Assembly: GCA_964035545.1 (NCBI GenBank)
Contig: OZ037770.1
Span: 12,718,642-12,782,641, forward strand
DNA: 64,000 nucleotides
Origin: Bugula neritina
Taxonomy: Eukaryota; Bryozoa; Gymnolaemata; Cheilostomatida; Bugulidae
Direction of reading: 5' to 3'
Position 1 is the stretch's first letter. Every line of letters begins with the position of its first letter. Both the position numbers and the translations under genes were made by a program. The notes beneath the pieces were generated by a model. The model worked only from the letters and a program-made list of their open reading frames with translations, made no database searches and was not told the DNA's origin. Positions 1 through 64,000 of the stretch are shown piece by piece.

Positions 1-798
1 ACGGTACATGAATACTTCATAGAATGAGGGAAACAATTTGTGTATTAACTGAATATCAATTTTCGACATATAAGCGTGTGATTTGATGGCAAAAACTTTG
101 GCATCTTTGAACGTGGGTTTGAGAAGCAGCCGTACAGCATTCTTATAGAGCATGAGATACTCTCCAGAGGTTGTCCAGAGCTGTTTCTTCTGAGAATAAT
201 ACTTGTTTTTGAAATGTTGTTCTAGAGTAAACAGGCAGTTTGGTTCAGATATTGACACAACATCTGGTAGAGAATTGAAGACCTGAGACAGAGCTGTGGA
301 CCCACATCTTCCAGTATGATAAATCCATATCACTTTAGCTGTTGGGTCTCCCAACTCTTCACCAAGTTTGACCATGGAACTTATAGGCATGATGAGAAGA
401 TATTTGGCTGTTGGGAGTTGAGCCAAAAAAAGAAATGGCCATTTTCTGACATTATATACATCTTCGCTTTTATCAGAGATACTGAAGATAGCTTCTTTGT
501 CAGTTACTGTCATTAATGTGATGTGTTTCTGTAGAGCATAATTTGGATGAACAAACCTCCCGTGAGTAGACAGGAAATGATGTCGTAGGTTAACATTTAC
601 TATCCTTCCAGTACATTTAATCCAAACTCTGAGCAGCTGAGCAGACGACTCATAATTTTCTCCATTCCGGCAGCTCTTCAAGTGACTCTGAACTCCTGTC
701 AGCCACCAGGAGATCAGCTGGCAGCAACGAAACAGAGAGTATATCACTAGGTAGATGCAGTATATTAAGAACAGAATGTTGACAATATATACAGCCAT
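1..798 (-). CDS. Sulfotransferase-like membrane protein, 3' end cut by window edge
   Basis: An uninterrupted 266-codon frame runs from an ATG at 798-796 to the window edge without a stop, so the C-terminal part lies outside. Residues about 3-35 form a hydrophobic stretch just after the start, as in a type II signal anchor of a Golgi enzyme. Near residue 165 is TGRCGST inside a beta-strand/P-loop context, matching the 5'-phosphosulfate loop that binds PAPS in sulfotransferases. Near the cut end, FPSFYEVFMYR resembles the start of the 3'-phosphate-binding segment. By family knowledge such proteins transfer sulfate from PAPS to a carbohydrate or other acceptor in the secretory pathway; the acceptor cannot be read from sequence. 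No intron is seen. The gene lies in the same orientation as the SMCR8 gene, 1.65 kb beyond its stop. A divergent P-loop family other than a true sulfotransferase remains possible. Confidence 0.72.
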   Translation of the reverse strand, partial: MAVYIVNILFLIYCIYLVIYSLFRCCQLISWWLTGVQSHLKSCRNGENYESSAQLLRVWIKCTGRIVNVNLRHHFLSTHGRFVHPNYALQKHITLMTVTDKEAIFSISDKSEDVYNVRKWPFLFLAQLPTAKYLLIMPISSMVKLGEELGDPTAKVIWIYHTGRCGSTALSQVFNSLPDVVSISEPNCLFTLEQHFKNKYYSQKKQLWTTSGEYLMLYKNAVRLLLKPTFKDAKVFAIKSHAYMSKIDIQLIHKLFPSFYEVFMYR

Positions 799-2453
799 AA
801 CTTGACCTGCTAGTTACTGCAGTGATAAATATTAATGAGCTGTGAATGGCCTTTTATTGACCTGATAATTATATAATGCATAGTTTAAGTCTGTCTACTT
901 TGTTCAAAGGTTGTATGCTTGTATAACTGTTTTGTAATACTCTTACATTCAAGCACGTGCTTTGTTTATGACTTCGGGACTACTGCCATGTGCAAAGGCT
1001 GCAATTGCTAGATGCTATAGTAAAAGATAAAATGTGGATATGTAAGCCTTATCACGAGAATAGATATTATCAAGGTTAAATATCCGCCAAGGGTCTGCAT
1101 GATGTAGCCTATACTTACCGTACAAAGGAGAAATTGCTGTAGTGCATTACATTAGCCAGTGACCTTGAGCCTAAAGTCTAATTTGGTACCAACATTGTTG
1201 AACTCCAGTAGTTCTGGCTCAACTAAATAATTTATAATGTCTTTTAACTGAGTTGATTGGTGAAAAGGCTTTTATGCAAGTGAGGCTTGAACCACGGCAG
1301 TAAATCTGCAGATTTCCAAAGGTTTAAGTTTTACCCCCAAAATATTGAAATTGGTATTTAAATTGATACAACTGTTAGCTATAAAGTAGTCAAGTTGCTC
1401 AAGTAAGCACTGCCACTCAAGTTTTATGATATGTTTGGAACATCTATCAGTTATTGGACTACAAGAGCTATAATTGTTGTATCATTTAAAATACTACAGT
1501 TTTTGAATTCAGGGTTATTCAATGCAGTATTTTAAAGCGTTTGTTGCTTACACAAAGTATTTCACAACTTTTATTGTTTATTTAATTATCATGTAGCACA
1601 GTTTCTAGCTCTTGGATATCATTTGCTCGCATTGAGTTCTCTAAAATATATATACTGCATGTTAATTGATTATACTGGTATTCAGCAAGCGATTTTAGTA
1701 ATATTTAATTATTATATTTATTTATACAAAATATTAGTTATGCATGTAGAAAGGTAAAAAGTAAATATAAATTAATATGACAAAAAATAAAGAATTTACA
1801 GTAATACACCAAGAATTTTGATGGCAAAATAACTTTGAGTTCAAACTAGTCAGCATAAAAAAGTAAATATTTTCTCAGCTTTATTCATGAGTTATAGATT
1901 ATCAGCCAATGCCTCCGCAATATCTGATTATCAAATCAATGAGCAAAGAACAAGAATGAATTTGAGTAAACTTGTATGATAGGACACATATAACTAATAG
2001 CTCAGTACTGAATATGCTTACATGCATGACATGTATATATACATCATGAAATGCTTTTATCAACAATTTAATGAATAATAAATCCAAAAGACATCATTAA
2101 AGTTTTCAGTTTAAATCTTTTGAAAACATATTTATCACTGAAGTCTAAAATATAAGAACTATAAATACAATCTTATAGAAAGATAAGCTGCTCCAATGAT
2201 TGTCTAAATGTTACTTAACTTGTATATCTTTTAAAAACAATTTGTTTTTCTACACCTTAGAATACTTTTACAAATATTTACCAGACAAATAAAACTTGAC
2301 CTTTCTAATGATATAAAACTACAAGTAGTAGAAAGTGCAAAGATAGAATAACTCTAAAACTAAAATAAATATACAAAATAATTCAAATTTTTATAAAACT
2401 ATTTATAAATACTGAGAGAGAATGTAACTATATTGCATGTCCCGGTAGAGCCA
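799..2453. other. Intergenic, no gene seen
   Basis: AT-rich DNA between the start of the sulfotransferase-like gene and the stop of the SMCR8 gene, both on the minus strand. It must hold the SMCR8 3' UTR and the sulfotransferase promoter. I see no conserved frame, RNA gene or clear repeat. Confidence 0.5.
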
Positions 2454-5400
2454 TCATGGTGAAGTAAGAGTCACGCAAACTGAGTCCAATTCCTCCATTT
2501 TCACAGCTAAAATAAGCCAACATAATTTTCTACTCTCACTATTTAGACATAAACAACTAGATAAGAGTCAACTAAGCAGTGGAGAGCATTAACCACTATC
2601 AATAGTAGCTTCAGCAGCAGAAAGTAGAATATTGTTATCATAGTGTCATATTTTTTGACAGGAAAATTATATTTTTGTCATCAAACTTCACAACTAATTC
2701 ACAAAACTTGGAGTTGTGCCAAAAAGTTAGTCCTAATTACTGACTAGCTGAAAGCTGGTGATGTGAGCCCTGGTCAAAATATCAAACTGAAAAATCTCAG
2801 CATTTGCTTTTTCCAATGAAACATTTTAGCGCAAGAAACTATACTCTAGTAAAATAAGCATCTTCTCCAAAAATATCCAAAAGATTAATCTTTGGTTCTC
2901 TGACAGTAAAGCGTAATGATTCTATAAAATAAACATCTGACAGGTTAGAATTCTACTAGATATATTATAAATAATGATGTAACAACTGCATCCTTGAATA
3001 AATAATCAGAAACTTTGAAGTACAACAATTTTAGCTACCACAAGGCTCAAGGCTAACTCAAGTGCCTACAGTATAACTATTGTGATAACTGAATGTCTAC
3101 TGTAAGCTTATTTGGCCAATTACCAGTCAAATTAGAGAATTATTATAAAAGTTGCTGGAGAAAAACCCATTCAATCTCACTTTATTTCAAAATACATCGA
3201 AAGCTCATTGCTTACCAGCATAATTATAAAGTCATATAGACTTCTGTAGAAGCTTTACTACTTAACAACTGCTATGTAATCAAAAGGCTTGCTAAATATA
3301 TTAACAGGCTTATGGAATTTTTCGAAGATAAAATAACTTCCAACAATGCAAGAAAAGCTCATTGAAAAAAAGCATAATTTGAACATCATTGAACTTCTAA
3401 CTGTTGCATTTACATATAATAGAATTTTATTTTTCAATGTAAGTATATTTCCTGTGGTTCCACTGAGTAAATTCAACTAAAGGTTTTCCCAAAAGTTTAG
3501 TATCAGGAGAAGACAACTTACCCTGAATACTGGCATGCTGCTGCTTGACCACCACAAAAACCAGATTCTACAAGTATTAACACATCTCTTACAGAATAAA
3601 ATCTATACAGAAACAATCAACACCATTTCAACAGAAAATTAATTAAAAAAATTAATTATATTTGTATAATTCCATATGATTGAACCCAGTGACCTAATCA
3701 GCAGTAATCAATATCAGTGAAAGTGGACATAGTATAACTGCTATTGGATTTACTTGTGATCAGATTTTTTAAAAAAGCTTAAAATTAATGTTTTTCAAAA
3801 GATTTGACTCGAAAAAAACTTTCTTCAAACCTCAATATTAGTTTAAAGTCAGCCAAAACTTGTGATAGTTAGGATTTACCCCCACATGTTTTGACGTAAG
3901 GTCAACTATTGTTTTACAATTTTAAGCACTCCATAAGTTTACACAGAAATGACAAGTTATAAAAGGATGTTCAATTTCAATTCACTTCAACACAACACCA
4001 CTCTGTGCTTACCGTTCATTGCAATAAAACTAGTGAGCTGATCATATTATACATGGTATTCAGGTGTTAGAACTAATAAGAGATGTGTTCTAGTGAAACT
4101 TCTCGCAACCCAAATATACTTTGAACTAACATGTGTCCTGTCCCTTTCCTTCACATAGCTAAACTGTATAAATATTTATTTATCACTGAAATCTAAAGTT
4201 AGTGAAAGCTATTTGAAATATTTTGCAGCAGTCTGATTACAACAGAATACCCTGAAAGCTGATAAACATATTATGTTTGAGCTTTAACCTGAGTGGGCTG
4301 TAATAAATTATAATTTAATGTCAACATAGTTTTCTTTATATTTTACAGCATTTTGTGCTCTTCTATTAGTCATGTTAAAATTGAATTCGCAATGATGGTA
4401 AACCTAGTGAACACTAATAGTTTTGAATCTATTAAATTTCAATACATAGTGTTAAAAAGGTAACAAACTTGCCATTTGTGCCGTGCAGTACCGCAGCAAC
4501 TAAGCCAACAAATGCTGTTGGGCACACCAAGTAGTAGTTAGTAGCATGTAGTAAATTGACATTAATTAGTAGAAATTGAGAAAGCAACTCCCAACTAACT
4601 TAAAAGTAAACTATAAAATTTTCATTGGCCAAACATACTATATTTATCTGATATAATCCTAAAGGAGTTGCTATTAGATAATTAGTGTTTTCCATCTCTT
4701 TCTAGTAAATAATAACTAAGTTAGACTTACATACTGAATTGACCTACACACTAAGTTGAATGAAAAATATAAAATATAACACCATGTCTAATACCTTTAC
4801 TATATTGACATCATAACACATTATGAATATAACAGTATATCTAATACCTTTACTATATTGACATCATTGCTGTTAGCTAGTCCCAGTTTCTTTTTTATGT
4901 CTTCATCACTTATTTTAGATTCAGTCTGAAGAATTGAATGCAGCAGCTTGGCTTTACATGCAATCTCCATCATCAGGCTAACAATAAACAGTGAATAATC
5001 AATAAACAATCAATAAATAATCAATAACACTGCGTATTATAACTCTGTATACCATGAAATATTAGAACGTTAGTATACAGGTACATTGATCGTGAGTTAT
5101 CATAATATTATAACGCTGCAGTCACTGTGCAGGTATTTATTTGATATCTACTGAATTTCACCAGAGATAGTCAGGTATAGATGCCTCTGTGCTCAGTATT
5201 CCCATATTTAAGGATTGCAAAAAGAGGACAAATCCAAAATGTACTTTGATATCATACCTACTTAAAAGCCACCCTAGTGGTTGAGCTAAATATAGTTTTA
5301 AACAAAGCTATGGACACAATGAAACAAGAGAAACTAAACAGAAACTTGCAGTAAAATGGCAAGACTCGCTCAATCAATTTGAAATGCTAAATTATATTTT

Positions 5401-8400
5401 GTATCGGTATAAATAAGTTAGAGTCAGACTAAGGTATCAACGTGGTGTTATCTTTACATTGAGTCACTTTCAGTACCTTTTAACAAGACCTGAGAAATAC
5501 GGCTGTCTGTGTTTCTTCTTCCTGTAGAATAGGTCTAGTAGCCCCTTCTCCTTAGCCCGGGGACCCTGAAATTATACAGACCACTACACAAATGAATCAT
5601 GTGATATTTCACCTGAGTTAAGGCTAAATTCTGTGACATTGACCATGTTTAATGAGCTGACACTCCTGACACTTCAGTTCCCTGCAGTGACACTTGACTA
5701 TTAGTGAGCACAGGTGACTTGATTCTGATTGGATATGATTAATTCTACATATTGGAGGTAATTGCAGAGCAAATTGAATACTCATGAAATCAGGCTTCTG
5801 TAATAAGATAGTTACATAGTAGAGCTCGCCTCATAGGCTGTTGCTATGTTATCTAATAGTAGGACTCAACTGATTGGCTGTTGCTATGTTATCTAATAGT
5901 AGGACTCACCTGAGGCTGGTCACATGTCATCTAATAGTAGAACTTACCTGATTGGCTGTTGCTAAGCTATCTAATAGTAGGACTCACCTGATAGGCCGGC
6001 CCGATGTAATGCTTGATATTAATGTTATACACGGAGGAACAAACTTTAAGACTGTCAGGGAGGTGAGCTGATCTGGCAGATGTAACGACGCACGTGATTG
6101 GATAACGGAAGATAGACTTGAAGGACACAGGACTGTCACCGCACCAATACCCTATTCTCAAGGACTTCCTGTATGATATAATACAATATACTCACACAGC
6201 GCATACTCTACACATTGTTATTGGAAATATTCAGTTAGAGTAAAGTCTATGAATACTAAAATTAGATTAAAATTACAAAATTAAAAAATGTTTGAATATT
6301 AAAGACTTAGTTAAAATAATTTCAACACATTTGTTAACCTTTATATACATACGAATATTTAAATTCTAAAAATGATCTTTATTCAAAACTTTAATATTTC
6401 CAAGTTTCTCCAAACTAAACTCAACTAATAAATTATAGTGCAGCATAATATATTATAGAATCATACAATATAGTATAACATAATAGTGCAATATCTCACA
6501 ATATAAGATAATGCAGTGTAATAAATTATAATACATTATACTATAATATAATGTAGTTTACTAAATTACAATGCAGTATATTATAATATTACCAGAGTAT
6601 AATATAATTTAACACATTGTGGTTTAATGTATTACAAAATAATACAATATAGCAAATATTTAATATAAAATAATATGATATAATGCACTATCTTAAAATA
6701 TCATATAATATAATGCAATATAATGCAATACCTTTACTATGTACTAAGTTATAATAAAGTTTAACATAGTATAACATAATAGTATAATATAATGCAACAT
6801 AGTGTAGTTTATATATTCTAAAATAACATAATCCAATAAACACTCACGGTCTACTGTTTGGTAGAAATGAAGAAAGTGTTTCAGCTATTGACTCAGCCTT
6901 AGTCCTATCTGTGGCCAGTAATATGAGTGGTTGACCAGCCAGCACACAGAATAGAAGGTCTCTCACATGCTGTTTGTGTTCAGATATGAGAGTCCTGAGG
7001 CCTGGGAGAAGAAGATATTCGTATATAAGGTATGGAGGTACCACCTAACTCTTTATTGAGACACTCTAGAAGGTTCTCTATATTTCATAGCATTGTTTGG
7101 AAATTTTGAGAATCAATTAATACAGAGGAATCAAATGCATCTATACATTCACGATTTTTAGTCAAAAACTAAATTAGGCCGTGTGGAGGATTCCGTTGAG
7201 TTGTCTTGCAAATTACACAATCAACTTGGCAAAACTGCGCACACAAAATGCATCACTATTACCCACATACCATGAAATAATTTACCATAAAACTGCTGGT
7301 GATTTTACTGAAAATATTTTGACTTCTATACTAATGAACAATTTGAAGAAAGGCAGTAGAGCATGTTTTAAACTGTGCCTTAACAATTTGGTGTAAATAA
7401 ATAAGGCACAAGTCAACATAATATTCACATTGTAATAATAATATAGCAAAGCAGTGGAGAATACTCTTCTACACTCATGTTTGGGTGGTATAGCAGGGAC
7501 CCGTTTTCTACATGATAGTATATACAGGAACACCGCAATAGTTTTATAAACAAATCAGAGGATGGGTAAGAATACACACCGGGAATTGTCTCAGGAACTA
7601 CTGTATGGTGGTCAAAGTTTATCATACATTTACCAGCATCTTCTCCATCGAACCTGTAAGTAAACCAGAGCAGAATAAAACGGGATGAAATCAACAATTT
7701 GAAAGGAGAATTTTCAGGAAAATTTATTTAGTAGAACTCATCAGTTGGCTGTATTATCAGAGATAATTCATGAGTATATAACATAAATCTACTTTATAGC
7801 TTTAGGGTCAGCTTGTTGTAAGACTGTCAGTATGACTACAGAAAAGCACATGTACCCCTCCTGCCATCACACATGACTTTTGTAGAAATAAGGCTATCAG
7901 ACTGGCACATGTGTCATGCTAGGCAAGTGCCCAAAGCACCTGCCCAGCCATTCATTTCAGTTTATGATAAGACTTTTATATCTTAGCATATTTACAGCAG
8001 CTGTAATTCATAATGTGAAGACACAGTAACAGTTCTACCTAGACGACAAAGAGTCTGTAGAATTGCTGACTAATTCCGCTTTTATCGTAGACTGACTGTC
8101 ATTATACCGACGAGAAGTGTTCAACTCTTCCTGTAGACTTCTGGGCAGCTCTTGGATGGTGGAGGAAGAGCTAGCCTCAGTTCTATACCTATGTGTAAGA
8201 CTAGTCCTGGAGGAGAGGCTGTTGGACCGGCCCCTAACCGAGGTAGGAATGTGTATTCCCTGGTCGGATGAGTCGCTGCCTACGCTGCCGGCTTCGTTTG
8301 TGAGGGAACTGGCTGTGGTTTGGGTGGAGTTGGACGAGTGGCAGCTAGAGATAGAGGCTATCTGCAGCAAATCATTAGACAAAGATGATCTATGGAAAAT

Positions 8401-11400
8401 ACAACATTAAAAAGGGTGAATATACAGTAAAGAAAGTCTTGTAAAAAGTAGAGGCAGAACAGGTGAAAAAGTGGTTATCTAATATACCTTGATGACAAGC
8501 AATTAAAATATCTAGAAATAATGCTGATAAGAGGATTCATACTCCTAATTTTTTTTACTTTTAGCACACAGAAAACGCTAGTAAATGAATGAAAATCACA
8601 AAACATTAACACAAATTTTTCTACTTAAGGCTATTAGGATAATAGTTTATCACACTATATAGAAACTTACACTTATTTTAATCAAATCAATTAAATATTA
8701 ATACATTTATTAGCATGAATTTAGTCACTTGAAGTTAGTAGAATAGCAGGTTAAACTCACGCTTGCAGTAGAATTTCTATGTCTGAACATAAGCAGAGAA
8801 TCTTTGTTAGGTCTGCAAAAAATATATTTAGACTCTTGACACTTGAAGCACAGAAACTGGAATCAACTTTTAAAAAATTATAAAATAATTTGATTTGACC
8901 AAAATCAGGCTAGCAAGAGACAACACAAAAATACCAGTAATAATCAAAAATGCAACCTAATGTTTAAAACAATGCCTTATGGTAAAATTGACAATTTTAA
9001 ATTTTTACTCAATATTTAATGGGAAGGTGATGAGATGAAAATTAAGGAGCTATAAAAACTCTTTGCACTGAAAGCTTAAATTATTGAAGTAAATGGTCAA
9101 GATATGTGACAATTTTCCCAGGTAAAGCACATCACTGCAATGAAATGTAATTGGTTCCTTCGAAAATTAACGAAACGAAATTGACAAAAAATTATTTTAG
9201 CTAATTCTAGCCACAAACAAAAATAAACAAGCTAAGCTGTGATTACTTTCTCTTTGATTCTTCATAACAAATGAGGGAGGCTAGCGACACATCCCCTATT
9301 CTGAGATGGTGAGAGACGTCAGTAGAAGTTATCTCCTCTCTGATAGACTGAGATATCTGTGAAAGACTCGGACTATACCCCTGAGAATATTCAAACATTA
9401 TATTAGTAACTGCTCTACCTGTTAGTTTACATATCCATATATATGACAATAAACGTCATTTTGAAAAATGAACTCCAAATAATATCTTTTTATTTCGTCT
9501 TTATACTCGAATTTTTACAAAGCAATGCATATTTATTACAAAATATCAGAGGAAATAGAGAACAGCTGAGTTTTAAAAATATAAATAAATTTAATTAAAA
9601 GCTAATTACAGATTCGCCCAGAAAATATTTCATGCCATAATAAAGCTTTAGTAAAAAAATTACTAAAATAATTATTGTAGATAAATTCAATTAAATTACA
9701 CCTGAACTATTCAAACTAAAAATATAACCACCTTGTAAATATCCAGCAGACTTTCTTTAAATTCAGGCCAACCATCACTGAGCTGTGTGATCAATCTGAA
9801 GTTGTCTTCTTCTTTCACTTTCATCGTATCAAACTCGGAGAAGTCAAAATTCTGTAAGAAATATTATTCTTGCACATTCAACATTTATATAACATTACAC
9901 TCCTGAACTATGGAGAAAAAACACTGACGCTTGGTGAACTAGTCAAATAGATGACGAATTAATATAAAGTAAAATCTGTTGGATTCATATTTCATGCTTA
10001 ATTCAATCAACTCAAATCGATTATTCGGTCACTCTCCATTATTCATGAATAGAAAACGACTCAAAAACTCAACTTTTAACATCTAACTGATTGCCATATG
10101 CCAACATATTTCTGTTTCACGAGAAAAAAACACTGAGTAGCAGTCTGTAAGTTACAAAACCTTAGCCTCGTGTTGAGAAACAAAAATATATATAATTGAG
10201 AAAAAGTGTTATTTCCTAGAATTATTTACTCAATTCTTTTTGATTAACTTCAATCTAAAAATGTAATCTGTTCGCAAGTAACACATCCAATGCTATATAA
10301 TTAAATAGATTTATAATATCAACATTATTTTGTCAAATATAATTCCCAGCTACAATAGCATGTATAAATTAAAAGTTAAATTAACAAATTAGTATAAACC
10401 AACAAAATCAATAGAATTGGCAGCCTAATTCGAGTTAACCTTGCAGAAACTATTCAGATTGCTTTGCAGTACTAGTTTAAATCCATACATCGCAGAATGC
10501 TTGACTAATTTCATAGTAAAAGTTGTGTTTACACAAAGTAAACAATTGGGAACACAACTCCACATCTGAAAATCTACATAATCATGTAGACAGTTACTGA
10601 ATTTTAGGGTAAATGGTAACGCCAGTGTATTTATTTGATGGTAACTTCCTTCAAATTTCAAAATAAACTTCATCAGACAAACTTAGAATAGTAAAAGAGT
10701 GGAGAGAATCAAACTATTTCTTTCAACATCAAAAAATTATTTTAGAAACAATTTCCGGAAAGATCTCTCTCGAGAACAGAACTCACGAAACTCACGAGTT
10801 GCTTGGTAACGCAGAGAAACACTTCCTCAATGTACGCCAGACGCTCAGAGTCTTCTACAGACATAGAGGAAGTGGAGTAGAGATCATGGTAGTTTCTGAT
10901 ATAGACATCAAGTTCTTTGGCAAATAACCTTATGTTACTTTTCATTAGCTGTCCAACAGCCTAAAACAGAAGTGAATTAGCCTATATAAAATGATGTAAA
11001 GCCATTTGGACAGACTTTAAAATTACAAAAAACTACTTAGCTCTTATCTAGTTTCTAAAAGTCAATAAATTACTAAAATTGAATTTGCTTTAATTAAACC
11101 AACAGGACTAAAAATTAAAATTGATTTAGAACTTCATATAATTAAAGAGGCTCCAAGATAATGCACAGAGCACTACAGTTTACACGAGAGGATAAATCTA
11201 AATAAGCTTCCTAACTTGTAATACAACATAAAATAATGTGTTACTCTACAAAATGCCTATATTAGAACATCAACAGCTTGAGTCTGACAATGAGCACGCC
11301 CTGTTGACTGTTTTAATTTTAATAACAGGTATTACTGTAAAGATACATTTACTCAAAATTGAATCAAGATGATTTCACACTTCCAAATGTAGTTTTGGCT

Positions 11401-13330
11401 GGCAGGCTAGTCTATAATAGTTACTTGCTATTCCACTCGAACCGAATTTCCCTATCTATGAATAAAGTGAGAGAATATAATTGAGTACAACTGTGCAAGG
11501 TTCTAAAGCAAACTAGTTCAAAGGCAACAAATTAAAGTGCATGAGGAGCCAATCCCTCAAAATCAAACAGTGTTTCAGACTTAATGTGGAGAAAAACTAG
11601 GATATAAATAATAAACATAAATCATCAAAAAGGTTGAATATAATTAGTTCTACCAGACAGGACAGATCGGAGATAGGTGAAGAGAGGTGAGGAATATAAA
11701 CAATAATAAATTTAACAAAAAACAGCCAATACAAAAACAATGCCAAAACTTCATCAAAACAAAACGACTCCACGCTAAAGCCTAATAGTTAAAAAGAATG
11801 GTCATGCGATACTTGTAATAACAGCATTACCTGGGCTATAGACTGAACCAGGGATTCATATAGGGCTACTAATTTCCCTCTGTGTTTAGATGTGTAGGAC
11901 AGATATACCGGTCTAACATAACCCCTTCCTTGTATATCGTACAGAGTAAAGGCATACAACTACAACATACATCATCAGTTAAGTGATACACACTACTACG
12001 TAGCTTAATACAGCTCATGAGTTTTTAGGTCAGGCTCTATCAATGTGATCTTCAGATCGGTCACACCTAGACTTGAAATATGAGATGCAATATAATTATT
12101 TATAAAAACTACCAAAATGTGCAAAATATACTTCTGACAGCAGGCCGTTATCTCCCCAAGACTTACTAACCAGAAGTATGCTAGTTTCTTTGTAATTAAA
12201 CCGTATGTTGAGTGTTCAATGCTACAGATCAGCTACTACAATGAGTACAAACTTACACCAATCAAATAATTAAACTAATGTATACTAAAAAATATCCCAC
12301 TTTGTATGTGTACATTGCATTGATGCGATACATTCTTTATGTCAATTGTTGAATTTGTCATTAAGCAGTCTATTGCTTTGACCACACTGCATTACATTGA
12401 CCACTCTTATCACTTTGACCACGGTGAATCACATTGAGTTAAAGATAATCACATCCTAACTTATTATACTGAACTGATACTTCAATATACTAAAGATACA
12501 AAACTTGGTGTGGCGAACAAGCATGTGAGATCTCCGGTCATATAGCATGTAACAGTAGCCAATCATGTAAGTTCTCCAGTTAGATAGTAAGTAGCAGTAG
12601 CCAATCATGTAAGATTTCCGGTCAGATAGCATGTAACAGTAGCCAATGACTCACCAGAGTGTAGCAGTCATAATATGAGTCACTGATGAGAGCATGCATG
12701 TCTTCCACCATCTTGAACTGCTGATCGTGTGTGTTAGCTTGAGCAAAGTAGTCGGCTGACATTATCTTGATGGCAAATTGGTCTAAGTTGAAGCCATCTT
12801 TTTCTATCTCCTCCCTACTCGGGATAGTATAATCTGTCTGAAATCACAGATGAAAATCGATTATTAAAAATCAGTCTACTGCAACAATAGACTTTGTAAG
12901 TTTACTATTATTATAAATAAAAAATTTGTAGTGTTCAAAGTTTGGTTCAAACAAAAATATAACGCAAAGGCAACAAAAAAGATAAATAAATACAAATTCG
13001 GAAAGCAAAAATTTGATGACAGTAGACAACAAATAATATCATTAATACATTTTCAAAAACATTATTTCTCGAAAAAAGTCTATAGAGAACAAACAACAAC
13101 AGCATGAACTATCATACAGTGAAATATTGTCCTACCAACGGCACTGGGCCAATGTCATCAGTAAACTCTGTGAGCATAAGGAAGTCAGGATTATTAAAAT
13201 TGGATTTAAACTTATTGATAGCATCAGTTTGGGAATGACGTAAGTACATAGGCATGACGTCTGTTAAGTCCGCCATATTGGCCTGAGTCAGCACGTCATG
13301 AACTATTGCTTCTTCTAACCCATAAATCAT
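2454..13330 (-). CDS. SMCR8: SMCR8 homologue (DENN-domain GTPase regulator), 15 exons
   Basis: Exons, in transcription order: 13330-13136, 12837-12655, 11959-11831, 10960-10796, 9851-9732, 9380-9247, 8812-8761, 8361-8039, 7653-7580, 7001-6848, 6168-5988, 5565-5477, 4977-4848, 3567-3522, 2506-2454. All have GT-AG borders and compatible phases, giving about 657 to 675 residues against about 937 in human. The N-terminal part matches SMCR8 closely as I recall it: FLMLTEFTDDIGPVPL, then FNLDQFAIKIMSADYF, then GRGYVRPVYLSY. The Arg in the last motif appears to be the arginine finger reported for human SMCR8. The middle exon (8361-8039) is Ser/Thr-rich and probably disordered. The C-terminal part, with LLFCVLAGQPLILLATD, fits the DENN half. 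Known role: with C9orf72 and WDR41 it forms a GAP complex acting in autophagy and at lysosomes. The start is uncertain: the first ATG is 13330, but the ATG at 13276 (MADLTDVMP) has the better context, and an AG acceptor abuts 13333, so an upstream exon may exist. The acceptor at 8361 and the last two exons are the least certain. Confidence 0.82.
5835..5992. repeat. ~40-bp minisatellite carrying splice-donor copies
   Basis: Four imperfect copies of a roughly 40-bp unit (ggctgttgctatgttatcta, then atagtaggactcacctga). The unit nearest the SMCR8 exon at 6168-5988 supplies its real donor, read on the minus strand as CAG followed by gtgagtcc. The other copies lie downstream in the intron and contain the same or a slightly altered donor motif. 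Confidence 0.75.
6440..6840. repeat. Low-complexity TATAATGCA-type DNA in an SMCR8 intron
   Basis: About 400 bp made of degenerate short words such as ataatgcaatataatgc, with no coding content. It ends just before the donor of the exon at 7001-6848. Confidence 0.6.
12530..12652. repeat. ~50-bp minisatellite beside an SMCR8 donor
   Basis: Three copies of a unit of about 50 bp (core agtagccaatcatgtaag, ctccggtcatatagcatgta) in the intron directly after the exon at 12837-12655. The last copy merges into the splice donor. Confidence 0.65.
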
Positions 13331-13499
13331 AGCCTGTGATAGAGATAAGAAAATTCTAAAAATTGCAGCAGGTACTAGTAAAGAAGATAGTTTGACTAAT
13401 AACTGATTCCAACATTCCGTAGTTTAGTAAAAATAGTTTACTGTGAGAAAAATATATTTTGACAACATGAAAAAATTAAATCACAATCAAAGTTAAGGC

Positions 13500-14330
13500 C
13501 AAGAGCAACACTATTTAATGTATTATTATATTACCTATTTCTCAGGGTTACTCAAATAATTAGATGGTTTCAAAGTTGATTATCTATTCATAATCATAAT
13601 GAATTATCACTTATGCTTCAGCAACATCAACTAACTCTCAGACATAAAACGAGTAATAGTATTAAAAGGTAATAGTAATACTGATAATAATGATAATAAT
13701 GCTAATCATAATGGCCATAACATTATCAGTAAAACCAAAAACTACTAAATCAGAATGCAACCACAATCACAATGGATATGAATTATGATATTCAATTTCA
13801 TGATGATAATCACTATCATATTAATCAAATTATTAATATTGACATAAATAATTATTATTGAATATTTATATGGTTATAATTTTGCTACTAGTACTACTAT
13901 TAGTATTAGGTTTAGCTGATTATGGTGTTCAGGTTTATTTTGAATTTAATAATCATAACCAAAAATTATAATTGTTATACTTACAGTTGCTGACAATCAT
14001 AATCACCTACTCTAAAGTTAATGATAATATTATTCACTGCATAATTATGATTATGATATTGATTATTCAATTCCATAATCATAATGATTACCATTAAGCA
14101 TTAAGCATTATCAATATCATAAAGGATTACTATCATCATTATTTTAATGTTATCATTATGATTATGATTATGATATTGATTATAATTATAATTATAATGA
14201 GTAAATGATAATAAATTAATGATAATCAAAATGAAAATGAAAATCAAAATGACAATTTCAATTTGAATTAAATTAAAACCTAAGGTTAATGAATTATTAT
14301 TATCATTAGGGTAACTAAAGTTCAAAGTTA
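13500..14330. repeat. AT-rich trinucleotide-like low-complexity DNA
   Basis: Upstream of the first SMCR8 exon, long runs of imperfect aat/cat/att words (for example aatcataatgattatgat) form simple-sequence DNA on both strands. No gene is visible. The 5' UTR and promoter of SMCR8 should lie in or just beyond this stretch; the remaining DNA to 15324 shows no further feature. Confidence 0.5.
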
Positions 14331-15324
14331 AATGTAGACTGCAGCAGCTATTTTTAAAATAATAAAGTGTTCAATTGGGATGAGAAATTAATATAGTCAT
14401 AATTACACTCTAGTATTTATATCAATTCATAATTTATAAACTATTACATTTAATGACACTTCACAGATAATTCTTACCCTCCGTCAACCACGTGCCTGTC
14501 ATGTGACCCGTAAAGTGATTTTCAATTCAAGAGCGAGTAACTCTTACAAATAGCGATGAATTATTTGAGTGTGTTTTTAAATACTATTTATAATAGCCTA
14601 GTGCAGCTTAATGTAGTGTCGTAAGCAACTCGATAACGTTTTGTCAGTATATTAATTATACCTGCAGCCTATTAGAATTGTGCGTGAGTTATCATACAAG
14701 TAAATATAGCAAATAGTAAATAACAAGTGTATGTGCATGGGGGAACATGCTTATAATGCAGGTAATGATGTACAAGAAGCTAATGCATATCCACCATGGT
14801 CCATGGCACTAATTGCTTGGAGGCACATTACACTATATACTTAATTTGCATAACAATAACTGTTCAGAGAGTGCACAATGTACAATTTATCCCCAAAAGA
14901 GGCTATATACCACATAATTTGCATCTTTTTGTTGATCACTTAAACTCTAAAAGTAAACAGACTGGCAAATAATACGTATAATATTTGTGATTGATTATGT
15001 TACAATTTCTTGTTGAGTAACTTCAGTTAAGATGACATGTTGTGGTAACATTGTACTAGCTAACATGTAGACTGTCAAATGTCTAGCAGTATATCACCAG
15101 AAACATTTGACCGAAGATATGGTTGTAAAACTACTCCAGGAAAGTTACAAAACTGTAGCTTGAATTCCTTTATTTGAAAAGTATAAGTTCCAACTTCTAA
15201 CAACTACAGGTATGTACATACAAGATTTATTAGGAATGTAATCAACAACAACAAATAATTGTGTAAATAAAGAAAACAGTTAACAGCATATTTTCGGTGT
15301 AGTCCAACTCTAGCTGTGGCTCCC

Positions 15325-17170
15325 TTAGATTACTAAGTACTTCTTTACCTGCAACATATACACTAAGCTATAGCCACAAGAAATTGCATTTCAACTTTAT
15401 ACATTATTTTATACATATTTCGACCAACCTTCTTAAACTTCCATGTATTCACAAATTTCTCAAAGCATAGTTTAAAAGTTGTCTATTACGTAATATGGCA
15501 ATTAAATAAAAAAAGTATATATAAGCTTCATTCAAAACCATAAAGTACAATCAGATCTCATATATTCAGAATAAATCGCCTTCTTAAACCATGCAAATAT
15601 ACTGCATATACATATTTGACAAACTAGCTATATAATTGATTACACTTTTACTTTGCATAAACTGCAGCTGTCTCATGTAAAAGTTGTACATCAGAATTTA
15701 TAGAGTTAGCTGACTTACCATTAAACCTAATGCAGCTGAAGGGATACCAATAATTACAACTGCTTTAGCCCACCATTGCCAATTGGTTTTTGTTTTTTCT
15801 CTAAAATCAAAGTAACAAATCAGTCATTTCATAAACAGTTTGTCACAGTGAACTGTTTGCTACTTCTTTTAATCTTAAATTACAGTGGTCTGTGCTTGCT
15901 ACAATAAGCTGCCCAGTAGTTTTGAAATATTCACAGTTTTAACTCATCATTTAATAACAAGACGTTGAGAAAGTTGAAAAGTGCAGAATAAACTAATTGC
16001 AGTTTGTATAAAAAACGGTGTTGCTTTTCTTACACAAAATCACTAAAATAAATTCTTTGACATCGAAATGTGATTGATTTCTCTAAAATTTATAGGTTAA
16101 TACTTTTATTAAAATAACTTAATAAAAGTATTAATCTGTGAATTTCGGAGAAACTATTTTATTTATTAGCTAAACATATTATGCCTTCCACATTGGCTTA
16201 TAATAAACAACAATAATTATAAGTGTGGGTCACTAATCATTTAGGACGTTTAGTTATTAACAATTAGCTGTCTCCTATAAAGTCATACATGTTATTTAAT
16301 CTATAAACACAATGACCGCTGCTCTATTAATGGCCCTTTTCAACTATTAGCTGTAAGATAGTTTATATTTACGTTCGAAGTTGTCTTCTCAAAACCTTTT
16401 CACTCAGCCATGCTAGCTCGTCGTCAGAGTCCGAATCTTCTGGTACAGACGGCATTTGCCTTCAAAGATGTATAAATAGTTTAACCTGAAAGTTGCTTAT
16501 CTCATAAATACTGGAAATAATTCAGTAGTTGGAGTTGCCTTCTTTCTGCAGTCAATTATTATTATTATTATTATTATTACATATCGGACACAAGATAATT
16601 GCTAGAAAATAATTCAGCAGTTGGAATTGCCTTTGCAATGCAGTGAGAATAAAAAGCTCACAATATGTATTAATTAAGTTGATATTGTCCCAACTAAACA
16701 TGAGAATATAAGGTACGAGACAGAGTAATGATAATATATTAAATTTCGCACAACTATGAAAGATCATGATCAACTTTCCTATCCTACACAAGGTATCCTA
16801 AATTTCCTAGAAAAAATCTTCCTCAATAGGCAGAAAATATGTAAAACTTTCTAGAAATAGCCTGCTTACTAAGCAAACAATATTTAGAACTTTCTAGAAA
16901 TAGTCTAGCTTACCATGCCACTTTGAAAACCCCAGCTATATCCAAAGGGTGGGGAAAGCCTTCGGGCTGCAGACTTCTTATTGTAGGGGGGTATGAGTCC
17001 CTGCGCTTCCTTTTGTATGACTTTGAGTTGGCCTCAACCGAGTTGTCTTTAGACGTAGACGGGCCAGCTTCAGATTCAAGGCACTCGTCTCTCATCTTTG
17101 GTGAACTTGATTTAGATTTAGCCGACTTGTTGGACTTTTCTTGATCTTCGATGTCATTAGATTTTGCCAT
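15325..17170 (-). CDS. Unrecognised small protein with one C-terminal membrane segment, 4 exons
   Basis: Exons: 17170-16914, 16459-16373, 15800-15719, 15348-15325, all with GT-AG borders and matching phases, giving 149 residues and a TAA stop. I do not recognise the family. The first 60 residues are rich in Ser, Lys, Glu and Asp and look disordered. A compact central part contains PPTIRSLQPEGFPHPLDIAG, followed by an acidic patch (PEDSDSDDELAWLSEKVL). Near the C-terminus is one hydrophobic stretch (AVVIIGIPSAALGLM) preceded by NWQWWAK and followed by VKKYLVI, which fits a tail-anchored or single-pass membrane protein. The ATG has G at +4. Phase agreement over three introns and the charge pattern make a real gene likely. 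No function is proposed. Confidence 0.68.
16078..16153. repeat. Imperfect 76-bp inverted repeat in an intron
   Basis: Arms of about 35 bases around ttaataaaagtatt in the second intron of the small membrane-protein gene. The DNA could fold into a hairpin and may be a remnant of a small TIR element. Confidence 0.55.
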
Positions 17171-20100
17171 AATGAGCCGGTCAAAGCGAGATTGCCACCA
17201 ACAATATGCTACTTCAACTGCTAATTCTAATAAGACTGAGTAAGAAATGTATAATATTCCTATTTATAAAGATTGAGGTTTGCTTTGTGTATAAAAGCTT
17301 TTCTCTGCTGCTATTGAATTTTGAAGCTAAGATGTGCAGTTTGTTTATGGCTTTATTTGGCTAACCAAAGCTTTAATAAGTCATAAAGCAACAAAGCACA
17401 TGGCAATAACCTATATACTTAATAAATTATTATATACTGTATGCAAAATATTTGACAGAAATGAATAACTAAATATTATAATATACACTTTACACGTAAC
17501 TCACTTATATACATATTAGCACAGCTGTTACTATACATGTATATACCATGCAGTCACCTTACTCAAGATCTGACTTAATTGTTTTATACCCAATAAGTTC
17601 TATGTGACATTGTGCAAATAGCATCACCTTTATTGCAATTTGTGAAAATCACTGGGTGTCCAGTAAAAGTGGCACCTGTCGTAAAAATAGCACAGGTAAT
17701 ACAAGCACATGTATTAATGTTAAAAATGGAAAAGTAGATTAAAGTGGCACATTTTCAACATTGGAATTTGGGGTGGAGGTTTGGGCAAATTTAAAATCAG
17801 TGTACTATTTTTAGCTGTGCCAATTTTACCTGTGATATTTTTATCTGAAATTAAGTCATTGCAATCTGTTTTTCTTCTATAAATGATTGTCTGCACATAA
17901 ACATAAGGGATGTTGGTGGTGCAATTGATGTCTGTCATTGTCCTTGTAGGTGAGCATGGTTTCTACTTTTTGAATTTATTGCTTTGACTCTTTTTGGCAA
18001 TAATAAAAAGCTTTTCATAGCTCTCAATGTATTCATTTTGAGCTTTTTTAGTTTAGGCCAGCTATTGCTGTCAAACTTTCATCTGTTCAAAATTGCTAGC
18101 CATCAAATATAGAATAATTATGTTACTTGAGCTAGTGGGTATAACATCTTTGCTTTTAGAAAAAAAAATGCTTTATAAGGGGTTCCTCTGTTCAAGAAAA
18201 GACAACTCTAACTCTAACAAATATGTTACAACAAGCCAGGCTTATTTTCAATATTGCCGAATTGATTCCCTCAACTCCAACACATGAAATAAAAGTTATG
18301 AGTATTATTTATCTAGCTTGAAATATTTATTTATATTAAAATATTTGTATTAATTCTAGCTGCTTTATGCTCTTATTATACCTGTGTAGTTACAGAGATG
18401 GACTAGCCTTTTTTTATGCATTGCATTAGTTTCAAAACTCAATACGATTCAAAAAAATAATATTTTAAATATATGCAGTGTTTAAATATTATAGACTAAA
18501 CTATTGATTAAATGCAAATATGACATTAACTTATTTCTTTTCATTGAATTAAAATACCTGTACATTCCCTTTTACTATTTCTTTTGTCAACCTGCCAATT
18601 TTGGTGTGTAGCTCTTGTGTAAGAAGTCATTTTATTTAAATCTACATAACATACTGTGACCACAAAACCCAATTAAAATGTCATAACTATACACAGCTGG
18701 GTACTAGTCAATCACAACTAGCTGGCATTGCATTGCTTATTCATTAACTGGCAAGTCAGACTGATAAACAATATTATTCTAAACTTACATAGATTATCTC
18801 TTTTTATTGGATAACCCAGCAACTATATTTGAGATCTTTTAAAACTCATAACGTACTATTTTGAGGTAAGTTGCTTAAAGCTTTAACGGAATGTGAGTTT
18901 TTAGTTTCCAACTAACATAGTTATTATATTATGTTTAATAATTTATTATGCAAAATTTAGCAGCAAAGTTTACATAGTTGCCTTGAATCAAGTGCTTTCT
19001 TCTTTATCTTTGACATTGAGTGTAAACTCTCGCAAGTTTACAGTCGTTATCCCTGTGAGAAACCCCTGATAGAAAGGATTTTTGCTAAAGCGGGCTAAGC
19101 ATTTAATTGAATGAGGCGCTGAAGCAATTATGACTGGATTCTCTTTCTAACAACACCAATGGCTTTTGACCGAGCTCGTTCCCATGACTTGGTGTTTACT
19201 AGGCAAACGATCTAACGCTAACCCACAGACCACGGCTGCTATCTTGATTGTGAACTCTTGCAAATATTATAATATATATAAGAACTGTGTCACTATGCTT
19301 TATAAAATTATCTATTACTCGGGTGATGGCTAAGCTTTGTAAAGTTTCTTGTGAGGACTGACTGAAATAACATACATATCTGGCTTATGCTGAATGCAAT
19401 GACTTTCGGTAAAAATGGCACTGGGGGGCCCTATATTGGTAATAAATTGTTATTTTAGGGTAATGGGTTGGCCAATGATTGCTAGGCTAAAGAGACTTCA
19501 CAGGAGAAGGACAGTGGAGGTCTATGATTTAGAGATACTTGATGCACAGGTAGGCATCTGATTATTTATGAAGACCCTGAGAGAACAACATATGCCCATG
19601 AAAATCTACTTGGACATTACAAAGATGGAAATGAATCTGGCTTTAACTTATAGATATCGCATGCATATAAAAATTAACAGCTATTTTTTTTAAGACTAGT
19701 GGTGTTCCTGGAAAGACATACACTGCATTTATACTCAGTCAAAAGTGTAGTGACAATTTTATCTCACTCTGTAAACCTATTACACAATCCAGAGTGATAA
19801 TTATGAGTAAGTCAGAATTAGAAATCCCTGTCCTTTATAGCTGGGTATTGAATTATGTCGCTCATGGTACCAAACAATTTCTTTCTCAGCTCTAGAATAT
19901 ATGCTTTATTGTTGAGTCTCACAATCATATTGATTACTTCATTAGCAGTTGATAGCTACTTTTGGTAAGAGAGTCTCCGTTACAAAGGTTTAATATGGCT
20001 AAGATAGATTATTTCTACAGTGACAATACAACTGTTGGATTCTATACCTATTACATTTCTGCAGAAACTACTTCTACTGAAAGTGACAGATAGTGCTGAG

Positions 20101-22000
20101 AATTCAATTTGATTCTAATGTGTTTAAAAGAGCATTTAATGTTAGTGTATTCAGTATTTTTATGATATAGTGTATAGATAAAAAACTATTAACCTATTCA
20201 CTCTCCTCTCCACCCTACCCGTCCATGTATCTGTTTAAATAATTTTGTGATATCCTTCCAAACAAATAGTGTTAAAGCTGTTCCATTTACTGCTCTCAAG
20301 TCATGGACTGTTACCTTGACATCATTCTCTAGTAAACAACATTTAAATTCTAGATTCTACTGCATAGCCATCTGTTTGGTTTCCATAACTGATGAACCTT
20401 TGTATTATATTCAAATACAAAATAACACTATAGCGTCACCTAAACCAGTTTACTATCAGCAAAATTTGATAAACTATATAAACATTACACACCCCTTTCC
20501 TAGGCTGTTGGTTGCTCTAGTTTTAGCAGTAAAATAACAAATTTCTATGCATAAAACTAAACACATAATTTGTGAAAAATATTGATATAAATTTAAATTT
20601 CTTTTTGCTCCAATAATTAAATTTATTGGATATAATTCTTACTTCAATTTTATTGAATTTATTAAGGTTCTACAGTGGAGCAGCAGTTTGTTTTCTGATT
20701 GATATATTGATTCACACTCTTTCAAGCCCTGAGTTAATTGTTATAAAGTGTTTAGATGTGCAGCTGTAATATCTACATAAACCGATACTAAATATATAGG
20801 CTTAAGTTAACAGCTCATAGATAATACACAAGATGGAGCCACTTTTGATGACTGTGAGGGTCTATAATTATTTCTAAAATAATTCTGTTAAATTCATTTT
20901 TAGCTTGAAATATGATGCTGCTATGACAATAGTTAAGATTCCTACTCAAATACTAAATACTGTAAACAATGGACGATTTATTTTAATCTGTCAAATAGTT
21001 GTGTAAACATTATATAATTGGCTTTGACTTTTTTATGTCTAATTACGAGATACTAAACAGATGCAAAGTATGTTGTGCATAGGCAGTTTTTTATGCTGCT
21101 AAACAACATTCTAGGAAAATATATACTGAAACATTATGAGACTCACTATAATCTATATCCTTATTAGGAGTTTGAATATATCAAATTAGATCTGCTGTGT
21201 AAAAACCTCGCTATTTTATTATTAATCTACACTGTCTCTGCTTTATACTTCATTTATTTACTTTTTGAAGCTAAGAGCTCCATGTTATCTGGAGCTTTTT
21301 ACTTCCAAAATGTTATGCACGTAATACTAGGGCATATCAACTCCCCCAGCCCCTAATTCTCCTCACTGCTAGAATTAAGGCTACTGTTCTGATAAGATTT
21401 TGGTAACATAAGAAGGGGAGGACCTCATTCACACACTGCTAGCCTTGCTAGTGCATGAGAAGATAAACTGTAGCTGTAAACTTATACCATAAGATAGAGT
21501 AGAGAAATAATATGACGAGAAACAATTTGACTCACTGTAGAATGTAGATTCAAGGTGAGTTGACAGTTATAATGAATAGAAGTTTATAAATGCTACAATC
21601 ACAATTTGATGAAATTTGGTGATGTTTTGTAGTCTATGTTTGTGATATAGTTAACTGTGACATTTCTAAAATAGGGTAGTACTTAAAAATATCAATGCAG
21701 ACATACTCAACGCCTGATCTGTTCATGTTTGCATGGTTTGGGGGTTTTTACTTTGTGTTAATAACTCCATAGTCAACAACCATTTATAGCAGTTTAGAGC
21801 AGTAGCTAAGCTAAAGCACCATCTTAATTTAACCTGGAGCACTGTGAACATGTATGAGGGAGAATCATTTTCATTTATTCGTTGTTTCAGATATAAAAGT
21901 TGCACTGTGATGAGATATAACAGACTGTGTTATACTAAAGTATAATGGAGAACTCATCCATTGTGATATACAGACTATTATAACGCAGAGACTCAACAAC
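17171..22000. other. Long stretch without recognised genes
   Basis: 4.8 kb between a minus-strand gene start and the start of the plus-strand LRR-Roc-COR-caspase gene, so the promoters diverge. Apart from one SINE copy, only short non-conserved frames and AT-rich DNA are present. A 5' non-coding exon of the downstream gene could lie here unseen. Confidence 0.5.
19024..19240 (-). mobile_element. tRNA-derived SINE, copy 1
   Basis: Read on the minus strand it starts with a tRNA-like head and shares most of its length with the copy at 61403-61611: cagtcataattgct, gcctcatt and the segment before tatcccTGTGAGAAACC. It is the most diverged of the three copies; its A and B boxes carry substitutions. 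Target-site duplications are not clear here. Confidence 0.6.
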
Positions 22001-22016
22001 ATGGCTGGGAGAGAAG
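22001..22016 (+). CDS. Tentative first coding exon of the LRR-Roc-COR-caspase gene
   Basis: An ATG in good context (aacATGG) opens five codons, then a donor (GAAG then gttttaaac). Its phase fits the acceptor at 22788, where codon joining gives Asp-Val-Tyr. The donor is weak, so another first exon is possible. Confidence 0.4.
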
Positions 22017-25000
22017 GTTTTAAACTATTTATACTAATTAATATATTAGATTTATTCTAAGAAAACCTCCAAAGAGAACGGGCAGTTTTAAAACTGGCTT
22101 CAGTTTCTGTCAAAGCTTTTAAGTTTAACTTATTAAAAGTTAATGTTGTTACTGTTATTTATATAACTGATTTTCTTAGCCTAATTGTTCAAGTTTTATC
22201 TTTAAACTATTTTGTATTAGTCTGCTATTGCTATACTATAGCTTGTATTAAAATCATCTGGAAGATATCGGTTGCTGGGTTACTGTTCACTAGTGTATGG
22301 GTTATATGCACCGAGTAACAAATATTAGTAAATCAGATCATTCTTTACGATCAGTCGCTTATTATTGCTAAATCTATAAAAAATTTATAGCTTTTTTTGT
22401 TTTTTTAATAGATTACAGTATAATATAGCCATCAGGTAGAGTTCACCTTGTATATATAGAACATGCAATAATGTATTAAATAAAATACAGTAGAACCTGT
22501 GTTCTACAAACTATTTGAATATTGCTCTCTGCAGTGTACTCTAGTAAACTAGAAATAATAATTAACGATATTTGGTTTTAGCTCAGTTGTTTAATGCTGA
22601 ATATTTACAAAGTTTTTATCGCTGTTATTTGTATGTCTTTCTGATAGATTCCAGTATAATGTAACAGTTTGGTAAAGTTCATATTATGTGTGAAACATGT
22701 AGTGTGTTACAAAGTAGAACTTCTTTTCTGAGAACCTTTTTATTTTAGTAGACAGGAAATAATATTTCTTTATATATTATGCTGTAGATGTGTACAGACT
22801 GTGGATTGGACATAGTGGTATAGATATTCCTGAGTACTGGCTACGTGAAAGCGAAACAAAATACACTACTCAAAGTATAAAAAAGATTTCTCAGACCCAC
22901 ACTGTAACACATCTTGTTATATATGAAAAAATTCCATCACAGATCCATCTTATTTTCCCACACCTCACTCATCTCAGAATTTATGGAGTTCAACCATGTG
23001 ACCTTCAAAAGTGAGTGCATAATTCATTAGGTTATACAATTTTTCAAGTGTACTGAAATTTATGTTGGCAAAATGTAATGGCAGCGCCATTTTGTTTGTG
23101 CTGTTACTCTTGCTAATAAAGTTGTTTGTTACAGCATCAGCAAGTTGACTAATCTGAAGGTATTAGACATGGATCACAGTGACTTTTCTGCTGGTCTACC
23201 TGACATCTTCAGTTCTTTACTCTCTCTGGAAAAACTGACGTTGAACTACTGTAGCTTACGAACTCTTCCCAAGAGGTGAGCACACTTTACATTCTCTGCT
23301 ATGCTACTTATTGCACTTCCTTTCATATATCAACAAACCTAATCTCATTTCACACAACAGTTCAGCATGTCCTGTTTAGCACCTGATTTAGGCTTTTATA
23401 TAGTTTGTGAGTAGTATAGGTGTGTGTTTAATATTTCTTGTTGGTTTGCATGTAATATTCAATGTTAAATTGTTTAAAAATATTGTAATAATATAAATTT
23501 CAATGTTATTTAGCTTGTGCTAATCTAATACTCTTGCTAATAAAGTTGATTGTTACAGCATCAGCAAGTTGACTAATCTGAAGGTATTAGACATGAGTAA
23601 CAATAACTTTTCTGCTGGTCTACCTGACATCTTCAGTTCTCTACTCTCTCTGGAAGAACTGATATTGGGCTACTGTAGCTTACGAACTCTTCCCAAGAGG
23701 TGAGCACACTTTACATTCTCTGCTATGCTACTTATTGTACTTCCTTTCATATATCAGCAAACCTAATCTCATTTCACACAACAGTTCAGTATGTCCTGTT
23801 CAGCACCTGATTTAGGCTTTTATATAGTTTGTGAGTAGTATAGGTGTGTGTTTAATATTTCTTGTTGGTTTGCATGTAATACTCAATGTTATTGTTTAAA
23901 AATATTGTAATAATATAAATTTCAATGTTATTTAGCTTGTGCTAATCTAATACTCTTGCTAATAAAGTTGATTGTTACAGCATCAGCAAGTTGACTAATC
24001 TGAAGGTATTAGACATGAGTAACAATAACTTTTCTGCTGGTCTACCTGACATCTTCAGTTCTCTACTCTCTCTGGAAGAACTGATATTGGGCTACTGTAG
24101 GTTAAAGACTCTCCCCAAGAGGTGAGCACACTTTACATTCTCTGCTATGTTACTTAGCCTAGGGCCACACTGTGCGTATTTTCGCATGCGAAAATTGAAA
24201 TCACAAGTAGCAAAGGTGTCCACTGTGCGCGTTGAGAAAACATTCGCACTTGTCGCTCTGCATTTTCAACGCAAGTGCGAATCGTCTCTGTCGTCGTCAC
24301 CTAATTGGCTGGTAGTTATTCAGCGAGCCCAATTTCTTCATTTTAGTGCTACATTCCAGTAAATTGTGTTTTATTGAAAGCGAGTGCGATTTAAAAATGA
24401 AAGCTTTATTTATCACGCATCACTGACGCTACAGTGGACACCTTTGCTACTTGTGGTTTCAATTTTCGCATGCGAAAATACGCACAGTGTGGCCCTAGGC
24501 TTATTGTACTTCCTTTCATATATCAGCAAACCTAATCTCATTTCACACAACAGTTCAGTATGTCCTGTTCAGCACCTGATTTAGGCTTTAATATAGTTTG
24601 TGAGTAGTATAAGTGTGTGTTTAATATTTCTTGTTGGTTTGCATGTAATACTCAATGTTATTGTTTAAAAATATTGTAATAATATAAATTTCAATGTTAT
24701 TTAGCTTGTGCCAATCTAATACTCTTGCTAATAAAGTTGATTTTTACAGCATCAGCAAGTTGACTAATCTGAAGGTATTAGACATGGGTCACAATGACTT
24801 TTCTGCTGGTCTACCTGACATCTTCAGTTCTCTCCCCTCTCTGGAAAAATTAGAGTTGTGTGGGTGTAAATTAAAAGCTCTCCCCACAAGGTACAGCTTT
24901 ATCATAATATTCCATGCTACATTTCATATTTTTTCCTAAATCTTAGTTTCCTTATGATGTATAGCAATTTACTTTGATTTTGATTTTGAAAATACCTATA

Positions 25001-28000
25001 GATAATAGATATTATAACATACATAATGACTTTTTTTATATAATTTATTTATAAAGTTTAATTATAGCTAGTAGCTGATATTAAATTGGTCATCTTTCAC
25101 AGTGGATATGATTTATATCCCCCTGTTCACACATTACCGTTCCGTATGCCGTAATAGTAAATGTCCGCCATCTTTGGTAACATCCGGGCTGATCAAGCAG
25201 TGCTTGATTCAAAAATCACGGCTGGCTCCTATTGGGTAAAGTTGATCTGGTGCTAAAATTTTAAGAACATTTTTGCTAGTTTATTTTAATTGCTTATTGT
25301 TGATTCAATTCAGCCAATTCAAAAGTTTTATAGGATTAAAAAATCTTTATCCAGTATGTTTAAATTAAATTCAGCTTAAAAATCTAATCACAAAAGTACG
25401 CAAACTAAAAACTTAAAAATTATTTGGACAGCTAAAATATTTATTCAAATTAGTTTGCCTATTTATTTTAAGGACACATATATTTAAAAAAGAAATCAGT
25501 TCTTTTTAATTGCTTTTATTTAGTCAATAGCGTTTATATACATCTTTTGAAAATAATGGTGCGAATAATTTGTGAATAATATCCTGTCACAAATTCTGAG
25601 TGTACATATACCTATAGACTTACCGGGTTATTCCCAATGATTATACACGAATGTTCATAAATATTCTAGACTGATCGAAGAGATGGGTCATTGTTCATTG
25701 TTATTGTTTTCATTAGTCATGTTAACTACTGCCCAGCAATGTAAACAAGGTGTTGCGCAATAATTGCGAAATAACCATGGAAATTCCAATGTTTTGTTTT
25801 GTTTTGATTTTCTATAAATAGTATTGGCATGTGGGGAATGTTTTCTACTAGAATCTTCTATACTGGAATGCTTGAGAATGTTCTAGAGTTTTTTTGTTTA
25901 CTATAAATACTGAGGCAGTTGTGTTTACGAATCAGTTCATTCTCGGAGTTCATTTTTATAAATTCATCTGTGCATATCTTACTAGAAAAATAAAGTCTAC
26001 TTATATTCACAACTCTATTTACTCTCAACTGGATTAGCAAGCTGTATGCTACTTTTTTATACACTTCTGACTACCAGACTTTTCGAACTCGTCATACTGC
26101 TACCAACAGTTTTGTGACAATTGGGGCTGCTCCGGGAAGTCTCAGTCGCATACAGGGAAGTTATTAGTTACAACGTGAGCATACACAGGATTAATTAACA
26201 GTTGTTGAGACATCATGGCGTTGTTGGAGAGAGTGACACAGATGGGTAAAGATCTTGGACTGGTGGATGACAAGCTCGTAGCTTTTGTTGAAAAGAAACT
26301 ACCCATTGTTGCTGCACAAGAAGAAAAAGAAAAGGACCGAGAGGAAAAAGAAAAGGACCGAGAGGAGCGGAGATTAGAGCGTGAGGCGGAAAGGATCAGG
26401 CAAGAAAATGAGAAAGCCATAATGGAGATGAAGATAAAAGCTGACCAGGAGGCAGAAGAGAGAAGACAACAACATGAATTAGATATGGAAAAGCTGAAAG
26501 CTAACACAAGTTTGGAGCACTCAAGACATGAAAGCACCAGGTTAGAAATAGCTGACAAACCAAAACCAAAAATACCATTCTTTGATGAGAAGGTGGACGA
26601 AATGGATAGCTATTTAGAGCGGTTCGAGTGGGTTGCCGAAGGATGTAACTGGGACAAGGGAGATTGGCCCTACCATCTCAGTCAGTACCTAAGGGGTACA
26701 GCAACAGAAGCTTACATCCGGTTGTCACCTACGGATCGTAGAGATTATAAAAAAGTCAAAGAAGCCTTGTTGGAGCGCTTTAACTTGACTCAAGAGGGCT
26801 ACAGAAAAAAGCTCAGGGAGGCAGAAGCTTACGAGGATGAAACTCCTGCCCAACTATTCACTAGGATAGAAAGTTATGTGCACAAGTGGGTGGAGCTTTC
26901 AGGGGGCATGGACATAGCCAAACTAGTGGCGACTGAACAATTTATATCACCATGCCCAGACGACCTAGCTGTGCATTTAAAGCAAAGTTCCTACAACAGC
27001 AGTGAGGATATGTGTGATGCAGTGTCACTGTTCTTGCACGCCCGTGGAAGGAAACTAGCAAAGACAAAGAAAACTAATACAAAAAGGATGGAAAACACAC
27101 TTGCCGATAGCATGCATGCTGAACAAGGAAGTAAAAGCGATGGTGCATGCTTCATCTGCAAAGATAAATCACACATTGCTCGTAACTGCCCACGGCGAGG
27201 GAAGAAGTACTGTTCACATTGCATGATGAACAATCACAATACTTCAGACTGCAGAAAGTATGGTGGAAGGTCAGTGCATGCTGCTGCTGCAATAGCGACT
27301 ACTCAGAATAAGACTATGGTCACAGATCCAGGAATGTCATCTAAAGTGGAAGAACCTACTGAAATCACAGTTACCGGTAAAAAGTTTGTCAACGCTGCTG
27401 TCTGCAAGAATGGACCTAAATTCAAAGATGGGGGCACAGCAATATTTGATGCGGAAGTTAATGGCCAACGAGCTACTGTAATGCGCGACACCGGCTGTGG
27501 TTGCAATGTAGTCAATGCAAAGTATGTGCAACCTCAACACTTAACTGGAGAATCAGTTTATTTGAATATGGCTGATGCAAGTGTTAGGGAGGCTCAGTGG
27601 GCACTTATCTCAGTGCGCTCACTATTTTACAATGGTGTTGTCAAAGCTGCAGTAATGGACAAGACGATTTGTGACCTGTTTATTGGGAATGTAGATGGAG
27701 CAAGATCAGCTGACCAGCCGTTGGAAAACTGGAAGGACTGCGCCGTAACCACAAGAGCTCAAGCTGTCAAGGAAAAGTCAGGAGACAAACCACTGATAGT
27801 TGATTCAAATGCTAACCCATTAAGTATAGGGAAAGATGAGATAGCCAGACTGCAGAGGGATGACCCCACATTGGAACGTTTCTTCAATGCAAAAGAAGTG
27901 AAGAAGAAAAAGGGATGCACCACTAGGTTTGTGGTGAGGAATAAGATTCTGTACCGTGAGTACACCGACTCGAAGTCTGCCAGTGTAAAACCTGTTAAAC

Positions 28001-31000
28001 AACTCATGGTACCCAGTTCTCTGAGGAAGGAGGTTCTACAGAAAGCTCATGACTGCATAATGAGCAGACACCTAGGAGTAAAGAAAACCACTGATAGAGT
28101 GCTTTCCAACTTCTTCTGGCCAGGACTAAACGGAGATGTCGTACGTTTCTGTCAATCATGTGACATTTGCCAGAAGACGGTGAAAAAAGGCTCAGTCATG
28201 AAAGTTCCAGTACAGGAAACACCACTAATTGACACCCCATTCAAGAGATGTGCAATAGACCTAGTCGGACCAATTAACCCTCCAAGTGAGAAAGGACACC
28301 GCTACATCCTAACTTTAGTTGACTATGCTACAAGATATCCTGAAGCTACACCATTGAAGAACATTGACTCAGCTACTGTAGCTGAAGCGCTGCTTGACAT
28401 GTACAGTCGTGTTGAGATACCAGAGGAGGTGATAAGCGACCAAGGAACTCAATTCATCTCAGACTACATGAAAGAGTTTACCAGATTACTTGACATGCGA
28501 CAACTTCCTACTTCACCGTACCATGCAATGGCCAATGGACTTGTGGAAAAGTTCAACGGAACCCTCAAGAGTATGTTAAAAAAAGTTGTGTGCTAAAGAG
28601 CCAAGACAGTGGCATCGGTTCATCAATGCGGCTCTATTTGCATATAGAAAAGTCCCACAGGAATCAACAGGCTTCGCCCCATTCGAGTTACTCTATGGAA
28701 GAACTGTGCGTGGACCAATGTACATCCTGCGACAACTTTGGACAAAAGAAGACACTGCCGATGAAGTCAAGACCTGCTATCAGCATGTTTTTGAGTTGAG
28801 AGAGCGTTTGGATGACATGATGGAGATGGCACTAGCCTCGCTAAAAGACAGTCAAAAAAGATACAAACACTATTTTGACCAGAAAGCTAAGCAGAGAGAC
28901 TTCAAACCTGGTGACAAAGTGCTCATTCTTCTACCTACGGATGGAAATAAATTGTTGATGCATTGGCAAGGACCATTCAATATTGAGGAGAAAGTCAGAC
29001 TGAATGACTACATTATCAACATTAGAGGCAAGAGGAGAACATACCATGCCAACATGCTGAAGAAATATTTTGAGCGGGAGACGCCCACCAACCTTATGAC
29101 TGTTGGAGCTGTGATGACTTTAGATGCTGCTGGTACTGGAATTATTGATCACGATGAGGAAAGAGAAGAACGCTAAAATGATTTGTTCGACCTGTACGGT
29201 AAGAAACAGCAGACAGAAACAAGCAAAGATGTCTTTCTGGGTGAAAAGCTGGGGAATCAGCAAAGAAGACAGCTGGAGGAGTTACTAAGAAAGTTTGAAG
29301 GTATCTTCAGTGACTTGCCAGGAAATGCAACGGGAATAGAACATTCTATCAAGCTCACGACTGATGAGCCAGTGAAATCCAAACCATATGGATTGCCCTA
29401 CAGGGTAAGAGAGACTCTCAAGGCGGACATCGAGGACATGTTGAAGATGGGTGTTATTCGGCCGTCTACCTCTCTCTACGCTTCACCAACGGTGATAGTA
29501 AAGAAGCCAGATGGAGGCAACAGGATTTGTATAGACTATCGCAAACTAAACCGAGTCTCAGTATTCGATCCTGAACCAATGGTGAAAACAGATGACGTTT
29601 TCAGAAAGCTCAGTAAAGATAAATACTTTACCAAACTTGATTTATCCAAGGGATACTTGCAAATACCAGTGAAGAAAGAAGATATTCCTAAAACTGCATT
29701 TGTGACACCCGATGGACATTATGAATTCATCAAGATGCCATTTGGGATGGTTAACTCTGGAGCGACACTGGTGAGAGGGTTGAGAAAACTTTTTGTAAAT
29801 CTGAAAGGAGTGGACAACTACATTGATGACATTCTAGTGCACACGGAAAGTTGGGAAGAACACGTTAAAACGCTAACAGAAGTTTTCAGCCGACTTGCCA
29901 CAGCTGGACTTACCATTAAACCAAGTAAATGTAGAGTAGGAGGAACAAACGTGGAGTTCATCGGACATAAACTTTACAGGGGTGGAATTAAACCAATGGA
30001 TGACAACATTGAGAAAATTAGGGCTGCGCCAAGGCCAACCAATAAGACGCAAGTGAGATCGTTCATTGGACTTACTAGTTACTACAGAGAATATATCCCT
30101 CATTATTCAACTATAGCGAGTCCACTAACAGATTTAACAAAGAAGGGAGAACCAAAGAAAGTCAAATGGCAGGAACCACAAGAGAAGGCGTACACCAGCT
30201 TAAAAACAATGCTGACAAGTGCACCAATTTTAAAATTACCAGATGTACACAAACCGTTTGTGCTAAGGACGGATGCATCAGATGTTGGGCTAGGGGCAGT
30301 GCTGATGCAGCCTCAGGATGGAAAGCTGTTCCCTGTGAGTTACGCAAGTAGGAAATTACTAGACCGAGAAAAAAACTACTCAGCCATAGAGAAGGAATGT
30401 TTAGCTGTGGTATGGGCGGTCAAGAAATATCTACAATATTTATATGGTGTGGAGTTCGTGCTGCAGACTGATCACCAACCGCTGGTTTACATCAATTAGG
30501 CCAAATTTGAGAACAGCATAGTGATGAGATGGGCTATGTATTTACAGAACTTCAGAATCAAGGTGGAGTCAATCAAAGGAAAGGGCAATGTTGGAGCCGA
30601 TTATCTAAGCCGAATTGACTCAGAATTTTAAGTAGTAAGGAGAAATTATTAAGATAATTTCTCTTAGAATGGGGGGTTGTCACAAATTCCGAGTGTACAT
30701 ATACCTATAGACTTACCGGGTTATTCCCAATGATTATACACGAATGTTCATAAATATTCTAGACTGATCGAAGAGATGGGTCATTGTTCATTGTTATTGT
30801 TTTCATTAGTCATGTTAACTACTGCCCAGCAATGTAAACAAGGTGTTGCGCAATAATTGCGAAATAACCATGGAAATTCCAATGTTTTGTTTTGTTTTGA
30901 TTTTCTATAAATAGTATTGGCATGTGGGGAATGTTTTCTACTAGAATCTTCTATACTGGAATGCTTGAGAATGTTCTAGAGTTTTTTTTGTTTACTATAA

Positions 31001-34000
31001 ATACTGAGGCAGTTGTGTTTACGAATCAGTTCATTCTCGGTGTTCATTTTTATAAATTCATCTGTGCATATCTTACTAGAAAAATAAAGTCTACTTATAT
31101 TCACAACTCTATTTACTCTCAACTGGATTAGCAAGCTGTATGCTACTTGTCTATACACTTCTGACTACCAGACTTTTCGAACTCGTCACACTGCTACCAA
31201 CAGTTTTGTGACATATCCTAAAGCTTACAATTCACGACAGACAAGAATGACCCTTATTATGATTGGTTGAAGCTCAACATCATTCGTTGTAGTTTACGCC
31301 AGTGTGTGAACGCCTGTTGACAAAATGTAACGGCAGCGCCATTTTGTTTGTGCTGTTACTCTTGCTAATAAAGTTGATTGTTACAGCATCAGCAAGTTGA
31401 CTAATCTGAAGGTATTAGACATGGGTCACAATGACTTTTCTGCTGGTGTACCTGACATCTTCAGTTCTCTACTCTCCCTGGAAGAACTGATATTGGGCTA
31501 CTGTAGCTTACGAACTCTTCCCCTGACCCATTAATTTGATTGTTACAGCATCAGCACGTTGACTAATCTGAAGGTATTAGACATGGGTCACAATGACTTT
31601 TCTGCTGGTCTACCTGACATCTTCAGTTCTCTCCCCTCTCTGGAAAAATTAGAGTTGTGTGGGTGTAAATTAAAAGCTCTCCCCACAAGGTACAGCTTTA
31701 TCATAATATTCTATGCTACATTTCATATTTTTTCCTAAATCTTAGTTTCCTTATGATGTATAGCAATTTACTTTGATTTTGATTTTAAAAATACCCATAG
31801 ATAATAGATATCATAACATACATAATGACTTTTTTATATCAATTATTTATAAAGTTTAATTATAGCTAGTAGCTGATATTAAATTGATCATCTTTCACAG
31901 TGGATATGATTTATATCCCCTTGTTCACACATTGTCATCCCGTATGCCGTAATAGCAAATGTCCGCCATCTTTGGTAACATCCGGGCTGATCAAGCAGTG
32001 CTTGATTCAAAAAATCACAGCTGGCTCCCATTGGGTATATAGAGTTGATTTGGTACTAAAATTTTAAGAACATTTTTGCTAGTTTATTTTAATTGCTTAT
32101 TGTTGATTCAATTTAACCAATTCAAAAGTTTTATAGGATTAAAGATCTTTATCCAGTATGTTTAAATTAAATTCAGCTTAAAAATATAATCACAAAAGTA
32201 CGCAAACCAAAAACTTAAAAATTATTTGGACAGCTAAAATATTTATTCAAATCAGTTTGCCTAATTATTTTAAGGACACATAGGCTATATTTGAAAAAGA
32301 GATCGTTTCTTTTTAATTGCTTTTATTTAGTCAATAGCGTTTATATACATCTTTTGAAAATAATGTTGCGAATAGTTTGTGAATAATATCCTAAGGCGTA
32401 CAATTCACCGCAGACAAGAATTAGCCTAATTATGATTGGCCGAAGCTCAACAACATCATGTGTTGTACTTTACGCCAGTGTGTGAACGCCTGTTGACAAA
32501 ATGTAACGGCAGCGCCATTTTGTTTGTGCTGTTACTCTTGCTAATAAAGTTGATTGTTACAGCATCAGCACGTTGACTAATCTGAAGGTATTAGACATGA
32601 GTAAAATTAACTTTTCTGCTGGTCTACCTGACATCTTCAGTTCTCTACTCTCTCTGGAAAAACTGACGTTGAACTGCTGTAGGTTAAAGACTCTCCCCAA
32701 GAGGTGAGCACACTTTACATTCTCTGCTATGCTACTTATTGTTCTTCCTTTCATATATCAGCAAACCTAATCTCATTTCACACAACAGTTCAGCATGTCC
32801 TGTTTAGCACCTGATTTAGGCTGTTATATAGTGTGTGAGTAGTATAGGTGTGTGTTTAATATTTCTTGTTGGTTTGCATGTAATATTAAATGTTATTGTT
32901 TAAAAATATTGTAATAATATAAATTTCAATGTTATTTAGCTTGTGCTAATCTAATACTCTTGCTAATAAAGTTGATTGTTACAGCATCAGCAAGTTGACT
33001 AATCTGAAGGTATTAGACATGAGTAACAATAACTTTTCTGCTGGTCTACCTGACATCTTCAGTTCTCTACTCTTTCTGGAAGAACTGATATTGGGCTACT
33101 GTAGGTTACAGACTCTCCCCAAGAGGTGAGCACACTTTACATTATCTGCTATGCTACTTATTGCACTTCCTTTCATATATCACCAAACCTAATCTCATTT
33201 CACACAACAGTTCAGCATGTCCTGTTTAGCACCTGATTTAGGCTTTTATATAGTGTGTGAGTAATATAGGTGTGTGTTTAATATTTCTTGTTGGTTTGCA
33301 TGTAATATTCAATGTTATTGTTTAAAAATATTGTAATAATACAAATTTCAATGTTATTTAGCTTGTGCTTATCTAATACTCTTGTTAATAAAATTGTTTG
33401 TTACAGCATCAGCACGTTGACTAATCTGAAGATATTGGACATGAGTGAAAATAACTTTTCTGCTGGTCTACCTGACATCTTCAGTTCTCTACTCTCTCTG
33501 GAAGAACTGACGTTGAACTACTGTAGCTTACGAACTCTTCCCAAGAGGTGAGCACACTTTACATTCTCTGCTATGCTACTTATTGTACTTCCTTTCATAT
33601 ATCAGCAAACCTAATCTCATTTCACACAACAGTTCAGTATGTCCTGTTCAGCACCTGATTTAGGCTTTAATATAGTTTGTGAGTAGTATAAGTGTGTGTT
33701 TAATATTTCTTGTTGGTTTGCATGTAATATTCAATGTTATTGTTTAAAAATATTGTAATAATATAAATTTCAATGTTATTTAGCTTGTGCTAATCTAATA
33801 CTCTTGCTAATAAAGTTGATTGTTACAGCATCAGCAAGTTGACTAATCTGAAGGTATTAGACATGGGTCACAATGACTTTTCTGCTGGTCTACCTGACAT
33901 CTTCAGTTCTTTCCCCTCTCTGGAAAAATTAGACTTGTGTAGGTGTAAATTAAAAGCTCTCCCCACAAGGTACAGCTTTATCATAATATTCTATGCTACA

Positions 34001-37000
34001 TTTCATATTTTTTCCTAAATCTTAGTTTCCTTATGATGTATAGCAATTTACTTTGATTTTGATTTTGAAAATACCTATAGATAATAAATATTATAACATA
34101 CATAATGAGTTTTTTATATCAATTATTTATAAAGTTTAATTATAGCTAGTAGCTGATATTAAATTGATCATCTTTCACAGTGGATATGATTCATATCCCC
34201 CTGTTCACACATTGTCTTCCCGTATGCCGTAATAGCAAATGTCCGCCATCTTTGGTAACATCCGGGCTGATCAAGCAGTACTTGATTCGAAAAATCACAG
34301 CTGGCTCCCATTGGGTAGAGTTGATCTGGTACTAAAATTTTAAGAACATTTTTGCTAGTTTATTTTAATTGCTTATTGTTGATTCAATTTAACCGATTCA
34401 AAAGTTTTATAGGATTAAAGATCTTTATCCAGTATGTTTAAATTAAATTTAGCTTAAAAATATAATCACAAAAGTACGCAAACCAAAAACTTAAAAATTA
34501 TTTGGACAGCTAAAATATTTATTCAAATTAGTTTGCCTAATTATTTTAAGGACACATAGGCTATATTTGAAAAAGAGATCGTTTCTTTTTAATTGCTTTT
34601 ATTTAGTCAATAGCGTTTATATACATCTTTTGAAAATAATGTTGCGAATAGTTTGTGAATATTATCCTAAGGCGTACAATTCACCGCAGACAAGAATTAG
34701 CCTAATTATGATTGGTCGAAGCTCAACAACATCATGTGTTGTACTTTACGCCAGTGTGTGAACGCCTGTTGACAAAATGTGACGGCAGCGCCATTTTGTT
34801 TGTGCTGTTACTCTTGCTAATAAAGTTGATTGTTACAGCATCAGCACGTTGACTAATCTGAAGATATTGAACATGAGTGGAAATAACTTTTCTGCTGGTC
34901 TACCTGACATCTTCAGTTCTTTACTCTCTCTGGAAGAATTGCATTTGAGAAGTTGTAGCTTACGGACTCTCCCCAAGAGGTGAAATACTTTTTATATTTT
35001 GCGCTATGCTACTTATTGCACTTCGTTTCATATATCACCAAACCTAATCTCATTTCACACAACAGTTCAGTATGTCCTTTTTAGCACCTGATTTAGGCTT
35101 TTATATAGTTTGTGAGTAGTATAAGTGTGTGTTTAATATTTCTTGTTGGTTTGCATGTAATATTCAATGTTAAATTGTTTAAAAATATTGTAATAATATA
35201 AATTTCAATGTTTTTTAGCTTGTGCTAATCTAATACTCTTGCTAATAAAATTGTTTGTTACAGCATCAGCAAGTTGACTAATCTGAAGATATTGAACATG
35301 AGTGAAAATAACTTTTCTGCTGGTCTACCTGACATCTTCAGTTCTCTACTCTTTCTGGAAGAACTGATGTTGAACTACTGTAGGTTAAAGACTCTCCCCA
35401 AGAGGTGAGCACACTTTACATTCTCTGCTATGCTACTTATTGTACTTCCTTTCATATATCAGCAAACCTAATCTCATTTCACACAACAGTTCAGCATATG
35501 TCCTGTTTAGCACCTGATTTAGGCTTTTATATAGTTTGTGAGTAGTATAAGTGTGTGTTTAATATTTCTTGTTGGTTTGCATGTAATATTCAATGTTATT
35601 GTTTAAAAATATTGTAATAATATAAATTTCAATGTTATTTAGCTTGTGCTAATCTAATACTCTTGCTAATAAAGTTGATTGTTACAGCATCAGCACGTTG
35701 ACTAATCTGAAGATATTGAACATGAGTGAAAATAACTTTTCTGCTGGTCTACCTGACATCTTCAGTTCTCTACTCTTTCTGGAAGAACTGATATTGGGCT
35801 ACTGTAGGTTACAGACTCTCCCCAAGAGGTGAGCACACTTTACATTCTCTGCTATGCTGCTTATTGTACTTCCTTTCATATATCAGCAAACCTAATCTCA
35901 TTTCACACAACAGTTCAGTATGTCCTGTTCAGCACCTGATTTAGGCTTTTATATAGTTTGTGAGTAGTATAAGTGTGTGTTTAATATTTCTTGTTGGTTT
36001 GCATGTAATATTCAATGTTGTTGTTTAAAAATATTGTAATAATATAAATTTCAATGTTATTTAGCTTGTGCTAATCTAATACTCTTGCTAATAAAGTTGA
36101 TTTTTACAGCATCAGCACGTTGACTAATCTGAAGGTATTAGACATGAGTAAAAATAACTTTTCTGCTGGTCTACCTGACATCTTCAGTTCTCTACTCTCT
36201 CTGGAAAAACTGATATTGGGCTACTGTAGGTTACAGACTCTCCCCAAGAGGTGAGCACACTTTACATTCTCTGCTATGCTACTTATTGTACTTCCTTTCA
36301 TATATCAGCAAACCTAATCTCATTTCACACAACAGTTCAGTATGTCCTTTTTAGCACCTGATTTAGGCTTTTATATAGTTTGTGAGTAGTATAGGTGTGT
36401 GTTTAATATTTCTTGTTGGTTTGCATGTAATATTCAATGTTATTGTTTAAAAATATTGTAATAATATAAATTTCAATGTTATTTAGCTTGTGCTAATCTA
36501 ATACTCTTGCTAATAAAATTGTTTGTTACAGCATTTGTAATTTGACTAATCTGAAGGTATTAGACTTGAGGCACAATGACTTTTCTGCTGGTCTACCTGA
36601 CATCTTCAGTTCTTTACTCTCTCTGGAAAAATTAGAGTTGTGTTGGTGTAAATTAAAAGCTGTCCCCACAAGTTACAGCTTTATCATAATATTCTATGCT
36701 ACATTTCATATTTTTTCCTAAATCTTAGTTTCTTTATGATGTATAGCAATTTACTTTGATTTTGAACTTAAAAATACCTATAGATAATAGATATTATAAC
36801 ATACATAATGACTTTTTTATATCAATTATTTATAAAGTTTAATTATAGCTAGTAGCTGATATTAAATTGATCATCTTTCACAGTGGATATGATTTATATC
36901 CCCCTGTTCACACATTGTCTTCCCGTATGCCGTAATAGCAAATGTCCGCCATCTTTGGTAACATCCGGGCTGATCAAGCAGTGCTTGATTCAAAAAATCA

Positions 37001-40000
37001 CAGCTGGCTCCCATTGGGTAGAGTTGATCTGGTACTAAAATTTTAAGAATATTTTTGCTAGTTTATTTTAATTGCTTATTGTGCATTCAATTTAACTAAT
37101 TCAAAAGTTTTATGGGATTAAAAATTTTTTATCCAGTATGTTTAAATTAAATTCAGCTTAAAAATCTAATCACAAAAGTACGCAAACCAAAAACTTAAAA
37201 ATTTCTTGGACAACTAAAATACTTATTCAAATTAGTTTGCCTAATTATTTTAAGAACACATATATTTAAAAAAGAGATCAGTTCTTTTTAATTGCTTTTA
37301 TTTAGTCAATAGCATTTATATACATCTTTTGAAAATAATGTTGCGAATAATTTGTAAATAATATCCTAAGGCAGACAGACAAGAATTAGCCTTATTATGA
37401 TTGGTCAAAGTTCAACATCATGTGTTGTACTTTACGCCAGTGTGTGAATGCCTGTTGGCAAAATGTAACGGCAGCGCCATTTTGTTTGTGCTGTTACTCT
37501 TGCTAATAAAGTTGATTGTTACAGCATCAGCACGTTGACTAATCTGAAGGTATTAGACATGAGTAAAATTAACTTTTCTGCTGGTCTACCTGACATCTTC
37601 AGTTCTCTACTCTCTCTGGAAAAACTGACGTTGAACTGCTGTAGGTTAAAGACTCTCCCCAAGAGGTGAGCACACTTTACATTCTCTGCTATGCTACTTA
37701 TTGTTCTTCCTTTCATATATCAGCAAACCTAATCTCATTTCACACAACAGTTCAGCATGTCCTGTTTAGCACCTGATTTAGGCTGTTATATAGTGTGTGA
37801 GTAGTATAGGTGTGTGTTTAATATTTCTTGTTGGTTTGCATGTAATATTAAATGTTATTGTTTAAAAATATTGTAATAATATAAATTTCAATGTTATTTA
37901 GCTTGTGCTAATCTAATACTCTTGCTAATAAAGTTGATTGTTACAGCATCAGCAAGTTGACTAATCTGAAGGTATTAGACATGAGTAACAATAACTTTTC
38001 TGCTGGTCTACCTGACATCTTCAGTTCTCTACTCTTTCTGGAAGAACTGATATTGGGCTACTGTAGGTTACAGACTCTCCCCAAGAGGTGAGCACACTTT
38101 ACATTATCTGCTATGCTACTTATTGCACTTCCTTTCATATATCACCAAACCTAATCTCATTTCACACAACAGTTCAGCATGTCCTGTTTAGCACCTGATT
38201 TAGGCTTTTATATAGTGTGTGAGTAATATAGGTGTGTGTTTAATATTTCTTGTTGGTTTGCATGTAATATTCAATGTTATTGTTTAAAAATATTGTAATA
38301 ATACAAATTTCAATGTTATTTAGCTTGTGCTTATCTAATACTCTTGTTAATAAAATTGTTTGTTACAGCATCAGCACGTTGACTAATCTGAAGATATTGG
38401 ACATGAGTGAAAATAACTTTTCTGCTGGTCTACCTGACATCTTCAGTTCTCTACTCTCTCTGGAAGAACTGACGTTGAACTACTGTAGCTTACGAACTCT
38501 TCCCAAGAGGTGAGCACACTTTACATTCTCTGCTATGCTACTTATTGTACTTCCTTTCATATATCAGCAAACCTAATCTCATTTCACACAACAGTTCAGT
38601 ATGTCCTGTTCAGCACCTGATTTAGGCTTTAATATAGTTTGTGAGTAGTATAAGTGTGTGTTTAATATTTCTTGTTGGTTTGCATGTAATATTCAATGTT
38701 ATTGTTTAAAAATATTGTAATAATATAAATTTCAATGTTATTTAGCTTGTGCTAATCTAATACTCTTGCTAATAAAGTTGATTGTTACAGCATCAGCAAG
38801 TTGACTAATCTGAAGGTATTAGACATGGGTCACAATGACTTTTCTGCTGGTCTACCTGACATCTTCAGTTCTTTCCCCTCTCTGGAAAAATTAGACTTGT
38901 GTAGGTGTAAATTAAAAGCTCTCCCCACAAGGTACAGCTTTATCATAATATTCTATGCTACATTTCATATTTTTTCCTAAATCTTAGTTTCCTTATGATG
39001 TATAGCAATTTACTTTGATTTTGATTTTGAAAATACCTATAGATAATAAATATTATAACATACATAATGAGTTTTTTATATCAATTATTTATAAAGTTTA
39101 ATTATAGCTAGTAGCTGATATTAAATTGATCATCTTTCACAGTGGATATGATTCATATCCCCCTGTTCACACATTGTCTTCCCGTATGCCGTAATAGCAA
39201 ATGTCCGCCATCTTTGGTAACATCCGGGCTGATCAAGCAGTACTTGATTCGAAAAATCACAGCTGGCTCCCATTGGGTAGAGTTGATCTGGTACTAAAAT
39301 TTTAAGAACATTTTTGCTAGTTTATTTTAATTGCTTATTGTTGATTCAATTTAACCGATTCAAAAGTTTTATAGGATTAAAGATCTTTATCCAGTATGTT
39401 TAAATTAAATTTAGCTTAAAAATATAATCACAAAAGTACGCAAACCAAAAACTTAAAAATTATTTGGACAGCTAAAATATTTATTCAAATTAGTTTGCCT
39501 AATTATTTTAAGGACACATAGGCTATATTTGAAAAAGAGATCGTTTCTTTTTAATTGCTTTTATTTAGTCAATAGCGTTTATATACATCTTTTGAAAATA
39601 ATGTTGCGAATAGTTTGTGAATATTATCCTAAGGCGTACAATTCACCGCAGACAAGAATTAGCCTAATTATGATTGGTCGAAGCTCAACAACATCATGTG
39701 TTGTACTTTACGCCAGTGTGTGAACGCCTGTTGACAAAATGTGACGGCAGCGCCATTTTGTTTGTGCTGTTACTCTTGCTAATAAAGTTGATTGTTACAG
39801 CATCAGCACGTTGACTAATCTGAAGATATTGAACATGAGTGGAAATAACTTTTCTGCTGGTCTACCTGACATCTTCAGTTCTTTACTCTCTCTGGAAGAA
39901 TTGCATTTGAGAAGTTGTAGCTTACGGACTCTCCCCAAGAGGTGAAATACTTTTTATATTTTGCGCTATGCTACTTATTGCACTTCGTTTCATATATCAC

Positions 40001-43000
40001 CAAACCTAATCTCATTTCACACAACAGTTCAGTATGTCCTTTTTAGCACCTGATTTAGGCTTTTATATAGTTTGTGAGTAGTATAAGTGTGTGTTTAATA
40101 TTTCTTGTTGGTTTGCATGTAATATTCAATGTTAAATTGTTTAAAAATATTGTAATAATATAAATTTCAATGTTTTTTAGCTTGTGCTAATCTAATACTC
40201 TTGCTAATAAAATTGTTTGTTACAGCATCAGCAAGTTGACTAATCTGAAGATATTGAACATGAGTGAAAATAACTTTTCTGCTGGTCTACCTGACATCTT
40301 CAGTTCTCTACTCTTTCTGGAAGAACTGATGTTGAACTACTGTAGGTTAAAGACTCTCCCCAAGAGGTGAGCACACTTTACATTCTCTGCTATGCTACTT
40401 ATTGTACTTCCTTTCATATATCAGCAAACCTAATCTCATTTCACACAACAGTTCAGCATATGTCCTGTTTAGCACCTGATTTAGGCTTTTATATAGTTTG
40501 TGAGTAGTATAAGTGTGTGTTTAATATTTCTTGTTGGTTTGCATGTAATATTCAATGTTATTGTTTAAAAATATTGTAATAATATAAATTTCAATGTTAT
40601 TTAGCTTGTGCTAATCTAATACTCTTGCTAATAAAGTTGATTGTTACAGCATCAGCACGTTGACTAATCTGAAGATATTGAACATGAGTGAAAATAACTT
40701 TTCTGCTGGTCTACCTGACATCTTCAGTTCTCTACTCTTTCTGGAAGAACTGATATTGGGCTACTGTAGGTTACAGACTCTCCCCAAGAGGTGAGCACAC
40801 TTTACATTCTCTGCTATGCTACTTATTGTACTTCCTTTCATATATCAGCAAACCTAATCTCATTTCACACAACAGTTCAGTATGTCCTGTTCAGCACCTG
40901 ATTTAGGCTTTTATATAGTTTGTGAGTAGTATAAGTGTGTGTTTAATATTTCTTGTTGGTTTGCATGTAATATTCAATGTTGTTGTTTAAAAATATTGTA
41001 ATAATATAAATTTCAATGTTATTTAGCTTGTGCTAATCTAATACTCTTGCTAATAAAGTTGATTTTTACAGCATCAGCACGTTGACTAATCTGAAGGTAT
41101 TAGACATGAGTAAAAATAACTTTTCTGCTGGTCTACCTGACATCTTCAGTTCTCTACTCTCTCTGGAAAAACTGATATTGGGCTACTGTAGGTTACAGAC
41201 TCTCCCCAAGAGGTGAGCACACTTTACATTCTCTGCTATGCTACTTATTGTACTTCCTTTCATATATCAGCAAACCTAATCTCATTTCACACAACAGTTC
41301 AGTATGTCCTTTTTAGCACCTGATTTAGGCTTTTATATAGTTTGTGAGTAGTATAGGTGTGTGTTTAATATTTCTTGTTGGTTTGCATGTAATATTCAAT
41401 GTTATTGTTTAAAAATATTGTAATAATATAAATTTCAATGTTATTTAGCTTGTGCTAATCTAATACTCTTGCTAATAAAATTGTTTGTTACAGCATTTGT
41501 AATTTGACTAATCTGAAGGTATTAGACTTGAGGCACAATGACTTTTCTGCTGGTCTACCTGACATCTTCAGTTCTTTACTCTCTCTGGAAAAATTAGAGT
41601 TGTGTTGGTGTAAATTAAAAGCTGTCCCCACAAGTTACAGCTTTATCATAATATTCTATGCTACATTTCATATTTTTTCCTAAATCTTAGTTTCTTTATG
41701 ATGTATAGCAATTTACTTTGATTTTGAACTTAAAAATACCTATAGATAATAGATATTATAACATACATAATGACTTTTTTATATCAATTATTTATAAAGT
41801 TTAATTATAGCTAGTAGCTGATATTAAATTGATCATCTTTCACAGTGGATATGATTTATATCCCCCTGTTCACACATTGTCTTCCCGTATGCCGTAATAG
41901 CAAATGTCCGCCATCTTTGGTAACATCCGGGCTGATCAAGCAGTGCTTGATTCAAAAAATCACAGCTGGCTCCCATTGGGTAGAGTTGATCTGGTACTAA
42001 AATTTTAAGAATATTTTTGCTAGTTTATTTTAATTGCTTATTGTGCATTCAATTTAACTAATTCAAAAGTTTTATGGGATTAAAAATTTTTTATCCAGTA
42101 TGTTTAAATTAAATTCAGCTTAAAAATCTAATCACAAAAGTACGCAAACCAAAAACTTAAAAATTTCTTGGACAACTAAAATACTTATTCAAATTAGTTT
42201 GCCTAATTATTTTAAGAACACATATATTTAAAAAAGAGATCAGTTCTTTTTAATTGCTTTTATTTAGTCAATAGCATTTATATACATCTTTTGAAAATAA
42301 TGTTGCGAATAATTTGTAAATAATATCCTAAGGCAGACAGACAAGAATTAGCCTTATTATGATTGGTCAAAGTTCAACATCATGTGTTGTACTTTACGCC
42401 AGTGTGTGAATGCCTGTTGGCAAAATGTAACGGCAGCGCCATTTTGTTTGTGCTGTTACTCTTGCTAATAAAGTTGATTGTTACAGCATCAGCAAGTTGA
42501 CTAATCTGAAGGTATTAGACATGGGTCACAATGACTTTTCTGCTGGTGTACCTGACATCTTCAGTTCTGTACTTTCTCTGGAAGAACTGATATTGGGCTA
42601 CTGTAGCTTACGAACTCTTCCCAAGAGGTGAGCACACTTTACATTCTCTGCTATGCTACTTATTGTACTTCCTTTCATATATCAACAAACCTAATCTCAT
42701 TTCACACAACATTTCAGTATGTCCTGTTTATAAACGTAATATAAGCGTTAATGTTTCTGTTGATCGTTTCTTTATGCTAATCTAATGCCCTGACCCATTA
42801 ATTTGATTGTTACAGCATCAGCAAGTTGACTAATCTGAAGGTATTGGACATGGGTGGAAATCACTTTTCTGCTGGTCTACCTGACATCTTCAGTTCTCTC
42901 CCCTCTCTGGAAGAATTGAATTTGAGAAGTTGTAGTTTACGGACTCTCCCCAAGAGGTAAAACACAAAACACTTTTTATATTTTGCACTGTGCCACTTAT

Positions 43001-46000
43001 TGTACTTCCTTTTACCTATCAGCAAAGCTAATCCTATTTCAAACAACAGTTCAGTATGTTCTGTTTAGGCTTTTAGTGTGTGAGTAGTATAGGTGGGTGT
43101 TTAGTATTTACAGTATTGGTTTACATGTATATTTATACACAATCCTAATTCGTAGTCTTTGCAGTTTCTGTAATATGTTGTCATTTGCTTAGTTTTTCAA
43201 ATGTGTAAGTGCAGCCCGAAACTCAGTCATAGTCTTGTATATACTTGGATGCTTGTATGTGTACAACAACAAATTGTTTAATTACTAAAACAGAAAACCT
43301 GTAATGACTATTGGTTTAGCATATAATGTGACCTCACAGGTAAAATTGGTAAATCACACAGTACTATGTCTGTGGCATTAGGCAATACGGTTGTATAATG
43401 GACCCTTTTTTCTCTAGAGGCATTTATAATTTGAAGTTGTCTCCTTCCACCATGATGGAAAAAGTGTCATTAAATAGTAGAAATTTGAGGTTTGTGTGAA
43501 GACTGTTGCTAGTATGAGTTTCACTTTTTCTGTGAAAAGTATTTTGGTATAAGCACACATATTAGAAGTTTCAGAAGTTTTTCGAAAAATCTTTTTCTTG
43601 ATGATTTTGAAAATAATTAACTTCAAAGAATTTTTGGGGTCTTGATTATGCTGAAGCTGGCAGCTGTCATATAAATCCCACTAATCTTTTGTTTTGCTGG
43701 CTGTCACCATTATGTTTAGAGCTGTTAACCTTTTAACTCTTAGAATGCTCATTGTATACAACGCAGCCCTGGTTATTGCGTAGCTACAATAGTCAGCTCT
43801 GTCTTACTAAAATCTAATAGATCCAAGTTATGGGTTAGAACATGTGCCTGTAGATTATGAAGGCACTAGCCCATCTGTGTTAGCATGTTTACATACTTAC
43901 AAACCAATACTATGAAAATAACTATAAGGCTGCCCTACTATATAATATTTTTACTAAAAATATTATCACAAATATTATACGGATTTGTATTAAAATAAAT
44001 AGAGTAAATTTATGCTAATGAATGTAACACAAAGAGCTGAATGCTAACAGCTGGAAATAAATAGAAAAGTTTTCTGGGTTTTTTATTAAATTATCTAAAT
44101 GTGTTTATTATTTGAGCACAATTGTTACAATTGCAATAAATATGTAGCCTGTTCGCAAACTATTTGCTACCGTATTCCTAAATTTATGTGCTTCTTTTTA
44201 CGGGTCTCTAAATAATTTCATTGACTTGTAGGAATTCCATGTAAAGAAATGCTTTTAAAGCATATATACCTATTGTGTTTGGCATTTTTAGATTGGAATA
44301 TATTGTTTGATATTACAAATTTAATATATTTCTTTTAATATATATCTTCATAATATTTTTAGTAAAAATATTATATAGTAGGGCAGCCTTATATTTTTTT
44401 TCATAGTATTGGTTTGTAAGTATGTGAACATGCTAACACAGATGAGCTAGTGCCTTCATAATCTACAGGCATGTGTTCCAACCCATAACTTGGATCTATT
44501 AGATTTTAGTAAGACAGAGCTGACTATTGTAGCTACACGCAATAACCAGGGCTGCGTTGTACACTATGGGTATGTTAGTATTCTAAGAGTTGAAAGGTTA
44601 ACAGCTCTAACTAGAGTGGACAGCCAGCAATACAAAAGATTAGTGGGATTTATATGTCAGCTGCCAGCTTCAGCATTGCTCCATAACCACAACTACAAAA
44701 ATGGTTTAAATTTTTTTTTAAGTTATCAAGAAAAAGACTTTTTTAGATTTCTGAAACTGCTAATATGAGTGCTTGTGCCAAAATACTTTTCACAGAAAAA
44801 ATGAAACTCATGCTAGCAATAGTCTTCACACAAACCTCAAATTTTACTGATTTTATGTCAATTCTCTCCATCATGGAGACTCTTCCTTGTGCCTTGTGAG
44901 AGGAGACAACTTAAAATTATAAATGCCCCTGAAAGGATATGTGAAAAAAGTCTATTGCTTTTAGTGAATTGCTGTGAGTCTCCTTGTAGAATAATATTTA
45001 GTGGCAATAATTTAGGATCAATACGAGATCATTGGTTGACCAAATGACGTAGGTGTAGTAATGGAGAAAGTGGGAAAAGCTAGTGTTCTAGATTAATAGC
45101 TAATAGTATTCCTACCATTGTCAAATAACTTTATTCTAAATTCCTGTAGACATAATTACACAATTAGATTCCAACAGGCTGCATGTTTTAGTATATATAA
45201 AAAGAAGACATTTAAAAGGTGGTTTTTCCACTCTAATTCATATACATGTGTAAAATAATTTTATCTGTTGTGCCTTTGAGGGCCACATAAATGTAGGCTG
45301 GAGGCTACATCCGGCCCTGGCACCAACTGTTGGAAAGCCCTAGTCTGATCTAATGTTTTTGCATATCAAATTTTGTCTTGTATACACTATGCTTCCATTA
45401 ATTATTACATGATGCGAATGGATTTTTTCATTCGCCCTATTATGAAAATAGTTGCATCGAAGCAAAACCGCAGCCGGAAATTTAATCAAATAGCTCCTTC
45501 CAGTTATAGTTACAATTCAATGGCTCCTTTGATGAAAAATTTCTTACGCATTTTTTGATTGATATAGTAACTGGTCCTTTCATTAAATCAAATGAAACCT
45601 TTTGTGGCGGAGGCAGTGACCAGCGATTGTGTCTGCTAGTTACACAGATATTCGATGTAAACAATAATTACATACATGTTACATGCTAAAGTGCATTTCG
45701 TCTCATAACAACTTAAGTTATTTAATTGATTTTAGCTGCTATTATTTAAGATAGTTACCAACCATCTTAAATTTATAAAACTTTTCTACAAACCAAAGCA
45801 TTCCCAAGCTAAAAATAAATTGACAGCTATTTTCATTTTGAAAACATAAATTACTCTTAAGCTTTAGGCTACCAGTGGTTACACAATACTTTATTCCTTT
45901 ATTGGTTTGTGCTTTTTAATTTAAAACAAATTAATTCACATGCAGTGTGTGTATTTAATAAATTTAATCTAGCGAAAATGGGGGCAGAAGAGGTAAATGA

Positions 46001-49000
46001 GTTGTCATTAGGCATGAACACTGACTCAAAGTTGGCCATATTAATTTACATTTTAAGTTAGCCGCCACAATTTCAAGAAGAAAAAAATAACTTTGTACAG
46101 ATTGCATAGGAACGTGTGGTTTTCCTTCAATGTAATCCGTATGGGCATTCGTACAGATTCATTCGCCAGTATGGAAGCGCAGTGATTAGGTTCATACCAG
46201 TTTTGATTTCCCATGTCGCAGTGACTGATTTTGTGGTTAGTGTTACCACATACTAGGTATTGTGTAGGGTGAGTAGCATGAGTGTGTTGAGCTTCAAATA
46301 TAGTGAGAAGTAGCAGATATTTACTAATATAATGGTTGGATGATATAAAATTGTGGGGCTTGACTTGCTGAATAACCAACCTGAACCTACTAATTACTAT
46401 AAACTTCAGTATATTCCATGCTTCATTTTATGAAGATAAGCCACATTATATCCAAAATGTTTTTTTATATATTGATTATAGGAGAACTTTCTAAAACACT
46501 AATTTTCTATAGAAAATGGTTTTAGTAAAGAAAATTATCTAGTTGATATTTTAAAATGTCGTGATTGTAGTTGTCTGGTATGACATATATTCTGGTAATG
46601 CAGTATAATGAGCATTGTTTACAGTTTGGAAACTCTGCTCAACTTGAGAAAACTGGATCTTACCTGGGGGATGTTTGGTCAGATTCCTGATTCAGTATAT
46701 GCCATGGAAAGCTTGGAAACCCTTGAACTTGCAGGCTGCCGGGGTCTTACACATATAAGTCCCAAAATTCTCCAGCTTACTAAGTTGCAAAGTCTCAACT
46801 TAGAGTATTGCTCAAGTGTGACGGTTCCACCATATGAGATTCTTAAACAAGGATTAAACGCAATCAAACAGTATTTCATAGACTTGAAAATGGGAGCTGG
46901 AAACAACCTCCCACTTGTTACAATTGCGGTTATTGGCAACACCATGGCTGGAAAAACTAGTCTCATTCAAACCTTGCAAAGTACCAGCAGAACCAGAATA
47001 TTAACCAATCGTAATCTTGGAAACAGAATTGATGAAACTACAAAAATCTTCAAAGTGGAAAAGTTGGAAATTGAAAAGGTTTTGCTACAGCTTATTGATA
47101 TGGGCGGGAATGAAATCTACCACACTACATACCAACTCGCTCTGCATCAAAATTGCATCCCTTTAATTGTTGCCAACCTGGTGCAATACAATGATCTGGT
47201 ACAAAAATCATCTGAAAGAGAGGCTGTCCGTAGACTCGCCTTCGATTATATGTCACACCTCTATCTTGCAAACCCTTCTATGGGCTCACCAAAACTTGTC
47301 CTCACACACAAAGATCTCTTTAGTGATGCAAAGTTTGCTGAATTGAAACACAGTTTTTTAAGCACTTGTAATCAGTTATGTAAAGAAACTGTTGAAGAGG
47401 AAAAGCAGTTGAAGGGCAGTTTCTCTCTCATTGAGCGATTTTCAGATTCAACTGAGGATATTTTTCTTCCCGAAGATGTTTTTGAGATTGGTGTCAAAGA
47501 AAGTTATGCTTATTTTGATTCATTGAAAATGAACCTTTTTTTCACATGTCAGCTGTTTATTGAAATTCTGCCAGCATTTTGGGAACAAGTTAGTCAAAAG
47601 GTTTGTTCTCTACCCTTGGCATACAACACTTTTGATGACCTTTTCAATTATTTAAAGCAGAGTTTCCAGTCAATTGAGCAAGCACAGTTTCAAATAATTC
47701 TCAACTATATGCACCAATGTGGGAAGATATTGTGGTACAAGAGCAGTAAAGGCCTTGAGGACTACATTTTTCACAATATTTCAGCATTGACAGATCTATT
47801 GGCAGTGTTTTACAGCCACGAAGGAAACAGATGGAGACAACGGCAAAGGAATTTTGTTCCTTTTCTAGACGAAGGCGGGATGAGAATAGAACGTGAAAGA
47901 TTTGATGAATTTGTCCAAGTTTTCAATAGCACTGCTGTTATGAATAAACAACTTTTCTTTTACCTGATAAAAAGTGAAACGTTGTTCAAAAGCAAAAATG
48001 ATTTGCTTGTTGCAATGAATGTTTTGAAAGCATTTCGTCTAATCCATGGTCCAGTTCCCTGTGGTGTCACCAGTACAGGATTTTTCATTCCTTACATGGT
48101 AGAGAAATTTTGTGATCGGGACGTTTTGTCAAAAGAAGAACTAAGCTTGCGAGTAGACCTAGTTTTCAAAGGTTTATCTCTACCACAATATGCTTATCAT
48201 CAGATGAGTGTAGGAATGCTAGAGTTTTTTCCTAGCTTGATTGCTTCACCAATGGTGCACAAGGATGGTGCAAGTGTTTTTCATGATGGTTTGGTTGTTC
48301 AACTAATCCATGACTACAAGTCAAGGAAAATTTCCATCTATGTGGCTTCCGCTGCAAGAAGAGTTTGTGAAATGTGGAAGCAGCTCTTTAAAATCACGAA
48401 TAATGCCCTTCAACACGTCACCCACTCATGGCCTGCAAGCCGGCCAGTTGTAACCAGTTTTTGTGCTCATTGTTTGTTGATACAACATCCAAATCCTGAA
48501 AAGATAGTTAATCCTCAATGGGCTGTCATTCCTAAAAAAGAAAGTTCACCTCATACTTCAGCAATCAACATGCCTTTGTCAAATACTCTTGAACCAGAAA
48601 GATCAAGATACTCATCTGCGATGTTACATGATCCCTCTGCACAGTGTAGATGCAAAAGAGAAACCGTTTTTGCTGTGTTTAAACATCCTTGCGCATGTAA
48701 GTTTTATTGGTAGTGATATGAATCAAAACATGTCTATATGTCAACTTTAAACTACATGTTGTTGTAATTAAGTCTTGTGTCTGATTATTGATTATCCTCC
48801 CGCTCAACTTGAGTCATCTGATCAGTGTTTTAGACATTGTGACATTTTAGTCATGGGATTTAAAGTTGATTGTTTAAAGATTTAAAACAATATCTGAGTC
48901 AACTTTGCTAGTTCACTCGACCAATTATTGGCTCTAAATTTTTTAATTCTGCAGACTAGCTTACTTTCAAATTTAATCTACAGTGTGCATATAATAAAAC

Positions 49001-51777
49001 TAAAAATTCAAGTTACAATCTTCCCTAATGTGTTGATTCCCAATAATTTTATTGGGTTATTTATTGTAGCCAATTCCCTGCAACCCAGTGAATCTGAGAA
49101 ATTCACTGAGTTTGTGAAACAGCTGAAATCTCGGGGAGAACAAGCCAATGTTGGTAAGAAACTTCTTTGTGAAACTTGAAATTGATAAACTCCTTTTAGA
49201 AAAAACAACATTAAATTATCAACTACATTTTACATAATTTATTTCTTATTAGACTTTAAATGAAAGATTCAAAATTACAAGTCAATTGTTGAGAAAATTG
49301 TTAATAACTATTTTGATATTTTTTATTAGGCCAACAGTGAGCAATTTTCTTGAAACTTGTGATAATATGTTTGAAAAATTTTTGAAACATTTATTCTTTG
49401 GTCCCAGTTTTCAAACTTTTTGTTTGCAAATTATTATATAGAGATGACCAGACAGGCGGATCTCAGATCAACTGTTGCCATGGAAACCCCAGATGAACTC
49501 GGTGATCTCTCAGAAGATGATGACAACATTGTTCCAGAACAAGATGGAAGACGTCAGAGGGTCCAGATTCGACTTACAGTAACACCTACCACTCATCCCA
49601 AAGTGCAGGAGCTCTTTAATAATACCGAAAAGGTGACTTTGCAAGGCTTGAACTAATTAGAGTTGGCCTAAATCATTTTTAAACACTTTTCATTAAAAAA
49701 TTAAATTAGAAAATAGCAAATAACAACAAAAGCACCAGATTCTTCTCGATCTGTCAGCAATTTTTCAGGTCTCCTTCTAGCAAATTCTTTAAACTTTTAA
49801 CCTGTAATTATGAAAACATTAAGATATATATTTTTAATTTTTTACTATGTTGGTTCTAGAACTTGTGCGAACTGTGGCATTTTGTACAAAAATAAGTTAC
49901 AGTAGTTTCATTGAACATCACATTCTTTGTTAAATGGTTTCATTCCTGTAGTATGATATGCAGTACTTCAATTTGTTAACTTTTGTTTTAAATAAGGTAT
50001 ACAATATGACAAAGAAAAGAGGCAGAGCATTGATAATCAACAATGAAAACTTTCTTGAAAGACCTGACCTTCAGCGGAAAGGGTCAAATGCTGATGTTGT
50101 CAATATGTTGGACATGATGAAAGCTTTCAAATTTGAAGTTTTGATCCAACAAGATCTTAAAGCAGAGGTAGCATAATCAAAATGTGTTACTCGTGTGTTC
50201 TTTAATCATTGTAGGCAAATATCAAAGCTTTTTTTTAACAATTTATGCTCTTCAATGAATAAATGTCTATAAAGAGATAGAAAGTTTATCCCAACTAATT
50301 TTAACTTTTAGCTGACCAAATAGTAATATTATTTTTATTGCAGTATGGGTTTTTTTAATAGTTACTCTAGTGTTTATGCATTTTATAATCTGACATTTTA
50401 TATTTATACAAATTATACAAGAGTTAGATAATTTTGCGCTCGAATCTGTTTGCCTACATCTGCCATCTGTGCCTATATCTGCCATCTGTGCCTATATCTG
50501 CCTACATTTTTGATTACAGGATATGCTGAAAGCTATCAAGGCTGAAGTGGAGAACCAGGTGCATGAAGACTATGGGTGTCACATGTTAGTCATCATGAGT
50601 CATGGGAGTAGGAATAACCAGATCCATGGCACTGATATGAAGGCTATTGACCTTGCAAATGTGTTTGACCTTCTCTCTCCTCTCAACTTTCCTGGAATGT
50701 CTGGTAAACCTAAGATGGTGGTGTTGGAAGTGTGCAGTGGAGGTAAAAACTTATCTGTTGTATACAAATCTAGAGCAGGCTGCTTATAGACTCAAACCTA
50801 GTTACTTTGGTAGTATATGCTATTGAAAATTGTTTTTACTCGCTGGTTTGTAATTCTTGCAACTTCAGTATACACGTTTTTGTATATTTTACTCAAATAA
50901 AGAGGCTTAAAATAATTAATTGGGGGCAGGGGTTTAGGTATAACAATTAAGCTTTATTCTGTAAGAAATTGACCACCAGCAAGGCGAAATCTATTTCACC
51001 CATAATGAATATTCGATCATAAAAGTCGCCAATGCATATTGTTGTTGAAAACCCATGAGCCTAACCTATGCATTTCAAACTTACTTCAAGAATTTCATAT
51101 CACTCAGAAATATTTTTAGATTTCCTGTTGGCTTTTTAGAAGATCACATAATCATTTTATTAATTTTTGTAGCTTTGTTTCTCATATAACAATACTACAT
51201 TTGATGAAAATTTCAAAACTATTTTGCATTATTCATTTTTATCCTCATCACATTCATTGAAATTTTGGCTTATTATTTTATACTATAGCTTTATTATTCA
51301 TACTTTAATAAACGTTTTACTTACTCATATAAAATTAGTTCCCCATTTGCAATGAATATCTCGCCGGGGAGAAGTGCTGAATAATTTTTGAAACAGACGA
51401 TGCCTAGCTGACTTGGTTTATTTTGCTAGACTGTTTAACATATTTGATTGGTCACTTTGTCACATTTTTTTATAAGCTAATTTATTTACGAATGAATCCG
51501 GGGTATCAAATTGAGTTTGATGTATATAATATGTATTTTAGTTCGATCAGATCTTGGTGAACAAGGGGTTGTAACAGATATGCAATTTAAATCTGTTTCT
51601 GGCGAGCAAGCTGAGTATGAGGTAGTGCCTGCTCTACCCTCAAAAGTTGGTCACCGACAACTAGAAGCTGAGTCTAAAACTAGACTAAACTCTGATGACT
51701 TGATTGTAATTAAGTCTAGCTTTGAAAGTGAGTTATTTGCAAAATATCTGTATCATAGTTTCAACTTCAACACCCAT

Positions 51778-51855
<78 letters not shown>

Positions 51856-52110
51856 AGGAAAAGAGCAATTTAATTATATAGATGTTGTTTTATTGTACTA
51901 CTAATAGTTTCATGCCTCTTCGGCACTCCTCAGGCACAATATTTGTGCCTGAGGAGTGCCGAAGAGGCATGAAACTATTAGTAGTACAATAAAACAACAT
52001 CTATATAATTAAATTGCTCTTTTCCTCAATAATATAATTGCTCATTATTATACACATAATAATTTGAGCACTTTTTTATCGCTGTTTTTTTAAAAATCTC
52101 ACGATACAAT

Positions 52111-52209
<99 letters not shown>

Positions 52210-52487
52210 GTATCAATCTGTGGACAGCAGCTGTTTCGAGATTTGTCCCCTCATCAGCACAGAGCAGAGTACCATGGCCCACACCTTCGCAATAGTAGAA
52301 ACTTATAGTTTTACTAAAGCATATTTAAAAGGTGTGTAAACCCAAGCCAGAATGCTCAAGTGACTCTAGGGGTCACCTAGGAGTCACGAGCATTGCTAAA
52401 TGCTAGCAGCTTGAGTTTGTGACCATGGTGAGAGAGCTCAATCATTTAATGTCATTGCTGAGCATTAAATGAGAGCGTAATATCTCA

Positions 52488-52564
<77 letters not shown>

Positions 52565-53220
52565 GAATTTATATAAATATTTAGAACATATATAATACAA
52601 TACTGAGTTGTGATGAACATGGATGTGTATTTTGTAGGTTTCCTGGCAGTAAGACATGATGTTTACGGTTCCCTAATGATCAGAGCTCTTGTGTCCACCA
52701 TGTATAAACATGCCGGCCATCATCCCATGTGTAAAATCTTCAAAAACGTAAGTTTCTTGAAAGCATTGTGCTACTAGATAACTTTGCCATTTGTATGGAT
52801 AAATTTTGTGTGATAATAAAAAAATTATGCAAAAGGTGGGGTTTGAACCCATGCTGCACCAACTCAATATTCAGATGGTCTGTCTTTATGCCAAAACTAA
52901 CCTGACAATTGTAGTACACAACATTATATAGAGCAATGCATCCAGTTAAATTCTTAACTAATAATCAGACAGATGGGAAACTTTATATGTGTTTTTTTAT
53001 CAAATCATTAGAATTACTTGTGAGTCATTCCCCCACACTATAAGATACAGTGCACTAAACATATTGTATATTATTATTTTAGGTTCAGCAGAAGGTTAGA
53101 AAAACTTGTCTGGCGAAAAAATTGCATCAAGGACAGATGGTAGTGACATACGACACCCTGACTCATGGGAGACAACTCTATCTCTTTCCTGGATTTAATG
53201 GAGGTAGACGGAGAGAGTGA
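22001..53220 (+). CDS. LRR-Roc-COR-caspase protein, about 36 exons
   Basis: Exons: 22001-22016 (tentative), 22788-23010, 26 LRR exons between 23135 and 42956 (listed in the array entry), 46625-48696, 49070-49153, 49442-49632, 49997-50167, 50520-50742, 51542-51727, 52638-52747, 53083-53220 (TGA). Phases agree throughout. Using the 23 LRR exons with intact borders the product is about 2,218 residues. Domain order is a short N-terminal segment, about 46 LRR half-units plus the LRRs of the Roc exon, Roc GTPase, COR, an acidic linker, and caspase p20 and p10. No signal peptide or membrane segment is seen, so it is probably cytosolic. By analogy with ROCO proteins the COR domain should dimerise and GTP should switch the state; the caspase domain suggests a proteolytic or cell-death output. 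That the LRR exons, the Roc exon and the caspase exons form one transcript is inferred from strand, spacing and phase. Two adjacent genes, split between 48.7 and 50 kb, is the main alternative. Confidence 0.72.
22788..23010 (+). CDS. N-terminal exon of the LRR-Roc-COR-caspase gene
   Basis: A 223-bp exon with acceptor gctgtag and donor gtgagt, entering in phase 1 and leaving in phase 2. It encodes about 74 residues with a WIGHSGIDIPEYWL segment and then alternating hydrophobic residues (VTHLVIYEKIP, FPHLTHLRIYG) that look like a degenerate LRR or capping region. It leads in phase into the first 141-bp LRR exon. I do not recognise the N-terminal part. Confidence 0.65.
23135..42956 (+). CDS. Tandem array of 26 symmetric 141-bp LRR exons
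   Basis: Exon starts, each 141 bp: 23135, 23559, 23981, 24750, 31387 (broken), 31549, 32563, 32985, 33407, 33829, 34839, 35264, 35688, 36110, 36532 (altered donor), 37525, 37947, 38369, 38791, 39801, 40226, 40650, 41072, 41494 (altered donor), 42487, 42816. Each begins with the C of CATCAGC after ttacag and ends at AAGAG before gtgagc (or ACAAG before gtacag), so each enters and leaves in phase 2 and adds 47 residues. The consensus is S-ISKLTNLKVLDM-xxxx-FSAGLPDIFSS-LLSLEEL-xxxx-C-xLxTLPK, that is two LRRs per exon. Neighbouring exons are usually 422-425 bp apart, with near-identical introns. A promoter-side spacer containing ggcagcgccattttgtttgt recurs seven times (near 23082, 31329, 32508, 34789, 37470, 39751, 42432) and marks the start of each exon group. 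Any exon can be skipped or added without changing the frame. Confidence 0.85.
24157..24500. mobile_element. 344-bp Harbinger-like MITE in an LRR intron
   Basis: Terminal inverted repeats of about 70 bp with one mismatch (outer end GCCTAGGGCCACACTGTGCG) are flanked by a TTA target duplication at 24154-24156 and 24501-24503. The exon spacing here is 769 bp; removing 347 bp restores the normal 422 bp, so the empty site can be read from the neighbouring introns. A 3-bp TTA duplication and GGGCC-type ends fit PIF/Harbinger MITEs. No transposase is encoded. The TIRs include the palindrome TTTTCGCATGCGAAAA. Confidence 0.85.
25585..26119 (+). repeat. 5' LTR
   Basis: 535 bp, starting TGTCACA and ending TGTGACA. 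It has a TATA-like ctataaatagta near 25813 or tataaatactg near 25903, and an AATAAA signal near 25988, as expected of U3-R-U5. Confidence 0.93.
26215..28596 (+). CDS. Retrotransposon Gag, protease and most of integrase
   Basis: A 793-codon frame with ATG 95 bp after the 5' LTR. Residues 30-105 are a charged Glu/Arg/Lys coiled coil, followed by a capsid-like region. Two zinc knuckles of CX2CX4HX4C type (CFICKDKSHIARNC and CSHCMMNNHNTSDC) lie near residues 310-350. The aspartic protease motif is MRDTGCG near residue 425. An integrase HHCC zinc domain (HDCIM..RHLG, then CQSCDICQ) is at about 615-660, followed by the catalytic core with Asp in CAIDLVGP, Asp in VISDQGTQF and Glu in GLVEKFNG. The frame ends just after the core because a 7-A run shifts it into another frame; the C-terminal part continues at 28586 in the +1 frame. 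No RT motif lies upstream of the integrase. Confidence 0.9.
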   Translation: MALLERVTQMGKDLGLVDDKLVAFVEKKLPIVAAQEEKEKDREEKEKDREERRLEREAERIRQENEKAIMEMKIKADQEAEERRQQHELDMEKLKANTSLEHSRHESTRLEIADKPKPKIPFFDEKVDEMDSYLERFEWVAEGCNWDKGDWPYHLSQYLRGTATEAYIRLSPTDRRDYKKVKEALLERFNLTQEGYRKKLREAEAYEDETPAQLFTRIESYVHKWVELSGGMDIAKLVATEQFISPCPDDLAVHLKQSSYNSSEDMCDAVSLFLHARGRKLAKTKKTNTKRMENTLADSMHAEQGSKSDGACFICKDKSHIARNCPRRGKKYCSHCMMNNHNTSDCRKYGGRSVHAAAAIATTQNKTMVTDPGMSSKVEEPTEITVTGKKFVNAAVCKNGPKFKDGGTAIFDAEVNGQRATVMRDTGCGCNVVNAKYVQPQHLTGESVYLNMADASVREAQWALISVRSLFYNGVVKAAVMDKTICDLFIGNVDGARSADQPLENWKDCAVTTRAQAVKEKSGDKPLIVDSNANPLSIGKDEIARLQRDDPTLERFFNAKEVKKKKGCTTRFVVRNKILYREYTDSKSASVKPVKQLMVPSSLRKEVLQKAHDCIMSRHLGVKKTTDRVLSNFFWPGLNGDVVRFCQSCDICQKTVKKGSVMKVPVQETPLIDTPFKRCAIDLVGPINPPSEKGHRYILTLVDYATRYPEATPLKNIDSATVAEALLDMYSRVEIPEEVISDQGTQFISDYMKEFTRLLDMRQLPTSPYHAMANGLVEKFNGTLKSMLKKVVC
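28586..29176 (+). pseudogene. Integrase C-terminal part in a shifted frame
   Basis: This frame continues the integrase (ALFAYRKVPQESTGFAPFEL, YGRTVRGP) and then a basic C-terminal domain with a GDKVLILLP and HWQGPF motif like the gypsy GPF/GPY module. It is offset by one base from the upstream frame at the A run near 28581, and it ends at a TAA at 29174-29176. Mutation or homopolymer sequencing error are the likely explanations; the direction does not fit an ordinary -1 slip. Confidence 0.85.
29183..30631 (+). pseudogene. Retrotransposon reverse transcriptase and RNase H, with stop
   Basis: RT motifs are in order: KPDGGNRICIDYRKLN, FTKLDLSKGYLQIPV, MPFGMVNSGATLVRG, and the catalytic NYIDDILVH. 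RNase H follows (RTDASDVGLGAVLMQ, ending near TDHQPLVYIN). A TAG at 30497-30499 interrupts the frame in RNase H; the same frame continues to a TAA at 30629-30631. This region is in the same frame as the integrase C-terminus, separated by only one stop. Confidence 0.9.
30678..31213 (+). repeat. 3' LTR
   Basis: 536 bp, nearly identical to the 5' LTR. Differences seen include one extra T in a T run, tctgag versus tccgag near the start, cggagttc versus cggtgttc, and cttttttat versus cttgtctat near the end. A small stem-loop and the G-rich polypurine tract precede it. Confidence 0.93.
31387..31521 (+). pseudogene. LRR exon that has lost its splice donor
   Basis: A 141-bp-type exon matching its relatives (GHNDFSAGVPDIFSS) until CTTCCC, then a jump directly into the end of an intron (ctgacccattaatttgattg). 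The intact counterpart is the exon at 42487 with its intron ending near 42815. A deletion at a ccc microhomology removed the last codons, the donor and most of the intron. Read-through meets a TAA three codons on, so the exon must be skipped. Confidence 0.85.
36532..36672 (+). pseudogene. LRR exon with altered splice donor
   Basis: A terminal-type LRR exon (ICNLTNLKVLDLRHNDFSAG) in which the usual ACAAG/gtacag border reads ACAAGttacag. The only GT is one base earlier (36672), which would shift the frame. The exon is probably skipped or rarely used. The identical change is found in the duplicate copy. Confidence 0.6.
41494..41634 (+). pseudogene. LRR exon with altered splice donor, duplicate copy
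   Basis: The second copy of the exon at 36532, with the same donor change (ACAAGttacag), as expected if the change predates the 4,962-bp duplication. Confidence 0.6.
43416..44930. mobile_element. 1.5-kb foldback element with ~0.55-kb inverted arms
   Basis: The left arm 43416-43966 and right arm 44350-44930 are long imperfect inverted copies of each other. Examples are aatatttttactaaaaatat near the inner ends, gtgttagcatgt in the middle and ggcatttataattt with gttgtctcc at the outer ends. The AT-rich loop is about 380 bp. It lies in the intron between the last LRR exon and the Roc exon. No transposase or clear target duplication is seen, so its class is open. The open frame inside the right arm (44490-44768) is not conserved coding sequence. 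Confidence 0.75.
45200..45345. mobile_element. hAT-like repeat remnant
   Basis: It shares ctttgagggccacataaatg, taggctgg and the upstream ccactctaattcatata stretch with the repeat at 61876-62168. It ends ggccctggcaccaactgttgg, which resembles the degenerate ends of old hAT elements. Only a fragment remains. Confidence 0.4.
46625..48696 (+). CDS. Last LRRs, Roc GTPase and COR exon
   Basis: A 2,072-bp exon with acceptor tttacag (phase 2) and donor gtaagt (phase 1), encoding about 691 residues. Residues 1-75 are further LRRs (SLETLELAGCRGLTHISPKI, LQSLNLEYCSS). The Roc domain follows: G1 loop GNTMAGKTSL at 46935, G3 DMGGNEIYH, G4 THKD. The THxD form instead of NKxD is typical of ROCO proteins. 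The remaining about 400 residues match COR in layout (LPAFWEQV, LYNYL-like DLFNYLKQSF, GVTSTGFFIPYM, EFFPSLIASPMVHKD) and end in a Cys/His-rich piece (CAHCLLIQHPNP). ROCO GTPases dimerise through COR and signal through the attached effector domain; here the next exons encode a caspase, where LRRK proteins carry a kinase. Confidence 0.9.
49070..49632 (+). CDS. Linker exons between COR and caspase
   Basis: Two exons, 49070-49153 and 49442-49632, in phases 1-1 and 1-0. They encode a polar helix-like piece (EKFTEFVKQLKSRGE) and an acidic, probably flexible stretch (ETPDELGDLSEDDDNIVPEQ) that could house a processing site. They have no recognised domain; their phase fit links the COR exon to the caspase exons. 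Confidence 0.7.
49997..50742 (+). CDS. Caspase large-subunit (p20) exons
   Basis: Exons 49997-50167 and 50520-50742. The caspase start is plain: VYNMTKKRGRALIINNENF, then RKGSNADVVNMLDMMKAFKF with the Arg and N-x-D of the S1 pocket region. The catalytic His lies in MLVIMSHGS and the catalytic Cys in VVLEVCSGG. In most caspases the Cys motif is QACxG, so Glu-Val replaces Gln-Ala. All residues needed for Cys-His catalysis are present. The upstream border is uncertain, since an acceptor at 49953 would keep the same frame and add 15 residues. Confidence 0.88.
51542..53220 (+). CDS. Caspase interdomain linker and small-subunit (p10) exons, gene end
   Basis: Exons 51542-51727, 52638-52747 and 53083-53220 (TGA). 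The first encodes a linker with Asp residues that could be cleavage sites (VVTDM, NSDDLI). The second gives SFLAVRHDVYGSLMIRALV, the equivalent of the p10 segment YVSWRxxxxGSWFIQAL, keeping the S1-pocket Arg but with Ala for the usual Trp. The third gives VQQKVRKTC and DTLTHGRQLYLFPG, matching the usual C-terminal tail of caspases. The protein stops soon after, so nothing follows the protease. The introns hold long (AT)n tracts, a palindrome and a hammerhead motif. Confidence 0.87.
51781..51850. repeat. (AT)n microsatellite
   Basis: About 35 uninterrupted AT units in the intron after the exon 51542-51727, abutting the palindrome. Confidence 0.95.
51847..52035. repeat. Perfect 189-bp palindrome with hammerhead-like core
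   Basis: Two 93-base arms, identical by eye, flank the 3-base centre tat at 51940-51942. On each strand the arm contains CTGAGGA, a 5-bp stem (GTGCC/GGCAT) with a gaaga loop, GAAA, and a 4-bp stem (ACTA/TAGT) followed by A. This meets the CUGANGA...GAAA...NUH hammerhead pattern (51949-51986 on the plus strand). Stem I next to the core is poorly paired, so activity is doubtful. A perfect palindrome this long can also be an assembly artefact. Confidence 0.8.
52114..52205. repeat. (AT)n microsatellite
   Basis: About 46 AT units immediately beside the hammerhead motif; read on the minus strand, the ribozyme would release a 5' end shortly before this tract. Confidence 0.95.
52217..52263 (-). ncRNA. 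Type I hammerhead ribozyme motif
   Basis: On the minus strand all conserved elements occur in order: UCUGUG (stem I), CUGAUGA, stem II GGGG/UCUC with a short loop (including G-U pairs), GAAA with stem III ACAG-CUG-CUGU, cleavage triplet GUC, then CACAGA, which pairs perfectly with UCUGUG. Cleavage is predicted between 52223 and 52222. By known biology such motifs in animals belong to Penelope-like elements, retrozymes or satellite-like repeats. No Penelope reverse transcriptase is visible here. The motif is antisense to the host gene and lies in an intron. Confidence 0.8.
52494..52562. repeat. (AT)n microsatellite
   Basis: About 34 AT units just upstream of the p10 exon at 52638. Confidence 0.95.
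52832..52900 (-). repeat. tRNA-like SINE relic
   Basis: On the minus strand GGGTTCAAACCCCACC is a good Pol III B box and is preceded by a possible tRNA-like arm. An A box and a body cannot be shown, so it is at most a relic. Confidence 0.3.
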
Positions 53221-54892
53221 ATAGACTTAGCTCTTTGAAAGATAGTAGTCTGCTACTCTACCCTCCCTCTACTTGTAGATGATGCAAAAGACAATTTCCT
53301 CTTTCTAAATGCTAACAGTTTACCAAGTCTCTTGCATTGTACTTGGTTTTATATATATCACAGTTTCTGAGCCCATAATGGAATGTCGAACTTGCTATTT
53401 TGCTTTCATGCAAATATCATAATCACATATCTTTCACAGCTGTATACAATATTCCAATTAAAATTGCCTTGCTTATCTTTATCATATGCAATGGACTCTT
53501 TTTATCATTATATAAAAACTAATAAATTTAGTAGCTACAGTTGCATGATAGTTATTCTAGTTTGTAGATTTAAGGCATTGATTTATTCATAGTGTTTCAG
53601 TGAGCCAAGTTTTTACATTTACATTGCTTTGCTATGTTTTGCTGAGGGGAGAGGCCTTGCAATAAGCTTTATGTTATACTTTTATATTAATATGTTTGAT
53701 TAATAAATATAAAATATTATTAAATTATATTACATAATGTTTGTTACAATTTGTAAAATATATAAACACCCAAGCTGGTCCAAGTCTAGGCTTTGCAAAA
53801 TTAGAGCATCATTGACCATATAAAGCTCTAGTAATTTAGAGTCATCTTCTCTTTGTCATAAATGAATGAGTTTTATTAGGTTAAGCTTTTTATTCAGTCA
53901 ATTAGAATATAGACTGTGGCAGACAGTTGTATTGATAGTTCTTTTTGGTGGCATTATTATAGTTTGTGGAATTCAGTAACTGCAGTGGTAAAACTTTCAT
54001 ATTCTGTACTATATACATGTGCCTATATACAACAACACAAAGTGTGCATATCAGCTGCTCATTATTAATTAAAATTTGTATAAGACGTACTTCTGATCTG
54101 GGGAAGTGAGTACACCACACCAGCTAAAAGAGAACGGGCTAAATTGTGGGAACCCTAGGTTACAACTAAATAGAGGTGAAAAAATATGTAAGCACAAAGG
54201 GTTGTCTGCCCTCAGAATTAGCTGGCACAATATCTTGATTAAAAATTTATGCTGAAATCAATTAAAAATTGATGCTAAACCAGCATAACGTTGTGTGTAA
54301 TGTAATTGCCACTATTGCTAATGGAATATTATATTATAATTGTTATAGAAAACATTACAGTTTAATTTTATTATTTAAAGCAACATATAATATGTTCTCA
54401 GCAATTGATAGGGGTATGTTTAGGGCTGCACATTGTTGCTTTATTCTTTCATATATAGAATTTGCAGTTGTTAAAATAGCTAGCAATAAGATATGACTTG
54501 TAGAATTATTACGGTATAAATAGTAGTAATCTGTACTGGAGTTGACATGAGTAGTAAAATGATTTTAATTCTATTGAATTCTATCTGTTATAATATATAT
54601 CCTGAAAGAAAACACAACGTAACTATAACGAAGATTTTATATGTTGCTACGTAAAATCTATTATATAAATATCAGCTTAGACGAAAAGCAAGCAGGCTAT
54701 AGTCTATAGATATATGATTTTATTTAAATTATTGATGTATCAGATCTGTTATATTTTCTTTATAATGGGAATATTACACAGTCATTTGATTAGTTTTTGT
54801 ATTCATTGCAATTAATATGCATTTTTTATTAATGTGTACAAGTGTATCATGTAGAAGTTCAAATTAAAAAATAGAATATTTACCATAATAAT

Positions 54893-55075
54893 AATGCACC
54901 TTGGTCTATTGGCTTATAGAGCACAAGGTCGGTTTACAAAAGGTATACATACATCACGGTTCAAATCTCAGTAAATGCCACTAGTATTGTTAGAAAGGGG
55001 ATTCATTCATAATTGCTCCTGTGCACATTGAAAAGCAGGTCCTGAGGGCTTGAAAGCCCTTTCTTTCTAGAATGG
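54893..55075 (+). mobile_element. tRNA-derived SINE, copy 3
   Basis: A tRNA-like head on the plus strand with an A-box region (TTGGTCTATTGGCTTATAGA) and B box (CGGTTCAAATCTC), then the shared body word cataattgctcctgtgc found in the other two copies. The 3' end is not sharp. Confidence 0.6.
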
Positions 55076-55076
55076 C

Positions 55077-55206
55077 TTTATAAGCAGCTTCAGGTTGGGG
55101 GTGAATGAGTGCAGTAGTTTGGGGTTTTCAAGTTTGGAGTTGGGGGGTTCGGTGCAACCCAAACTAGTGAACTCATTCACCCCTAACTCGGAACTGCTTA
55201 TAGAAC
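55077..55206. repeat. 130-bp imperfect inverted repeat
   Basis: The left arm ataagcagcttcaggttggg, continuing ggtgaatgagt, is mirrored by actcattcacccctaactcg and gaactgcttat. It is probably a small TIR element or hairpin next to the SINE. Confidence 0.6.
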
Positions 55207-55325
55207 TATTTTTCTATCCAGGGTACTCGCAGGGATAGTACTAAAAACCCACGTGAGTTTGTATTAGAAACAAACATTGGCTAGCTACGAGTGGATGATT
55301 TTTAAATTAGGGGGGCGCACACCAA

Positions 55326-55356
55326 ATGTATGTATGTATGTATGTATGTATGTATA
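55326..55356. repeat. (TATG)n microsatellite
   Basis: About seven tandem tgta/tatg tetranucleotides about 300 bp upstream of the SELENBP1 start. Confidence 0.9.
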
Positions 55357-55648
55357 TTATTGCTTTTGTACCACCTTACATTTAAGTACTAAAAATAAAC
55401 ACAGTAATTTTTTACACAAATTAATATTTTTTATTGTTGCTGTTATGTTCTTAATATGACGGGTATAAACAACACTTCTTTAACAAGATATAATCTGGCT
55501 ACACCCTTATCACAAAAACCACGCTGTTTACATGCCGAGCACGTGCAACCAGAGCCTTGCTAGTAAACAACGCGCTGCGTTCGCTTAGTTGCTGTGTTAT
55601 CACTTTGACTGGGTGATTGTGTCATCCAACAGCTCCCTCAATTTTACT

Positions 55649-58600
55649 ATGGCATGTAAGTAGACATATTTGATACTTGCTTCAGGTCTGTGGGTTACAC
55701 TGTTCTATGATATACACAACAGCTTTCTCGGTCAACTCTAATCACATTTACTGCTACCGATTACGGATTACTTTATATTATTTATTTATTAATAATTATA
55801 TTCATGCTAATTAAATTTTTATAATTTTAAAATAATAATTAATTAATGATTCAATTGTTATTTTGTTATAAAACTGTTGTAGTTTTCATCCTTTTTGATT
55901 CAAAGACTGAGACAACTTTCTTTCTGTTTCATAACAAATTTAATGTTTTGCAAGTCTAAGCCAATATGAACCATCTGACAGGCTGCCATATGCCATTCGA
56001 CTCATTTTCTATTTGTGGTGACGCGAAGCTTTTATTATACTTGATCTCAATTACTTTGACCACTATCCAATTTTTCATAAATGTTGCTGTATTTTTAACC
56101 TGAAGCGGATTCTCTCAATTTCTCTCGCTACCGATCCAGTGTGTCAGTCTGTATAATTTTTAATTCACTTCAATAGCCAAAAGTCAATGCAATGGATGCC
56201 AGGGGCCTGGGTATGCCACCCCAATCGAAGCCATGGCTACAGCGCCTAGGGAGAAGTTAGTCTACTTGCCTTGCATACAAATCAAGGCAGGGAAAAGAGA
56301 CTATTTGGCAACAGTCAACATTGACCCATCCAGCACCGAGTATTGCAAGGTTTGAAAGTATTTATATTCTTCTATTTATATCTGTTGCAGAAATCATTGT
56401 TTGCTATAGAGTTCAATGCAATAGTTTTATAGCTATGGAAACTTGAGTTGCAGATTTGTTAGATGAAAAGCCTCTTTTTTCAAGAATAACTCTTGCTAAA
56501 GACCTTCTCCCCCTGAACTCCATGTTACTGTGAGCATTACTTAACAATCTATTGTAGTATACATTTAGGAGTACCTGCTTATGGACTGGTGTTTGTAGGT
56601 TATACACAGACTTCCTATGCTGCATGATAATGATGAGTTACATCACTCTGGGTGGAACACTTGTGCCAGTTGCTATGGTAACCCAGCTGCTAAGAGAGAC
56701 AAACTGATTCTCCCCTGTATTGGATCCAGTAGAATCTATATCATTGATGTCTCCACTCCACGCAGTCCTCGCATACATGCTGTAAGCTCTTATCCTCATG
56801 TGTTTAGTTTACTTGGTCTCCTGGCAACACAGTGCAGCACCAAATATTACGCCTAATCGTAGAGGTCTTCTGCTAATTTGCCAATTTTATATCTTTGGAG
56901 AGATTCACCTGGTCTAGCCAAAGTCACAAAAATGTGTACATCAGAAATATCAATACCATTTCAATAGAGAGCAAATTCATCATTTAAATGCATCATGTAA
57001 ATGATATTTGATTATTATTTGCTTTGTATATATTTTTGTCTTTATACTCTTTTGGATTGCAGTATTTTGTACACCACTGCACATTACGGTGGTTGGAATT
57101 GATATAGTCCACGTCTTCTTATGCAGAAATTGGTTGGTGTCCTGACATTGTTTATATAACTTGATTTTAAATTAAACATTGACTCAACACACATTTTTTT
57201 GGCAAGTTTTGTAACTTGAAACACTCCTAGTTGCCATGGTTACAACAATGGCTGCTATAAACAGAATAGGATCAGAGTTAGGAATAGAGCAGCAGAGTGT
57301 CTGGTTTTATGGCTGCTTCTAAACTCTCCGTATAAACTAGCTTTAAATTCTCAAAATTTTGCACGTCATGACATCTAAGGTTTAGAAGTAGTGAGTAGAA
57401 AAATTGCGATGAAGTAGATATATTGATTGGAATCAATCAGTAATCAAGGCATGAGCAGCTCTGTAATGTAAAATATTTGAGCAAAAGTGCTATATAATAC
57501 AATGTGATGTAACATATACTCAGAGTTGTATCATAACCATTCAAGTCAATAAGTCCTTCCAAGTCATATCAATGGTACTTTGATTTGACTTTGCAATACT
57601 TGATCAAGTCAATATAATATATGATGCTCATATAAATAATTACCTAAAATTTATAGAAGTTGCATGGTTGTTTCTTATTTGGCTGCAGAAATATGAAGAT
57701 TAAAATTGTAGCTTGCACTCTATTTCTTTTATCTATGCTGGAAAATTGTTATTAAAATTGAAATAACTAGTTCAGTCACTGACTACAATAACTGGGACAG
57801 CGGCTTAAGTTATGTTAGTAGTTCATTGCTAAAATACCTTGCTATCAAAACTAAATCCTTAAAAGTTTATCTAACCACTTGGTTATACATGCTGAAAAGT
57901 AAGCAGTTAGTCAATTTGTGACTTGTATTCAATTTTCTAAAATATGCATCAAAAAGTACAGATTTGTCAAGTTGGTTGTGCAAATTAACTCAAATATAAT
58001 CTGTAGTTTTAGTGAGTTTTTCAATTTCTCAAGTTAACAAGTGACGTAGTTTGTGCCCAGCTATTATATTATATTACTATATTATATTACAATATAATGT
58101 AATGTAACATAACGTATTAATAATATATTATACTGTAGCATAACATATAATTATATAATATCATATAACATAACATGAATATAATATAATGTAAAATAAC
58201 ATATAATTATATATGATAATGTAACATACACTGTGTGTGGTCCACTCAGGTGATTGAGCCGTCTGAGATGAAAGCGCTGGGAGTAACCAGACCACACACA
58301 GCTCACTGCATGGCTGACGGCGACGTGTTGATTAGCACAATGGCTGATGAAAATGATCAGAATAAAGGTATGTAACTGTCTCACTCTTTGGATTGGGAGG
58401 TTAAATGTGACCCATATAAATTATTTTATCATTCCTTTTGCAAAAACTTTTTAAAAGGAGTTAGAAATGATCTTTGGACCTAAGGGTATAAAGCAGTTGC
58501 TAGGGTCTAGATTTGTATGAAACCTAAGGCACATATCACAGTGTTAGTGTCCCTGTTAGCCATCCTTATGTTTTGAGTCAACAATTTCATGTAGTCTACT

Positions 58601-61600
58601 TGAAAATTTACATCTGTAGATTTTGTGGTTTCTGTCTTACTCCTTTCAGCTTTTAAGTTGTTTGTATTGTGTCTAACCTGAAAGCCTCTATGTCAATAAG
58701 TTTATCACTAATCAATCATTATCTGCTGAAACTGACAGTTAAAATTTTGATTTGAATATTGTTTTCCATTTGGTTTTTCGTTATTTTGTGGATGTGTTTT
58801 ATGCCATTTCGTTCATGAAGGATAAGTTGCCAAAAAGATCAATTTTGGCAAGTACTCACTATAAGCAGTAGTTAATGGCATAGAAAGGCAACATGCCTTG
58901 CAGCTATGACTTGAGGTTGCTGAGAGTAGGGAAGGGTTATCAGTTAGTAGATAGTGATGGAGTCATGGGAACACGCACACAGCCTTCCCAAAGTGGCATC
59001 TATAAATACTCTGTTTGTTTAGGTTAAACTCTGAACCCTAGGAATGTGTATTATCAACATCACGTTCACTTAGTGTGCTGCTGATAAGCAACAATTTGTG
59101 GTGCTTCAATGACAAACACACTACATTATCATCTTCTATGTTATAATATTGTTACCCAAGTATTATCTGGGAATTATAAGTTGTAATATGTAAGCAAAGT
59201 ATTGTGCAGGAATTGATGTACCAGTGAAATGAATTTGTTAGGTAACTTTAGAATTCTCAAAAGGTATTAAAAGATGCAAATCATTGAATGAATTTGGGGT
59301 TTGGGGTTTCATTTGATGAAAAATCAATTCGAATAATGCTTGGAAATTTAGCGATTAAAAGTGTTCAATTGCAATTTTCCAAGCCTTCTTTTAGTTTAGG
59401 ATATAAACATTTGAGTTTGGGAAATTTATGGTACTTCAGTGTAACCTATTGATATTGTTGTGTTTTAGTATATAGAAGTATTTATTGTAGCAGACTGAAA
59501 GAAAACAGCAAAACAGCAACGTGAAAAAGTTATATCATAATAAGTGTTAGGTATAAGTTGTAAGTTGAAAGTGTAATGGTAAGTAAAAATGCTGGGTTTT
59601 TATACCAGTCAAAAAGGTCAGCTATTGTGTAGTAGACAAAACTAGAGTGGAAAAAGCATAATATAGCTGGCATAGCTGTGATGATACATGAAAAGCTATA
59701 ATGAATTAGAGAAAAGCTTTCCCAACTCCTGTAATATCCCAACAGATATACTAGTCAACTCTCAATAGACTTTAGTTTGGGGGTTTGCCCAGCCCAGCCC
59801 GTTTTAGTTATGGTTTGGAGTTATAGCCTATTGGTGTTTTATTTATCTTTGTAATATCTGTCTCGGAAACACTCAGCTAACGTGTACTAAAACCCACCAT
59901 AATATGCAACACATATAATGCACAATAATATAGCCAAAAGTCCTAAACTCTTGAAAATGGTCCGCAAGCAGTGGTGCATGCAGAAAGATACAGGAATTGT
60001 TGCCAGAAAGTTTGTAAAAAACTTTCAGAGCTAATATGTTTTGAGTAGATTCACAAATAAGGTTTAGTAAAATGTGTAGACTCAGGTGTGCAAAAGGATA
60101 GAAATAAAAATCTTGGTAGTTAGCATTACAAGGAATTATAATAATAGGTAAAGTGTAATAAGTCTTATTATTTGTGAGAAATATTGAGTCTATTTTAACG
60201 CAGGTTTATGACCAAAGGCTGTGGTGGTAGCCTACATGCTTGTACTATAGCAATGACTACAAACTACTGTATACACAAAAGCATTGTAATCAGAAAGTGT
60301 GCCTTAGTTATATGGATGTAGATATCATAAGTATGGCGTATTTGCAGGGGCCTTTGTTCTGGTGTCCGGTAAAACATGGAAACTGAAGGGACTGTGGAGC
60401 AACCAGACGGTGAAACACAACTATGACTTCTGGTATCAGTATAGAGACAACACCCTCATATCCTCAGAGTGGGGAAACCCTAGCTGTTGGTGGAAAGGAT
60501 TTGACAACTCCAGGGTGAGAGAAGGTAAGCCTGTAGTTTACCGTGGAGGCCGAATTCACACTTTGCCGTCAAATGTCAGCCATGTTTAACGTGTCCGGAC
60601 TAAAGTTCTCAAACTCCACTATTGAGTAAGATTTATCAAACCTCATTGGATATTTAGATCCAATGAGTTGACGCGAACGTCTCCCTGTCCAACAGGAGCA
60701 TGACATAATTTTTTAATCAAGCAGTGTTTGATCTTCGACTTACCGTAACATCGTACGTTCAGCCCGGACATTTTAAAATTGGCTGATATTTGCCTTTACT
60801 GTCGACGTTACTGCAAAGTGTGTCTGAGGGGTGACAGCCATCACTGGCCTGGTTTTACCTTTATAAGATTCACCATCAAATAACATCAATTCAAAAAATA
60901 TATACTTTTAGTTAGTATACGATGCAGGCCTGTGAAGATTTATTATATTATATAGATAAATGTAAGTTCATAGTTGACCACAGCATCTTTTGCAGTGAAT
61001 AGGTTTATAAATATTGAAATAAGAGCCAAAATGTAATGTTTTATATACATATAGTGTAATATGTTTGGTCATGAACATAGTAGCTATGGTATATTTGAGC
61101 TCTACAACATCTAGTACTCGCTCACATAGATAAACTGTTACCACATGCTTAGATAATCAATGTGCCACTACAGCAAGTTCGTTTTAAACCTTAGCAACAT
61201 TTCATGGACAGGGTATGCTGTAAAGTATAAAGTTATGCTCACTATAATGAGCAGAGAAACTGTTGATATTGCGAGTTAGCCAAATACTTGACTGTGTTTA
61301 TGCCATGAATTGCTAGATGACAATTTAATTAGCTCATGTCCAAAATAAATGACTATGTCCTGATATAAAAATGGTTTTACACCCCTTAAATTTTTTGCAC
61401 AAGAAAACTCAGCAAGTTTATAGTAGCTATCCCTGTGAGAAACCCTGATAGAAGGGGTTTTTGTTAATGGGGGCTAAGGACTTATTTAGATGAGGCACAG
61501 GAGCAATTATGACTAGATGCTCTTCCTAACACACCAATGGTCTTTGTCAGGGCTCAAACCCATGTTTACTAGGCAAATGCTCTAACCCCTAGACCACAGC

Positions 61601-64000
61601 AGTTCCTTATGTTTTTTGCACAAATAGTTTGTATAAAACAGTTCAAATGTCATTTCAATGTTTATATAACTCTTGGACTAGTCAACTAGTACCTGGTGCA
61701 TAAGCCAACAACTTTTTTAGCTAGGTTTCCTTCCAGGTTCCAGTGTATATATGGGACGTCAGTAACAACCAACCTTGATCTTTGTTGGCTAACTTCAACC
61801 AAGTGACTGACTTTCAGTTCAATTTATTCTGCTAGCATTAACTTTACACAATTGAACTTTGCAGTAAATATTGGACAAGGGTTGTCCAACCTTTCAGAAC
61901 CACTGAGAGGGAATATTTTGGTAGCAAGAGCCATTTTGTAAAACTGGGGGTCACAGCATCAGTGTTTTTATATTACTTTGTTGCAAATTCTTACGAATCC
62001 TTACACAATAAATAGTTACTGCAGACTGCATTTTCTGTAGCATGTGTATAAATAAGACACTTAAAAAGAAGTTTTTCACTCTCATTCATATGGTGTGAGA
62101 AAAATAGTTTTATGCCTTTGAGGGGCATATAAATGTAGACTGGGGACCATATCCTGGACATTTGGACAGCTGATTTGTATGTAGACTGTGTTCTAGAATA
62201 TTCTAGAACTTAGAAGAATCAACTACTGTAAGAAACATTTTAATCGTTTAATCTTATGACCCTAGACTATGGCCATGAGCTGCACATCTGGGACTTCAAG
62301 ACACACCAGTATAAGTACAGCATCCCCCTAGGAGACGAGGGTAGAATCCCTCTTGAGACCAGGTTCCTACACGACCCTTCAAAGTCGGAGGGGTTTGTAG
62401 GGTGCGCCTACTCTAGCAATGTCTTCAGATTCTTCAAGGATCCTGTATGTTGGCATTGTTATATCTGTGTTTTAAGTTAATGCAGTTACTTGTACATGAC
62501 TAGTGTGTGTATTATTTATATATAACCAATGTGTTCATTACTTGTTGTTGTGATAACATTGCAGTGTTTTATAACATATACAATATAATTTTATAAAATA
62601 TTGAAAATAACTTTTAATGTTGTTATTCAGGGACTGGTCAAACAAAGTTTAAAAATTTTACTTTTAAGCAAATAAATTTATATAATATAATATAAAATTA
62701 TATATATATATATATATATATTACATCATCATATGACATTTTTAGCTGCAGATTAAACTTTCACTCATATGTAGCAATATTAAACATCACTTGACTGCCT
62801 CTTTTATTTACAGCTTGGAATTTGGCAAGCCGAGAAAGTGATTGACATTCCAGCTAAAAGTGTGGAAGGCTGGGCTTTACCTTACATGCCAGGTAGATCT
62901 ACCTTTCTGTAACTTACCTTAACTTACACTATAGTTACATCTACTTCTCTATTATAAGTATCTCTCCATATATAACTTACCTCTACCTTTGTATAACTTA
63001 CCTCTACCTTTCTATAACGTACATCTACCTATCTATAACCTACTTTAACTTACATACCAAGTATATTCAACTTACTTTACGTTGGCTAATCAAAGTATTT
63101 AAATATTGTGGGAAACAGCATTCACCTTATAGAATGGTAGAAGCAATGCATGTATTCTAATTTTGTTAGAATAGCGTTTATCCAAATATTGATATCAAAA
63201 CAATAACTGCATATTTAGGCATAGGCCATTCTTTCAGCTGGTTGTAGGTTTTGCTATCAGCTTTGGAAATTGTAGGCTATGCAACTGTCAACTGATATTA
63301 AATGATATATACAGATACAAATATGCAGAGGTTGTATTTTTAGCCTGCTATAATTCATTTTATCTTTCCCAGGCCTTATCACTGATATCCTCATTTCTAT
63401 GGATGACAGATTTCTCTACTTCTCAAACTGGATTCAGGGAGATCTCAGACAGTACGATATCTCTGATACCAGAAACCCGAGGCTTGTGGGAAGAGTGAGT
63501 ATTGCGCAATATTATGTAACGTGTGAATTATCACACCCTGTCACCCATTGTTATTCCTGTATTTCTGTTACTTCCATCAACCCATCAACAATGTCAAAGC
63601 AATATTACGCAATGTATGATCCGCAATGTGTGATCCGCAATGTGTGATCGTATTTTAATAATCTCTAGAATTGTCACACCCTGTCATGCATTACTATTTT
63701 AAAACTCCTAACTTCTGTTATTTTTATTAGCCTATCAACAATGTCTTGGCAGATGATTTATTTAAAATGATATTCAAATTTTTTTTCGACAGCTTTTCCT
63801 TGGTGGCAGTATAACTTCTGACAGTGGAGTTAAGACAGTGAATGACCTTGAACCCCAGCCAGCTCCTGTATACGTCAAGGGAAGAAAACTCCACGGAGGG
63901 CCACAGATGATTCAACTGAGTCTGGATGGTAAACGTCTGTACCTGACGGACTCGCTCCTGTCTGGGTGGGACAGGCAGTTCTACCCTAACATGGTCAAGT
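55649..64000 (+). CDS. SELENBP1: Selenium-binding protein 1 / methanethiol oxidase, 3' end cut
   Basis: Exons: 55649-55655, 56177-56349, 56599-56781, 58250-58367, 60348-60524, 62266-62444, 62814-62892, 63373-63494, 63793-64000 (continues past the edge). All have GT-AG borders and correct phases, giving 415 residues of the roughly 470 usual in this family. The match to vertebrate SELENBP1 is strong along the whole length: [14 protein letters not shown] near the start, [13 protein letters not shown] with the Cys linked to selenium binding, [65 protein letters not shown], and [16 protein letters not shown]. By family knowledge the enzyme oxidises methanethiol to formaldehyde, hydrogen sulfide and hydrogen peroxide. 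The first exon holds only two codons and one base of the third (Met-Ala and the start of Ser), which explains why a simple ORF search misses it. No functional link with the neighbouring caspase gene is apparent. Confidence 0.95.
58060..58230. repeat. Low-complexity ATATAATGTAACA-type DNA
   Basis: Degenerate short words (tattatattac, ataatgtaatgtaacat) in a SELENBP1 intron, ending just before the acceptor at 58249. It resembles the tract in the SMCR8 intron at 6440-6840. Confidence 0.55.
60553..60826. mobile_element. ~275-bp TIR element related to the LRR-intron repeat
   Basis: Ends ttcacactttgc and gcaaagtgtgt are inverted repeats, continuing imperfectly inward (tcagcca / tggctga). Inside is aatcaagcagtgtttgat and, inverted, tgtccgggctga, both also found in the 0.55-kb element of the LRR array. 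It is probably a member of the same MITE family, in a SELENBP1 intron. Confidence 0.55.
61403..61611 (-). mobile_element. tRNA-derived SINE, copy 2
   Basis: 209 bp flanked by a perfect 12-bp target duplication, ttttttgcacaa at 61391-61402 and 61612-61623. On the minus strand the head has an A box (TGGTCTAGGGGTTAGAG) and B box (GGGTTTGAGCCC), followed by the body with cataattgctcctgtgc. This is the best-preserved copy of the family and defines its ends. Confidence 0.8.
61876..62168. mobile_element. hAT-like repeat remnant
   Basis: It starts caagggttgtccaaccttt and has a body shared with 45200-45345 (cactctcattcatat, cctttgaggggcatataaat). The start resembles the common hAT end cagggGTGTCCAACC. 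It has no coding content. Confidence 0.4.

Follow-up and report, generated by a model that had tools for sequence, protein, structure and literature searches.

In Bugula neritina, a single gene on chromosome 6 probably encodes a predicted intracellular receptor-protease, in which a long and variable LRR array, a Roc-COR switch, an acidic linker and a caspase resembling CED-3 and caspase-9 would be joined in one chain dispensing with CARD, DED and adaptor, and the gene belongs to a large family in this 215.8 Mb genome. The window, by which we mean the whole 64,000-nucleotide stretch of DNA that was analysed, carries this gene on its + strand from 22.0 to 53.2 kb, where a series of LRR exons is followed by one Roc-COR exon, a pair of linker exons and five exons for the caspase, all readable as one gene. 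The features of the gene and the other elements annotated in the window are as follows.

22001..22016, + strand: possible first coding exon (ATGGCTGGGAGAGAAG, ATG); phase 1 out, fitting the next exon; weak donor GTTTTA
22788..23010, + strand: exon for the N-terminal cap that precedes the LRR array; entered in phase 1, left in phase 2
23135..42956, + strand: array of 26 LRR exon copies, found by motif search; phase 2 in and out
25585..31213, + strand (the sense of the gene): LTR retroelement inside the LRR array, not part of the gene; LTRs at about 25585-26119 and 30678-31213
26209-28596, + strand: retroelement ORF 1, SCAN-like/integrase, the SCAN-like match being under the Pfam cut-off
29177-30499, + strand: retroelement ORF 2, RT-RNase H
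46625..48696, + strand: end of the LRRs, Roc GTPase and a weakly matched COR region; entered in phase 2, left in phase 1
49070..49153, + strand: linker exon 1, a segment of about 28 aa that looks helical by eye; phase 1 at both borders
49442..49632, + strand: linker exon 2, acidic and Asp-rich; phase 1 in, 0 out
49997..50167, + strand: caspase exon 1, start of p20 (RGRALIINNENF); phase 0 in and out
50520..50742, + strand: caspase exon 2, p20, containing the catalytic His (SHG) and Cys (EVCSG); entered in phase 0, left in phase 1
51542..51727, + strand: caspase exon 3, p20/p10 intersubunit region
52638..52747, + strand: caspase exon 4, p10
53083..53220, + strand: caspase exon 5, end of p10 with stop
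56602-63644, + strand: selenium-binding protein gene (SBP56, Pfam PF05694), downstream; four open frames match

The 3′ part of the gene consists of the last eight exons, which are separated by seven introns, all GT-AG, with phases that agree, and which form an open frame of 1,057 residues. The exon reading bore out the preliminary description in that the parts lie on the + strand, in the order it had given and with compatible phases; GNTMAGKTSL, DMGG and THKD fall within exon 46625-48696, SHG and EVCSG within exon 50520-50742, and the frame closes at 53220 with the stop that had been claimed. The start of the Roc-COR exon, previously placed at 46599/46604, was corrected, its most likely position being 46625 (tttacag/T), where a homologous phase-2 AG is found in 20 of the 22 paralogs described below; the exceptions are L032, which has lost the AG, and L019, which has the same AG and a frameshift further in, within the LRR part. 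From acceptor to donor the exon is open in 21/22 paralogs, and it is open in L032 even though the acceptor AG is gone. On the caspase side, the intron that separates caspase exons 3 and 4 contains, at 51760-52560, three long TA microsatellites and what looks by eye like an inverted repeat, and the assembly may be weak there.

The domain identities were determined by profile searches, among them the HMM search of the predicted protein that had been proposed earlier. Using Pfam on the 1,057-residue part, matches over the cut-off were obtained for Roc (7.8e-7) and Peptidase_C14 (9.2e-35, profile positions 1-219 of 233), together with weak matches for COR-A (0.005) and COR-B (0.014), both under the cut-off. 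Across the family, Roc was recognized in 16/16 members, COR-A in 15/16 (best 4e-5) and COR-B in 3/16 (Pfam, E up to 0.1), and the Roc G motifs are conserved across an alignment (A1) of the window copy with 15 of the 22 paralogs. The PDB profile matches that span from the LRRs into Roc are to LRRK1, LRRK2 and a chain named Rab family protein, and for the Roc part the closest solved structures, compared by sequence, are chains named Rab family protein and LRRK1. We take the chains with that name to be bacterial Roco. A structure model of the Roc-COR exon made without an alignment reached a pLDDT of 33 and a pTM of 0.20 and was unusable for a fold search. For the caspase, the best PDB match was CED-3 (8.5e-19), the other close ones being chains named only Caspase, an ancestral caspase and caspase-9 (4e-17); at the level of sequence only, the Pfam C14, CED-3 and caspase-9 matches identify a caspase fold that includes both the large-subunit and the small-subunit part.

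No Pfam match to a CARD, DED, death, pyrin, NACHT or kinase domain was obtained in the 3′ 1,057 residues. Neither these residues nor the linkers searched alone matched a CARD/DED prodomain, and a search of them with E up to 1 gave no NACHT or other STAND ATPase, the N-terminal LRR part having been scanned in pieces. The central claim of the preliminary description, namely that LRR, Roc-COR and caspase are combined within a single gene, is supported on the strength of the paralog family.

To describe this family, 39 Roc matches in open frames of at least 400 aa, among the 150 Roc matches listed, were compared with the positions of 150 of 176 C14 matches. A listed C14 match was found within 10 kb downstream and on the same strand for 32 of the 39 long Roc-COR frames, and upstream or on the opposite strand for none; both searches score part of the candidates, so that these numbers are minima, and the Roc of the window is itself absent from the listed matches. 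Of the seven unpaired frames, four (L022, L026, L033 and L034) were examined by tblastn, and all four show a caspase exon. Next, 22 distinct paralog loci (L014-L035) were examined, L013 being a duplicate of L017 that was excluded from the counts. The Roc-COR exon was present in 22/22 and the first caspase exon in 21/22, and those caspase exons that were detected are arranged in order along the strand that carries Roc-COR. The full set of five was recovered in four loci (L015, L016, L017 and L031), four exons in ten loci, three in three, two in two, one in two and none in one; the missing exons may reflect divergence, loss or the end of a stretch, and the stretch of L020 stops short of its caspase match, which is listed 8.5 kb downstream.

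The pairing was also recovered from the caspase side. Two loci chosen as caspases without a listed Roc, L036 and L037, were read over 10 kb, and both have a diverged Roc-COR exon upstream (35-39% identity). Among the C14 loci taken with 1.5-kb flanks, a COR end was found in L012 and none within that flank in L009, L010 and L011. In L038 together with the adjacent L018, one paralog shows the arrangement from cap and LRR exons through to Roc-COR and caspase. Judged from these recurrent arrangements, the Roc-COR/caspase pairing is not one of chance neighbours. By extrapolation, adding the 87 unpaired C14 groups of the pairing analysis would bring the family to the order of a hundred genes, and some of these groups may well be ordinary caspases, such as L009 with its single 345-aa open frame. 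In prokaryote genomes, 18 stretches matched two peptide patterns and none of them encodes a relative by tblastn; the phage records gave no match.

The junction between COR and caspase was then examined for the alternative that two adjacent genes, one for LRR-Roc-COR and one for the caspase, form a head-to-tail pair that is kept by tandem duplication and expressed separately. Such a pair would be consistent with the Met that all printed copies have close to the beginning of the first caspase exon (VYNM, VFSM and similar) and with the distance from the COR donor to that exon, which ranges from 708 to 5,627 nt. The coding conservation of COR, however, halts at a homologous phase-1 GT donor (CCAT/GTATGT or close) in 22/22 distinct paralogs, the window donor lying 6 nt beyond the paralogs' site with its phase unchanged. 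Beyond this point, the frame first meets a stop 0 to 46 codons after the tblastn match ends; this stop is common to close copies but differs among distant ones, which argues against a gene end at COR, because a gene that ended there should retain its stop.

The two linker exons bear on the same alternative. In the paralogs, linker 1 is conserved as about 30 residues of the ETLSEAETNQLKKFLSELKLRREQ type and linker 2 as an acidic segment, DDLSDLSEDDDNLYP ... TTNPKIKQLFSNTDK, and the acceptor of the first caspase exon is in phase 0 in 21/21 paralogs showing that exon. When sites were ranked by score alone, linker 1 was recovered with phases 1/1 in 16/22 segments, and linker 2 with a phase-0 donor in 20/22 and a phase-1 acceptor in 16/22; in the remaining segments the linker 1/linker 2 block is absent or has a different best site. 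The top-scoring linker-2 acceptor is out of phase in 6/22 segments, the window included, which is a point in favour of two genes; the homologous site in the window is in phase and was adopted. The pN/pS ratios between paralog pairs, with pairs of pS at least 0.6 excluded, were 0.64 for linker 1 (38 pairs, 16 copies) and 0.39 for linker 2 (68 pairs, 19 copies), and in five close copies linker 1 gave 0.27, as compared with 0.73, 1.16 and 2.38 for the three reading frames of a 60-nt piece of the adjacent intron. A Met at the start of linker 1 was found in 0/16 copies. By these measures both linkers behave as coding sequence that bridges phase 1 to phase 0. With constrained linker exons joining the two parts, separately expressed neighbours are highly improbable, and the one-gene reading, which would imply a single mRNA across the junction, is the one followed below.

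The 5′ end and the LRR array were read from the same strand. The first exon, and with it the 5′ end, is uncertain because its donor GTTTTA is weak. The cap exon that follows has a homologue upstream of the LRR exons in the paralog formed by L038 and L018 (38% along 63 aa; 7e-13 when that locus alone was searched). An LRR exon with the ttacag acceptor measures 141 nt, or 47 aa, and holds two LRRs; two such exons joined gave an LRR_4 match at 1.2e-14. In 26/26 LRR exons the acceptor with the highest score is a phase-2 site, and in 17 of them it sits 45 nt upstream of the adopted ttacag site, where its use would add a stop in 14/17. Among donors, the top-scoring one is a phase-2 site for 23/26, the exons at 31397, 36542 and 41504 appearing to be without a donor. 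As the LRR exons are phase-symmetric, an exon that is skipped keeps the frame. In the paralogs, a regular-expression search recovered no upstream LRR exons, and tblastn found 20 LRR exon stretches in 8/20 loci, with the best donor in phase 2 in 20/20 and the best acceptor in phase 2 in 13 of the 16 readable.

Two further features mark the array. A tandem duplication at about 31530-42360, with a step near 4.96-4.98 kb and 98.7% identity over 5.9 kb, comprises nine or more LRR exons and represents either recent array growth or an assembly effect. The LTR retroelement is a young insertion, since its LTRs agree at 100% along a part of 300 nt and at 98% along another of 231 nt. Its integrase precedes its RT, an order that, with SCAN, recalls Gmr1-like elements. 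Elsewhere in the window, open frames on the − strand at 8035-8406, 13112-13423 and 16910-17263 might be exons of other genes and had no Pfam match at E up to 0.01. The retroelement, the recent duplication and the three LRR exons without donors could together indicate that the window copy is a decaying member of the family, in which damaged paralogs do exist (L019 and L032). The eight Roc-COR-caspase exons are nevertheless all open with the catalytic residues kept, the retroelement sits between exons, and skipping of the phase-symmetric LRR exons would preserve the frame, so decay of this copy seems rather unlikely.

The Roc-COR and caspase parts are under purifying selection, with median dN/dS ratios of 0.21 for Roc-COR (n=131) and 0.20 for caspase p20 (n=113), calculated from pairs with dS 0.05-1.5 and with L019 read after its frameshift. 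A different distribution of changes was found in the LRRs, for which 17 of the 26 window exons were analysed, namely those outside the second copy of the tandem duplication, which holds the other nine. Eight of 46 LRR codons, the exposed x positions of LxLxxNxL, take 61% of the non-synonymous differences, a share reached by 0/20,000 random sets of eight codons, and pN/pS is 1.20 at the exposed positions versus 0.42 elsewhere; as the pairs are not independent, this excess is a pattern and not a formal test of positive selection. Such change at exposed positions is what a binding surface would show, and we regard these positions as a predicted surface for a ligand. In one pair of paralogs, L025 and L032, the Roc-COR parts are similar (dS 0.25) and the p20 parts very different (dN 0.52), a mismatch that points to exchange of caspase modules between paralogs.

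The catalytic residues of the caspase were read in 20 copies, three of 23 being unreadable. The His is kept in 19/20 and the Cys in 15/20, and the window copy has both. Ser replaces the Cys in 5/20 (L019, L021, L022, L028 and L029), all located at C6:2.6-4.1 Mb, and Leu replaces the His in one (L024, C6:4.70 Mb). The interval C6:2.6-4.1 Mb also includes a Cys copy, L033. The S1-pocket residues named in PMC11121540, Arg, Gln and Arg, were placed on these caspases by eye: the first Arg is kept in 22/22 readable copies, the window included; the position of the Gln is occupied in 20 copies by Glu (15), His (3) or Gln (2); and the p10 Arg is present in the window copy and in 13/16 readable paralogs, with Ile in L015, L016 and L018. 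Since the pocket Gln is mostly Glu and the p10 Arg sometimes Ile, specificity for Asp is doubtful and should not be assumed.

These substitutions raise the question of whether, in most members, the caspase part of the one chain serves mainly as a scaffold or regulatory domain and not as a working protease. The Ser and Leu replacements and the usual Glu in the pocket would fit such a role, as would p20 dN/dS ratios of 0.26-0.55 among the Ser copies L019, L021, L028 and L029; a raised ratio, however, is also found between two Cys copies (L026 and L035, 0.63), and the retention of Cys and His in most copies, together with the low median p20 ratio, speaks against it. We consider a mainly non-proteolytic caspase part unlikely, and a protease that would be active in most members is the preferred reading. 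The Ser-for-Cys paralogs are possible decoys; pseudocaspases such as cFLIP-L are described in PMC11121540 as regulators of active partners.

A mechanism can be proposed from what is known of the protein families. A ligand would be bound by the LRR face, upon which the Roc-COR module may alter its nucleotide and dimer state; bacterial Roco proteins pass through a nucleotide-dependent dimer cycle. Two caspase domains would thereby approach each other and could be activated by induced proximity, and cleavage in the p20/p10 linker, perhaps also in the Asp-rich linker, would free the protease and begin cell death. The Cys-to-Ser members might act as decoys or heterodimer partners, as cFLIP does for caspase-8. 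We infer that the protein may be called an inflammasome-like receptor. If true, sensor, GTPase switch and caspase in one polypeptide would constitute another design of death receptor, with Roc-COR replacing the STAND ATPase, and it becomes a testable question whether a ROCO GTPase cycle can drive the induced-proximity activation of a protease.

As a family, the genes are candidates for immune or allorecognition receptors of bryozoans, and our literature search turned up no publication describing such a family. We tentatively suggest, as a possibility somewhat short of even, a receptor system built by bryozoans from LRR-Roc-COR-caspase genes numbering on the order of a hundred, in which exon-cassette LRRs diversify, caspase modules are exchanged and protease-dead decoys are clustered, and whose products would serve as adaptor-free, GTP-gated death receptors against microbes or for allorecognition between colonies.

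Each part of the predicted protein has relatives among known systems. Like LRRK1, LRRK2, MFHAS1 and bacterial Roco, it carries LRRs directly before Roc and a putative COR, but its output domain is a caspase, with no kinase match in the 3′ 1,057 residues. With CED-3 and caspase-9 it shares p20 and p10, the catalytic His and Cys and an RGxALIIN start, whereas its prodomain is LRR-Roc-COR and theirs is CARD, DED or short, and the pentapeptide is EVCSG here versus QACxG in animal caspases. Animal initiator caspases are usually activated on adaptor platforms. In amphioxus, a shortcut past adaptors has been described in the form of direct receptor-caspase fusions, TNFR-caspase and LRRs-caspase (PMC2575513), in which, as here, the receptor part is fused straight to the caspase; the word Roc occurs 0 times in the main text of PMC2575513. 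In the brown alga Ectocarpus, an expanded and clustered set of LRR-ROCO genes, with LRRs from repeated exons and a proposed immune role, has been reported (Zambounis 2012, as described in PMC4104024); its exons are of 72 nt with a single LRR versus 141 nt with two LRRs here, and its C-terminal parts, unlike ours, are not called caspases in PMC4104024. The ROCO proteins of Trichoplax, which according to PMC4104024 carry CARD, death or TIR domains, are likewise joined to cell death, but through adaptor domains there and through the protease itself here.

The preliminary description had known of no LRR-Roc-COR-caspase protein, and no such chain was seen in our literature search, which covered mostly titles and the starts of abstracts, with few subscription journals. 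The claim of novelty nevertheless needs qualifying, because the amphioxus fusions and the brown-alga LRR-ROCO family with its exon cassettes, as those sources describe them, had already been reported: receptor-caspase fusion, ROCO with cell-death domains and exon-cassette LRR-ROCO are each known, and it is their combination as LRR-Roc-COR-caspase that would be new. With the NLR inflammasome receptors, finally, the predicted protein shares the common plan of LRR sensor, NTP switch and caspase output, but a Roc-COR GTPase takes the place of the NACHT/STAND ATPase, the LRRs are N-terminal and the caspase lies within the chain.
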